This document shows, in pieces, positions 1-64,000 of a stretch of DNA of 64,000 nt (positions are counted from its first letter, which is position 1; every line of letters starts with the position of its first letter). The position numbers were made by a program, and so were the translations under genes. This DNA comes from Amyloporia xantha. Lineage: Eukaryota; Basidiomycota; Agaricomycetes; Polyporales; Adustoporiaceae. The stretch spans positions 62,001 to 126,000 of the forward strand of contig JAYKKR010000028.1 of assembly GCA_036971615.1 (NCBI GenBank), read 5' to 3'. A model generated the notes under the pieces. It had not been told where the DNA came from. It saw nothing but the letters and a program-made list of their open reading frames with translations, and did no database searches.

Positions 1-709
1 AAGGCCTCAGGCCTCAGGGCTTGAGGCGAAGGACGGAGCGAGCAACATCACGTGATATTCTCAGGCAGGATGATTGTTTAGGCTTCAACAATGTGGCGTT
101 GAACCGTTCACTCTTAGCCAAATGACCGTATGACGGGTCATTCGGAAATGCCAAATCAGGGCTGGCACTCTTAAGCTTGCATACGCATGCTCAGTTCGCC
201 ATCAGCAACTGATCACGAAGCTTCAGGTGAAATTATATTATAATGTCTTCGCAAAACGTGTTGACGCCGTGCCAGGTCGTGCGAGCAAATCTGCGGAAAG
301 CAGGTTTCCAATCTGAGCACTCCTCTGACTTTATCGTTTCCTCCCTGGTAGTACATGACCATGTGATGCGGATTAGGAACGTACGTCACAACTGCGCAAT
401 TGCATGCGATTGATTCTAATCGGGCAAGCGTTGTGATCTTGAAGGCTCAACCGGAGCTCTGGCTTCTTACCCATTCGGGGAAAGAGGGATGGAAGGGGGT
501 GGTCTAGCCATAGATCCCAGAGTGGCAATATTGCACATTGCATAGTCATAGCAGAAAATGCGGGCGAATGCAAGCAAATTGGGTAGGAGGACGTACATGC
601 TAAGCTCAGCAGTAAAAGAAATTTGCAGGAGGGTGGTCTATATCATTTGGTTTTCTTCGCACCGTCTCTCGCGTTTATGTAGGATAGCCTTTATTCTGCT
701 GTTCATCTT
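1..709. other. No gene recognised
   Basis: Only short open frames without recognisable content. It is the left flank of the CACTA-type transposase; I looked for terminal inverted repeats of that element here and did not find a convincing one. Confidence 0.5.
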
Positions 710-3700
710 ATGTCCCGCCCTCCTGTTTCGAAAATTTGTCTATGCGACGACTGTACAAGACGTGGATCTCACCCAGAGGGTACAGTTCAGGCTCGATCGA
801 CTTATAACCGTCATTTGCAGGCACAAAAAGCTCGAGATAGGCGGTCCGTTTCTAATCATCCCGCTGATGATGACAGTTCTCCGCTGATAACATCTCTCGA
901 ACGAGCGACATTATTAGGCACTCTGGATTCAATAGAAGACGATATAGAAGACAATGTGCTGTGGCGTGGCTCTAATATTGCGTCACCTCAATACCCCGAG
1001 TTTACCAGTGATCACCGAGAGCGGCGTGGATGGATGGATTTCTTGGACATATCACATTTCCCACATTCCGAATTGCAGGACATGTACTTGGAAATGCGAT
1101 CTCGCATTACCTCATTCTCCGTCCCTACAAAGCTATCGTTCCGTTTTCCGCCTCGCACGCCGACTTGCATGTACCCAGGATCAACTGGCACTCCATGGGA
1201 TGAAGGTGCTGCTGCTCTTGTGCCGGAAGCAAGGGAACGCATCCATTCTCATTCACGTAAAATTTCTTCTTGCAACAAATCATACACGGCTCCGTGACAC
1301 GGTAAATCTGCCGTCTGGAGTGTCGGAAAAGTTTCGTGATTTGATTCAACGGGAGCTCCGGAGATTAGAGCGCTACCGAGCCGTGCAGTGGCGAGATCAA
1401 CAGAATATGACCCCGGATCCCGGTGGATTACGGCCTTTCAGCGGTGGTGGCTCATTTTATAACTCCAGTCAGTCATTCCGGCTTCATCAATCTGAGTGAT
1501 GTTGACGCTTCGCACTATCAGATTTTTATTTTCATGACCTCGCAGGCTATAAGCCCGTCGTCGCGACTTGCCTGTTCCTTGTCGTCATGCTCAATCTGCT
1601 GTATCAGGCGAACCATTCAGCATGTAGGATCACTCTCACGGTCCTCAAAGTCGTCGTGAGGCTGGCGTTCCGCCAGGCCACTGGCATGCCCCTTACTCCT
1701 CGCGCAGAGGACATTATAGCTACGATTCCGGCAGATTTAACTACCGCTCGTAAGCGATTCAACCTGGATCCTGGAGTTCGGAACTATGCTTGCTGCCCGG
1801 AGTGCTTCGCACTCTATGCTGAGTCAGCTTTGGGCAATTCGGATAGCGGCCGGGAACATCCAGATTTTCTACGGCATGACAGTTCTACGGAAATCAATGA
1901 CACTTTGACGCTGAACCTATTGAGGGAGCTTCCCTCCTATGATCCTCCTCGGCGGTGCACAAGGGAGGCGCAGTCCTTATTCCCTCTTTACTGCACTTTT
2001 CGCGAAACGAGCGGCAGTCCTACGTGTGGTGCAAAGCTACTTCGTAGTCGGACTGCGGTTACGGAGGACGATGTAAACTCACACGAGGAGCTCGATACGC
2101 GCTCGCGCGGAGTGCGCGAATTTCGTCCTATCAAATCTTACACATATCAGACCTTCAAGTCTTGGTTAGCGCGGACTCTTCTACGGTTGGAAATTGAGAC
2201 GGCAATGGATCGACCCAGCCATGACTTTTGGAGTCATCAGCCGAGTCCCTATATGGAAGATATCCTAGACTCCCCCGAGATCCGAGAGTTCATGTGGCAG
2301 GATGGTCACCCATTCCTGTGCGCTGTGGGAACCGAGGGACGCTATCTGTTTGGCCTGTTTGTCGACTGGTTCAACCCGCACGGTAATCGAACCGCTGGGA
2401 AATCAAAGTCGTCTGGAATCATCTTCATGGTCTGTCTCAACCTCCCGCTGAACATTCGATACAAACGCGAGAATGTTTACCTTGCTGGTGTCATGCCGGG
2501 TCCAAAATCTCCATCCCTTCAGCAGATCAACCACTTCTTGCGACCCCTCGTGGACGAGCTACTCGACTTTTGGAACGAAGGAGTCTATATGTCGCGAACC
2601 GCTCGTTTTGAGAATGGACGACTCACTAGGTGCGCTGTGATACCATTGATATGCGATCTGGGAGCCGTGAAGAAAACTGCAGGTCAGGCCTCACATAGTG
2701 CGACCTGGTTTTGTTCATTCTGCCGACTTAAGAAGAAAGACGTCAATAATGTGGATCCGACGACGTGGGATCGATGGAAATGCGAAGACTTTCGTCGCTA
2801 TGCCCAAGAGTGGAGAGACGCATCTACAGAAAAGAAACGGGTCGCAATTTTCAAGAAACATGGCGTACGATATTCGGAACTCCTGCGTTTGCCCTATTGG
2901 AAGCCATCTCGATACGTCGTCCTTGAAACCATGCACAACCTGTTTCTCGGGATCATGCAGCGGCACTGTCGACGGGTTTTCGGCATGAACATCATGGCCT
3001 TTTCGAAGGATGCTGAAGACGGTGAGGAGCAGGAGCCTGTATTTGTCAGCGAGGTAGACTTCGCCAAAGGTGTAGAGAGCCTGAGAGCGGGTACGGACGC
3101 GTCACGTTTGAAGAACAAGCTCAAGTTACCTGTCCTGCAGGCTCTGTACGAGTGCACGCAACTCGGCTCCCCTGCCAAGATGAAGAAGATAGACCTCACG
3201 CGAGCTTTGTTGACATGGGTATGTGACATTGCTGCCTATACTTCGAATTGTGTTGAGGATGTACGATTCAAATAGCGCGACGCTTCCGGTGAAGCTATGG
3301 ATCTCTGGGCCAGCGCCGAAGGAGGATACGAGCTCTCTACTACCACAACTACCTTTGTCAAGCGCACTGTTCTAGGGAAAGATGTGCTCCAAGAAGTTCA
3401 GCTGGACATGACAAAGACGTCATTGCCGAGTTGGATGGGGCGCGCACCCGCCGAAGTAGGGAGTGCCAGAGCCGGGACACTCAGTGCTGACCAGTGGCGG
3501 TCTCTGTGTTTGGTTCACTTGCCCGTTACTCTGGTTAGGTTGTGGAGCCAGCCCAGTGTCTCCGAGCATAGAAACAGAGATGTTGGAAAACTACATCGAC
3601 ATGGTAATTGCGGTAAAATACGGGACAAGGCGAATGACATCACCAGATAGTATTGCGATCTACGAACATCATATATTCCGATACGTTCGAGGCCTCCAAA

Positions 3701-4702
3701 TCCTTTTCCAAGAAATGGACCTTTTCCCGAACAACCATTACTCTCTCCATTTGGGAGAAGTGCTTCGTCGCTTTGGGCCTCCTCAGGGATATTGGGCATT
3801 CCCGTTCGAGCGCTACATCCACCTGGTACGAAACGCTAATACAAGTCAGCGCAACGGTCAGTGATTATCTACCCTTTCCAGTTGGTGACTGTCCTGAAGC
3901 TTGATCAGGTGAGATGGAAACGACTTTTCTCCGGACCTTTTGCATGGCGAATAATCTCAAAGCGATGCTTTGTGACGGCGTCCTTCCTGAGGCCCTTCAG
4001 GAATTCTCCGCCATGATAGATGGTGCGTTCGTAGGCGATCCGAGAGATGCGACACTCGAACACCTGTTGACTTACGGTCAAAACAGCGAGCCGCAGTTAA
4101 TCGTAGATGAGGCGAAGGTCACAACACTCTCGCAGGCCGTCTACGGGGCATTACTCGATTGTTTAGCAGCCGATCGTTCGTACATGTCTTATTACGCTGA
4201 TCAAACATGCGCACTTGGCGGGGCACTACTCAATCCTAACGCCCAGGTGATCCATACGGTCAAGCATCGAGGGCGCAGAATATGCGGGGCAAAATACTCT
4301 GCTGGTGACAGCAACGTGGTTTGCAGGACTCGACGCGATGGACAGGAGATGCTTATTATAGCTCAGGTTCAGGAAATATTCGTCCACCGACGTACAATAG
4401 CTGGTGGCAATTGGAAGGAACAAACTTTCGCCGTAATTCTTCCTTACTCCCCACTTTCGACTCAGGACAAGCAATTCGATCCGTACATAAGGTTTCAAGG
4501 CTTAGGGGCGATGTTGGTTTATGCCAAACCGGCGTCGCAGATCACAGTCATTCCACTCAAGGACGTCGTTTCTCATGTGGCGACGTGCCCCTTTCGTGAT
4601 GTCCGCATCAGGATTCCGTGCATAGTGGCAATCACTCTTGACCAGGTAAGTATTGGCTATCAGTTCCAGTCTACGCTTCCCTCAGAGTTAATACAGGGGT
4701 AG
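710..4702 (+). CDS. CACTA-superfamily (Plavaka-like) transposase, spliced, one frame break
   Basis: Cut-and-paste DNA transposase of the fungal CACTA/Plavaka type, acting in the nucleus on its own element. The start at 710 precedes a Cys/His-rich N-terminus (CLCDDC with a downstream TYNRH). The long central exon, open from 1506 to 3218, holds the family core: CPECFALY, VDWFNPHGN (candidate catalytic Asp), the stretch around FLRPLVDELLDFWNEGV, CDLGAVKKTAG (second candidate Asp) and LETMHNLFLG. Introns I can place are 3219-3275 (57 nt, in phase, ending in a TAG that would otherwise be a stop), 3857-3908 and 4646-4696. Joining at 3856/3909 gives the family-typical GEMETTFLRTF. Between about 3538 and 3565 the frame changes by one base with no room for an intron, so this copy is probably defective. 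Exon limits before 1506 are not resolved, and no terminal repeats were found. Confidence 0.85.
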
Positions 4703-5993
4703 TAGTCGAATCGTGCTTAAGGCATTATGTGGCGTGATTGTAAAGACGATTTACATGCAGAGGTGATACAGAGGCGGAGACATCTCGAGAAGGTAGACGA
4801 GTGTGCATATTTTGATTATACTCCGTCATAAAATGAATAGCATAAATTGCAATGAACGCCTATCCTGTGGACATTATGCAGTACATGATCCGTACATCTT
4901 AGAATGGGTCGCTTTGCTCCAAGCACATACTTTATGCACCTATGCAGCAGCATCTTCGGTAAGGTCGCTTGTGCGAACATGCGCCGCGGCGTCCACAAGT
5001 CTGATCGATCGACAGCGGGCGAGACGAGCTCAGGCATTGAAGATGGCACTAAGAATGGTTTCTCGCACAGATCTGATATCACTTCGGCGGCCGCCACCTT
5101 GATTATCAGACCCTACGCATGTAGTACACCCCACCGGTTGGCTCTGACAAGCAATGAGGGATGGTTTTTCCCCTAGATTGATCCTCATGGACAGGAGTCG
5201 GATCCTAGGCGCAGCGTGGTACCGAGTTGCTGGAACCTGCTTATCGTAATGCGATAGGAACCGTCAAGAGGCCGACCCCAGCTGGCTTCACCATTGCAAA
5301 CTGGAACATGGTCTCCTAATGCAGAATATGGCAGGCACTAGTATTTCCGCCGAACTGAAATTTGCGGGCGTCGTTTACTAGTAATTCAGCGGCGTCAGAT
5401 TTGACATATTGATGTATCACAATCTCGATTGATTGCGCACACGGCTGTATCGCAAGACATGAGGCAGATTCGAAGCTAGTCACTCAAACTCCTGACTGCC
5501 GTGGGGTGAGGAGGGAAGTTTGACGGCCAAGTGACGGCTCCGACACATGATGCGCTTACCAATACCCGGAGACGCTACTCTTAGGTGGGCTGGTTGGCGG
5601 GGAGACGAGACTAACGATTAGCATTCGGACGGCGTCTGAACTACAGTAAGTTAGGCTGAAAAGTGTGCGAATAGACTCCATTAGACAAACGCACGGTATG
5701 CTACCAGGGCGTATGCATGACGTTCACCTATCCGATACTGGACGGTATTGAAATTACCATCCTGAATCCTACACAGGTATGGCTTGTCCTTGCGGGGCTC
5801 TCGTTTCAAACAGCGAAACAAGTCGAGGTGAGATTAGAGTCTGCGCTCGGAGCACAAAGAAATATGGCAACTTGAAGCTGAATGAAAGCAAAGCAAGACG
5901 AGATATTAGGACATTGCCCGCGTCCACAGTGCAAAATAGTACAGCAAAAATGAAAGCAAGACAACAAGTCGGGAGGTCCCAGCCTGAGAGAGA
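4703..5993. other. No gene recognised
   Basis: Downstream flank of the transposase and 3' side of the bZIP gene. Only short, unsupported open frames are present (for example 5779-5997). I see no repeat or terminal inverted repeat that could mark the transposon's right end. Confidence 0.45.
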
Positions 5994-7538
5994 CTAGTTA
6001 TCATGGCACCAGGCAGCTCGAGTCTCACTGGAAGGTGAAGGTGTTCTCGAGTAGTCGCAGTAGTTGTGGGCAATTCCATATCCTGTGCTATGTGAATTTG
6101 AGGTTGTCGAATGGTTGGCGTTGCCACTCGCCGTACCGTAACTGGTGTAGCTAGTAACATAGTGCTGAAAAATGTACGTTCTCTTAGAGGCGACAATGAC
6201 ATGCATTCAATCGAAGGTGCAGCTTACTTTATCATACATGGCAGAGCCATACTGCTCCGTCGTGCCATATACTGAAGGAGGGATTGCGTAACTGGGTGTA
6301 GGAACGTGCAAAGGGGCGGGTATGGTGCATACAACTCCACACGGTCGGACGCCTGTCATAAAAGATATTAGAAGGATCTTAGGTTACAAGTGTGCATGTT
6401 TATGGAACGGTGAACGTAAAGTAGACCCTTACCAGGGAAGGGGTCGACTGTAACAGCGAGTGGGCTCCTGAGGGACCGGAAGCATAGACAGGCTGTGAGC
6501 TGGTCGTTGGATTGTGCGGCATATACCCGGGCTCTGATTTATGACCAGAGGATGAAGAAGGCTGCAAGTAAAAATTAAATGTTACTAAAATCGAGAGTTC
6601 TATGTGCCCACAGTTGGGCGAAGGAGCAAGACTAACAGACGCAGAGTATACACTTGTCGAGAAGGAGAAGCTCGACGCTCTCGGTGGGTATGTTCTCAAC
6701 GCATAGGAAGAGGAAGCGTACCGCCGTGGGGTGACGTTCTGATAGTTCGGCATAGGCTGGGACTTCAATTGATGGACAGCGAGTGAGCATGCAACAGTTG
6801 AATGAGCTATCATAGAATGACGAACACGTCCACAATAGTACGCACCAAATCTATGCCTGGACTAGGACTCCTTTTATACCACGCTTCGTTCTCATCAACC
6901 GCCGGAAGCCCATCTGCACGAGGGTTGGAACGCAGATACTCGTTCTTGGGGTGTAGCTGCCAGCATAAATCCTAGATGAGCTAACATAGAATAACGAACA
7001 CGTCCACGACAGTACGCACCAAATCTATGCCTGGACTAGGACTCCTTTTGAACCGCGCTTCGTTCTCATCAATCGCCGGAAGCCCATCTGCACGAGGGTT
7101 AGGACGCAGATACTCGTTCTTGGGGTGTAGCTGCCGGCGTAAATCCTCGATTTGATGGTGCAAACTTTGATTCTCTTCCTCTAGCTCACGAAGCTTAGCC
7201 AGAGGGCCGGACAGTTTTACAAACTGCTCAGGCCAGCGGGGCAGCATTATCTGCAGTTTCTCCACAGTCTGTTCCAACTAGGGTGATACAGTAAGTATTA
7301 AATAGGGTTGCCTGTGCTCTACGAGAATTGAGATTACCTGTTCTATGTACGCCTTACGCTTTGCTCTATGGCGTGCTTGAGCTTCTCCAGCATTCAGATA
7401 GAAAATGGTCAGATCCACTTGCAATTTAGTCATTGTGTTGGGCGTACCTTTTGCGTTCCTAGACCGCTCGGGTCGATCAGCATGTGGGAGGAGGGAGTCT
7501 TGGTGCAAGGTAGAAGTGAGGGCGAGTAAAGGCGCCAT
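5994..7538 (-). CDS. bZIP transcription factor
   Basis: Nuclear DNA-binding factor of the basic leucine zipper class. Exon 1 runs 7538-7448 and ends in the basic region; intron 7447-7382; exon 2 is 7381-7338; intron 7337-7278; exon 3 is 7277-7020. Spliced, the basic region reads RNAKAQARHRAKRKAYIEQ, with the bZIP N-x7-R spacing, and runs into a zipper (LEQTVEKLQIML, then a second heptad stretch around LRELEEENQSLHHQIEDL). The remainder is Pro/Ser/Tyr-rich and low complexity (6772 down to 5994), with an intron at 6227-6165 before the last exon; the junction near 6432-6353 does not resolve cleanly. A 174-bp tandem duplication covers the end of exon 3 and its donor site, so the intron to 6773 is 247 nt if the upstream donor is used. 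The target genes cannot be deduced. Confidence 0.8.
6802..7149. repeat. 174-bp direct tandem duplication inside the bZIP gene
   Basis: Two head-to-tail copies, 6802-6975 and 6976-7149, differing by scattered substitutions and no obvious indel. Each contains the 3' part of bZIP exon 3 (KNEYLR to SPGIDL), the GTGCGT donor and the start of the following intron. On the coding strand the upstream copy (6976-7149) is joined to the rest of exon 3; the other copy lies in what would be the intron. Confidence 0.9.
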
Positions 7539-9049
7539 GTGGACGCGTGTCTGGGGGTGCAGGGCTTGAAGGTGCTCGAAGTTATAAAGGTTGGGAGTTT
7601 GTGCACATGAGCTTATAAGATGATAAAAACAGCAGCTAGACTGCGAGGTATTGACGTGCCTACAGGTAAGCTAGCAGGCAAGGCAGAGTTAGGAGAAGGG
7701 GAGGATGAAATGCCTCGCTCTGGATGACAGTATGAGGCATGGAGCGGCGCGTGTCGCGGATTCAATCGCTCTCAGAATGCGGCTAGTATTCCTAACCCAT
7801 TCCATTCTGGCGGTCCGGCCATTGCCACCCGAGATATCTTACGGTAGAGTACCATACCTATTGGCTGGAAGTAATATGTTAGTTACTACGATTAGATTGA
7901 CCCTCCTTCGACAGCTCTCTGTAATATCTCCGCCCGCTGGATCCGCACCTAAAGATTATTATTATCCAAGTTTAGTGGTCTAATTCTGAATGTGACTGCC
8001 CGCTGGTCTACATGAAAAAGGTAACAGTAAATCTGTCAGCATTAGCCAAAAAAGCTTTGAGCAGGAGGGTGGAATAATGAATGTGACATAGCAGCGTGAG
8101 TTACTATTTGATGTCACAACAACTCTATGGACCGTAGTCGTAGTCTCAGAATTCGCATATCGGTCACTACCAAAATGGGCAGGTGCGCATCATCCGGACC
8201 TTTGCGCGTTCTAGGTGCCCAGGTTGGACGGGTTGCCCTCTTAGGTGTATGGAAGCATGCAGAATTCGATTTCTCCTATGTCTGACCTCTCGCAGCTCTG
8301 CGATTTATTTGTCAACAAGAACTAGATGCTAGATGCCATGCTCTAGACCAGTGCACGGACGAACAGGGATAAATTCTTACTGCCAGCACCGAACACTATC
8401 TTTATTGTCGACCGATGCCGACTAACCGTCTCGAGCAAATTTTATTCAATGATGCCGTACTACTGTGAAAACATGCTGAAACCGTCCACTGTGCAGTCTC
8501 CGCTCCCTTGATTGCAACTTCAATGATGCTTGACGCTGCTTTCAAAGATTTTCTATGTTTCCTCCCGAGTTCACTTGGTTCTGCCGAAGTCCTGGGATGA
8601 CTGAATGGCTGAAGGATGATTGGGCTTGCAGAATGGGACTCGCATGCCGAAAACAATGAACGATACGTGTTGCAACCCGCCCGCGTGAGTATGCCAATCT
8701 CTAACATTAACTGGATCACAGCTAATTGTTTCGCCTTTGAGTAGACATTATGTCTATTTCATACTTAAATTGTGTGTCATAATACCACGCATTTCCGTGA
8801 TTAGGTTATGATACAGAGAACTCCGAAGTAATGCTTGGACTGATGGCTATGTGATTACGTGTTATTGTTTTCCATATGGCTTCTGATATCCCCCTGCGAG
8901 TCATTGCCTTTGCCACACTTGCCTTGGCATGTGAGCTGTTCTATTCTTCGGTATATAAAGATCAGCTGGTTGCTGTTTCCCAGCACCGAGCTCAATATCC
9001 ATTTCACGCTATTATCGCTGGGACGCTCCTCCACTGGCACCTAATAATC
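7539..9049. other. Intergenic region between the bZIP and MYND genes
   Basis: This is the shared 5' region of two divergently transcribed genes (bZIP on minus, MYND on plus). The open frames at 7705-7983, 8402-8719 and 8855-9044 have no recognisable content. No clear promoter element could be assigned. Confidence 0.45.
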
Positions 9050-9773
9050 ATGTCCTCGGAGCACCTGGTTCAGCGCCCATGCGCGGTTTGTTCCCAACCA
9101 ACTACCATGTTCTGTAGTAGGTGTGAGAACAAGTGGTACTGCACGCACGAGCACCTTCGGATTGTAAGTATTGCCCGTGTATCTCAGTTTCACCACGGAC
9201 ATACCATCAAACCATTTTGGCTTTATAGGACTGGGCCCGCCACCGGAAGGAATGCATCTCAGTCAATGCTCACCAGCATGGCACAATCAGTATACCTCCT
9301 CAGCCACCACAGAAATTTATCACCGTGGACGCCATCCTGTTAGCACCCGAAGAAGGTACGCATTTCATGCTGGGTCTTCGATTACCTGTTCAGACTGTAA
9401 CTTCTCAGATCGTCCCCGGTTGATTACTGTGCAATGCCGGTTACAGGGTGCCGATGCTCAAGGGCTATGTCCTTTACCACTCCTTGAAGCTTTCTTCACT
9501 ACGAAAGACGCTCCGGCCACTATCATTTTGACCCTGGGTCTGAATGGCGAGCCTTTGCGGTTCCCGTTGCACATTTGGTACTCTTCCCAGGCTATGCAAA
9601 AAGGCTGCCCAATCAACAGGGCCATTGACCACATCACATCCGGTGCGGCAGCGAAACACTGGTGTGGTCTCGTGACTGTGCTCAAATTCAGTGGATCTCG
9701 GAGAATAAGCTATTCCAATGCCAGTGTGAATGACTTGGCAGCAATTTCTGCTTATTTCCTCGCTTACAAGTAA
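9050..9773 (+). CDS. MYND-type zinc-finger protein
   Basis: Protein of about 201 residues with an N-terminal MYND zinc finger, a protein-protein interaction module. Exon 1 is 9050-9163, intron 9164-9228 (65 nt), exon 2 is 9229-9355, intron 9356-9408 (53 nt), exon 3 is 9409-9773; all junctions keep the frame. Zinc ligands visible: CAVC, CSRC, YC, then H and C supplied across the first junction (DWARHRKEC), the usual MYND order. The rest, residues about 60-200, has no domain I can name, but its C-terminus (DLAAISAYFLAYK) resembles a tail I associate with small Agaricomycete MYND proteins. No frame break. The partner protein is unknown. Confidence 0.85.
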
Positions 9774-10575
9774 CAGCAGTAAGTGCGTATTTGGCCTCCA
9801 GAGTGCCCTAATCTCATCATCGGTCATAGCCTCGGCACGGCAGCCTTCACACGTCCACAAATCCAGGCTCCCCAGACGCTACAGCTTCAACTACCTCTAG
9901 ACATGACCTTTTGTATAAGTATGACATATACGTGGAATCAAACACACCTGTTATCGCGTATTTCAAGCCATGATCTGCTTAATGCATATCGCGACTTGCT
10001 GACATAAAAGGGATGCCGCACTTCGAGCCATGGTAAGTGCCAAGCTGGCGTACAGATGGACAAACATAATACAGGAAGAACACGATATTCACAACAACGG
10101 TCACATACATTTGCCACCAGTATTCCAATTTTTTGGAGTTTGTATGAATTCATCTAGACATGTATCGCGGATGTGATCTAGTACACGAAAGTAAATGCAG
10201 AGAAAGCAGATGGAAGCAAATGAAAGCATGTGTGTGGAGTTTTCAACAGCACGTCATAATACGAAACGTCAACGCTACGATACGGGAGAAAGAGGGAGTA
10301 ATCAAATTAATATGAAAATAAGATAGACAGCAAAAGCAAGACTTTCCAGACAGATTCTAGAAAGCATAGAATAGAATAAAGCGCGATCGACGCAATCAAA
10401 CTCAACTTCTTATCCCAGATCATTCGAAGTAGGCGCCTCCTCAGGCTGTTGCTGATCCTAACACAGCTATGGCCTAGACTTGGACTCAACTGCAAATTAG
10501 AAAAGCTACATACAGCGCGAGAATACGACTATGGATACACACTTGTACGTTTCCTACGAAATTGAGAATCTCTTG
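9774..10575. other. No gene recognised
   Basis: Contains a short hydrophobic minus-strand frame (10307-10495) and nothing I can identify. It may hold the 3' end of the minus-strand hypothetical gene at 10,576-11,238. Confidence 0.4.
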
Positions 10576-11238
10576 TTACGTTTCTGGTGTATGGGGCGCA
10601 AGTGATCTCGATGAGCTGAACTTGGAAGCGGACTGCGGGCGGTCGACCACCGGCTCGAAAGAACGAGAGCTGTCCGCTGTTGTTTCGGCAGAAGAGGACA
10701 GAGCATGGAAGGTACGGCGTTGCTCAGAGGAATACCTGGAGGAATTTAACTTGTCCAGCTTTCTTTCAACAAAGCGGCGAGGAGAGGAATCTGGGTCAAG
10801 TGAAGAGCTGCCAGGTTTAAAGGGAAGAGCAGCACTGTCCAGATGTCTCGCGAAGAAGGGGCGAGGACGATCTCTGGCTTGCCCGAAGAATGAAATGCGC
10901 CTTGGGTTGCGCCGGAGGACACTTCGTATGCGGATTGTTAGGGTGGTGAGTGATATATCCTCGACATTGTCTGCTTCCGGTAGCGGCGGATGAGGTGTGT
11001 CTGGCGCCGTGGCCTGGACATCGCGCGCTAAAACATCTACCGTCCCCTTGAGGGCGTCTATGCACGCCACGCAGCGTGTGGCATCTTGCAGAAATTTCTC
11101 CACGTTGGTTGGCTCGTCCACGTTCGATAAAGCAAGCAGAGTATGCTTGAGAGCGTCCAAGTGCACGGCACAGTCCGTGGCAACCTGCAGCAACGTGTCC
11201 ATCTTTGTCTGTTCCGTCTGCTCTTCCGAGTCGTTCAT
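10576..11238 (-). CDS. Hypothetical protein, Ser/Arg-rich
   Basis: Uninterrupted frame of about 220 residues from the ATG at 11238 (an earlier in-frame ATG exists at 11271). The N-terminal 100 residues look folded and helical (MDTLLQVATDCAVHLDALK and a similar second block, FLQDATRCVACIDALKGTVD), suggesting a short internal duplication of a helical motif. The C-terminal half is basic and Ser/Arg-rich and probably disordered. Not recognised as a known family. The stop may be replaced by a splice donor (GTAACA) at the end. Confidence 0.45.
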   Translation of the reverse strand: MNDSEEQTEQTKMDTLLQVATDCAVHLDALKHTLLALSNVDEPTNVEKFLQDATRCVACIDALKGTVDVLARDVQATAPDTPHPPLPEADNVEDISLTTLTIRIRSVLRRNPRRISFFGQARDRPRPFFARHLDSAALPFKPGSSSLDPDSSPRRFVERKLDKLNSSRYSSEQRRTFHALSSSAETTADSSRSFEPVVDRPQSASKFSSSRSLAPHTPET

Positions 11239-12511
11239 GGTAGCTCTACGACCGTACACGACCAGACCCAATTAGTGGTAAGACAAAGCAGTGGCTTATA
11301 ACTCACTAATATTTCTGAAGAAAATTTCCGTGCGATCGCTGAAAGGAGGTGGTAGGCAGAAATCTCAAGCTCTACAGGCAATGTCAGGCATGCATGACCG
11401 AACCCAGCTGGGGTAACACGAAGCAACTATCCATCACTCACCGCTATGGCTAGAGACAACGTCGATGCGCAGATGAATGCAGGCAATGAGCTACGCCCTC
11501 TGGAAGGTGCTGGAGACGGTGAGGCTTCGTCTAGCTGATTGCAGGGGCATCAATTCAGGATCCCCGTCGTACAAAGGTTCTATATCTCTCCGGTAAGACA
11601 AGAAGCGCTGAAAAACTCTGGCTTGGATCATCTGGCTTCCGGGAAATCCCTTAGGTGCAATCCCACATCAATGTCTAATGGCTATCACATTGTTCGAGAT
11701 CTCATGGTAGGAATAGAACGGTTCCGTGCAGCGACCAGGGAAGCCTCGTTTCCCGTGTGACACGCCTGACGAAACCCGTTTCCCTATCCTTACCAGCCGC
11801 GTTATAATTGCGATTTCTGCTTGCTTTAAGCACAGAGAGATCGACCCCGGTTGGAGACCCCGAGATGCCGATTTAGTTTTACTTTCCAGTGGCAGGCTTG
11901 GAAAGATGGAGGATGAGACACGGAGACCAGCTCAAGCCCTGGTCTTGACAGTACGACTGCTTACAGGACTCTTCTGCTGCCCTCTGGGGAAGCACCGAAC
12001 TCTTCAAGTGGTGAACACAACTTTGGCCGTTCAGGTTCAAGCCGTCTACACGAATGAAGCACAAACCTAAGCGTTTCGGCCAAATGGTACCGGGTCTAGA
12101 TCTGTTTCTTCCAAGAATCATGGAATGGTAGGGTGACCAATTAGTGATCTTCGTTTCCGCTTTGATCTCACGGGGAACGCCAGATAGTCACACACTTACG
12201 AAACTACCGGACTGGCCGAAGCTTGGAAAAGTACATCATTGGTCCCCTGGTTCCTCGAACCACACAGCGCGTATGCCGTTCAGTTTAATATAAATCCAGA
12301 CGGCACGATAAGCTTGGCCTTGCGCAGGCGATGGGAGCAATTCCGTTTGCTGGACAGGCGGTAAGTTACTTAGTGGACTCGATTGCATGTTCATTGTTGA
12401 CATTCTTCGGAAAACTCCGAGTTACTACCAGCTCGATATCTCCATCCCTGGCTAGCGCTCGTCTTGTTTATGCTGGAGTCGAAGACTGTATATTTGTCTA
12501 CCCAACGAAGC
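11239..12511. other. No gene recognised
   Basis: Short open frames on both strands (for example 11726-12070 plus) without recognisable motifs. Nothing else seen. Confidence 0.4.
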
Positions 12512-13329
12512 TTAATTGAACTGCTTCGCTGCCATCACTTCAAATAACGACGCCTTCAAATCTTCCTCCACAACGCAAGTTATTGCAGCTGTCGCCGGTG
12601 GTCCAGTCCTGATGCAGTCCTTCGCGTATGAAAACATAGCGTGCTGCAATCGGTCTCGCATCTCCGCTACCTTCGTGAATCCAGCTAACCCCATCGCGAG
12701 CGTCTCGTCCATTGTGAATGGCTCGATACGCGTGCACAAAGCACGGTAAGAGTCGCTCAACTGGTCCTCCGCCAAACCATACCTCCACCATAGCCCGACC
12801 TTTTGGACTGGGTCAATGTGCAAGGCATGCAATTTCTCTGCGGCAAGCTTGAAGACCTCGCCGCTTCCCCATTTATGAGCCTGCTGAAGAACAGAAACCC
12901 AAGCTTCCATTGGGTCGACATCGGCCCAGTCTTTCAGTCTGTGGGCAGGTCATCTTCCCTTCCTACGTTTTGTTACACAAGGTACGTACTTGTAAATGAC
13001 GTGGAGAAAGCGGGAAAAATCAACGACTGTTGTATCTTTCAGATGGATAGGCTCGAGGTCAACGTCTTGGCGCTTTCCTCCTCCCATAAAGATGTTCACC
13101 GGTCTCGTCGATTCCTGCTCTCGCTTCTTGAACATGACGTCGAAGGCACAGCAGTGAGAGGTGAGGATGGTCTTGTGAACCTTGAAGAGGGTATCGTCAA
13201 TCTGGCAATGGGCTTCAGGGGTCAGTACAGAGCTGCAGTGCCAATACACACCAAAAAAAGAGCGCTGCCATCGTCGAAGTAGAAGTCGGCATGGCGCTGA
13301 GATCTCAGTGGAATAGACAAGTATGACAT
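12512..13329 (-). CDS. BTB/POZ domain protein
   Basis: Protein of 238 residues with an N-terminal BTB/POZ fold, a dimerisation and adaptor domain. Exon 1 is 13329-13252, intron 13251-13202 (50 nt), exon 2 is 13201-12990, intron 12989-12939 (51 nt), exon 3 is 12938-12512; every junction keeps phase. The start has a good context (ACCATGT). BTB landmarks are ADFYFDDGSALFL joined to IDDTLFKVHKTIL, then IHLKDTTVVDFSRFLHVIY, which is the typical fungal arrangement. The C-terminal half (WVSVLQQAHKWG onward) is helical, as in the many Agaricomycete BTB proteins of unknown function. No frame break. Confidence 0.85.
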
Positions 13330-15367
13330 GGTGAGCTCATAGCTTGAATATTGTCAAGCTTGCTCTAATATACCATCTGGGAGATCTGCGGTAGATTCCT
13401 CGTGTCGGCTATTGGCCCTAACTAGCGCTTTTATGGGGAAACTAGCTTGAGGGGGAAATCTACCAATGATTTTGACGTAGTAAGTGGTATTGAACTTATC
13501 TAGAAATCTTGGCCACGGCTAGACACTGTACCAGAATCATTCAATTCAACGGCCTGACGAGTCAATACATATATCGGTCAGAGGTCAGAAGCTTTCAGTT
13601 TCTTATCCACTAGAAAGACTTCGTATAGCACTAGAATGGTAGGTTCTCTGGTCTCAAATCTTCACCCCTTACTAACACTGATTGCACAGCAGCCCAGGCT
13701 ACTGTACTTTCTCCCCGATCAGCCAGAATCGACCCGCCCCCGATCGCGCACTTCAGCATCTACCCTGCACAGCAAACAATGTCCCATGTGCACACTCGCC
13801 CTATCCGCCGTCAAACCCGGTGATGAGCCCCGCTCCAAACACAAGGATAGTATTGCGATATCTGAGCAGTTGCCCTTCCATGATCGATTCCCCTTTGATT
13901 GAAGATGCTGGACTCCCTCGGTTGGCTGAGCATACTTCCTGTTTGAGCTTGTTTCTATGAGGCTAGGATTGCAACGGTGATATGTCTTGGCATAGCGTTT
14001 GAGCGAAATCCCATCCCCCTGTCATATGATTACGTACCTTACTGAAGTGGGAATACGTAATGCCAGATCAATACTTATTGCCGGTGCGACGTAAAGTTAC
14101 CTCTGACGTGATGTCACCGTAGTCCTTGAAGAGAATAGATTTCTTGACCTCTGAAGCGTCGAATTGGTATGCACCCACTGCATAATACCACTTTTAGCGG
14201 CCAACAGAGCGTGCGGATTGGCTCACACGGGCGCTTCTAAGATGCCGGGTTGAAGCGGCAGATTACTTTCTCTTTATAGAAGCTAATAGCAACATAAGGA
14301 GGATAGGACTCGTAGGACATGCACGCCAGAGTGGTGTATATGGTGAGATAGCAGACGAGAAGACGAGCACTACGCCACGGAACAGCACTCCAGATCGGCA
14401 GATCCACGGCAATTTGTTTTCATCGACTGGAAGAACTTGAACTTACTATTATGCTCCTCTCTGGGTGAACAATAGTCGAGACGTTACCCGTTCGGGACGA
14501 TCAAGTAAGGCAATGGTCGCAGTATGGACACATTTTTGCCAATCTAAGATTAGTATCTGAGCCCCAATCCGGGCCCCGATTGCTGCTGTCGAAAGCAGAG
14601 CAAGCCAAGCCTTTGGATCGTCCCTATTGTGCGTATGCAATATATGTCGTCTATCTGCATCAGCTGCGCATTGACTAATCGGCTGCATCGTCTGTATATG
14701 CCCTCCTCAAGATCGCGTCCCGCGCGAGGCCCGCGAGGCCAGGTATGTCCTGCCAAGGGTACATGACTCGAACGTTACGCTGGTTATTAATCTTTCCGCG
14801 CGGGCTAGATAACGCGACATACAGTCATAGCTCGATTCTACAGTCTCGAAAGAAATCGGCCTTACCTAGTGCGCGTCCCGACAGTATCCTCTGGAAATGG
14901 CAGAGACGGTCGCAATCTCAGCTTTCCCGCAGCAGAAGAGTGCTTGGGAACTCAGCTGTTCATTCACGATTGTAAGGTTATGATAGGCGACAGCCCTCTG
15001 TTCAAGATATATTTCACTCGCCATGTATACCAACCGGTTAACATCGCCCTCCTTTCCGAAAACGACGGAGCAATATGGCAAGGAGAGATGCTCGTTATGA
15101 GAGTGGATCAGCGCAACCCTTGTGGTCTGGTGCATCTACGCAGAGGGGATATTAGTTTGGCTGGCAGAGCAGTCTTGCTGTAAGCATTCCTAGGTTAACC
15201 CGGAGAAGAAATCAGAGCTGACCTCACCCACCCTTGCAGTTTGATTGCAGAGATTGGCCGGCGGTCACGCGTTCCACGCACTATAATGCTGAGATGTAAC
15301 ATTCACGAACAATAAAATACTTGCTACAATCATACGTGGTGTACAAGACTGAGAGCATTTGATGGTT
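13330..15367. other. Region with only weak coding signal
   Basis: Contains short plus-strand frames at 13636-13960 and one at 14869-15183 (104 residues, ending near WQGEMLVMRVDQR) that could be an exon of an unrecognised gene. No domain, repeat or clean gene model could be supported. Confidence 0.35.
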
Positions 15368-15820
15368 TCAAAGGCGCGGCTGGAGCCGCACCTCCGTGTC
15401 CGCCATGAGTACGTGGATACCAAACCGGACTCCCTCATAGCCACCCAGTTGAAGCATGTGGACTGATTCCGCCCTGACGCAAATCCGAGCCCGAATAATA
15501 AGCGAATAGTGTTGGATCCTATTGTGGAGAGTGTTTTGTCTGGTGGGCCAATCAGCGTGACTCTCCGCCATTGGCGCTCCCTCGTCGAAGGGAAAACAAC
15601 TGCGCAATGCCTCATTGATCGCTGAAATAGGACATTGATACTGATGTAAGTGTATATCGATGCGGGTGCACAGCTTCCCGATTGGGACTTCCATTCGCTC
15701 CGGCAGGCGCGCGTGTAGCCGCTTTAGGTCTTGATGGCTGAAAGCTACAGAGACACGAGGTGTGGGCAGGGACATGGCCATGGTAACTGACATGCAACTG
15801 CGAAAACCAATGTCGAACAA
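15368..15820 (-). CDS. Hypothetical open frame, 150 residues
   Basis: Longest minus-strand frame in the neighbourhood, with balanced composition (for example HQDLKRLHARLPERMEVPIG). No known motif, no clear neighbours, and an intron-free structure that is unusual here. It could be a genuine exon or a chance frame. Confidence 0.3.
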   Translation of the reverse strand: MFDIGFRSCMSVTMAMSLPTPRVSVAFSHQDLKRLHARLPERMEVPIGKLCTRIDIHLHQYQCPISAINEALRSCFPFDEGAPMAESHADWPTRQNTLHNRIQHYSLIIRARICVRAESVHMLQLGGYEGVRFGIHVLMADTEVRLQPRL

Positions 15821-16214
15821 CGTTATCTTTCGATACTATTTTGGCAGCAAATAATGCTACTCATCACGGTGATTATAAACTGGCATGTCCTACGTTAGCT
15901 CTTGTTTCATACCAACTACCCCGCCGCGAAACAGTTGTATAATAGTGTCTTTTTCCAATGTCTATACGGTGAGCAATTGTGCTCCCCCACTAGGGGCGTC
16001 GCCCTTTGATAGCACCGCTTACAGGCTTCGATCTTGTAGGGTCTTTTCCTCTCAAGCGATGATAGCCCATGACCCAGCTCTGAAGCAGAGCGGGCTTGCT
16101 ATCGAAGAGGAAATCGGCTGGGTTCATGCTCGGGTAATGATGTTGATGTTTTCCCCCGGTCATCGTAGGTCATTCCAATACAATTTGACCGTTCTGAGCC
16201 GCTGACATGGGCCG

Positions 16215-16606
16215 AATGATCAGATATACTTGCGATAGACACGGAAGATGACACCCTCAAATTTGCAGAGACCATCTCTATTGACTGGACTTTCACCTGT
16301 GATCAAGTATGTATCGATGAGTTGGCATCATGTACAAAGTCTTATATGTGGCAGGCCGTACAGATGGTAAAATTAGACTCACCGTTTTTCCTATCCGCAT
16401 ACCAGCTTCGTTTCGAGAATCAAGATGACTTTATGGCCTTCGCATATCAATATATGATGGCCTGCAATTCCGTTCGGGAAGAACACAGAGCTCACAACCG
16501 TTGTTTGAGCGAGATCGTCCGTCTGTTCGACAATCTTTACTGCTCGCCGCACGGACACTTCGCTTGCAAACGTGATGGTTCATTTATCATACCACTACAA
16601 GTATGA
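16215..16606 (+). CDS. Hypothetical spliced exon pair
   Basis: An exon ending FAETISIDWTFTCDQ joins across a GTATGT...CAG intron of about 46 nt (near 16,309-16,354) to a 75-80 residue frame beginning AVQMVKLDSPFF. The junction keeps frame and both sides have natural composition, which is the main support. The true start and any further exons are not found, and the family is not recognised. Confidence 0.3.
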
Positions 16607-18839
16607 GGTCCCGAAGCCATGAACAAGGGAGGAACACATCTAATCCAGGAATAGAGACCTAGATACATGATCTTCTGGTTACTTAGTGCGACGATGATGG
16701 ACCGTTCTGCACAATTCACTCTGCTCTGAGAGCCTCAGGTCTTACGCGATAGTGACTTCTTGAGCCGACTGAATGCAACAGTGACTTCAAAATCTGGGAT
16801 GCCAAGTGGGTAACACCAGGCTTCAAGGTGGAAAATATAGCGCCCTAAAAGGTAGATTGCGGTGTTACAACAATGCTGTCTATTGATGGTGTCGATACCT
16901 AATCAGCGCCAGTATTGAATCCTTGACGTGCTAAGACAAACATTGTGAACGGCAAGATTTGGGATATTCGCTGTCCGTGAATTCCGACAATGAATATTAA
17001 TACTTAGTCAGCATAACTTTCAAATATTAATGACATCTATTTGACACCTTTAAATGCCACGCTATCCGCTGCGCAGACGCAATACGGATGACATTGATTG
17101 CAATATGTATCGTTTCCAAGGATTGTCCAGGAAATACAGAGAAAACCCATAGCGATGCGAATTTGATGAGACAGTGAGAACCTGCTGTTGCTGTTCAACG
17201 CGACTTCTGCCAGTCAGCCGCTCGGTGCAAGGGTGAATAGTTGGACTGCGAACACCGTCTGTCAAATCTAGTCCTGAGCCATCATATATCCTGGCTCTCG
17301 GAGCTTCAAACGTACAATATGTGTGGGTTTCGTTCGTTCAGCAAGCTCCGTGAACGTCCTGTCGGTTGGAACTTGGAAGTCGGATTCGGATTTAACCGCG
17401 ACGGTCAATAAACACTTGGCGGCGTCACTGGCATGTTACTTCCAAGTGGCTCGCAGCCTCGCACTACTACAATAGTGCGCCTTCACGGTCACCAGTAGCT
17501 TGTCTGATGAATTCCAGAGCGCGGATTCTTGCGTTCGCCCTCTACGTCAGGCCCAGCGCTAATGAGAAGGACGGCATTTTTGCACAGATGTATATTGCAT
17601 ACCTGCATCTTTGTGCTCCACAGCGTCATCCAGAATGTGTGGAAATATTGATGACACTCTGCACGAGCTGTATCTTCCTCTCGGTCTTTATCTTCTTGCT
17701 ATCTTCTTGCCCTCGGAGATCGCGAGCTCAGGGTGCCCTGTCCCAGATCATTTAGCTGTGGTGGGCAATCGTTAGCAGGAGAACAGGCAAGCTGCTGGTC
17801 ATTCGACCCACCCACCTGACCAGAGCTGGGGCGGTCTGAGCTCGCTAAGGCGGCATGGACCCGCAAGAACAGCACCAGTTTGCACCGATGTGGTAAGTAG
17901 TACAAGACGGTGGGAGCGATGATTGATTCTCTATATCGTCGTTTTGAAGCAACATTAGTTCAGAATCTAGAGGTATGCGAACACTCACGCCTGCGTCGAC
18001 CATTTCCCACTGGCACTAGACCCTTGGCTGGGTGCAAGATGAGCGACAGATGATGAGAGGAGCTGAGTGTGGCGGAATTCAATCACATCAACGTTGGCAA
18101 CTCGTGAAAGGCAGGTATAGAAGGGGAATTCAAACAAGCACTGTTTCAATGAGCTTCCTGAGAGCTGTGAAGCCCCGCAGTTCACCATCAAATTCACAGC
18201 ACAAAATGAACTCGCCCGAGAGTCTTGAACGTTTGAACTTCCAAGTCGCTCGCACTATGGCAGCCTTCAACACGGAGTATCGGTTATGCCGAATGGCACT
18301 GCTGTCAGTCCCGTGACTCGCGGATTCCCTGTTCCGAGTAAGGCTTAAGCAGAGTACGTACCTCCAACCAGCACTGTTATCTTAATCAGGCATAGCAGTT
18401 ATCGATTTAATGAACATACTTACCCGTGTATAGACATGATGTCTATTCGCGGCAAACAATGGTCCGCATGAGCTGCGCAGAGATATGTCGGTAAGTTCCC
18501 GAATCAGTCATTCGAGCGCTGAACATCGTTGATTCAAAGTTTCAAACATTGTGCGCCCCCTTGGGCCCTCCCGCTGAATGCGTGCCTAAACTTTGCGTGT
18601 TGTTCTTTCGAACTTGGGGACTTATTCTACTTTGCGATATTCTCGATCCCGCTATCTACAGGTGAGAATGTCATAGTTATCGGATGGCAAAACAGAGTTT
18701 TCATCGGGGTTGCAGAACGAAACTGGCCAAACATGACTCAATCCGATCACAGGCTAGTCATCCCGATATTGTACCGTTTTCTTTAGTTGTACGTCCGAAT
18801 CCTGTGCCACCTCGAAGAGGCCATTACTTATTAAAGTCC
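16607..18839. other. No gene recognised
   Basis: Short open frames only (for example 17507-17755). Nothing repetitive or recognisable. Confidence 0.4.
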
Positions 18840-19262
18840 ATGGCTCACAACATGGACTGCAACCGAACTCGCCGTGTTGCACTAATGTACAGTGGTCATA
18901 CTGCCCAGAATGATTTTTTCAGCGACACCGATGTACAGTTCTCTATCGTGAACCAGGAGACCATCACCGTAGACACCATTTGGACCCCAGCTCGAGTCTT
19001 AATTCGGCGAGTGCGCGAGATGTATTGTATGTGTATTGGTACCTCTGGCACGAACGTTGTCTCACCTCTCAATCTAGATGGTATAGTTGTGTACCCAGCG
19101 TACGGACAAGATGAGCGACTATTTGCCGGGGTCGTAGCTGACAGTTGGTTCTTCTCCTGTGATGAAGTCCGTCTCATATGTAACCTCCCACGGCCGTTGT
19201 CTGCGCTGTCTTTGCTAACAGAATTTCGTCTGGTAGAGCACCCTCCTTGTAGGATGGTATAG
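18840..19262 (+). CDS. Hypothetical open frame, 140 residues
   Basis: An ATG at 18840 opens a 140-residue frame with balanced composition (for example TPARVLIRRVREMYC, LFAGVVADSWFF). No domain recognised. Introns on either side are possible, and this could be one exon of a longer gene. Confidence 0.3.
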   Translation: MAHNMDCNRTRRVALMYSGHTAQNDFFSDTDVQFSIVNQETITVDTIWTPARVLIRRVREMYCMCIGTSGTNVVSPLNLDGIVVYPAYGQDERLFAGVVADSWFFSCDEVRLICNLPRPLSALSLLTEFRLVEHPPCRMV

Positions 19263-21295
19263 CATTCATCATTTACGGTGTTACCAACTATCGTTCACCT
19301 CACGAACCAGCTATTGGCACTTCAAGTATTTATATAATATTGCTGCACATCACATGCATCAGGACCAAGGCCTTGCGGAACTGGTCCGCCTCAGCCAGTT
19401 CTTTTATGCATACTTTCCTCCGATGGAGCAGGTCAATGTCCTCAGACCTCCCGATGAGTTTGCGAGTCGAGGAGAGGCCGTGCCGTATCTTCCTCCGTTG
19501 GAGCCCGTTACCACTTCTGGACCCTCCCCAGAGTCCGAGAGCACAAGGCTAGCAGAGGAAGCGTCCGATAACAACAATGGTATCACAGGGAGGATACTGA
19601 GGTAAGCGGCTGCGACAACCCTGACCGTTCAGTCACGCTGAAGTCCAGTATTGTTTCTACCCTTATGAGTAATCTTGCTGTCGAAGCCGGTATTTCCAGG
19701 CAAGCACTCCAGGATCAATCAATTCGTTGTCGGTTAAAAGCTGTGCTACGCCCCTTTCCGCCTTACGCCGACGTCACATGGCGCAGACCTCTTCACTCTG
19801 ATCTCGGAGCAGGTTTCCTCAGTCTTGCTGTTGAGTCAATCTTCTTGTCGCATAGCTGAACTACTTGTGTATAGTATTCTTAATACCCACCTGGTTGTGA
19901 TGGGCTGCCGATGGTAACAAGCTCCACCCAGACGGAGAGTGAAGCTATGTCATTGACAAATGCGGCAAATATTGTAAGAAGAACAACCATGAATCGAAGC
20001 CTCCACATGCCCTCATCGGGGACGTGGATGCAAATGAAAATTTCTGATGCCCTTGAAACAACGTCCGATATATCGGCGAATTCTCCAAATTGTCGGACTC
20101 ATCATCAATACGCTGGTAAGAAATTATCTTCCAGACCGAGGAAGTGCAATACCTCCTCGTGTGATTCACTGGAATGCTTATGATTATCTTGCGGCTGATG
20201 ATGGCCAGATATTGGGTGCAATCTTTCCAGAAGTGACAATTCACAATCTTCTCCCATGTGCTCACTTCTCGTCTTGGTGATTTCGTTCTCTTCCGTTTTC
20301 CTGCAGGTTGTTGTTTCCGATATCATGGTTCAAGTGTGAGCGAATGCGCTCAAGTACTTCTCGAATACGTCTTTTCTTTAATTTTAGTACTACCGACTAC
20401 TCGCTGCGAGGTTGCCAGCGAAAATGAATGGATATAAATTCACTCTTCACAAGGGGTTTGACCAGTGCTGCTGCCCTTCAGCTACTTCGGGACATCGAGC
20501 GTCGCGAGCCAGAAGTGCAACGGGGTATAACTGGATACAACGAGGAGAACCCTCCTTCAGGGTTAAACCCCATTACAATGACTCAGAAGCCGGATCCGAT
20601 ACCGGCATGCCATCTCGGAGCACGCCCGAGTAGGGACGAGATGTTAATGACTACGGTACGCACAGCGATTGAGACTTGACCACAAAAGCCTTGTATTCGT
20701 ATGAGTTCCTCCGTCGATGTCAGATGTTCAAGCAGAAATGGATGTATAGATAGGTTATTATTATATAACCTCAGTGTTCTCGATCCTACGGATATCGGCA
20801 CACCTGGCCCACAAACAGCAGCTCGAAGAATTTTGACTAGAAGGGGGAGCTGTTCGTGCATTATTAGTGCTTAAACGAATGGAAGATGCCCAATTCTCAT
20901 CTTGTGAGAAATAACTTTAGGTCTCGCTTGTTACATTGACATGGACTCGGACAGTATGATGGTACAAGATTTACGTAAACCGAGTCACTTCCTCATATCC
21001 GGACATAGATTATAGACTTCCTAATGTTTCAGCTCTACGGCTACTAATACGTCTTCGCCATGTCAAAACTCGAGGGGTGCTCTGTCTCCGCAGTCGTTGT
21101 GACGATCATTCGGCCTGCACAGGTTACACCAGTATCATCCCCGTGCGTTGCACAGTCACACGGCATTTCGGTAGATCCAGTGTGCTCGCGCAGGAGGACC
21201 ATCGTATGATTACGGTCCGTACTATAACGTAGAGGCAATTCGATAAGTACCAGATTTACACATATAATGAGCCACTCACTATCTCCTCCGCCACT
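19263..21295. other. Sparse region, scattered short frames
   Basis: Frames at 19354-19605 and 20428-20679 (plus) have protein-like composition and may be exons, but I could not join them into a model. No repeats or domains seen. Confidence 0.35.
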
Positions 21296-22839
21296 TCACA
21301 CAAGAATGTTTTCGTTGACGATCGACTGCGAGTCCCGGAAAGCGGAGTAGCTGCCTTCGAATATGGCAGGTGCTTTCTGTCCTCCCGTTTCATCCCTACC
21401 CACAGGTGGGAACGCACGGCCTGCACCCTCAGATTGGACGGACGCCTTCGCAGTGGCAAAGCACTCAGCGAGTGCCTTGTGTATCTCCATACAAGCCTGG
21501 TACTCCTGCACTACAGGTTCAATGTGCGATACAATGAGGGTGGCATCTCAACTCGGAGTAGGGGAGGGCATGTGAATTCGGGGATGGGATGACTGAGTCG
21601 TAAGCTTGGGCTTCGGATCCGCCACCCTACGCCTCCCGCGAACCCATTCAAGGTTGACAGTATCGATATGCCATTCGTCCTTGGTCGAGTGCTCCAAGTC
21701 ATCAATGGCCTTGCGTTTACCTAGGATACTGGACCCGGCAACAGAGGGTCGATCTGACTGGCATGCACTCGTATCTTCCTCGTCCTCGTCTTCTTCATCC
21801 AATCTCAACAGCTTCATCTTTATCTCCATCAGCTAACACATCGCTACAGCAGAGGTAGCGGTAGATGGTGTGACAGAGGTAGCGGCAGAGGTGCGACAGA
21901 GGTAGCAGCAGATGGCGCAAACACACCACCTGTCTTCAGTTTATTTTTGCTGTCCTTCGGCCATCCCTGTTTCTTCTTTGGTGCTTCGAAGGAAAGCAGT
22001 CGGAATCTGAACGGCGATACAGTTACTGGGGTCTCTATAATCGCTATGCACGTGTTAGACTCATACGTTTGCGGAATAGAACACACCGAGGCCGACATAC
22101 CTTCTGGCTGCGAAGCAAGCTCTGCGTGGGCACGTTTTCTCGGTCTCTGACACAGTCCATTTGCGTGGACCGTGGACCTAAAGCTCAGGGTTTTCTTCCA
22201 CTGCCGTAGTCTCCTCGGTCTCCTCTTCGTTCATGCTTCGCTCAGGTTTCGCATCTAATGGAGAAACACTGCGCAAGCCCCTACTATGTCCAGGAGTTAC
22301 CAGAGGAAGAGGATGCTTGCGCGGACGTCCCCTAGGACGTCTGGTGGGCACCTTCTGCGCCCCTTGCAAGTCAGCTGGGCCTGAGCGGAAAGTAGTGTTA
22401 GATCGAACCCAGGAGTTGACCTTGCAAGCCTGCTAAAGAGTTGATGCTGGCAGTAGTATTGTGATCGAGATTCCAGGAAAGAGGTGCCCCGATGAAGAGA
22501 GACGTTATAGCGGGCACCTTGGAACGCTCGGCATTAGCACGCGAAGTGCTAACAAAAGAGTCGTCAGACTCTACCATGGATTTCCTTGTGCTAGGCGCAG
22601 CTGATGGAAGATTTGGTGGTCCGAACGTGGTGCGTGACTTGGATGTCGATGAGAAGGTAAGTGGACCATCGAACATCGACATCCTCAGGGTCATATCAGA
22701 GCTATTCCTCTGGATGCTACCCTGGCCATAAGCACGAGTGTAATGCGCTGGGAAGCAAGCTTCAGGGTCAGAGAGAGCGTCTCGACTAAGGCTACGCTTA
22801 CGCGAGATACCCCTAGAGCGGGAGTGTGGTGTACCGAAG
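21296..22839 (-). CDS. AT-hook nuclear protein (hypothetical, multi-exon)
   Basis: A chain of minus-strand exons that join in phase. A Ser/Arg-rich N-terminus (GTPHSRSRGISRKR, from about 22839) continues to 22421. An intron at 22420-22381 leads into a segment holding the AT-hook core TRRPRGRPRKHPLP (near 22,330), a minor-groove AT-DNA binding motif. A later exon reads EETPVTVSPFRFRLLSFEAPKKKQG (21,844 to about 22,030). A further exon has an acidic patch (LRLDEEDEDEED) and a basic one, and the last ends at 21296 after a probable helix (QEYQACMEIHKALAECF). The link between the AT-hook exon and the next is not resolved. Probably a chromatin-associated, largely disordered protein. Confidence 0.5.
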
Positions 22840-23511
22840 CCTCAAATTGTTGGCGATGGACGCAAGGTATCGCATCTATCGAATGTGATCGTTCAACCAA
22901 TGCACTGCAAAGATCAACGCACGACGGAAGAACTGTTCGACGACGATCGAATCACCTATTATGCGGCTAACTACAGCATTACAGTGACAGTCTATCAACT
23001 GTGGAAACCCAGCACTTCCACCGGAAGGGATGTAGCTCTGGACTCTGCTACTCGATCGGTAACTGGTTGCCGGGAATCTGCAGTCCTCCCAAAGAAGAGA
23101 CATAGGCCCGAGACTCTTGATTCACGCACCTCGATTGTGAGAACCACAGATTAGTATAGGCAGGGATGTTTCACCTTCAAGCTTAAGCCAGCTGTGTCAC
23201 GATTCCGGTTGGAAGAATCACGGATGATCGGAGCTATCGGAGTCAGGATCATTTCTCCGCTTCCCATTGTCTTGACATTGAAAGTCCATCTCGTCTATAT
23301 CGCTGGACGGCCCCTCTCCCTCCCCGACATCGATTGTGTGAGTGAGCTACAAATGGCTCAATCGAAACGGCCGAAAAATTGAAATCCTGCGGAATTTATC
23401 AGTGGCTTTACGAACAGTCCTTCGCGCTCAGCGTCCCTGTGGCTCCGGGTGAGCTGCCTTCAGATTGAATGTGAAGCCGCAATGTTAAGGCGGACTCCTA
23501 GGTACGGCGGT
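22840..23511. other. No gene recognised
   Basis: Upstream side of the AT-hook gene; short frames on both strands. Further 5' exons of that gene may lie here (a minus frame reaches 23,103), but none is supported. Confidence 0.35.
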
Positions 23512-24060
23512 ATGACAGACACCCATGCAATAAACCCGTCATCCAGTAGAGGTCACGATAATTCAGAAGATATGATCGCCCTTTGGCTGGACGCTAACAA
23601 AGAATTTCGAGAAGCGGCCAGAAGGGAGCTGGCATTTGGGGATGTGTACGTGAGTTCAATCATGTTCATACAATTCTGTACTTCCGCATCGTGCTCATTC
23701 CCGCACAGGAGCGGGGTCCCGGCAGTAGAGGATGCGACAGCTCACCTTCACCAACAACATTCCGATGCTGCCATGCAGCTAATCTTCGTGACTTCTCAGT
23801 TGTTGAGGAAACTGAATCAATCAACCTTGGTGAGTAATATACTTTGCGAAACTTGCAAATCTAAACTCAATTTTGGTCTACAGCCCGAGTGTATCCCAAT
23901 CCCGAATGGCACAACAACGCACAAGATCCAAGAAACCCTTCGTATTCTATGGCATAATCGGAAGCAACTGGAAATCCAGAGACGGGCACTGGACGCAGCA
24001 CTGAGTCACAATATGCAAGAAATCGTCCAGCTACAACGGTCTCTCGGGCACGATAGATGA
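23512..24060 (+). CDS. Hypothetical protein, three exons, helical C-terminus
   Basis: A clean model of about 143 residues: exons 23512-23645, 23709-23829 and 23884-24060, separated by GT-AG introns of 63 and 54 nt. Both introns are multiples of three without stops, so the unspliced frame also reads through. The C-terminal part (RILWHNRKQLEIQRRALDAA and on to LQRSLGHDR) looks like an amphipathic helix or short coiled coil. No known domain. The absence of frame breaks contrasts with the mobile-element genes of this window. Confidence 0.5.
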   Translation: MTDTHAINPSSSRGHDNSEDMIALWLDANKEFREAARRELAFGDVYVSSIMFIQFCTSASCSFPHRSGVPAVEDATAHLHQQHSDAAMQLIFVTSQLLRKLNQSTLVSNILCETCKSKLNFGLQPECIPIPNGTTTHKIQETLRILWHNRKQLEIQRRALDAALSHNMQEIVQLQRSLGHDR

Positions 24061-24640
24061 TCTCTGACGTAGACACCTTACTTTCACGGTACTCGTTGGT
24101 CCTTACGAGGTTCACGGTGTATGCAACTTGCTACAATTATAAGTACTATGGTCGTCAACACTCGTACTCTTCTGCAGGATTTGCATTGTACCAGTCCTTC
24201 GATGCGTATCGCATTGCATGCGAGCAGGAGGGGCAGGCAATTCGATCACAGTATATATTTTCTTTTGTCTTGCAGTGTGAAGGATGTAAAAGCGTAAGCC
24301 AGACACTTATGGAGTAGAAAAAATTACAACGCATAGTAATCACGATTGCAAAGGTGTCTCAAAGGAGAAAGTGAAGGACATTGACTAGCATAGCAATGAG
24401 ACCCTCATAAATCCGCATCGAAGTCACGCTGTCTGAAAACAGGTGAGGACACGCATGTGTCAATTGTATGATCATCATGGCACGTACCTCTCACGGCGTA
24501 GCGTCCGCGAATATGGTCTGAACCTCCTCTTATTAGTTTTTGGGGATAATTGCGGCTCTGCAGTCTGCTTCTGTGCTAGTCGTAGACTCCTGTCATTGGA
24601 CACATCTATGACGGCTGATAACAAGTGCAGCGATGCACCT
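24061..24640. other. No gene recognised
   Basis: Short frames only; nothing recognisable. Confidence 0.4.
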
Positions 24641-25320
24641 ACTTTCTTGTGAACGAAGCTGATCCATCTCCCATACCTCCTTGCTCGTGCTTTCTCGACG
24701 TGGAGACGACCTCTCCTTGTTCGATGGTATCATGTATAGATACGCCTCCAATCCTCTGGGCGGGACGTGAGCTCCTATCAGATTACTTGAATAACACAGA
24801 AAACTGCCTAGGAGCAAAATATCGGTACCTCCGGAGGCCGTAGATTGAATCGCCTGCATGTGGACTTGCTATCTCGGGAGAACCTTCCGGAACTAAAGCA
24901 GTGAAAACATCGGGGGCTTGAACCCTGGATTTCTGGGACATGTTCATGCTTGCAGGCCGGTCAGATAGAGCTGGCAATGACAAGTCTTGAGCAGACACCA
25001 TCATGTGGGTCTTTCCTACTAAGTCTACGTCACTAGACTAGTTGTCGTGAGTCCCACAACGAAGATTCGTGAATAGCATGTCTTTGCACCTGTTGCGATG
25101 AAGCTGACGTGCTTTTTAAACTTTTGAGATCAGGGATGCAATAACAGAACAAACCTGCGGGCAAAACTGATGCCTTCTGCTCATGATGCCTCGCGATTGA
25201 CAGTGACTGCACCCGTGTCTTCGGCAAGATAAGTGTGAGCATATCTGACGCAGACGCACGGGCATCGACTGCTTCAGCTGCAGCATCCTATCTCCGCCGT
25301 CAGTGCCCAGTCGTCGCAAT
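24641..25320 (-). CDS. Hypothetical disordered protein, spliced
   Basis: Minus-strand segments with protein-like composition: DAAAEAVDARASASDMLTL leading into a Ser-rich stretch (to about 25,033), then QDLSLPALSDRP through DSIYGLRR (about 25,004 to 24,830). A GTACCG...TAG intron leads to an exon containing DTIEQGEVVSTSRKHEQGG. The first junction is not resolved. No domain recognised. Confidence 0.3.
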
Positions 25321-26957
25321 CAGTATATGACGTACGATATTGTTTATGCCTAGTTCTCCTTGTCTTGAGAATTGTGAAGACTTAGACTTGCAGAACGTCA
25401 ATATACTTCAGCTCTCTGAGCGAGATAATTAAACGTACTACGTACCGAGGTCGCGCGGGGGCTAGCATTAGTAAGACTGTTGCTCGATGCACCGCCGAGG
25501 TTGGTGGGATGTACAGATGCTGTACGCATGCGCATCAGGGCGACTAGTGAGAACTAGGAGGGTTTGCCATTGATTATTGTGAGTTAGAGCAGAGGGAGGA
25601 TCCCTACTTTTCTAGCAGCATCGGGAGTGTGTTCATCACTAGAGTTCAGGGTGTTGTCTGAAGAGTCAGCGGATGAGTATATTCCACCGTCGATTTGTGA
25701 TCTCTTCAAGAAAAGCATTGTCAACATTACGACCAGATTCCAAGGTAGTATGATAGTACTAACAGAATATGGGGTAGAAGTAGCGCGAATCTATTTCATG
25801 AGGGAAGATAAGACAATAGTGCGAAAGACGAACAGACCACGTCATACCTGAGGATAGGTAGAGTTCCTCTGGCGGGGATCACGGGTTAACCTGGACATGT
25901 CGTAGACCGACCTATCTCCAACCTGCTCACTCTGGAATTCGCAGGGGAGATCTTAACAACTCAAACGCACAGACAAGATTAGAAGACCTACCAAACTTGA
26001 TGGGGACCGGAAGGGCCAAACTGTTTGCGTGACTTCCGAATGACTCCCAGGCGACTCATGTCGTAGGCTGAAGGAAGTAGACATTGGTCAGATTTCCAAG
26101 CGAACCCCCGATCGCTTATATACCTAGCCACAGTATACGTAGTCGCAGTCCTTGCCTGACAACATAACACAGACAAAACAGTACCAAAGACTCTGCCGTG
26201 CCAACTCCTGACATGCCTCGTGACAGGATATAGCTCCAATGTCAAAATCGCAAGTTGACATAGTAAACGTAAGGGCTAATATCGGGCTCGACCGCCGTGA
26301 TACCGGCACTATTCTGTATTTGCAAGGGAAGTATAAATGCGGAGAGTCAGAACTGGCAAAGCACGGAAGTTGCTAGCAGAAGCTGGAACTTCAGGAAGAG
26401 ATGCACATAAGAGGAGCGAATAGCGCATGCGGATAGACACGCGTGCTGAATTATCGGAGATTCCCGAGGGGATTGGAATCACGGGCCAATCACGGTACGT
26501 TGAGACAGGCATTGAGTGACATAAACACGGCTGTCAGTCACGTTTAAACGCTGAGTGCCATCGCTGCAGTACTAGTTGGCACGCGCAGGCAGGAAATCTC
26601 CCATAAATTATTTGTCCTGATTTGTTTCGCGACGAGAGTAGCGCGGTTATATATATGCACTTGATATACTTGCATAATCGCCACAAGTGCTATCAGACTC
26701 TGTCCGAGAAATTTAAAAGGGCATGTCGATCGTGCAGATTAGCACCCGATTGACATCGTGCCAGAACCGGTACCGTCTACTCGTCCACCGGCAATCAAAT
26801 TCATTTGTTTCCTTTTGTGGGAATTCCTTCGCGTTCGGGTAGATCACTCACATCAACGTAGAACTGGGGTCATGGAACCCTCAAAGTCCATCAGCAGCTG
26901 AGCAAATAAATTCTGTTATCAACTCTCAAATCTCCATTCTTCTGGGATTTAGCTCCA
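25321..26957. other. No gene recognised
   Basis: Several short frames (25627-25851 plus, 25988-26512 minus) without recognisable content. No repeats noticed. Confidence 0.4.
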
Positions 26958-27435
26958 ATGCCTGAAGGCCGTGACCGACCTCTGTTCCATACCTCCTTGC
27001 CAACTGATGAGAGTGTGCGGCTACTAGTAGAACCACCCTTACCAACCCGAGCATTCCCTTGGAACCCGTCATTGTCACCCTTAGGCGATGGTTCGTGGCT
27101 GCAGTCGCCACCTCCTGAAGGCGCTAGCGCTGGCTCCTGGCTCAAATCGCCATCTCCTATGGGTGCTGGCTCTTGGCTCAAATCACCTTCACCAACGGAC
27201 GATGGCTCCATGATACCTTCAGGAGCAGACGTCGCATCTGAACCTCACTGGCTTTTGTCGCCAATCCCAATACAAACAGATCAGGTCTTTGATCTTGAAT
27301 CCCGGCGTAATTCGCCTGAGGTTGGACGTCTCCAGCATACTTGGCTGCGTACATCTGTTGTGCCGCATGATGGCAGCGTATCTTCCGGCCTCCGAATCGA
27401 ACAGCAAGTGCAATCCCTCGAATATTCTTCAATGG
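26958..27435 (+). CDS. Low-complexity exon with GSWLKSPSP repeats
   Basis: A frame starting MPEGRDRPLF with a short degenerate peptide repeat, GSWLQSPPP / GSWLKSPSP / GSWLKSPSP (27,090-27,200), mirrored in the DNA as 27-30 nt repeats. It ends at a plausible donor after LEYSSM (27,435). It may be the disordered N-terminal part of the gene at 27,996-29,473, since both are on plus and nothing separates them clearly. Confidence 0.35.
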
Positions 27436-27995
27436 TGAGGTGTCCGTTACTTGCCTGTACGTGCGAGTCTAAAGCTGTTGACAGGTGCCCGCAAGTCGCC
27501 AACGGACGAGGTCGCTCCGTACGAACAATACAGTATGATTGGAAGAGCAGTCGTGCGAGCCTTTTTAATATGACAAGTTACAGGCTTCGGACACGGATGC
27601 CTCTCCTAGGCATCAACATCAGAGGACTTGGCTTTTCTCGCCGGACCAAGTGGTGTGTTGAACTCGATTTTTTGGTATTCTGATATGAAAGCTATTTTCA
27701 TTAGACTCCTCGCTCTGTTGAGATGTTATCTGCAGTCTCCAGTGCTGAGGCAGGACTGGTAAAGCTGCTTCCTGACCTTTACTGGATCAGGTCTCACTCA
27801 AACACTAGTATGACGTCCAGCATATGCCTAGCTCCAGTGGCCAAGCCCACAGGTACGACTCGCGATCTCGTAATGTATGTTGAGTATCTTCCACCTCTGC
27901 ATATGAATTGCTAACAAAATTGCCAGACTTTTGCACGGACTGCGTACGCGGACACTGCAGAAGATCTCGGTCACCATGATTCTCCGCAATTTAAC

Positions 27996-29473
27996 ATGAG
28001 CAACGGTGTTCTTGCAAGCGATGGATGGAACACTGCTCAAAGAAGTCCACAGCGATCGGGGTTTGATGCAGATGCCATGGACATGGACCTCGACCAAGGC
28101 CCGATGCCTCATGTACCTGCGCCTGACATAATGGGGAGCCGTGCGTGGACGGTACGCATTCTCTCATTGTGTGGTCGTAGCACTCACCTACCCTTGAGCC
28201 TCTACTCCAGCTCTCTAGCTTGCAAGTAAGTTCACAAAAAATTACACGTGTGGCATGCTCATTTGCGTTAGGCTTCCCGTGACCTGGAAATATTGCAACG
28301 CAAGCTTGAGGACGTCACTGATCAGCTGAGAGAGTATCATGAGGACCTCACACGTTTTCAGGAAGAGAATAATGCGCGTTGGGCTGTGCTGGTTCAGAAG
28401 GTGCGCGATCTCAATACGCATCACGCCGCGACACGTGAGAGATCAGAGCGACGTGGTTTACACGGCTCCCATGAAAGTGGCAGCAAGCGAGGCAAAGATT
28501 CTAGCGCGAATTACATTAGAGTACATCTGTGTGCCTCGGGTCTCTATAGGAGCTAGAAATGCAATCTCATTCTGTTGTGCTTTCAAGAGGAGCATCCGTA
28601 CACATGTCGCCCTCACATTCGGCTTTTCCGATTCTAGGCGTTTACCCGATGCGCCCAGTAGGGATACAATGAACACTTCGATTGACAAGATAAATCGAGG
28701 AGGATTCCTTCGAAGACCATTCCTATTTGACTGGCGAAATCCCGCCACGTCCGCCTACAATATGTGCATCGAAAACGCCTTTTACCAAGATTTATTATCA
28801 TGCATTCAAGCTGGAAAGTACAGGCTGGAATTGATTCCAGAACATTGCCGTTCACGAGAAAAGATTGTAGAATTATACCGCAACCATCTCGCGCATTTGA
28901 AGAAATGTTGGATCACCCAGCAACGTCCGCTGCCCGCTCAACAGGCTCTTATACAAGCCAAACATTACTCTCGGAATAGCAGGATGGGAACTGTATGACT
29001 TTGGATTTGTGGCAGTAGTGGGAAGCTTACATCGTATGCAGACCTTCCGTAACCGCCGCAATGCCGCAATGCATCTACCAGCCCCTCTAGGCGTACAGGT
29101 CTACGAGCTCGTTGACATGATCGGTACGGCAGGAATCAGCTCTGACGAGGAGGTAGAAACTCTTCCTGGTCAAGGTCGACAATATGCTATATTTGAGAAG
29201 CCTTGGCGACCTTCTTCACTTATTCATCTCTACCGACATCTCGACTTGATACATGCAGCCACGCGGAACCCCAATGGTAACCCAATCCGGACTAGACATC
29301 GTACACACCGTGTTCGCCACAAGACCTTGGCTCCTACAGGTCTACCGATCGACTGTTATGATTCATTATATATCACTCGCTGCACGCGGATGGAGAGAAG
29401 TCTTTTGCAGGCGAAGCCGAGGATAGGTCTAGATGACCTCCTACTTAGAGTACAGGAATTGGATCCCCTCTGA
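27996..29473 (+). CDS. Conserved Agaricomycete orphan protein (coiled coil plus SSDEE-containing domain)
   Basis: Multi-exon gene. The N-terminal exon is acidic and Met/Asp-rich (DADAMDMDLDQGP). An intron ending at 28271 leads into a coiled coil (SRDLEILQRKLEDVTDQL and on). Later exons carry a block I recall from many uncharacterised mushroom proteins: RRPFLFDWRNPATSAYN, QAGKYRLELIPEHCRSR, then RNRRNAAMHL, GISSDEEVE and YAIFEKPWRPSSLIHLYRHL. The two conserved exons (about 28,640-28,990 and 29,030-29,473) are in different frames and need introns that I could place only approximately. No catalytic motif is visible and the function is unknown; such families are often multicopy, which may point to a repeat-associated gene. 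Confidence 0.55.
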
Positions 29474-30473
29474 TCTTCCTTGCTTCCAATTTTCCTTGCT
29501 CTGAATTTATGTAGGGCACCGCCACAGCAATCAATACGCCTCTAAACCTATGCATTACTCCTCCACATTTGGCGCATTATCTGCGTGCAAAAAGCCTATG
29601 GCCATCATGATACCTCGTGCGCACGGCGCAAGCTTCCATAGTGCTCAACACAGGGGATTTAATGAATAGATGACCCAATATCCTGAGCCTGCAAGGTTGA
29701 AGGAAGTATCTACTCTGCTCTGATAGCTCATTGTGCCCCTCAATCATCGTGATTTATGCTTTTTGATCAGCGGCCATGTTGGAGTGCGCACACATGTACT
29801 GTCTACGGTTCAACAATGGCGGTAGCTTCTAACAGCAATGCCTATCTCTTTTGCTTCTATTGACTACTACAGTATGTACATATCTGAGGGATTGGAAACG
29901 TCCGAGTCAGCACAGTCTCAGAGCGAGTCAACAAGCTCACGTGACGAATATCGTGATCTAGGATATTGCCGCGTCCGAAAACCTGGCACTGGACGCGGTA
30001 GTCTCGAATAGACAGCCAGTCAGAGGTGAGCTTTTCATTCTGTTTAGGATCTTAATTTCATCTTCCGACACAAAAGAACGATAACTGCACCCAGTGTGGT
30101 GGGAGAATGGCATCCCGTGCTTAGCTTATGGCCACACTGTGGCCAGTGAACAATAGGCCTTTCGTTCATCATTTTATTCCTGGTAGCTGTCCTAAGCTCT
30201 GTGGCTGAAAATATGACTAATCGAAGATAATCACCTCGATATCTTCGCTGTAGAAGGTCTAAACTTAACTCTCATTCCTCTCAGGCTCTGGATCGTCTCT
30301 CGGAAGACAATGGCGCCATTATTTCAGTTCGCGGGAATCCCGAACGTTATCGGGACACGGCACGAGTCCAGATCAATTAGTTGATGCGCAGAACTCATGT
30401 GCAGACCTAGGCTAGGATGTAATAGGTAACAATGCACAATTCCCATAACTGTCCTTTCGTGCTTTCGACCTCC
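29474..30473. other. No gene recognised
   Basis: No open frame of note. The 3' part (from about 30,300) contains diverged relatives of the downstream minisatellite unit, for example an ACAATGGCGCCATTATTTC segment. Confidence 0.45.
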
Positions 30474-31353
30474 CGGGGGAACAATGGCGTAACTGAACCA
30501 GTTCTCAGAGTTTCCAAATTGCGTAGGACAACCTCAAATTGCTAGCCCGATATAGAGCTTGCAGCAGCTTGCGGACAATCAGATAGCCCAAGGCCGATCA
30601 TGCGCATTGCGAGAACAATGGTGTCGCTATACCAGTCTCTTGGAATTCCAAATAACGTGCGTCTGGATCAAACCACTAACCGGATATATAGCCTGTAGCA
30701 GTTCTCGGACAACAAGACAACCCTGTGCGCATCACTAATTAATCAAATGCGGGGAAGAGCCACAAATTGCTAGCCCGATATAGAGCTTGCAGCAGCTTGC
30801 GGGCAAGCAGCATTGCGAGAACAATGGTGTTGCTGTACCAGTCTCTTGGGGTTCCAAATAACGTGCGTCTGGATCAAACCACTAACCGGATATATAGCTT
30901 GTAGCAGTTCTCGGACAGCAAGACAACCCTGTGCGCATCACTAATCAATCAAATGCGGGGAAGAACCACAAATTGCTAGCCCGATATAGAGCTTGCAGCA
31001 GCTTGCGGGCAAGCAGCATTGCGAGAACAATGGTGTTGCTGTACCAGTCTCTTGGAATTCCAAATAACGTGCGTCTGGATCAAACCACTAACCGGATATA
31101 TAGCTTGTAGCAGTTCTCGGACAGCAAGACAACCCTGTGCGCATCACTAATCAATCAAATGCGGGGAAGAACCACAAATTACTAGCCCGGGATGGACCTT
31201 GGAGCAGCTTGCGGACAATTAGATAGCCCAAGGCCGATCATGCGCATTGCGAGAACAATGGTGTTGCTGTACCAGTCTCTTGGAATTCCAAATAACATGT
31301 GTCTGGATCAAATCACTAACCGGATATATAGCTTGTAGCAGTTCTCGGACAGC
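30474..31353. repeat. 206-bp minisatellite (about 4 units plus a degenerate unit)
   Basis: Units begin at GCTAGCCCGATATAGAGC near 30541, 30769, 30975 and 31181 (the last reads ACTAGCCCGG). Spacing is 228, 206 and 206 bp; the first and last copies carry an extra 22 bp (AGATAGCCCAAGGCCGATCA region). Copies differ at few positions. A diverged partial unit sits at 30474-30535. No coding potential. Confidence 0.9.
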
Positions 31354-31568
31354 AAGACCATTGGTTTGCTTCTCTAAACTTAATCCCCCTTTAGTAGCAG
31401 GTGACGAAAAATGACGCGATCACCTACACTGCCAATCCTCACAGAAAAAAGGATAATCAGCCAGCGCAAAACGTAGCTTATAGCAGTTTGGGGACCCGGA
31501 GATGAGCACCGCCGGCGATCATACCTCCGGAACTGATACATGTCCGTACATTCCTGGGGAAACCACTA

Positions 31569-32251
31569 TTGTTCAATATGTCAGTTCAGCAGTCCATTTG
31601 GAGTAGTTCGTCCACAAACATGCATCATGTTCCGTCTCAGGTCATGGTGGCGGTTGCCGCAGAGCTAACCATGGGATCATACGGACATGGCCGTCTTGGC
31701 CTCGACGTGTTTTTTGTTGGCATGCAAAATCGAGCTGATTTCAGTCTACTTACCGCTCAGGTTCATCCAGTACCATTGTTCGTGGGACCACTTCCGAGCA
31801 CTGAACACATGGTATGTTTCCCATTCGCAAACCTGAGCGGTGGATCTAACCGTCATGGACTGGGCAGTGCAACGAGCAGATGACGGCTGAATATACGTTC
31901 CAGCTCAATTTGCGGGCCCTCTGGCTGCTGTTCTTGCTTCGCCAGTCAGAGGAACTGGAAACGAAGATCAGCGCAACGCATGGAGAACGTGTGGAATCCC
32001 TGCGTACAGACGTTGGATTGGGATACGATTGGAGGAACTCGGCTACTGGTATCGCGAAAGCTGAGGTCTCATCTAATTCACAGCTGATTGAAATCGAAGA
32101 AGCGTACTCTGTCATTCATCGCCTATTGGACGCCAACCGGGAACTGCTTTGTCGATCTTTCAGGCGTAATCTAGCTTCCAAAGCTCATTCTGATCGTACG
32201 TGTTCACATCTTTCTCGTTTAGATGGGCCTCACTGGCGTTCCTATTTATAG
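31569..32251 (+). CDS. Hypothetical protein, two exons
   Basis: Exon 1 from 31569 ends LPSTEHM at a GTATGT donor; the acceptor at about 31867 (GGGCAG) brings in CNEQMTAEYTFQLNL in phase. Exon 2 includes a hydrophobic stretch (LRALWLLFLL) followed by a charged helical part (SEELETKISATHGERVESL). A further hydrophobic frame at 32,200-32,400 might be a third exon with membrane segments. Family not recognised. Confidence 0.35.
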
Positions 32252-33826
32252 GACTTCCGTCATTCCTGGCATATCTGGTCTCCAGTGGCACATTGGCAGT
32301 CATCTTGATATCTGTAACCAGCGTCTTGATAGGCCTCTCACTCATTATACCTATATATCTGCGAGCAGAGGTCGGCCCAGATGTACTATCATTGACATAG
32401 CGAATTTGGACAAGATATATCACTTCAATGAACATTGATGCGATTTTTGGCGCTATTCCGTCAGTCGCATCTATCTCATCTATTGCTAGAGAAATGGTAA
32501 AATTACTGTTTTCTTTGCTTATGCACGACAATCGTGAAGTTGTACAATCATATCCACTTACTTCCAATCTTGAATGGTAGGCCTAATTTAGAACTGTTTT
32601 TTATCAAGTTCGTAGCATTTTGCGTCGAGCGTCCTTCCTACAGTGCTCGAAGGCTTTCCCTGGCATCTCGATCAAGCCCCGCGGCTTTTGCATTGTGGCC
32701 TCAATTCTTGCGCTTGATGTTCAGTAAGAAGCTTCGCAGATGTTACTTGATGCACACTTTCTATCGTACTCGGTCCATCAGAGCCTTTAATTTTCAAGCC
32801 GGAATAAATTGAATAAGTGCATATGATGTAGATTAACACTGTATTTGAGCACATAGAATTTATGAGATACATGATCCGTGCATGAACTGGAGTCAGCACT
32901 CTTCACTCCAAAATAGCGATGTTTCCTTTCACAATGTCAGAGTTTCACCACAGAATTTGAAATAAGCGCCCCAAAAGACGAAAACTTGAATGTCAGAAGT
33001 AGCGTACTTTAGCCGATTTCCTCTAGTACATTTAGATTTCACAAGAACGTGGCATGTTGTTTGGATAGACTTCTGCAAACGTATCGCTTTCTTCCTTTAC
33101 TGTAGTAGCGTGATGCAAATGTTATTCAACACAAATATGTGATTGACATGCGTACCGGACTTATCGTACAACTTAGGTCCGTTAGGTCCGCCAGCTCCCA
33201 GGCTAAAGCTGGTAGCATTTCACCACTAATCATGTACTGCGAGCTGCCTAGCATACTCGGAAGCCAGTGCGTAGCAAGCAAACACTATCCAGAACACAAG
33301 CCACACGAATTCAGCTGTCGACATGCGCAGATCCAGGCGATCCCAAAAGTGAATGCGCATCCATTGGACACCAGAAAGTACTGCACGTTCAAACACTCCA
33401 TGACTGTCATGTATGTCTGTTCCATTGACTTGAACAATGTTCTGATCGCGCTCGAGATGACCGGCAGTTCGCGACCCAGAGTGTCTGGAAGCAACGAACA
33501 TGGTCCGAATCAGCAGCTCGTCAGATCGACGCCCGGAACTGTACACGGTGCAGGTCGACTTGAGCCGGTATCAGTATGGGTTGGGAGGATGGAAGGTATC
33601 TCAAGCGCACCCCTTCAGTCATTTCGATGATCAGTGTAGGCACTGCGCTTTCGGAATTAGCGTATCGTCCTGCTGATGTGTCGCTAAGAATATAAGAAGA
33701 TAACTATTAATAAGTGTCGACACATGCCTTCGGCAGAATGCACTGGCAGAGACGCCTGTATTCCTTGCTGAAACATCTGACGCCCAGAAGCCGGCCTAAC
33801 ATTGATCGTGGTATCCTGAGCCCATT
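32252..33826. other. Left flank of the giant KDZ element
   Basis: Short frames on both strands (32534-32812 plus, 33139-33630 plus, 33226-33546 minus) without recognised content. I see no sequence here that continues across the element into the right flank, so no disrupted host gene can be named. Confidence 0.4.
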
Positions 33827-34281
33827 CAGTCATTATAGCCTACTCTATAGGGAGAGATATGGGTGAAATTTTTATTACTTAGTAAGGAGAGCGGACGTCG
33901 GCCGACGCCATCGCTATAGCCTGCAGTGCAGGGTCGGCCGAGACGGTATAATATAGCCTGTAGATACGGCGCGGCCGAGTGCGCCATATTTCCGTAGTAT
34001 ATTCTCGCCTTCAAGTAGCGTCGGCCGAGAGGGTATAATATAGCCTGTAGATACGGCGCGGCCGAGTGCGCCATATTTCTGTGGTATATTCTCGCCTGCA
34101 AGTAGTGTCGGCCGAGAGGGTATAATATAGCCTTTAGACACGGCGCGGCCGAGTGCGCCATATTTCTGCGGTATATTCTCGCCTTCAAGTAGTGTCGGCC
34201 GAGGGCTATAATATAGCCTGTAGACACAGCGCGGCCGACTGCGCCATATTATCGTGGTATATTCTCGCCTTGAAGTAGTAT
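33827..34281. repeat. Left terminal inverted repeat and 87-bp subterminal array
   Basis: 33827-33933 is the unique terminal part. Units of exactly 87 bp then start at the palindrome TCGGCCGA at 33934, 34021, 34108 and 34195, the last truncated near 34281. Each unit also has a second CGGCCG core, a GCGCCAT and an AT-rich half. It is the inverted counterpart of 61653-62375. Confidence 0.95.
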
Positions 34282-34493
34282 ATTCCGCCCTATTGTTTCC
34301 TTTTCTACGCTTTAATTATATGCATTTCAATAAATCTCATGCTGTATGTATAATAATAATAATGCCTCGCCATCCATTAGGCTTTGCAATCTGTCATTCA
34401 TCACGACGTTTCGTGTGTGGTCAGGTCAGTGGTGTGACTACAATTCAAAGCGCAAGGACTGATTGGCCATTTCCGACGGCTCCATACACCCCA

Positions 34494-34812
34494 CCCAAGA
34501 CACGCGCAGAGACAGGGCCATCTTACATGTGTCCTTCAAAGGATCCAGCTGTGTGGACCCTTTGTGGGACACAGATCCAATGGCCATCTCAAGCGGCAGC
34601 ATCGCGCTATATTCTACCGCTATACATATTTCATGTACGCTAAGGTCATTTGAACTGGATCTACCCACCTACCAGCATCTAATACATATTCTCGCCCAAC
34701 CCAAGACACGCGCAGAGACTGGGCCATCTGATATGTGTCCTTCAAAGGATCCAGCTGTCTGGACCCTCTGCGGGACACAGATCCAATGGCCATCTCCAGC
34801 GGCAGCATGCGC
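34494..34812. repeat. Direct repeat pair of about 114 bp, 206 bp apart
   Basis: Copies at 34494-34608 and 34700-34812, both starting CCCAAGACACGCGCAGAGAC and ending in CGGCAGCAT, with a few substitutions. They lie in the left subterminal zone of the KDZ element. The open frames across them are a by-product of the repeat. Confidence 0.85.
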
Positions 34813-34911
34813 TATGGAATCATGGCGCCACCATGTCCAGACGCGCTATGCAACCATGCGCCACGTACCTTGCCTGCCACATTGTGAGGCGTATGGCACG
34901 CAGGTGTTATG

Positions 34912-36010
34912 ATGTGCTGGCGCTGTTGGACGGGGCCATTTCATCCTTGCTACCCTGGGTCACCCAGAGGAATCGAATCACCGTCCACGTTTTGAGAGTA
35001 CCCCTGATGCTGATGGACAATTCAGCTGCATCCGGAGTACTCATGGCGCGGAGGGCAACTCGATTCCACTGGTGAACGTAGAGAGCAAGGAGTTAATGGC
35101 TTTATCCAACAGCGCCTTGCATGAATCCCGCATCCATGCAGACCATAAATTTGAAACTCACGTTAGAGAGTCAGACTCCAGACAGGAAGACCTGACTTAT
35201 GTTCCTCCGAGCCGCATACCTGTGGCTCAGAAGGACATAAGTCAAATGGGCCTTGTCCGGCAGAAACGGGCGCCATCCGATGGCGAAGTGCATGCGCGCT
35301 GATGCTCGCTGTTGGGAGATGGAGCTATCGCTCGCCAGACAGGGCGCCTTCCTCTGTGTCACTCGGAGCAGCATACCTGCGGCTCGGAGGGCCACAGATG
35401 GAAGTTGCGCTGTCCGGCAGCGATGAGCGCCATCCGATGGCGCCATGCATGGCGCGCTCATGCTCACCGTGAGATGGCGCTATGGCTCGCCAGACAGGGC
35501 GCCTTCATCTATGCTCTTCAGAGCCGCATACCTGTGGCTCCGAAGGTCATAGATGAAGCCGCCTCGTTCAGCGGCAATATGCGCCATCCGATGGCGCCGT
35601 GCATGGCGCGCGCAGGCGAGGCACATGGTGCGCAGCCGGCGTGATGTGCTGGCGTTCTCGACCTGCATGATTCTTCAATGCTACCCTGGATCAAAGCATC
35701 TGAATCGAATCGCCATCCAACCATTGTTGGATGGCCATCCAATTCAGCTGCTTGAATACCAAGGCCATTGAAGAATTGGCTGGCGCAGAAGGACGTCATG
35801 CATTTATGCACTCACCGCGCAGACGAAACGGATACATACGCCACCTGAAAACACCCACCTTTGACATGGCGCGATGTCCAAAGAGCATGATTTGCTGGCG
35901 TCCTCGAGCTCGGCCATTCGTCAATGCTACCCCGAAGTTAAGCGTCTGAATCGCATCGCCATCCACATGATTGGATGGTAATGTGATTCAGCCGCTTAAA
36001 TACAAGGTCC
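34912..36010. repeat. Nested degenerate repeats in the left arm of the KDZ element
   Basis: Two repeat types interleave. One is a tandem of about 155 bp with GCATACCTG-containing copies near 35211, 35371 and 35525. The other is a motif of about 120-150 bp (GATGTGCTGGCG ... GCTACCC ... GAATCGAATC/GCATCGCCATCCA) near 34912, 35643 and 35890. The tract is unusually dense in CGCCAT/ATGGCG. No convincing gene; frames here follow the repeats. Confidence 0.75.
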
Positions 36011-36127
36011 ATTGAACAAATGGGAGACGCTGGGACGTCATGCACTCGTGCTCATAAAGGCAGCGACAAGAAATACATACAGACAACGGCGAGATCCACC
36101 TACGACATGGCGCGCAGAGACCCGGTC

Positions 36128-36882
36128 TCACTCCTCATCTGGCAACAGCACCTCTTTGAAGGCGTCCAACATCCTTGTGAGGTCGCCGGCATCGCGATGG
36201 CGGCTCTCGGCGAAGCGGGTGACCAGGCGTTCGACGTCATCCAATCGATGGCTGACCGCTCTCATATCGCGGTAGTTGACTTGATAGGTGTCGCCGCGAC
36301 GCTATGCGGCAATCGATGCAATTTATGTGAATGAATGTGTTGAAAAGGTGGGAGCGGGGTGGCGACTTACTCTGTCATGCAGTGGATACTTCCACCATGC
36401 TGGAAGGTGACTGGGAGGGTCGTCTGGCCAAGTCCACCACGCGGGCTCGGTTTCTGTGCGCAGCTTCTGTAGCTGCAAGGATGGCGGCGAGGCGAGCGGC
36501 GTGAACGGCTGTATCTCGAGGACGTGGATCCATGGGACGGCCCCAAAGACGGTGGCGTCGCTGATCTTGCGGATGACGTCGGGGAGCTCGACGTCGGTGA
36601 CGCCGACGAGGGCGAGGCGGCCAAGGCAGTCGCGAAGGGCTTCCTGCTGAGCGTCAGAGCAGACACGTTGGGGAAGGCGAAGCTTACCATTTCCATGCGG
36701 AGGCCAATCTCCCACCGCGCCAAGGTGATGTCGAAGCCAGCCACCTTGTCTCTACCGGCGGCGACAGACATGATGGTCGCTAGCGCCTGCTCGCAGCGCC
36801 AGGCATAGTATGAGATCAGTCGGCGGTTGATAGCGATGAGGCTGGAGAGGGACTGTTCGCGATTCTTCAAGGCGAGAGCCAT
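36128..36882 (-). CDS. KDZ-element cargo: hypothetical protein of about 200 residues
   Basis: Exon 1 starts at 36882 (MALALKNREQSLSSLIAI) and ends at a GTAAGC donor after EIGLRMEM (near 36,690). Exon 2 (EALRDCLGRLALVGVTDVEL through WWKYPLHD) ends at a GTGAGT donor near 36,374. Exon 3 (RRGDTYQVNYRDMRAVSHRL to LLPDEE) ends at a stop at 36128. All exons have natural composition; exon 3 is strongly helical. No known domain or catalytic motif. It lies between the left repeats and the transposase, divergently oriented from the latter, so the two may share an upstream region (36,883-37,157). Confidence 0.55.
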
Positions 36883-37157
36883 TGCGCCGTGGGGTGAATG
36901 GGTTGGTAGGCCAAGGCGAAATGCAAGGCGAATTTGAGGAGTCGATGGTGGATCGGGTGATTGCCTCGAGGGAAGGTCATGGCGAAGATCCGTCGGAGAT
37001 AAGCATCGGCCAAGTATCTGAAGGTGATCGCGTGGATATGATCCGTTGTTGATAAGGGATCAGGAGGCAGGGGCGTGAGAGATTGCCATTCAGTATGAAA
37101 AGGAAGCTGTCATGGATCACAATAAGCCAATTGTCATCTGTCCGCAGTGATACGGCC

Positions 37158-40100
37158 ATGGCCCGCACGAAGAAGCAACATGTCAGTGGCGATGCGGTGT
37201 TCGTGCGTCACGAAGAATGGCGAACTGCAAGAGGCGCCGTCACATACGTTCCCAAGGAAGCACCGCTACCGCGTGCGCATGTGCCGACAAGCGCATCAAG
37301 ATCGCCGTCGAAATCCCCCTCTAAAGCCGCGTCTCATGACACATATTCCGAACCCGTGCAGGAGCATGTGGTGTTTGACGATGTGATGCCGATGAAGAGT
37401 CTGCACAAGGTGAGTACCGTCGCCTTATTTGGGTCGCTCAATGTCAACGCCGAAGGCGGGGCAGTCGCAGAACGACTTTATGCGCGAATGGCTTCCACTT
37501 CGCGATGTGTATCTAAGCCACATCATCAAGCTAGAAGCTCCACCAGGTGAGAGACGATGCAGCAAATGCGCTGATGCGCATGGCGATTGGCGCTGCTTGG
37601 AATGCTTTGGGCGCCCCGTGTATTGCGAGGACTGCCTGCAGTTGACGCATCGCCGCATGCCGCTGCATCGGGTGGAGAAGTGGGCGGATGGGTTCTTCGA
37701 ACCGGCGTGGCTTCGGGAGGTTGGGGTGCGGATGCATCTCGGGCATGATGGCGAACCATGTGTGGATGCGGAGTCCCCGATCACGCCGCTGGATGGGGAT
37801 GCTGATAGCGATGGCGAAGACGACGACGTGAGTGACGCCGGGGACAATGAAGAGGATGAAGAGCCAATCAAAGCGGACTCGACGGCGCCGCGAAGTCACT
37901 ACGCATTTGACACTTTGACCATTGTAGATGTTACGGGGATGCATAGCCTGGACGTTGTGTGGTGTCGGTGCGATAACAGGCTCACTCGAGACCTGCAACT
38001 ATTGGACATGGGCCTCTATCCTGGGAGCACCAAGCGGCCACGCACTGCGTTCACATTTCGGGTGTTGGATGATTTTTGCTTACCAACAAGGAGTGCAAAA
38101 CCTCGGGGATGAATTACTACAGCAAGCTTCGACGTGTCACAAACTCCGCGTTCCCGCATTCAGTGCAGGTAAGCCGCTATGTGCATATGAAGCTGTTTTC
38201 GCCGTTGAGAAGGGGCTAGAACCGTTACAGAGAGCTTCTGCGGGTGTCCCGCCAATGGCGAAACCTCAAATACCGCAAATGGCATGGATATGGTCATGGC
38301 GCCTCCAACGCGATACCAGCTGGTGGCCTCGCTTTGGGGTGCCCGGCATGTCCCAAGCCTGGCGTGAATCTCGCTTCCGGATGGCGTGATGACCCCGTAC
38401 AGTGAGCCATGTAAGACGTTTTTGGGCGGCATGTGTAACGCGATAGCAGATGGAAGTACATGAGGAGCATCGTAATGGACGGCAACTTTAGCGCGGAGCA
38501 TCTCAAGATGCGTCGCCCAGAGGACGACGTCATTCTCAGCGATGGCGACGCTTTCATGGTGGGCGATGACACCTACAAGAAGCATCTCGCTGTCGCCATC
38601 GAGCATAAAGAGGTCCGTGATCGACTCCTAGTGGATGAACCGTTGGACGCTCATAGCCTATGTAGAAATCCTTCTGTCACGATCATCGCGCCGTCAACCA
38701 GGCGAATGCAGATCGCCATAACCTTGAAGCCACGGGGATTGGCGCCGCGGCCTGTGCGCGCCATGGGTTTTTCATGCCGCATGCGGTGGTTGATTTCCAG
38801 AAAGGCGAGAGGTAAGTGGTTTGCTATTTCCTTTGTTCACTTACACCCGCCATCAGACAGATGAACATGGATTACGCGCTGAGCGAGGTGCTCGCCACCA
38901 TGGCGGGTATCCAGGTGCTGCTGGTGATGTACGACATCATGTGTCAATACGGCATCAATCTCATGAAGCGGTTTGGGGAGAGTGAGTATTTGCACATGCC
39001 GCCGAACGTGGAGATACGGCGCGGAATAGGCCTGTTTCATGTCCACGGCCATCAAGACACATGCTTTCCTCGCTACTCACCCAACTTCATTCCCGGTGCT
39101 GGTCAGATTGATGGCGAAGTGATTGAAACCCTTTGGGCGCCGTTGAATCTCATTTCGGGTAGCACACGCGGCATGACCACAGCACATAGAAAGGAAGTCA
39201 TTGACGATCACATGAATGATTCCAATTGGAAGAAGTTGACCGGGATGGGTGGGCCAACCTTGACATTGGTGGAGAGGTTGATTGACTGTGGCTTCAACAG
39301 CGAACACCCTTGTTAGGAAATGGCGAAAGGCCAAAGCCGGCGCCACGGAGAGCGGGGATGTGTTGGAGTTCATTGAGAGATCGAGCACGGAGGAGCAGCT
39401 AGGAGAGTGGCGAGCCGCTGAGGGCGAGGCACTCGCCATGCGTGACGCTAAAATCAGCGCGATGGATGTCTTTGACGTGCAGATGAGAAAGGGTGAGAGT
39501 GCACACTAGAGGGTACGGCCATGATTAATGATGTGGCGCAGCACCCACCCGGATGCAGATCCAACTTCAACTAACGCAAACGGAAACATCGCAACATCGC
39601 CATCAGGGCGTAGCTGCATGGATAGCCACGGGCATGAAGATTCAGGGATTGCAGTAGGTAGCGTCATTGAACATCGGGTGCCAAGCTCACAACAGGTCTT
39701 AGGTTGGTCATTAGCCAACTGAAACGGAAGATGGGCCGGCATCCGCTGGTGGCGGACCGCCTTGCGCTGGAGGAGCGCCGTCAGCGCCTTCAGAAGCGTA
39801 TAGTGACATTCGAGTCCAAAGCCGCTTCGTACATTCCACTTGTGGCCGAGCCCGATGGGGATGGCGCCTCAGAGGCTTATGACGGGTCTGAATGGGATGC
39901 ACTGGAGGAAGATGTCAATCCTCTTGATGAGATTTACACCGGTGAGATCGATTCTGGAATCCAGCCTGAGAGCGCCATCATTTCGCTTCCATCGCAGCTT
40001 GGCTACGATGTTGTCGTGGCCAGCGGTTTTAGAGGACATCGCTTCGGAGGAGTTGAGTTTGCGCATTGGGCAGGCCAATGACGCCCTTCATCAGATTCGC

Positions 40101-40720
40101 CTCGCCATTGGTTACAAGTCAGTGCTGTTTCGTACGGCGGTTCGTCATGCAAAGAGCCAGCGCCAAAGCTCCGGTCCTGGGACGAGGTCATCTCCACGCA
40201 GAGGGCGGTGCTAGAGAACGTGCGCATTTACAGTCAAAGCCGCCACGCCATCCTCGCTCTGAATCCGACTGACGCCATCAAAGCACGCTTCCGTGCCATT
40301 CAACATGATGACCTCAAGGCGATCACCGCGCTGCTCGACAACTCCATCCGAGGAACACGGCAGGACAAGTTGTCCTGGATATGGACCGTAGACATCGAGG
40401 GCGATTCAACGCAGTCCAACTGGTTGACGGAGTGTGAGTGCGCTTGTGGTCCGTCCAATGCCCGCAATGCTGACTGCAGCGCGGCAGTGCATCGCGTCAA
40501 CTGGTTCCGTGCAAAATCACGTAAGGATAGGTGGGCGGAGGAGTTTGTCATGGTCACGGCAGAGATGGCGTGGACGCAGGCGAGCTTCCATAACAAGGCG
40601 AACCTATGGCGCTCCCGCCTCTATGGGCCTCCAGGTCATGTATGCTATGCGCGCCGTCAGGCCTCGCTGTGGACGCGCATGGCAGAGCATGCCGCTTCTC
40701 GCTTTAATACATGTGTGTGA
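37158..40720 (+). CDS. KDZ-superfamily transposase with N-terminal CxC cysteine cluster
   Basis: Transposase of the Kyakuja-Dileera-Zisupton class, predicted to mobilise the surrounding element. Exon 1 is 37158-37409; intron 37410-37470; exon 2 holds the KDZ-associated cysteine cluster (CSKCADAHGDWRCLECF, then YCEDC and LTHRRMPLH). Core motifs follow over several exons: MNYYSKLRRVTNSAFPHSV, RYRELLRVSRQWRNLKYRKW, IVMDGNF (Asp), CHDHRAVNQANADR, VVDFQKGERQMNMDY, MYDIMCQYG (Asp), GEVIETLWAPLN (Glu). This gives the expected RNase H-fold D-D-E set. Further introns read with confidence are 38169-38219 and 38613-38665; several more are needed. The C-terminus (WFRAKSRKDRWAEE ... SRFNTCV) is complete and typical. 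One defect: at 38073-38077 a run of five T shifts the frame relative to the following conserved block. Confidence 0.9.
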
Positions 40721-40787
40721 TGGTTCGCCATTCACGACCCTACTAGATACACAAACATAGACTTGACACAAATACAGATCTGTGTAT

Positions 40788-42054
40788 TCAACCATAAGTC
40801 CACTCCATCCAGTGCGGTGCCTTGACATTCATCGCGGCATGCACTGAGTCCCTCATAAAATAAGCGTAGCATATGCGCTCTCCATCGCATCTCTGAACGC
40901 CATGGCGCAGAAGCTTTCCGCAAAGCGCAACTACGCTACCCGCCTTGTAGTCTATAGCGATATTTGGACCATCCAGCTGCATTTCCAATGCGCCGTAGCT
41001 CCCTACCGTGGTGAGAAGGTCGAACCACTGCTTGCGCGAAGTTTTTATTGCGGTGTAGCGGCGTCTCGCGATTGCTGATGACCTGAACGCCATTGAAGAT
41101 CGAAGACCAAGCGCTTACTATTGCGGGATACTCCACTTCGCCAAGAAGCGACTCCATGCATGTATGTCCCACAGCATACAGGTCGGGATGCATGATGGAC
41201 ATCATGGCGGATAGGATGGCGGCTGATTCACGGATGGCGGTCAACCATCGCCATCCACTCTGGCCATCTTTATCGCGTAAGCTCGCCGAAGGCAGCATTG
41301 GGTCCAATGGGCCCTGGATGTATGCGCCGTCATTCGCCAGTCATCAGAGTTAAGGGATCGTCAGCGTACCGTGTGACCCAGCGCGTGCCATCCTGGAGAC
41401 AGATTGACAGTCCCCGGAGGTGTGGTGCAGGTTGATCGATCGCGGAAATATGCTTCATGGTTTCGCCAACTGACCCCCGGGGCTTTACGCATCAGTTGTG
41501 TTGATAGGTGGGCCGTCGCCAATTGTATCTCTCTCTGCCGACACAGCGTAGTGAGCACGGTGCATGGCGGAAGATGAATGCGCCCACCTGGCGATTCACA
41601 TGAAGGACGCCCGGAAGCACCCATGCTAGGATGCGCGAGTGCTGGTCGAGGAGCACGCAGGGTTCATCTAGAACCACGGTGGTGTCTGGGAGGAGAGGCG
41701 GCCATTTAGTCTTGAGCTGCGCCTCCAGATTCACGTTCTGTCCGGTGTTGCCCACGCCTATAGCATCAGAATAGCGGTCAATGTCCCAGGATAAGCGCAC
41801 TACTTCCCGGTCAGCGCAGAATGAGTAGATGCCCACAGCATCCAAGAGTACACACCAGGTTTGATATATGCCTTTGCGAGCTGGTGCGCGATCTGGCTGC
41901 ATTCGACGACGATATCGGCGCGGATATGTGTGGGAGGCTGTGGGTTTCTCGGTTGTCCGGCTGCATTCCGAAGCTTGTGTAGCCAAAACTGAAACATATC
42001 GCGCATGCAAGCTGCCAATGTGTCGCTGAGCTCCAAGCCGCTGCCCGCTATCAT
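40788..42054 (-). CDS. TET/JBP-family 2-oxoglutarate/Fe(II) dioxygenase, probably defective
   Basis: Fungal TET/JBP proteins oxidise 5-methylcytosine (or thymine in JBP) in DNA using Fe(II) and 2-oxoglutarate. Start at 42054 (MIAGSGLELSDTLAACMRDM); further exons give LLPDTTVVLDEPCVLLDQHS, PPGTVNLSPGWHALGHT, and an exon from GPLDPMLPSASL through EYPAIVSAWSSIFNGVQVI. The dioxygenase core follows: ETPLHRN (HxD position; CAC at 41055-41053, AAT at 41049-41047), KQWFDLLTTVGSYGALE, then GSVVALCGKLLRHGVQ (distal His) and GERICYAYFMRDSVH (Arg for 2-oxoglutarate). Two lesions are visible: Asn in place of the iron-binding Asp, and an extra T at 41040/41039 that puts the rest in another frame. It is divergently oriented from the HMG-box gene and converges on the transposase. 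Assignment rests on motif memory, not a search. Confidence 0.75.
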
Positions 42055-42503
42055 GGCTTACAGACAAGAGATGGATGGAGATACACGCCCATCTCGCATT
42101 ATTGCTCAATCTGCCATCTACTGACCATGCTGCAACAGCATGTCCATTAGCTTTGCACACTTGTTTGGTCGATCACATCGTTGAGCAAGCGCCGGCAAGA
42201 TCAGGCCCAGCCGATCGGCAAGGCGTGATCAGGTGATCGAGGCGCGTCATTGGCATGTGGACCGCGATTCTCGACCACGGCGCCATTACGCCGGGGCCTC
42301 GGCCTGTGAGATGCCGCGCTCCGCCGGAGGGATGCCGGTCGGGTCTGCCCCGACATGGACGCTTGCAGTGTAAGAGAGATCAGCGGGGTTAGAACAGGAC
42401 GAAAGTATCACCGGAGGTCAGACACGTCTGGGCAAATGTTCAGTTGGGAGTGCCCAAGTGTCTGTCATCCTGAGAGCATCTCGGTCTGCTTGTTGTCCTC
42501 GCC
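42055..42503. promoter_or_regulatory. Divergent intergenic region, TET/JBP and HMG-box genes
   Basis: 449 bp separating the minus-strand TET/JBP start from the plus-strand HMG gene start (GCCATGG at 42501-42507). It must contain both 5' regions. GC-rich middle (GCGCCATTACGCCGGGGCC near 42,280); no assignable TATA box. Confidence 0.4.
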
Positions 42504-45009
42504 ATGGGAATAGCTATCCTGCAGGCATATCTAGACAAGATCCCAGAGCAAATAGAGCGATGGCGCAACACCAAAGGCACTGCGAGGGCACCCATTGTTG
42601 ATGAGGCTGTCAATATCCTCATGGAACAATTTGCAGAGCTGACAGATAAAAATGGCCTGAAAAAGGTCAAACCAACAGTTCATGGCATTGTCATCTTCGT
42701 CATTCACACATTTCTATAGTCCCTGGGGACCTATTTCAGCAACCACTACCGAATCGTAGAACCCCAGGTGCCCATCCCTGGAACGAAAAACGGTCAGCGA
42801 GGGATATGTATCAAGAGGAGCACAAAACAGAGCTGCTAAGGGTGGCCAACGAAAGGACGGGAGGACGAGGTCTGGCCCACCAGGAGATAGGCGCATACAC
42901 CAAGGTAGTGAGCGAGTATTGGGGCAAACTGGATGAGGACGCAAAGGCGGACTACCAGATGAAGGCGGATGCGTTCAACAATGACGCCAAAGAGGTCAAG
43001 GCTGGATCTTCGGCGTGAGTGGGAGCGCGACCTTTGTGCTAAGTTAACGGCAGCTGATGGCGACGCAGGAAAGCGGACAAGGAGCTCATTCCGTTTCTGA
43101 GGAAATACGCTCGAGAGGCATACCGATGCCATGGTGTCAGGATCTTTACGTTGAGTAGCTACAAATCTCCTGATGGGAGAGTCGTCATTCAGGAGTGAGC
43201 AGGCAATTTGTATCGCCTCTCACCGCTCTGACCGCTTTTCACAGACACGACTTCAACGATGAGATGGAGAATGGAAAAGCCTTTTCCAAGGTGGACGATT
43301 GGCACGCAGATACAATGGTCAAATGGGCCAAGTACAGCACAGAGGCATTTGATAGCAATCGCGAGGCGAGCGTTGACAACGGAGAGGGAACGTCTCGCGG
43401 CACACGGCAAGAGCTGCTGGTCGACGATGGCGGTCTCCCGTTGATACCGCCAATGGATGGCGAGGATGCGCCATCCCTGCCTGTGATGAAATCCATGATC
43501 AGAGACTTTCTGTCTACTCACTACCGTAAGTCTTGATCCACACGGCGCTCACAAAGACGCTGATGGCGCCATAGAACGGGCTGCAGGAAGCGCCAAAGAG
43601 AAGTGCCCTTGGCGCGCGCTCAAAGTGCGTGGGGCTGAATTTATAGAAGCAGGAATGGTGCCAGACGGCTTCCAATTCGACGATCCGTCGCATATGGTCA
43701 GGAAGGACATCATCGCGGTCCTGCATCATTGGAGAGCGGCACAAGAGGCAAACAAGGGGCAGTGCGCGTTCCGCTTCAAGGCATACCTGAAGAGCAGGGG
43801 GGACGAGGATTCGGAGCTAATCCCTGCTGTGTATGAGGCGGCGAGAGCACCCAAAGGCGCTAAAGGCAAGGCGGGCCCCAAAAAGAAGAAAAAGAAGGCG
43901 GTGAAAAGCGGCAAGGGCAAAGGCGTGCAACGTCTCAGCACCGATGACGATAGCGCCGTGGACGACGACACCGAGCACGAGACTTTCAATCTGGACATCG
44001 ACGTCGGGTCAACTTCCGACGAAGATGATGACAGCGAAGATGCAAAAGGCGCCGCCCCAATTGGGCGCTGCTTTCACGTAGACGGCGTCAGCAATGGCTG
44101 GAGGCGGCATCGCCATCGCCAGAATTTCGCGTGATCGTGGACGCGCTGCCTCGCATGATGGTAGTGACTTCATTTTTCTCCGTAAACTAAGGCTTACCTT
44201 GCGAGTGATAGAGTGGGCTGAAGACGACAAAGCGGGCGCCGGAAGGCGCCGACTGGGCGACCTGGCACAACCCGCATCGACACTTGTCCTATATGGTTCA
44301 TCGCCACGCCCATGGGCTCGATCCAGTGCTGAAGTGGCTCGACTCGAAGCCTTATTTGAACAAGTCCGGCAGGCTGACAGGGGACGTCGGCATGATTGAA
44401 CAAGTGCTCCTCGTGATCGCCATGATAAGCCGCGATCTGACGGCGGCACAGTTCGCCTTCCAGGATCCCGACGCCCGCCTTCGGACATTCCACGCCATGT
44501 CAGCGAGAGCGCCATACCCTTCGCCGTGATTGCCCAGAGGCTCGACCCGCATGTATCATCGTTGTGCGCGCTGGTGAAGCAGGCACAATCTGTGCAAGGC
44601 GACGCGCCATCCATGGAAGGTAGCTCTGTCACCCGGAGTAGCACTGCGGCCGCGGCGCAGCCAACACCTTTGGAGGCCCCACCACCGGTGTTGAAATATG
44701 GTCCACCACCGCCCCACGTTCCCAGACAGGGGAAGCCATCACCTCGCCCTCCCATGATGCCCACTGGGAATCTCGACAAGGGTCCACCTCCCCCACTCCG
44801 CCCGAAGCCTCGCCATTTGCAAACCCTGCGGGCGGAACAGGAGCGTCGTACGCCGGACCCGCCAGCGGCATTGGCGAGGGAAGCCGCGCCAATCCTCACA
44901 TCCCCTAAGATAAGGCGATCGCGAGACGCGCATAATGGCCAAGTAGCTCAGCAATCCAGCTCGCCGTTGCCGGAACCTCTGCGAGGCACGCAAAAACATT
45001 CGCTTCCGT
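42504..45009 (+). CDS. KDZ-element cargo: HMG-box-like protein, 5' part, split by the LTR element
   Basis: First part of a gene interrupted at 45,009. The start at 42504 has a strong context. Exon 1 (KIPEQIERWRNTKGTARAP) is followed by an HMG-box-like block: PWNEKRSARDMYQEEHKTEL, GAYTKVVSEYWGKLDEDAKA, DYQMKADAFN. Introns with clear GT-AG ends separate GSSA, ADKELIPFLRKYAREAYRC, HDFNDEMENGKAFSKVDDW and later exons. A Lys-rich patch (KGKAGPKKKKKKAVKSGKG), an acidic patch and a helical block (LNKSGRLTGDVGMIEQVLLV) follow, then a Pro-rich tail into the insertion site. A frame change near 44,495-44,510 (FHAMS to SAIPFAVIAQRL) has no room for an intron. Likely a DNA-binding chromatin protein encoded by the element. 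Confidence 0.6.
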
Positions 45010-46102
45010 TGATAGGCGCCAAGCCCCTCTGGGCCCCGATCCAGCTCTTTTCGGTAATCGCATCCCGCCCGGCACTTCGGCTCACTCACCCAAGCCTTCG
45101 ATTTCGCCTTCGACGTTCTTCGATGCTACGCATGTGAGCCCCGACGCTCAGTACCCTTCGACACTCTTCGATGTCTTCGACTGTTCGCTACGCTTGCTCG
45201 AAGCTCGGCGCGGTCGTCCCGAGGCTTCTCCCTCAGATCCAGGACCATCTCCCGCATCCGGCGGACAATGGTGCCACTCGACGCCGCTCGTCCAACGCGT
45301 GCATCGCTTCGTGCCACACCGACGCGTCCGGTCTTTCCCGAATAGGTATCGAGCCTCGCGGCGTGCCTTCAAAGGCGGATATCGGTCCGAGGTGTATCGT
45401 ATGTTTCCCTTCATCTTCGCGTTCGGCATGACGTCACTCGACCGATGGCCTCGATACGTGCCACTCGGTGAGGTGGACTCGTGTAGGACAATGCAAAGCC
45501 ACTCGTACTAGTGTGCCACTCTCGATAGTCGTAGCGTTCTGTTTCGTAGTATAAAATCTGTCGTATTTCTCTCTCAAATGAAAGTTCCTTTTCCCCCTCG
45601 AGTTCAGAGCTCATAAGTCGAGTTCGCCCTGCGTCTAAAGTCTTCTACTGCGTTCACCGCGTTACTTCGTCTGCGCTGCGTTTACTTCGAAACCTCGTCT
45701 ACTGCGTCTACTCGTCGAAACCGTCTCGACGAACCTTTGATCCTACGATCGCCTTCGATTACCATCGAAGAACTGCGTTGCGCCTCGAACCACGTTCTAG
45801 CTAAGTCCTCCCTCTCGAAGCATTTCTATTCCTTCTACGATACATCGAAGAGCTCTATCGAGCTTCGATTGTCTCTACCGATCCCCGCTAACTACCCCAG
45901 CCTCCGAGTAGCTTCGACGACGTGTCGAGCTACGTCGTAAGTTCCTCTAGCGCTCGTAGCCTCTTCGAAGGCGTTTCTCGTGTTCCCTCGAACCGCGGGA
46001 CACCTTGCTGCTAACTCCCCTCTCACTAAGACTATAATCCGTCTCTCTAGTCCCTTTAGGTCGCACCCAGGTTAGGGGGTTAGGGTTTCGTAGGTCGTAT
46101 CA
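45010..46102 (+). repeat. 5' LTR
   Basis: 1093 bp, starts TGATAGGCGCC and ends GGTCGTATCA. Compared by eye with the 3' LTR, the only difference I found is one extra G in the GTTAGGGGGTTAGGG tract (46,071-46,085). TATAAAA at 45550-45556 is the likely promoter core. Confidence 0.95.
45550..45556 (+). promoter_or_regulatory. LTR TATA box
   Basis: TATAAAA in the middle of the 5' LTR, duplicated at 55171-55177 in the 3' LTR; the only clear TATA motif there. Transcription would start some tens of bases downstream. Confidence 0.6.
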
Positions 46103-46106
46103 TTTC

Positions 46107-46123
46107 TGGAGCCCACCGCGAGG
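46107..46123 (+). other. Putative primer binding site
   Basis: TGGAGCCCACCGCGAGG begins 4 nt after the 5' LTR. TGG at this position is the usual complement of the CCA end of a tRNA primer; which tRNA is not determined. Confidence 0.6.
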
Positions 46124-46124
46124 G

Positions 46125-47573
46125 GATTTCAGGCAAGAATTCGCCGCTCGGGTTTCCGAAACGTCTCCAGTACTCACCCGCTCGCAAGCGCGTGAGGCTG
46201 CTAGTCGCAGCGCCAGCGAAAACCTCGACAGCACCTCTCGAACACTCTCGACTCCCTCTCCGACAATTCCCGGTAACTTCGACCGCGACGAAGAAGACGA
46301 GATCGACCAAGAACTCCAGGACGACTTCGACGAAGAACCGATCCCTTCGACCTCCGAAGAACGCACTTCGTCCCCCGAGCTTCTAGGCCTCACTACTTCC
46401 GACTACGCTACCTCGTCTCCCGATCTTTTCGATCAATCCGGATCTTCGCCCGAACCCGAGGATCCCATCTCGTCAACTTCGAATCTCGTACTTCCGACTC
46501 CGTCTTCTTTTCGAGCTCACGCTCAGCCATCGTCTATCGCATCTTCTTCGCGGCTTCCCGTCGTACCTACATCCAATCTGGCACCTCCGCCAGCATCTGC
46601 ACCTTCGAACGCAGCTTCGAACTCCAACCCCGCACCGCTCGCACCAACGAATCCTTCGACTTCTACCGCGTCCTCTTCGAACCCAGCTCCTACTTCTAAC
46701 ACTACGAACATGAGTCAGAACGCGAACCCACCGTTGATGCCCCCGCGCGGTCATTCGACGGCACCGAGCTTCGACCCGTCGGAAGTCCGTTCGCTTCGGC
46801 GTTACTTCCAGGATCTCGAGGCGTTGTTCGCCCGGTGTCAGATTACCGACAACGCGGCCAAGAAACAGTGGGCCATTCGGTACCCTTCGATCGACGTCGC
46901 CGACTTGTGGGAAACCATCGAGTCCTTCGTCGACGTAAACAAGAGCTACAACGAATGGAAAGCAGACGTACGAGCACTCTATCCTGGCGCCGACGACACG
47001 CGGAAATGGTCGTTGGCAGATATGGATCAGCTCATCGGAGAACGCGCTCGTATCGGGATTCACAACGCGGCAGATCTAGGCTGCTACTACCGCGACTTCA
47101 TGGCCATTACGAAACATCTCATCGCACAGAACCGTCTCTCTACTATCGAACAAAGCCGCGCATTCCTTCGAGGGTTCCAGCCAGCGTTGCTCACGCGGCT
47201 CGAGACTCGACTCCATCTCAAGCACCCCGATCACTACGCCGACGACCCGTACACCATGGCAGAAATTCACGCGGCGGCGACTTTCATTTTACACGGTACT
47301 TCGAGCACCCCTACGACAGCGGCTAACCAGCCAATCGCCTCGACATCGAACGCTTCTACCACGGTGCCCCCCGGGATGATCAAGACCGAAGACATCTCGA
47401 TGATCATCGAGAGCCTGTCGAAGACGATCGCGACGCTCATCCAGCCAACGGCGCATGCTACGCACAACCACGCCCCGCCCCGAGACAACAAGCCGCCGCT
47501 CACGTCCACGTCCACGAGAACGGCGAAACCGAGCAGACATGCCACTACTGCGGCAATCGTGGCTGCAGGGTAG
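46125..47573 (+). CDS. gag: Gag (capsid region), first ATG at 46710
   Basis: Structural polyprotein of the retrotransposon. The same frame is open from just inside the 5' LTR junction. 46125-46709 encodes an acidic Ser/Pro-rich segment without an ATG; the first ATG is 46710 (MSQNANPPLMPPRG). The capsid-like helical core follows: DPSEVRSLRRYFQDLEALF, KKQWAIRYPSIDVADLWETI, FLRGFQPALLTRLETRL. The frame then ends at 47573, but the zinc-knuckle continues in another frame from about 47,486. Translation of the upstream segment would need a non-AUG start, a spliced leader, or an unrecognised start in the LTR. Confidence 0.8.
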   Translation, partial: DFRQEFAARVSETSPVLTRSQAREAASRSASENLDSTSRTLSTPSPTIPGNFDRDEEDEIDQELQDDFDEEPIPSTSEERTSSPELLGLTTSDYATSSPDLFDQSGSSPEPEDPISSTSNLVLPTPSSFRAHAQPSSIASSSRLPVVPTSNLAPPPASAPSNAASNSNPAPLAPTNPSTSTASSSNPAPTSNTTNMSQNANPPLMPPRGHSTAPSFDPSEVRSLRRYFQDLEALFARCQITDNAAKKQWAIRYPSIDVADLWETIESFVDVNKSYNEWKADVRALYPGADDTRKWSLADMDQLIGERARIGIHNAADLGCYYRDFMAITKHLIAQNRLSTIEQSRAFLRGFQPALLTRLETRLHLKHPDHYADDPYTMAEIHAAATFILHGTSSTPTTAANQPIASTSNASTTVPPGMIKTEDISMIIESLSKTIATLIQPTAHATHNHAPPRDNKPPLTSTSTRTAKPSRHATTAAIVAAG

Positions 47574-48136
47574 GCACCTGCGAGTTCGCGGCAATCGACA
47601 TTCGGGAAGGCAAGTGCAAGCGGAACACCGAAGGCAAGATCGTCCTCCCGAACGGTAGCTTCTGCCCTCGAACGATCCCTGGTCTCACAATACGAGATCG
47701 AATATACGAATGGCATCGAAGAAATCCCGCAGCACCCGCCGCTCCGACAATGCTCTTCGAGATCGACGACCGATCGACCGTACAGACGTTCACGCTCAAC
47801 ACCAGCGGAAGGATTGAGGCGCTAGAACGAGAACTCCTCCAGCTTCGGAAGCGAAGGGAGGTCTTCGACGGCGTCGAGATTCTCCAGCGGAAGAAGCCTA
47901 CGACGACGGCGGTCCCGAAGAACGCGGAAGCCTCGGGATCGGGTACATCGAAGGAAGCGGCGGCACCCTCGAGCACTTCAACAAGCACGGCCCCGCCTCC
48001 GACAATACCAGCAGCATCACCCGCGCCATCTTCACCATCTACGCAGTCAACTTCGCATCCTACTACGACAGCACCACCAGTACATCCCTTCGCCAACGCT
48101 CGCGACGCAATCTACGCCCCGCCGAACGTTCGAAAC
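47486..48136 (+). CDS. gag: Gag nucleocapsid (zinc knuckle) segment, shifted frame
   Basis: Continuation of Gag in a different frame. QTCHYCGNRGCRVGTCEF is a retroviral-type zinc-knuckle-like motif. It is followed by a linker with a heptad-like stretch (RIEALERELLQLRKRREVF) and a Pro/Ser/Thr-rich tail ending near NVRN (about 48,136), where conserved sequence moves to the protease frame. The shift at about 47,480-47,490 may be a mutation, a programmed shift or a sequence error. Confidence 0.7.
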
Positions 48137-48146
48137 CGCAACACCG

Positions 48147-48995
48147 CCGAAGCCCTCGAACGACAAGGGCAAGGAACCTGCGTACAAGACCATCGTCCCT
48201 ATTATCCAGCCGAAGCTCGCCGAGGAGATCTTTCAGCGTTCGATGAAGTCGCAGTTCGTCACGCTGACCCCCGAAGAGCTTCTTTCGATCGCGCCGGACG
48301 TTCGAACCAAGTACCGCGACGCCGTCACCCCGAAGCGAGTCTCGACGGAACCCGTCGCGTCAGCCCACATCGTAGAAGTCGCCGAAGACGAGGTGATCTC
48401 GATCAACCAGCTTTCGTGTTCGGGCGCGACGCTGGAACCCGGTGCTACGATCGTCCCCGACCCCTACGAAACGTACTTGAAGCATGTCCCCCAAGGCGAA
48501 TATCCCGCAGAATTTACTGTCGCCCGGGATTCGAACGCGATCCGTTCGATCATCGCTCTGATCGACAACAAGGAGCAAATCGAGTGCATCGTCGATCCCG
48601 GCTCGCAAATCGTCGCAATGTCAGAAGAGATCTGTCTCGGCCTCAACCTCCTCTTCGACCCGACCATTCAGCTAAACATGCAATCGGCGAACGGCGAGGT
48701 AGACCGATCGTTGGGCCTCGTTCGAAACGTTCCTTTCCGTATCGGTGAGATCGTTCTATACCTCCAGGCTCACGTTATTCGCAATGCAGCCTACGACATT
48801 CTCCTCGGCCGACCCTTCGACGTGCTCACGCAGAGCGTCGTCAAGAACTTCGCCGACGAGAACCAGACCATCACGATCTTGTGTCCGAACACCGGCGAAA
48901 CCGTCACGATTCCGACGTACGCGCGAGGAAGATCGCGAAGCCAGCAGCATCCTTTCGGGTGTCGCAAATCGCATTTTCTCGCTTCGAGGAATTGA
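48147..48995 (+). CDS. pol: Retropepsin (aspartic protease) segment
   Basis: N-terminal part of Pol. A spacer (KEPAYKTIVPIIQPKLAEEI and TPEELLSIAPDVRTKYRDAV) precedes the protease. The active-site loop reads CIVDPGSQIVAMS, so Asp-Pro-Gly-Ser takes the place of the usual Asp-Thr/Ser-Gly. The C-terminal hallmark AAYDILLGRPFDVL is present. Its frame overlaps that of the reverse transcriptase at 48,881-48,995, where conserved sequence passes from one frame to the other. Confidence 0.85.
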   Translation, partial: PKPSNDKGKEPAYKTIVPIIQPKLAEEIFQRSMKSQFVTLTPEELLSIAPDVRTKYRDAVTPKRVSTEPVASAHIVEVAEDEVISINQLSCSGATLEPGATIVPDPYETYLKHVPQGEYPAEFTVARDSNAIRSIIALIDNKEQIECIVDPGSQIVAMSEEICLGLNLLFDPTIQLNMQSANGEVDRSLGLVRNVPFRIGEIVLYLQAHVIRNAAYDILLGRPFDVLTQSVVKNFADENQTITILCPNTGETVTIPTYARGRSRSQQHPFGCRKSHFLASRN

Positions 48996-50659
48996 TTCCC
49001 CATGATCAAGGAGAAGCCGCGCTAGTCATCGACTACGATGGGGTAAAGCCAGAAATTTCCTTCGTCTCGCCGATTAATTCTTCTATTCCGAACGCAGTCT
49101 CATCTCTTTATCTCTCCGCATGTACCTCCGTCTCATCATATTTACAGTCTCTCTACGCTTCGGACACTACAGCTTCTAATGCCGCCCCGTCGAACGCTTC
49201 GACGTGGGCTTCGACTCTTCTATTTTCAGCTCCGTTCGCTTCGACTCCGCCCGCTCCCGTCCCGACGAAGTCCCTCTCCCAGTTCTCCAACTCGATTCTC
49301 CCCTTTCCTACGACGACTTCGACTTCGACATCTTCGACGCACAAGATACTCGCCGCAACGAAGAAGAAGTACAAGCCCGTCGCTCTCAAGACCCGACCCG
49401 TCCTTGGTGCCGTCCCCGAACAATTTCGAATACTTCGGGACATCAAGGGCGACCCTCTATCCATCATGCCTAAGCTCTCGACCGACCCCCCGCCATTCAA
49501 ACCTACCGGTCGGTACACCCTCGAACGCTTCGAAACCACCGAGAAGCTTCACAATGGCGATTTCCTGCTTCCCGACGAACGTCGAGTCCTACACCACTTC
49601 ATGTGCTTGCACAACGAAGCCTTCGCGTGGACCGACGACGAGCGAGGATGTTTCAAGCCCGAGTACTTCCCTCCCGTCGACTTCCCCGTCGTTCCGCACA
49701 CGCCCTGGGTGCAGAAGAATATCCCCATTCCGCCCGGGATCTACAACGAAGTCTGCGCGGTGATCAAGCGAAAGATCGCCGCCGGAGTCTACGAGCCTTC
49801 GAACTCGTCGTATCGATCTCGATGGTTCTGTGTCGTAAAGAAGGACGGCAAATCGCTTCGACTCGTTCACTCGCTCGAGCCTCTCAACGCAGTCACAATC
49901 CAGCATTCCGGTGTACCGCCGACGCCCGAATATCTCGCAGAACAATTCGGAGGAAGACCATGCGGCGGCATGCTCGACCTCTACGTCGGCTACGACGAAC
50001 GACTCATCGCGGAGTCTTCGAGAGACCTTACGACGTTCCAGACACCCTACGGAGCCATGCGGCTAGTAACACTTCCGATGGGGTGGACGAACTCGGTCCC
50101 CATATTCCACGACGACGTCACCTACATCCTCCAGCCCGAAATCCCGCACGTCACGGTACCCTACGTCGATGACGTTCCCGTCAAAGGTCCCGAATCAGAC
50201 TACGACGACGAACGGCTCCCTTCGAACCACGGCATTCGACGATTCGTGTGGGAGCACTTCGAGAATATGAACCGCGTCGTCACTCGAATGCGCTACGCAG
50301 GAGGAACCTTCTCCGGAGTAAAGAGTGTCCTCATCGCTCGAGAAATCATGGTGGTGGGACATCGCTGCACTCCTCAAGGACGCCTTCCCGACGATTCTCG
50401 AGTCGCTTCGATACGCAATTGGGGTCCCTGCGCAACACTTTCCGACGTTCGAGCGTTCCTCGGAACCATCGGCGTCGTTCGTATCTTCATCCGCAACTTC
50501 GCTCACCGCGCCGACGCGCTCGTACGCCTCACGAGGAAGGACGTCGAGTTCGAGTTCGGTCCCGAGCAAATCGCGGCGCAGGAAGATCTCAAGGATGCTC
50601 TCCTCTCGTCCCCGCACTTCGAGCAATCAATTACGATTCCCCCTCCCCCGTCATACTAG
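48881..50659 (+). CDS. pol: Reverse transcriptase segment of Pol
   Basis: RNA-dependent DNA polymerase of Ty3/gypsy type. A linker is followed by RT motifs: IAAGVYEPSNSSYRSRWFCV, KKDGKSLRLVHSLEPLNAVT, GGMLDLYVGYDERLIAESSR (first catalytic Asp), FQTPYGAMRLVTLPMGWTNS, then VPYVDDVPVKGP (the YxDD box as YVDD). The thumb and connection follow (FLGTIGVVRIFIRNFAHRAD). The motifs look complete and catalytically intact. The frame ends at 50659 just before RNase H, which continues in another frame from about 50,626. Confidence 0.9.
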   Translation: MSEHRRNRHDSDVRARKIAKPAASFRVSQIAFSRFEELIPHDQGEAALVIDYDGVKPEISFVSPINSSIPNAVSSLYLSACTSVSSYLQSLYASDTTASNAAPSNASTWASTLLFSAPFASTPPAPVPTKSLSQFSNSILPFPTTTSTSTSSTHKILAATKKKYKPVALKTRPVLGAVPEQFRILRDIKGDPLSIMPKLSTDPPPFKPTGRYTLERFETTEKLHNGDFLLPDERRVLHHFMCLHNEAFAWTDDERGCFKPEYFPPVDFPVVPHTPWVQKNIPIPPGIYNEVCAVIKRKIAAGVYEPSNSSYRSRWFCVVKKDGKSLRLVHSLEPLNAVTIQHSGVPPTPEYLAEQFGGRPCGGMLDLYVGYDERLIAESSRDLTTFQTPYGAMRLVTLPMGWTNSVPIFHDDVTYILQPEIPHVTVPYVDDVPVKGPESDYDDERLPSNHGIRRFVWEHFENMNRVVTRMRYAGGTFSGVKSVLIAREIMVVGHRCTPQGRLPDDSRVASIRNWGPCATLSDVRAFLGTIGVVRIFIRNFAHRADALVRLTRKDVEFEFGPEQIAAQEDLKDALLSSPHFEQSITIPPPPSY

Positions 50660-51640
50660 CAGTCGACACCTCGTTCATCGCCGTCGGATATCACCTGTGC
50701 CAATGCGACGAAGCCAACACCCGCATTCGATACTACAACCGTTTCGGTTCGATTACGTTAAACGACCGCGAACGTCGATTCTCGCAGCCCAAACTCGAGA
50801 TCTACGGCCTCTTTCGTGCGCTTCGATCCCTTCGACTGTACCTCATCGGCGTTCGAAATTTAATTGTCGAAGTCGATGCGCGGTATATCAAGGTCCACGT
50901 CCCCGGTACGATGCACGGCCCCGACGGCCTCTCCCGACGCACAGCTCAGCCCGGCGATATTATCGAAGACGAAGTCGACGAAGAGTTCGACGATTGGATC
51001 GACCAGATGCACTCTTTCGTTCACCAGATTCAGCCCCTCCCACCCGTCCCTTCGCTTGCCATCTTAACCAATGACAGAGCCGAGGACGGCTCAGATTTCA
51101 ATAAGGAGGAGGATAGCTACGAGCTAGTGCCTCGATCGGAGCAAGCGCAACTCGCCGACGCGAAGCTCGACGATGTCCTCGAGTTCCATCGAACGCTAGC
51201 GAAGCCCGACGACATCTCCGACAGCGTCTACGAAGGGTTTATCAAGTATTGCATGCAGTTCTTCCTCGACAACGACACCCTCTGGCGCAAAGACAGCCAC
51301 GGCGCACACAAACTAGTCGTCAAGCCCGGCGATCGACTTCGAATCCTTCGAGAATGCCACGACCGTACCGCGCATCGAGGAATCTACGCGACGCGAGCCT
51401 TCGTCAACGAGCGATTTTGGTGGCCGTTCCACTACGCCGACATCGCTTGGTTCGTTCGATCGTGCCATATCTGCCAGTCTCGACAAGTTCGACAAATCCT
51501 CATTCCTCCGACCGTCGCAGTACCAGCCCCGATATTCGCGAAAATTCACATCGACACAATGCACATGCCTGCGTCCGGCGGATACAAGTACTTGGTACAA
51601 GGTAGATGCTCGCTCACGACTTACCCCGAGTTTCGAATGC
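50626..51640 (+). CDS. pol: RNase H (internally deleted) and integrase N-terminal segment
   Basis: RNase H begins ILAVDTSFIAVGYHL (Asp), has KLEIYGLFRALR (Glu) and VEVDARYIK (Asp), then passes directly to VHVPGTMHGPDGLSRR. In related fungal elements I expect roughly 28 residues between these last two, so an in-frame deletion near 50,895 is likely. The integrase zinc-binding domain follows: ECHDRTAHRGIY ... SCHICQSRQ (HHCC), then FAKIHIDTMHM (first integrase Asp). Near 51,640 conserved sequence moves to a new frame. The segment also contains the internal polypurine tract copy at 51,080-51,113. Confidence 0.85.
51080..51113 (+). repeat. Internal copy of the 3' polypurine tract region (possible central PPT)
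   Basis: CCGAGGACGG ... ATTTCAATAAGGAGGAGG here matches 54599-54632 next to the 3' LTR with few differences. Purine tract AAGGAGGAGGA at about 51,103-51,113. Confidence 0.7.
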
Positions 51641-52529
51641 TTCGAAAGAGACAGCGAAGGCCCTCGCCGACTGGATCTTCGAAGACATCCTCTGTCGATG
51701 GGGCGCGCTCAGCGAGATCGTCACCGACAACGGTACGGCGTTCATCAAGGCGGCCGACTACCTTTCGAAGAAGTACCATATCAATCATATTCGAATCAGC
51801 GGGTACAATTCGAGAGCGAACGGTCTCGTCGAACGTCCGCACTTCAGCACACGGCAAGCTCTCTTCAAGACAGCCGACGGAGATGAGAAGAAGTGGTCCC
51901 AAGCTGCGTATTTCGTCTTTTGGTCCGAGCGCATCACGACTCGACGACGCATGGGCTGCTCACCCTACTTCGCTGTTACGGGCACCCATCCCCTCATTCC
52001 CCTCGACATCGTCGAAGCAACGTATCTCCAACCCCCGCCAACCTCGATTCTTTCTACGACCGACCTCATCGCCCGAAGAGCCATCGCGCTCCAGAAACGC
52101 GTCGAGCAAGTCACCGAACTCCATTCGAAGGTTTACGAAGCACGTCGAACGGCAGCAATTCGCTTCGAAAAGGAGCACGAACACTCGATCCAGAATTTCG
52201 ACTTCAAGCGCGGAGCCCTAGTGCTCATACGCAACACGAAGATCGAGAAGTCCCTCAACCGCAAGATGCGCCCGCGATACCTAGGCCCCCTCATCGTTGT
52301 CTCGCGCAACAAGGGCGGCGCGTACATCGTGTGCGAGCTCGACGGTACAGTCCTTGATCGACCTATCGCAACATTCCGCGTCATCCCGTATTTCGCTCGA
52401 AAATCCATCCCAATTCCCGAAGATCTCGAAGATGTCTCGACAGAGCGCCTTCGAGAACTCGAACTATCGAATTCTCTCGGCGACGACGACGACGATGAAG
52501 TCGAAGAAGCCGAAGAACACGACGAATAG
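51641..52529 (+). CDS. pol: Integrase catalytic core and C-terminal segment
   Basis: Continues the integrase in a new frame: SKETAKALADWIFEDILCRW, EIVTDNGTAFIKAADYL (second Asp), ISGYNSRANGLVERPH (catalytic Glu in the usual place), then the C-terminal part with FDFKRGALVLIRNTKIEKSL and RPRYLGPLIVVSRNKGGAY, a GPY/F-like module common in Ty3/gypsy integrases. It ends in an acidic tail at 52529. The D-D-E residues appear complete across the two segments. No chromodomain recognised. Confidence 0.9.
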
Positions 52530-52996
52530 AGGTTCTCCCATTCTTACTTGTACAACACGATGCGTACTTTCTTCTCTCCGTTTCTGCACTCATGTTACGC
52601 TATATGCTTGATTTTCTCCTACGATTTAGATCTTTCCATGTACGAATACCACGATTCAACTCGATAAAGTCGCGATATCGCTTCAACGTTCTACGAACGC
52701 GTCGATTCGACCGTTGCGCGGAGGCTCACCTTAGACGAGTCCTCCTAGGCTGTGATGACAAACTGAGCCTATATTTTCATTAAGTCCTTATGTTCTTCCT
52801 CTACGAACGTTTCGATTTCACCTATTTCCTTCGATCATATTACGACTTGCTTCGAACACGCTTATTTTCATTCCATTTCGTTCTCTTAGTTCGCGCTGGG
52901 TTTCGTCTAGGCCATAAGGCCACAATTTTCATTCAACTAATTTACGCGGATGTTTCTACGACTACGACTACGCCACGATACGACCTGCGACATCGC
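52530..52996. other. Non-coding spacer downstream of integrase
   Basis: AT-richer stretch between the end of pol and the 3' end of the antisense gene. No open frame of note. Confidence 0.5.
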
Positions 52997-54393
52997 CTAG
53001 TCCTCGTCGACAGCCCCGCGGACGAACCCGATTCCTCCGTTCGCAAGCGCGGTCTTCTCCATCTCCTGGAGGTCGAGGTCCATATCGTGAAGGAGTGCTC
53101 GACGGCGAGCGATGAAAGCGCGCTCCTCGCGGATGACGCGAATGATCCCCCGAGACTCGGCGTCAAGGCCGAGCGCATCAAGGTCGTCCTGTTCCAGACC
53201 AAGGCGGCCGGCCCCATCGAGCGGCAGTCGCAGTGACGGGCGCGGAGTCTCGTCGACTCGACGCTTCTTCGAACCACTCGATTCCGCGACCGAAGCCACG
53301 GGAGAGGGCGGCCGAACTACTACAACGTTAGCCAACATCAGGACACCCAGAGGAAACAACCTACTGCGCTTTTTTGTGACTGCTCCCCCGCCGCGCGTTT
53401 TCTTTGTCTTGCCAAGCACAGACACCTTGTCGAAGTAACATCCCTGCTGGGACTGCGCGCACCTCTCGCAAGTCGTGGCGTTCTCGACCCACACGCACTC
53501 GACCGGGGCCGAGCGGTAGCCGGCGCAACGATCACACTATCGAGAAGTTAGCATCGAACAGCTTCGACGGAGAATCGAGCTTACCTTCTGCCCGGCCTGA
53601 CGCTTCGCGAGCGCAACGGCGGCCATATCGACCTCCGTCAGCGCGAACGGACGTTCGAGCATCCGCGGAGTCTTCTACGAAAGAGAAATTAGCAATCCAG
53701 ACGACAGCGAAGAGAAAACTTACAACCGAGGGTCGTCCGACAACTCGATGACCTCGTCGTCGGCCTTCGCGCGCCCTTTCCCTTGTTGGCACCGGCGGGT
53801 GCGGGGTCAGGGATGAGTCCCTCAGCGGCCGCGATCTTCGCCAACTCCTCGTCGGCGGCCTCTTGTTCGCGACGCTCGTCTTCGGCAGCCTGCTTGCGAC
53901 GGTCCTCTTCGTCCTTTCGACGCCGCTCGTCTTCAAGGCGGCGGTCTTCGGCGGCTTTCGCACGCTTCTCAGCCTCTTCGGCGCGTCGTGCTTCCTCCTC
54001 GGCAAGGCGCTTCTGCTCTTCAGCGCGTCGTCCGACCTCGGTATCGATGGCGGTCGCGAGCTCAGGCCAGTCACCGCGCGCCCACTCCACCCAAGACTCC
54101 GACGCCCGCTCGGCGAGCTGCTTGACGGCAGCGGCGATACGTAGCTCCGTCTCTTCGTCACGGATGGCGCCCAAAGCCTTGCGATAGGCGAGCTGGCCGA
54201 AAACAAACGGTTAGTCGAATTATGCAGACTACGAGCAACTTACGACGAGAGGCGACAAGTCTTGCGCCCACTCTTCGACCACATCGAGCGTGGCGTCGGC
54301 GGCCGGCGGAGCCTCGAGAATCACCAGCAGAGAGGCGAGGCGGCGGTTGACGAGCGAAGGCGTCGAAGCAGGGGTGGCTGAACGAGAAGACAT
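52997..54393 (-). CDS. Antisense cargo gene of the retrotransposon: coiled-coil, Zn-cluster protein
   Basis: Transcribed opposite to gag-pol. Exon 1 starts at 54393 (MSSRSATPASTPSLVNRRL) and ends at 54244. Intron 54243-54193 is 51 nt with GTAAGT and CAG ends. Exon 2 (LAYRKALGAIRDEETELRI) holds a long Glu/Arg/Ala coiled coil (RAEEQKRLAEEEARRAEEAE, and on to about 53,850). Further exons give MLERPFALTEVDMAAVALAK and then a six-cysteine cluster, CDRC ... VEC ... TTCERC ... GC, followed by a helical C-terminus ending at 52997. GTAAG donors near 53,724 and 53,585 support splicing. The frame changes by one base near 53,785 (to ADDEVIELSDDPRL). The overall plan is coiled coil plus Cys6-type cluster, probably DNA- or protein-binding. 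It is not a standard retrotransposon gene. Confidence 0.65.
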
Positions 54394-54620
54394 GGTGGCA
54401 GCAGTGAGGATCGACGAAGATGGCGAGCTGACGACGAAGAGATGGTGGACTGGGGAAAACGAGGCTAAGTCCACCCAGCTTATATCCCCTTCTCGACCAG
54501 CGTTTAGCGCCGACCACGAGGCGTTCGAAACCGACACGGGTTGCCATGCCGCTTCGATCCATTCACGATCATCACGATCCTCGCATCACGTGGAGGACCG
54601 AGGACGGTCCAAATTTCAAT

Positions 54621-54630
54621 AAGGAGGAGA
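54621..54630 (+). other. 3' polypurine tract
   Basis: AAGGAGGAGA directly abuts the 3' LTR at 54631, the expected primer for plus-strand synthesis. The wider context 54599-54630 recurs at 51080. Confidence 0.8.
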
Positions 54631-55722
54631 TGATAGGCGCCAAGCCCCTCTGGGCCCCGATCCAGCTCTTTTCGGTAATCGCATCCCGCCCGGCACTTCG
54701 GCTCACTCACCCAAGCCTTCGATTTCGCCTTCGACGTTCTTCGATGCTACGCATGTGAGCCCCGACGCTCAGTACCCTTCGACACTCTTCGATGTCTTCG
54801 ACTGTTCGCTACGCTTGCTCGAAGCTCGGCGCGGTCGTCCCGAGGCTTCTCCCTCAGATCCAGGACCATCTCCCGCATCCGGCGGACAATGGTGCCACTC
54901 GACGCCGCTCGTCCAACGCGTGCATCGCTTCGTGCCACACCGACGCGTCCGGTCTTTCCCGAATAGGTATCGAGCCTCGCGGCGTGCCTTCAAAGGCGGA
55001 TATCGGTCCGAGGTGTATCGTATGTTTCCCTTCATCTTCGCGTTCGGCATGACGTCACTCGACCGATGGCCTCGATACGTGCCACTCGGTGAGGTGGACT
55101 CGTGTAGGACAATGCAAAGCCACTCGTACTAGTGTGCCACTCTCGATAGTCGTAGCGTTCTGTTTCGTAGTATAAAATCTGTCGTATTTCTCTCTCAAAT
55201 GAAAGTTCCTTTTCCCCCTCGAGTTCAGAGCTCATAAGTCGAGTTCGCCCTGCGTCTAAAGTCTTCTACTGCGTTCACCGCGTTACTTCGTCTGCGCTGC
55301 GTTTACTTCGAAACCTCGTCTACTGCGTCTACTCGTCGAAACCGTCTCGACGAACCTTTGATCCTACGATCGCCTTCGATTACCATCGAAGAACTGCGTT
55401 GCGCCTCGAACCACGTTCTAGCTAAGTCCTCCCTCTCGAAGCATTTCTATTCCTTCTACGATACATCGAAGAGCTCTATCGAGCTTCGATTGTCTCTACC
55501 GATCCCCGCTAACTACCCCAGCCTCCGAGTAGCTTCGACGACGTGTCGAGCTACGTCGTAAGTTCCTCTAGCGCTCGTAGCCTCTTCGAAGGCGTTTCTC
55601 GTGTTCCCTCGAACCGCGGGACACCTTGCTGCTAACTCCCCTCTCACTAAGACTATAATCCGTCTCTCTAGTCCCTTTAGGTCGCACCCAGGTTAGGGGT
55701 TAGGGTTTCGTAGGTCGTATCA
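54631..55722 (+). repeat. 3' LTR
   Basis: 1092 bp, identical by eye to the 5' LTR except for one G fewer in the GTTAGGGGTTAGGG tract. Followed by the CCGT target duplication at 55723-55726. Confidence 0.95.
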
Positions 55723-55726
55723 CCGT

Positions 55727-56499
55727 TTCCAGTCACAGGAAAACCGCCTCCAGCAAGGCCGCTAATGACCACGGGAAGATCGGTCTTTCCATCCATACCT
55801 AAGCGCGCCTTGGGTATGAGACCGCGTCCACAACTAGAAGAGAGACCGCCATCAATTGACGGCGCACCGCCTTCCTCGCCAATGGCGCCAGGGCGCGCAC
55901 CACCATCCTCCCCCATCGCGCTCAATGACGCAACTGTCCGCCGCGGGAGTATGGATTTCTCCTCCTCTCCACCTATTGCGATGAATCAGCTCTCACCCGT
56001 TCGAGATATGAGGGGCCTACAGGTTCATTTCTCCGACCGTGAAAATCATGACAGTGAAGACGAGAGCGACGGCGAGGCCAATCGTGGTCCTTCTCCCTCA
56101 CTTCCTGTGCCAAAGCGCAAGACACGCCAAACAGCTCGGCAGGCAAAGGAGATCAATATTCAGGCACTGCCAACGGCAGGCGGGTCCTCGATCACGGGTG
56201 CTCTCAACGACATGAAGGTCGCCACCCACACTCGTCAGAAGACAAAAGCTAAGGAGGAAAAGTTGAAAAAGCGAAGTCACCGCGTGAGCGAAGAGGAGGA
56301 AGAGGAGGAGGAAGCAGAGAAACCACCCCAACCTCGTGAAAAGCGAAAAAAGGCGGGTCGCTCAAAGCGGGCTCTGGCGGAGACTTATAGCGATGGCGAG
56401 GAAGAGCAGGGCGAGCCTGCCCCCGCCATTCGTAGGTCATCGCGCAAGACAGGTAGGGGAGCTCAGCCCCGACCCACTAAAGCGCGTGGTCGCCGTTAG
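55727..56499 (+). CDS. KDZ-element cargo: HMG-box-like protein, 3' part
   Basis: C-terminal half of the gene split at 45,009. Omitting the retrotransposon and one CCGT copy, the Pro-rich frame before the insertion continues in the same frame here (PVTGKPPPARP, then MTTGRSVFPSIPKRALGMRP). The segment is disordered: Ser/Pro-rich, then acidic (DRENHDSEDESDGEAN), basic and Glu-rich (EEEEEEEEAEKPPQPREKRK), ending in Arg/Gly-rich sequence (IRRSSRKTGRGAQPRPTKA) that resembles AT-hook-like or nuclear-localisation sequence. Stop at 56499. Confidence 0.65.
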
Positions 56500-56722
56500 A
56501 ATACTATTTCCCATGTACACTACCTCGCATTTAAATTCAATGGCGATGATTGAACTCAGCGCTGCGAAGGATGGCGATGGCGTGCCGCTCCCTGTGCAAG
56601 CCCCCGTGGCGCACTGTGATGCCGAGGGTGTTGCCGTCATCGCAGTCTCAATGTTACTGGTCGCTGGAGAGTGTACACAATGCATTCGTTTGAAAGTACA
56701 GCAAAGTTACAAAAACAATTAT

Positions 56723-59494
56723 CTAAGGCGAAGCGGGAGGCATCTCGGCGTCGTCGACAGTGACGGGTGATGTTGCGGCATCAGGCTCTCGCTCCTCCGC
56801 GGCCACGCTCGCCATCTCGTCGTCGTCGATCTCCAAGGAGAAACGCCTGATTGAAGGTGTGGAGCCACCGGCGGGCGTCGACAGAGCTTCATTCGTGAAG
56901 TCCGATTGATCTCCTACAGAGCCACGCTCTGAGGTAGACCACGAAATGGGAGTGGCTCCCTCGTGAGCGCTGTCCATGATCGCCCTCGCCTTGCGCCGTC
57001 GTTGCGCGTCCTGTTCCGCCTTCTGCACGAGCTCCACCGACAGATGCGCCTTGTCCAATAGCGTCTCGGCCTCCGCGTCGTTGTGGCGAGCGACGTCACG
57101 GCGCACTGACTCAAACTGCGCGATGAGTCCCTGTAATCTCGCCTCACCTGCCTCAATGCCCGCCATCGCCTGCCGCGTCCTCTCGCTCTCATCGCGCACG
57201 TTGTCCATCAAGGTGTCCACGCGCACCTCCATGTTCGCGACTTGGGCACCAAGGCGATCCATCGCCATGTTCTCCTTGGCTGCGCGCAGATCGTCCTGCA
57301 GAACCGTGACCATCTCCTCGAGCGCGGCGATGCGAGCGACGGAGTCCTCAGAGCGCACATCTTGCAGAGTCTGCTCCGCGCCTTCCACTCTTGCCAGTAG
57401 GCCGCCAATCTGCCCCTCGGCGTTATCAATGCGCTCGGTCATGTTGACCTGCTGCCTGTTGATGGCGAGCAGTGACTGCTGGAAGTTGTCGACCATGCTA
57501 CCGAAGCGGTCTTGCCACGCGGTCATTATGTTGATGTTCTTCTCGAGTCGGTGGCCTTGCTCAGTGAGGTACGCCGTAAATGGCTGGAAATGAGACAGCT
57601 CCTGGTCCTGCGCGTAGCGCCCTTCATCCATGGCGGTGGGGTCCTTGGAGAATCCTACGTAGTGGTGGTACTCGCCATGGTGGTCTGGCAGCCACACATT
57701 GACTTGGTCAGTTGATCGCGCCGTCCAGAAAGAGTGAAGCCGACTTACATTTTACCTCCCCAGGCCTGAGCCCAAGCCGCACCGAGCGATCGCTCGAGCT
57801 GCTGGCCTCTGCCTCCCTGGAGAGGACGGTCCGCGCGCTCCTTGCCCTTCCCTTTAGCCACCGCTGGAGGTGGCTTCCCAACCCACGCCTTCATCGAGCT
57901 GAGCGACGTCTTCGGGAGCGGCGCTATTGGGCGGGGACGCAGCCGCATCGCTAGTCGCTGACGCCACCCGCAGCTGGCTGTCCACCTCCGCGTCGTCCTT
58001 CGCATCGACATCCGCGCTACCCGCCTTGCCATCGTCCTTTTCCCCTTCTTCTTCATCCACATCCATCTCATCGCTCGCCTTCGATTCCGAACCCTTCGCC
58101 GCCGCTTTGCCCCGCTTGCCTCTATCCTCCACAAACTCCTTCCTCTCCTCATCCCAGCGCGGTGGAGGAGGCTTGATGCCATCGGCGAGGCTGTTCTTGA
58201 TGACGTCCTGATACTTGCTTGCCAGGACTGCACCGTAGGGGCCCCTGATCGGATTGCCGCTCAGGTTGTGTGGCACGATCGAGCAGCCTATCTTGCGCTT
58301 CAGGCAGCGCATGCAACGCCGACCGTCCACGACAGCAAGCCTGCATTCAGCTTTGGCCTTGGCGCAATTTCCGCAAGGCATCGCCTGAAGGCATGTCAGT
58401 CAGCATCGCTTGCCGCGCATCTGGTAAACGTACTCACCGAGACAAATGTCTCCGTCTCCTCCATCTCCTCACTCTCGCCTTGAGCATCCTCGTCCATGTC
58501 GTCATCTTCGGGCGCCGGCGAGGCCTTCGCCTTTCCCTTTCCCTTCCCCGTCGACGATCCCGCCTTCGCCTTCGACCGCGTCTGCCTGGCGTCATCATCC
58601 TTGCCCGCAGGAGACTTGCGCGATGAAGCCTTCTCATTCGTCTTCGACGTCGATGGCCCCGCCTTCGTCTTCATCCGCGGCTCAGACTTGCCGGCCGTCG
58701 TTTCCTCTCCTGCCGCTTTCGCAGTGGTGGTCTTGACTCCGCCCTTGGATGCCGCCTTAGTTCCCGGCCGTCGTTGCAGCCCCTCCGCGCCGTGGCTTCT
58801 TCGTTACTGGTGCAGCGATGACGACACCCTCATCGCCGTCCGTCGCTGGCGTCGTTCCCTTTGACCTTCTAGAGGCCGCCCTGCGTCGTCATCCGCCCCC
58901 TTCTTCGCCACTTTCCCTCGACTCCCGCCCGCCTCTGCCTCCTCCGTCACCCCACTTGGCCCCGCAACTCCATCCCCACCCAGCGCAACCTCGCTCGTAC
59001 GCTTGCGCAACAGCGCTGCTGAGCCGTTAGTGATGACGTGGCGTATGGTTTCGCAGTGCACTCACCTTTCCACCAAAGGTTGCCCCCGAGGTCTTCGGCA
59101 ATGTAATCGCCATGCCACACGTATTTGGAGAGGCCATGGCTTTGAATGGCGGGGTCGTCAACCTTGATGGCAGTCAAGTCCACTCCGCGCTTCTTGTGCG
59201 ACGCCACCGTGTATTGCGCCATGGCGCTGACCAACAGCGGCGGCACTTGTAATCCCTCGCGGTGTTTTCCCAGCGCCTTGATCTTCGCGAAGATCGATTG
59301 CTAGAGGCGCCATTATACAGACTCAGCGCCACAGTGCTCACCCTGATTGTGTTACAATCACTTACCACTTCCTCCCAGAAGTTGCTCTCAAACACCTTGT
59401 ACTTCGCGTCGCGCTTCCCGGGCAGAAACTTCAGCGCCTCTTCCAGGCGCACTGCGGCGATGATGATGTCGCTGTTGATGCTGGAGGCGGACAT
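56723..59494 (-). CDS. KDZ-element cargo: Zn2Cys6 coiled-coil protein
   Basis: Exon 1 is 59494-59366 (MSASSINSDIIIAAVRLEEA), intron 59365-59301, exon 2 is 59300-59066 (SIFAKIKALGKHREGL to GGNLWWKG). A disordered Lys/Ser/acidic region follows, then MPCGNCAKAKAEC and GRRCMRCLKRKIGC (58,381-58,280), together C-x2-C-x6-C-x9-C-x2-C-x6-C, the spacing of fungal Zn2Cys6 DNA-binding domains. After another acidic linker, the last exon (from about 57,690 to 56,723) encodes a long coiled coil (ERIDNAEGQIGGLLARVEGA and on). Between exon 2 and the cluster the frame changes at about 58,760 and 58,880 without visible introns, so this copy may be damaged. Probably a DNA-binding protein of the element; it could act on the subterminal repeats, but that is inference. 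Confidence 0.65.
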
Positions 59495-59541
59495 GGTGGT
59501 AGAAGCAAAGCGAGATGGGATTTGACAGCTGTGGTGATGGC

Positions 59542-59568
59542 GGTGGTGGTGGTGGTGGTGGTGGTGGT
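59542..59568. repeat. GGT trinucleotide microsatellite
   Basis: About nine GGT units, just upstream (on the minus strand) of the Zn2Cys6 gene start at 59494, so in its likely 5' leader as ACC repeats. Confidence 0.9.
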
Positions 59569-59743
59569 AGAAGAAGAGACGAAGTCAGACCCACGCGGTG
59601 CATCGCGTTGGTTGATGGCGGGCGCCTGGCGGAAAGATCCGCGCCCGTTCGATCGGCACCGCACGTGTTGCGCTCATGGGTATATTAGATGCCTCTAGAC
59701 GAACTTGGCACGTTTCTGCATTCCTTCCGCCTTGCTTTCAACC

Positions 59744-61449
59744 ATGTCGGAACACGCAGACGAGCTAGGTGAGCACATCATGTAGATATCCTCACGCCAA
59801 CCTGCGCTCACTCCCCTCAGCCCGCCAAATACTAGACTTCGACTCCTCGCCCATCAGAGGTGATGCCCTCGCCCTACCCTGGACTTCGAGTCCTCGCCCA
59901 TCAGAGGGGATGTCCCTCGCCCAACTCTGGACTTCGACTCCTCGCCCATCAGAGGGGATGTTTCTCGCCCAATTCTGGATGTGGTGTCTTCGCCTTCGCC
60001 TTCGCCTTCACGCACTCTGCCACCAGCGCGTACGCTTGGCGATTTGTCCGCATCGCCATCGCCATCCCCGCCGCCGCTCAACTTTCGCTTTGCTATGTCG
60101 CCAACGCCTGACCTTGCCAACGTTCAGGGGGATCTGCACAACGTAGCACTCCTCTCGATATGCCGCCACCGCCGTCCGCGCCTACTTCAAAAAGACGTGT
60201 GGACCTCGTCTTCCCCCAATTAACGTCCCCTCAACTACGTAGGCCCACAATGCAGTCGGCATCTTCCCAAGATATAGATCTCTTCCGTCCATCGCTCAAC
60301 ATTTCGCCCTCACCGCCGAATACCTCGCTATCAAGACAACCGTTGGATTTCACCTCGCCATCGCGAATGCAGACCTCACCTTTTAGATCCGCCCTGGACC
60401 TTTCACCATCGCAGGTAAACACCCCGTTGCACCGTCCACAGCTTGACCTGGAGGCATCTCCAGAGCGAGTGCACAGCGCCCAGCCTACCTTCGAGTCGCC
60501 TGTCCCTCATCGTGCACACCTCGACTTGTCGCCATCGCTGTCTCCAGTCCTCCAGCTCCGCGATCAGCTGGATCTCCCGGCCACTCCATCTCCAGGTATG
60601 TCCACACTCATGTTTTTAAACCTATTTCCTACTGACACTCCATTCCTCTACTATTGAAGATAGAGGCGCGCCTATGGATGGCGTCGTGGATGGCGGCGTG
60701 GACGGCGGCGTGGACGGCGGGATGGACGGCGCACTTGATCACGACCTTGCGCATAGCCAAGATGGCGATGTTGACATGGCGGATGAGCGCCTCATCCAAC
60801 TCAATCACCAGGTATTTTGCCTCGCTTTCTCTTGCCTTTGTGTTTGAATACTCATAGACAGTACCTTGACATTATAAATGAGGTGTTGGACGAGCACAAC
60901 ATACCCCGCGGTCCTCTGGTAAGTGAAAGCCCTCCATCGCCTTCATCGTCATGCTGATACCACTCCAGGACTTGGAGGCACACCGTCAGCGGCTCAGAGA
61001 CCGTGGCCAGGATCTCCCTCGTACCTTCGCCCTCGCTCCCATTCTGGATCACGACGAGGACATCATTGACTCAAGTAAGTACAGCGAAATTCACCCTTTC
61101 ACCATACTTAAATATGCAAAGAATTGGAGAATCCATACTTTGATGATGGCAGAGGCCACTCCCCCAATAGCGCCATGAACGCCATCGAGATTAAATTCGG
61201 TATGACACTGCGCTCGCAATTTGCCATTCGCTAAAGAAAACAATAGAAGGTTTTCCTCGCGGAAGCTAAAACTTGATGTTCCTTCAAGCGCAATCCCTGA
61301 GCGAGAGGTTACGACGTATAGAAGAGGACATCGACGTCGCCAACGCAATCTTGAAGCTGCACCAGCCCATCAAATCCTTGCTCACAGCCAAGCCACCGCA
61401 GGACGGGACCACTGGGGTTGAAGCCATGATGTGGAATGGCGAGATATAA
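59744..61449 (+). CDS. KDZ-element cargo: Pro/Ser-rich protein with C-terminal coiled coil
   Basis: Exon 1 59744-59768 (MSEHADEL) has a GTGAGC donor; exon 2 starts at 59821 with a 16-residue repeat around LDFDSSPIRGD (three copies). A long disordered Ser/Pro/Leu-Asp region follows (for example RQPLDFTSPSRMQTSP, HRPQLDLEASPERVHS). An intron of about 64 nt lies near 60,597-60,660, then a Gly/Asp repeat (DGVVDGGVDGGVDGG), acidic HSQDGDVDMADERLIQLNH, and exons QYLDIINEVLDEHNI and DLEAHRQRLRDRGQDLP. The last exon is helical (LSERLRRIEEDIDVANAI) and ends at 61449. The first repeat unit is 47 nt instead of 48, shifting the frame. Function unknown. Confidence 0.5.
60677..60730 (+). repeat. Coding 12-bp minisatellite (GTGGACGGCGGC)
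   Basis: About four degenerate units encoding VDGG repeats within the Pro/Ser-rich protein. Confidence 0.8.
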
Positions 61450-61652
61450 TTCGTTATACAGTATATACTCCGATGTCGTTGGCATCAAGGACAAAATGTA
61501 GTCACAGAATATTGAGTTGCTTTACCAATATACGCGAACACATGACCTGGCGGCGCCGATACCGCGCCATGAAAATACCATCCCAGTGGGCATACCAGGC
61601 CCATAAGCGCGGCGCGCCATGATGCGCGATATGAATACCACTGCATCCACCA

Positions 61653-62375
61653 TCGGCCGACGCTACTTGAAGGCGATAATATACCACGGAAATATGGCGC
61701 ACTCGGCCGCGCCGTGTCTAAAGGCTATATTATAGCCCTCGGCCGACGCTACTGGAAGGCGATAATATACCACGGAAATATGGCGCACTCGGCCGCGCCA
61801 TGTCTACAGGCTATATTATACCCTCTCGGCCGACACTACTTGAAGGCGATAATATACCACGGAAATATGGCGCACTCGGCCGCGCCATGTCTACAGGCTA
61901 TATTATACCCTCTCGGCCGACACTACTTGAAGGCGATAATATACCACGGAAATATGGCGCACTCGGCCGCGCCGTGTCTAAAGGCTATATTATACCCTCT
62001 CGGCCGACACTACTTGCAGGCGAGAATATACCACAGAAATATGGCGCACTCGGCCGCGCCGTGTCTACAGGCTATATTATACCCTCTCGGCCGACGCTAC
62101 TTGAAGGCGAGAATATACTACGGAAATATGGCGCACTCGGCCGCGCCGTATCTAAAGGCTATATTATACCCTCTCGGCCGACGCTACTTGAAGGCGAGAA
62201 TATACCAGGGAAATATGGCGCACTCGGCCGCGCCGTATCTACAGGCTATATTATACCCTCTCGGCCGACCCTGCACTGCAGGCTATAGCGATGGCGTCGG
62301 CCGACGTCCGCTCTCCTTACTAAGTAATAAAAATTTCACCCATATCTCTCCCTATAGAGTAGGCTATAGTGACTG
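61653..62375. repeat. Right subterminal 87-bp array and terminal inverted repeat
   Basis: TCGGCCGA-anchored units start at 61653, 61739, 61826, 61913, 62000, 62087, 62174 and 62261; the spacing is 86 once, then 87 six times. The last leads into the unique terminal part, which ends at 62375 as the inverse of 33827-33933. Because 87 is a multiple of three the array gives spurious frames of up to 224 codons. Confidence 0.95.
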
Positions 62376-63529
62376 TATGGTGTGGTAAGGAGGCATGTTT
62401 CTGGCCGACCATGCTGATTGCGGATTGCTAAAAGAGTATGTGCCAGTGAACATACTGGACCTGTTGCACAACGAAGGTACCGAAGGATGAAGAATGCATG
62501 CACCGGAGTTGAGCGTGAATCTAAGTCGGCTGATCTGCCCTCCAGCGCCACGATATCACGACAAGACGGCTGGTGGGCAATTTTCACCCAAAAATGACTC
62601 GGCCACTCACTTAGGCTGTAGAACCAGGTTTGTTATGTGTATCCGTATCCAGAAAGAAGTAGCAGGTACAGATAACGAGCTCTTGTGGCCGGTGAGAAAG
62701 GACGCCCCTATTTGCCACCAGATAGATATATCAGATCGAGTGCTGGACCATTGAGTCGGGGGCAGACTTCCTAATCCAGAAGACTCACCCACGCGTCACC
62801 GCATGCCGCCAATCCTACTCTTCTTCTCAGTGTTCATCCGAGTTACCACATGTGTCTCGGTGGCACTATAGCTGCGATTACATGGAAAATCTGGTCGATT
62901 GGACCTGAAGGCCAATGAGGGAGGCGGTCAGGGAGATATGACTAAAGAGGTGAGTGTAACATGGCTATTATCATAGATACTGCACATCAAGCGTATAAAA
63001 AGATGCGCAACATACCCTCAAGCACTCAAGCTTGCATCCAGTATGGCGGATTCAGAAGGGTGGAAAACCCCAGAGAATATTTCTGCACTCCGTGTGCAAC
63101 CTGTCTCAACCACGGCTGGGAAACGGATACTACGAAGTTCCCGCCGTCTCCAGTCTCCCCGACTCACCAACTCTGGCAGATCTGCAGCTATCCCACTTCC
63201 AGGTCAGTCAAGATCTCGCACGGTTCTGCATGTTATCAGTGTGGTACAGTTGCTCAGTTGGTCCTTGCCATCTGAAACCTGCTCTGCATATTTCACTCCT
63301 GCGTAATCCTGTTGGTCCTCTCCATCAGGCGCAGTTGGTCCAACTTGGACTGGCTCTGCTCCGGTGTCATGGGTTCTGATGTTTACCATTTTTCATCCAC
63401 AGTGAAGACTGTGGGCCCGACACAGCATGTAGCAAACGGCGGATCAATAAACACGGTAAGCAGCTCATTGGTGTCTCCCATCTTCAACCTCCGGTTCCGA
63501 GCGTCTTCTAGCAATGTTTTTTCTGCAGG
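62376..63529. other. Right flank of the KDZ element, no firm gene
   Basis: Overlapping plus-strand frames at 62961-63379 may be exons of the Cys-rich gene that follows, with candidate splice sites (acceptor near 63,404, donor near 63,455), but no consistent model was found. Confidence 0.35.
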
Positions 63530-63924
63530 CAAGGTGGCTATGTCGTCACTTGCAAATTTTGCAAGGATACTGCAGCTTGTGTGGCTTATGAAGGTCTTCC
63601 CGGATGTTTACCGGTATGGTGCCGACACGATTGGCTATGTCCAGAATGCCACAAACGGCATGGTACAGAAATACCAGTAAGTTATACTCACATGCTAATC
63701 CAAATTCTAACGTATTTGTCTTTCAGTATCCCGTACCCTCTCGTTCAGTAGGTGGAAGCCGGTCAGGCATGACGTCTGCACCACTGGTTCTGTACCAAAT
63801 TTACTATGACGATGGACAGCCGTTCAATGTCCAAGCTGCATCAGCTAATACGCTAGAGTCTTTGGCACGGAGTAGATACATCGGTCAAGTGTGTCCTAGT
63901 GCTATTCACTCCGAATATAACTGA
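63530..63924 (+). CDS. Cys-rich hypothetical protein, partial model
   Basis: An exon in the frame VVTCKFCKDTAACVAYEG ... VWCRHDWLCPECHKRHGTEI shows a dense CxxC pattern (CKFC, AC, GC, WC, CPEC plus His) suggestive of a zinc-binding module. It ends at 63676 with a GTAAGT donor; the acceptor at 63726 continues in phase with YPVPSRSVGGSRSGM and LVLYQIYYDDGQPFNV, with a stop at 63924 or a further intron. The join to upstream exons fails in this frame, so the reading is uncertain; an alternative frame through the same exon is also open. Confidence 0.35.
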
Positions 63925-64000
63925 TTGATCATGCAGGAAAATAACCTCTTGATTATAAATTGCTGCTTCTCTGATCTCGCTGAAAGGAAAGCACATGCGG

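Follow-up and report, generated by a model that had tools for sequence, protein, structure and literature searches.

Fungal transposons that carry a TET gene are known, and the question that this locus raises is whether the extra genes found beside such a gene belong to the element and on what they act. The window, i.e. the whole stretch of DNA analysed, comprises 64,000 nucleotides of Amyloporia xantha (assembly GCA_036971615.1, contig JAYKKR010000028.1, positions 62,001 to 126,000 of the forward strand). The preliminary description had placed here a giant KDZ transposon with intact-looking inverted ends 28.5 kb apart, enclosing a KDZ transposase, a TET/JBP dioxygenase, an HMG-box-like protein, a Zn2Cys6 coiled-coil protein and two orphans. 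The features of the locus are listed in Table 1.

Table 1. Features of the element copy in the window, in positions of the window
Feature	Position	Strand	Remarks
Left outer target sequence GTATCCT	33811..33817	+	Without counterpart on the right
Whole KDZ-TET element copy (family A), including the nested retrotransposon	33818..62384	+	Junctions common to other copies
Left terminal inverted repeat with array	33818..34279	+	
Left subterminal array	33933..34279	+	87-bp unit, 4.0 units
Upstream orphan region	36327..37059	-	One frame with dN/dS 0.19, family A versus B; limits approximate
KDZ transposase gene, several exons	37152..40720	+	CxC2 cluster, KDZ domain; start approximate
TET/JBP (AG-type) gene	40788..42172	-	Catalytic exon 40788-41340; upstream exon region 41492-42172
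HMG-box protein gene	42474..44131	+	HMG box 42776-43015; conserved downstream exons 43174-43533, 43499-44131
Long disordered ORF, first part	44212..45009	+	522 aa in the C3 copy
Nested Ty3/gypsy-like LTR retrotransposon	45010..55722	+	Foreign to the KDZ element; LTRs, target duplication, empty site
Long disordered ORF, second part	55723..56496	+	Severed by the retrotransposon
Zn2Cys6 coiled-coil protein gene, several exons	56726..59577	-	Cysteine cluster ~58,283-58,375; coiled coil 56726-57751; upper limit approximate
Ser/Pro-rich protein gene	59762..60654	+	280 aa in the C3 copy; lower limit approximate
Right subterminal array	61653..62269	-	87-bp unit, 7.1 units
Right terminal inverted repeat with array	61922..62384	-	
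Right outer target sequence GTAAGGA	62385..62391	+	Identical to the left-end target of an inverted copy (C21:29,630)

The inverted ends around the gene set are real: positions 33822-34279 and 61922-62380 match at 95% over 459 bp, the ends recur in other copies, and the termini, as set by the duplication boundaries, are GAGCCC...GGTGTG. When the genome was searched with the 105-bp terminal sequence, as had been proposed, all 40 of the matches scored (from 213 candidates) were 100% identical. Moreover, with as many as 3 mismatches allowed, a 40-bp end pattern was found at 168 places, while the reversed control was found at 0. Of these 168 places, the 100 listed were read; the pair counts do not include that of the family B left end at C6:627,829, which was retrieved on a single side. 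An exact 7-bp target duplication is carried by 31 of the 41 adjacent left/right end pairs; with shuffled partners, the mean was 0.87 and the maximum 7 in 10,000 shuffles. The reversed control and the excess of target duplications over shuffled partners rule out that the ends are chance repeats.

Matches to the KDZ, TET/JBP, HMG and Zn2Cys6 coiled-coil genes occur together in 29 of the 32 accepted pairs, the exceptions being one pair of 10 kb that is devoid of both TET and HMG and two pairs in which TET alone was not matched. We conclude that a KDZ transposon with both ends encloses a recurring gene set, as had been claimed; a Ser/Pro-rich protein gene also belongs to this set. The C3 copy (17,779 bp, target duplication TGCATTC) is colinear with the window copy at ~98% interior identity with the nested retrotransposon as the sole structural exception. 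This retrotransposon accounts for 10,713 bp of the 28,567 bp of the window copy; its LTRs (45010-46102 and 54631-55722) are one indel apart, its target duplication is CCGT, and the C3 copy represents the empty site, which rules out 28.5 kb as the native length. Subtracting the retrotransposon and one 4-bp target copy leaves 17,850 bp. Thus, the spacing of the ends was correctly described, but the native element is ~17.8 kb and the excess that made it appear giant is the retrotransposon. A diverged family, B, has the same genes, layout and ends as family A (17,924 bp, target duplication ATCTCGT); the two families have in common both their outermost bases and a converted transposase core, while the arrays and the Zn2Cys6 protein have diverged. 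The length of the array unit is 86/87 bp across element copies. Finally, a third, more distant family keeps the order KDZ-TET-HMG.

For the window copy, intactness is not supported: the outer flanks GTATCCT and GTAAGGA are not a duplication, and the 7-bp target duplication is a property of the family rather than of this copy. The right target matches the left-end target of an inverted copy located on this contig, and the ends of the window copy seem to derive from two different insertions. We infer that an inversion, with two inverted copies of one contig as its partners, made this copy a hybrid; an assembly switch would leave the same picture. A single inversion is insufficient to explain both mismatches: no occurrence of the reciprocal right end that it predicts, AGGATAC, was detected at up to 2 mismatches, and the partner copy on C21 has a mismatch of its own at the opposite side (GGAACAG). 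Four further same-strand cross-matches between targets were detected, two of which form an exactly reciprocal set on C34, giving a total of five on four contigs. It is possible, if somewhat doubtful, that the mismatch reflects an assembly switch between near-identical copies and no real inversion: over long stretches, copies are ~98-99% identical, the 1-bp indels in homopolymers point to long-read error, and the reciprocal end is missing; however, the five cross-matches, with the fully reciprocal set on C34, fit recurrent ectopic recombination, although misassembly could also yield them. Because private 1-bp indels, many of them in homopolymers, are present in all three aligned copies, decay of copies cannot be told from residual assembly error, nor can it be told which copies are truly open.

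The KDZ transposase was correctly recognised, with a Pfam match to the KDZ domain (PF18758) at 38,828-39,226 (E 1.6e-31) and a CxC2 cluster with E 2.8e-21 in the window and 9.2e-23 in the C3 copy; the C-terminal exon has two 1-bp indels private to the window copy. For TET/JBP, no Pfam match was obtained within the window because the window copy is frameshifted, while the catalytic exon of the C3 copy matched with E 2.9e-17. Thus, the identity of the gene stands, but its frame in the window is broken: the catalytic exon has a 1-bp insertion as well as HRN in place of HRD, the iron-binding Asp having been lost through a CpG transition. The C3 protein, which retains HRD, matches CcTet (7vpn, E 1.9e-19) and has Ser at position 331 and Asp at position 337. 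At the level of the family (C3 and C21 copies), the HxD motif and Asp337 equivalent of an AG-type TET/JBP protein are present, while the window copy has HRN and the frameshift. A regular expression for the TET motif was empty for 5 of 13 loci, which is a limit of the expression and not absence of the gene. Across three copies, 56 of 70 C-to-T changes (80%) lie at CpG, as compared with 29% of GC sites (p 2e-18), the pattern that methylation would leave; the host genome has 4 DNA methylase matches. The window copy is probably non-autonomous.

The HMG box gave a Pfam E of 0.011, which is below the cut-off; nevertheless, its predicted structure (pLDDT 81, from two sequences) has the three-helix HMG-box fold, and 48 of the 50 Foldseek matches shown were HMG-box proteins or their complexes, supporting the earlier call. 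Among these matches, the top ones had a probability of 1.00, the best TM-score by query length was 0.69 and the best E 0.03, so that none reached E 0.001. The model of the region downstream of the box (pLDDT 37.5) was discarded, and the single protein-database match of the ORF was the window's own. The long disordered ORF may represent a C-terminal portion of the HMG gene; its frame is in doubt at 44473, a position at which the C3 copy has one base more than the window and C21 copies, and its dS is saturated between families A and B.

The coiled-coil protein contains six cysteines (C-x2-C-x6-C-x9-C-x2-C-x6-C), all six of which are retained in family B, and their spacing fits the fungal Zn2Cys6 binuclear cluster motif. 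The designation as Zn2Cys6 protein is provisional, with Pfam Zn_clus remaining below the cut-off (E 0.12). Protein-database searches returned 1 match for the ORF and 2 for the coiled-coil alignment. The palindrome CGGCCG was considered as a candidate site of the Zn2Cys6 protein and dropped: the family A arrays contain 8 copies within 347 bp and 15 within 617 bp, but each family B array stretch contains only 1. Only the shorter CGGCC occurs twice in the consensus units of both families.

Between families A and B, dN/dS was 0.05-0.49 for the KDZ exons, 0.08 for TET and 0.38 for its upstream region, 0.19 and 0.31 for two HMG exons, the third being saturated, 0.23-0.37 for the Zn2Cys6 exons, with 0.67 for the 45-codon first exon, and 0.23 for the Ser/Pro-rich gene. 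Out-of-frame controls gave 0.79, 0.93 and 0.35, the last being the control opposite the TET exon. These values, well below 1 for most of the gene exons tested, show the signature of purifying selection.

Short elements with the same ends but without these genes carry exact target duplications in 6 of 7 cases. Because they keep the ends, with duplications in most cases, the ends alone probably suffice in cis. Although these short elements appear to have moved without the genes in cis, it is improbable that the TET, HMG and Zn2Cys6 genes are passengers with no role in transposition or silencing, given the purifying selection on most exons and the gene order kept in the third family. Homology and the decay pattern point to a possible joint anti-silencing function, in which the KDZ protein would cut and join the ends, TET would oxidise methylcytosine within the element and thereby keep it transcribed, and the HMG and Zn2Cys6 proteins would aid assembly of the complex, or its targeting, at the subterminal arrays. 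The earlier proposal that the element may encode its own chromatin and methylation handling keeps its conditional form, strengthened by the selection and the CpG scar. A more specific version, namely that the Zn2Cys6 protein binds the 86/87-bp arrays of the family to which it belongs and acts with the HMG protein to recruit TET, so that the ends stay open for the transposase, is speculative and on balance unlikely; if it were true, recognition would be family-specific, because the arrays and the Zn2Cys6 protein diverge between families A and B.

It is very improbable that the locus consists of two separate truncated elements that lie 28 kb apart by chance, the genes between them forming no unit. 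The differing outer flanks would fit this, but the interior is colinear with that of the C3 copy, in which both ends are present together with an exact target duplication, and the same four genes recur between the ends of the 29 pairs. The preliminary description had held that it would fail if the ends belonged to separate elements and no other copy had both ends around the gene set; the first half holds insofar as the window ends seem to come from two insertions, while the other copies refute the second.

That the element is a basidiomycete counterpart of the giant cargo-carrying Starships, whose captain is a DUF3435 tyrosine recombinase, can be dismissed for practical purposes: it is large and has several genes, but it has a KDZ transposase, long terminal inverted repeats, target duplications of 7 bp and a gene set that is for the most part constant, and no tyrosine recombinase was found among 30 ORF pieces, a subset of the ORFs, scanned with Pfam. 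The element is very likely a cut-and-paste DNA transposon that belongs to the KDZ superfamily and is present in multiple copies, with TET-positive Kyakuja as the apparent nearest group; the window holds a damaged copy. Iyer et al. (2014) reportedly found KDZ adjoining TET/JBP and a divergent HMG-domain gene, the same neighbours as here, and apparently did not give complete boundaries, target duplications, arrays or a Zn2Cys6 coiled-coil partner. The KDZ-TET linkage is already known; the complete structure, the conserved Zn2Cys6 gene, the arrays and the passengers are added here.

In the parts of Kojima 2025 (PMC12730594) used here, TET-positive Kyakuja have a KDZ transposase, an AG-type TET/JBP and 7-bp target duplications, all of which are shared by our element, as are the Ser that replaces Gly331 of CcTet and the Asp at position 337. 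By contrast, the two Laccaria Kyakuja families described there have 5'-CA..TG-3' ends and lack terminal inverted repeats, neither of which applies here, where the ends are GA..TG with ~460-bp inverted repeats containing 86/87-bp arrays; moreover, those parts mention no Zn2Cys6 gene. The Cryptococcus neoformans elements KDZ1-KDZ3, which are mobile in the laboratory, likewise have a KDZ transposase with a CxC cluster and long terminal inverted repeats (139-241 bp), but they are ~9-11 kb with 4-8-bp duplications and have CxC1 and, in the consulted parts of PMC12810828, no mention of TET, as opposed to CxC2 and a TET gene here. With the self-encoded, sequence-specific anti-silencing factors of plant Vandal/MuDR (as summarised in PMC12730594), the idea is shared, for which the candidates here would be the TET enzyme and the Zn2Cys6 protein.

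The exchange of target sites points to a possible further role of these elements, as sites of recombination by which the host chromosome is rearranged. In total, the complete unit, for which ends, duplications, short passengers, two diverged families and estimates of selection are available, allows the idea of a transposon that edits its own methylation to be tested directly, with the arrays, the Zn2Cys6 protein and TET as named and bounded targets.

Comparison of the window with itself showed that 33822-34279 and 61922-62380 match with 95% identity over 459 bp, bearing out the claim of the preliminary description that the element has inverted ends of one sequence; arrays of an 87-bp unit lie inside this match (4.0 copies on the left, 7.1 on the right). 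A 40-bp end pattern (at most three mismatches) was found at 168 places in the 46.8-Mb genome and its reversed control at none. The window itself corresponds to C21:62001-126000. The family A copy on contig C3 (C3:940070-957848) is 17,779 bp long; window 35178-45010 is colinear with it at 98.6% and 55723-62021 at 97.9%, and it has no sequence between these two blocks. In the window, this interval is bounded by LTRs of 1092 and 1093 bp that start with TGATAG, end with GTATCA and are separated by one indel, encodes RNase H followed by integrase, and is flanked by a CCGT target duplication of which the C3 copy shows the empty form. In total, these observations identify a young Ty3-like retrotransposon inside the KDZ element. 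Thus, the element described as 28.5 kb is 17,850 bp long once the retrotransposon and one target copy are removed.

On the minus strand, window 52997-54207, in the part of the retrotransposon 3' of pol, has antisense ORFs in which a cysteine cluster and a coiled coil can be recognised; the ORF with the cysteines has 41 genome matches, the window's own counted, often as two pieces per copy. The general layout is like that of the Zn2Cys6 gene of the KDZ element, but the sequences are not alike (18% identity). The left flank also has an open frame of 589 aa (window 1506-3275, plus strand), which may be another transposon protein.

An earlier account of KDZ-TET/JBP-HMG linkage is reportedly that of Iyer in 2014. 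We took the outer flanks, i.e. the adjoining 7-bp target sequences, at 101 ends (100 of the 168 end-pattern places and the right end of the C21 copy at 10-29.6 kb), 47 of them left and 54 right; preceding the shared sequence, left ends show GAGCCCATTCAGTCAT and right ends CACACCATACAGTCAC. Among these 101 ends there were 43 adjacent convergent pairs at most 60 kb apart, of which 41 were left/right pairs. An exact 7-bp target duplication was present in 31 of the 41 and one with a one-base difference in 1 more, while with shuffled partners the number of exact duplications averaged 0.87 and never exceeded 7. The 32 accepted pairs span 17.0-19.6 kb (18 pairs), 10.0 kb (one) or more (13). All 32 contain a KDZ match and, among the matches listed, TET is present in at least 30, an HMG-gene exon in at least 31 and the Zn2Cys6 gene in at least 31; the four-gene set proposed for the window element was confirmed as a recurring one, with all four in at least 29. 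Sixty-seven of the 79 TET matches over the cut-off lie within 4 kb of a KDZ match (among those listed) and 70 within 4 kb of an HMG-gene exon. Seventy-four of the 150 KDZ matches listed have TET within 4 kb, and therefore about half of the KDZ genes of this genome are unlinked to TET.

The 23-bp ends, with one mismatch allowed, occur 106 times as left and 103 times as right ends, covering families A and B as well as shorter elements. Six of seven short pairs examined (~4.8-9.1 kb) have exact 7-bp duplications, and marker-gene matches were absent from these six spans among the matches listed (150 of 174 for KDZ). Thus, the ends seem to suffice in cis, together with the arrays at least in the 6,239-bp passenger at C34:1068998-1075236 (99-6337 of sequence L133), in which the best array matches to family A reach 91-93% and a large interior consists of satellite-like CATGGCGC repeats of ~20-42 bp, oppositely oriented in the two halves. 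At C1:3938226-3941584, 3.4 kb lies between right-type ends that both have GTATTAA as their 7-bp flank; a pair of right ends may be enough for mobility. In C16:349-458 kb and C39:100-135 kb, left (minus) and right (plus) ends follow each other in regular series at a constant 3.7-kb distance; these are tandem arrays including such elements.

The ends of the window copy had been described as intact-looking; its outer flanks, GTATCCT and GTAAGGA, differ. A left end with exactly GTAAGGA exists at a single place, C21:29624-29653 on the minus strand of the same contig, ~66 kb from the left end of the window copy, the arrangement predicted by inversion between inverted copies; the reciprocal end expected from inversion (AGGATAC, at most two mismatches) was not found. 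The copy at C21:10-29.6 kb is also mismatched (GGAACAG/GTAAGGA) and its right flank (C21:10085) recurs identically at C14:676528 and C40:235438, arguing that more than one rearrangement or duplication was involved. The 37 unmatched ends (15 left and 22 right) gave 8 exact left-right cross-matches versus 0.02 expected, each between two ends of the same contig: five are same-strand, the signature of inversion, two of them an exactly reciprocal set on C34, and three are opposite-strand, compatible with nesting. Target duplications swapped between copies of one contig were observed at C34:2221-2284 kb, C12:2418-2547 kb, C6:594-655 kb and C21:29-124 kb; they mark inversions through element copies or assembly switches. 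A second group of right ends with identical or near-identical flanks lies at C16:304392, C24:341433 and C39:43973; this group and that on C14, C40 and C21 are segmental duplications or uncollapsed haplotypes.

The window copy appears decayed. In TET, the HRD codon GAT reads AAT (context CGCGAT), and the frame is shifted at ~41039 by one inserted base pair private to this copy; KDZ has private 1-bp indels at ~37315, 38072, 40027 and 40164. Because the other two aligned copies also have private indels, part of these may be assembly error. With polarity set by the majority of three copies only, C-to-T changes (either strand) make up 25/44, 26/55 and 19/43 of the private substitutions; 23, 21 and 12 of them, 56/70 in total, are at CpG, versus a CpG share of 29% of GC sites (p 2e-18, three element copies only), a bias of the kind that cytosine methylation would produce. 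CpG observed/expected in the element is ~1.0, and thus CpG depletion is slight. The genome has four DNA methylase matches.

Family B, represented by a 17,924-bp copy at C34:2312120-2330043 (sequences L069 and L070) with ATCTCGT on both sides, has the gene order of family A and arrays of 86 bp; exact duplications were found in 3/3 further pairs at B-type places examined on both sides. The families (A as the C3 copy, sequences L061 and L062) share ~50-85% identity over most of their length, with patches of 92-98% at ~1.0-2.5 kb in the left non-coding region (one 250-bp bin, 88.6%) and 93.6-99.2% at 4.75-5.5 kb in the transposase core. dS is 0.09-0.11 in the core patch but reaches 0.25 in KDZ exon 1 and ~0.7-3 in the other measurable gene exons. 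The low dS and near-identity point to a conversion or recombination patch, and the two families thus appear to have recently exchanged their transposase core. A third family (L071) keeps the KDZ-TET-HMG order, with identities of 54% in the TET exon and 33-35% in HMG-gene exons.

To judge by omega between families A and B, most of the gene exons compared are under purifying selection (Table). In the B segments used, two stops lie in the last KDZ exon and two in the TET upstream region; the TET exon, the disordered ORF and each control hold one, and three upstream frames hold 1, 3 and 2.

Table. Nested element in the window and selection between families (omega by Nei-Gojobori counting from a single copy of each family, using its best tblastn segment and leaving introns unmodelled)
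Feature	Window position	Observation	Comparison
Nested Ty3-like LTR retrotransposon, young	45010-55722	LTRs, domain order, target duplication, empty site in C3	
KDZ exons		omega 0.49, 0.12, 0.35, 0.08, 0.05	C3 vs B
TET		omega 0.08 (catalytic exon), 0.38 (upstream region)	C3 vs B
HMG exons		omega 0.31, 0.19; third, dS saturated (pS 0.86, pN 0.15)	C3 vs B
Long disordered ORF		dS saturated (pS 0.79, pN 0.38)	C3 vs B
Zn2Cys6 exons		omega 0.67 (first); 0.37, 0.32, 0.37, 0.23	C3 vs B
Ser/Pro-rich gene		omega 0.23	C3 vs B
Upstream minus-strand frame		omega 0.19	C3 vs B
Five other upstream frames		omega 0.32-1.16	C3 vs B
Out-of-frame controls		omega 0.79, 0.93, 0.35 (last, opposite TET exon)	C3 vs B

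The C3 TET exon matches PF12851 (E 2.9e-17) and CcTet (7vpn; E 1.9e-19), in an alignment that includes HRD; where CcTet has Gly331 the exon encodes Ser, and at 337 it encodes Asp. The cysteine spacing of the Zn2Cys6 protein is C2C6C9C2C6C in family A and C2C6C8C2C6C in family B. Its long coiled-coil ORF is 42% conserved and has 116 matches in its own genome, with identities of 64-100% at family A places and 43-46% at B places (67% in two short pieces).

In the portions available of Kojima 2025 (PMC12730594), TET-positive transposons are reported from 11 lineages, and Kyakuja elements have 7-bp duplications, with two families having CA..TG ends and no TIRs; KDZ1-3 elements are treated in accessible parts of PMC12810828. 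In open-licence main texts, as far as these were available and including PMC8290104, PMC12510652, PMC7473861 and PMC8889193, we found no report of TET-positive KDZ elements with a Zn2Cys6 gene or with subterminal arrays. By analogy with their protein families, the KDZ transposase would move the element by cut-and-paste and TET would oxidise methylcytosine; more tentatively, the Zn2Cys6 protein might bind the arrays.
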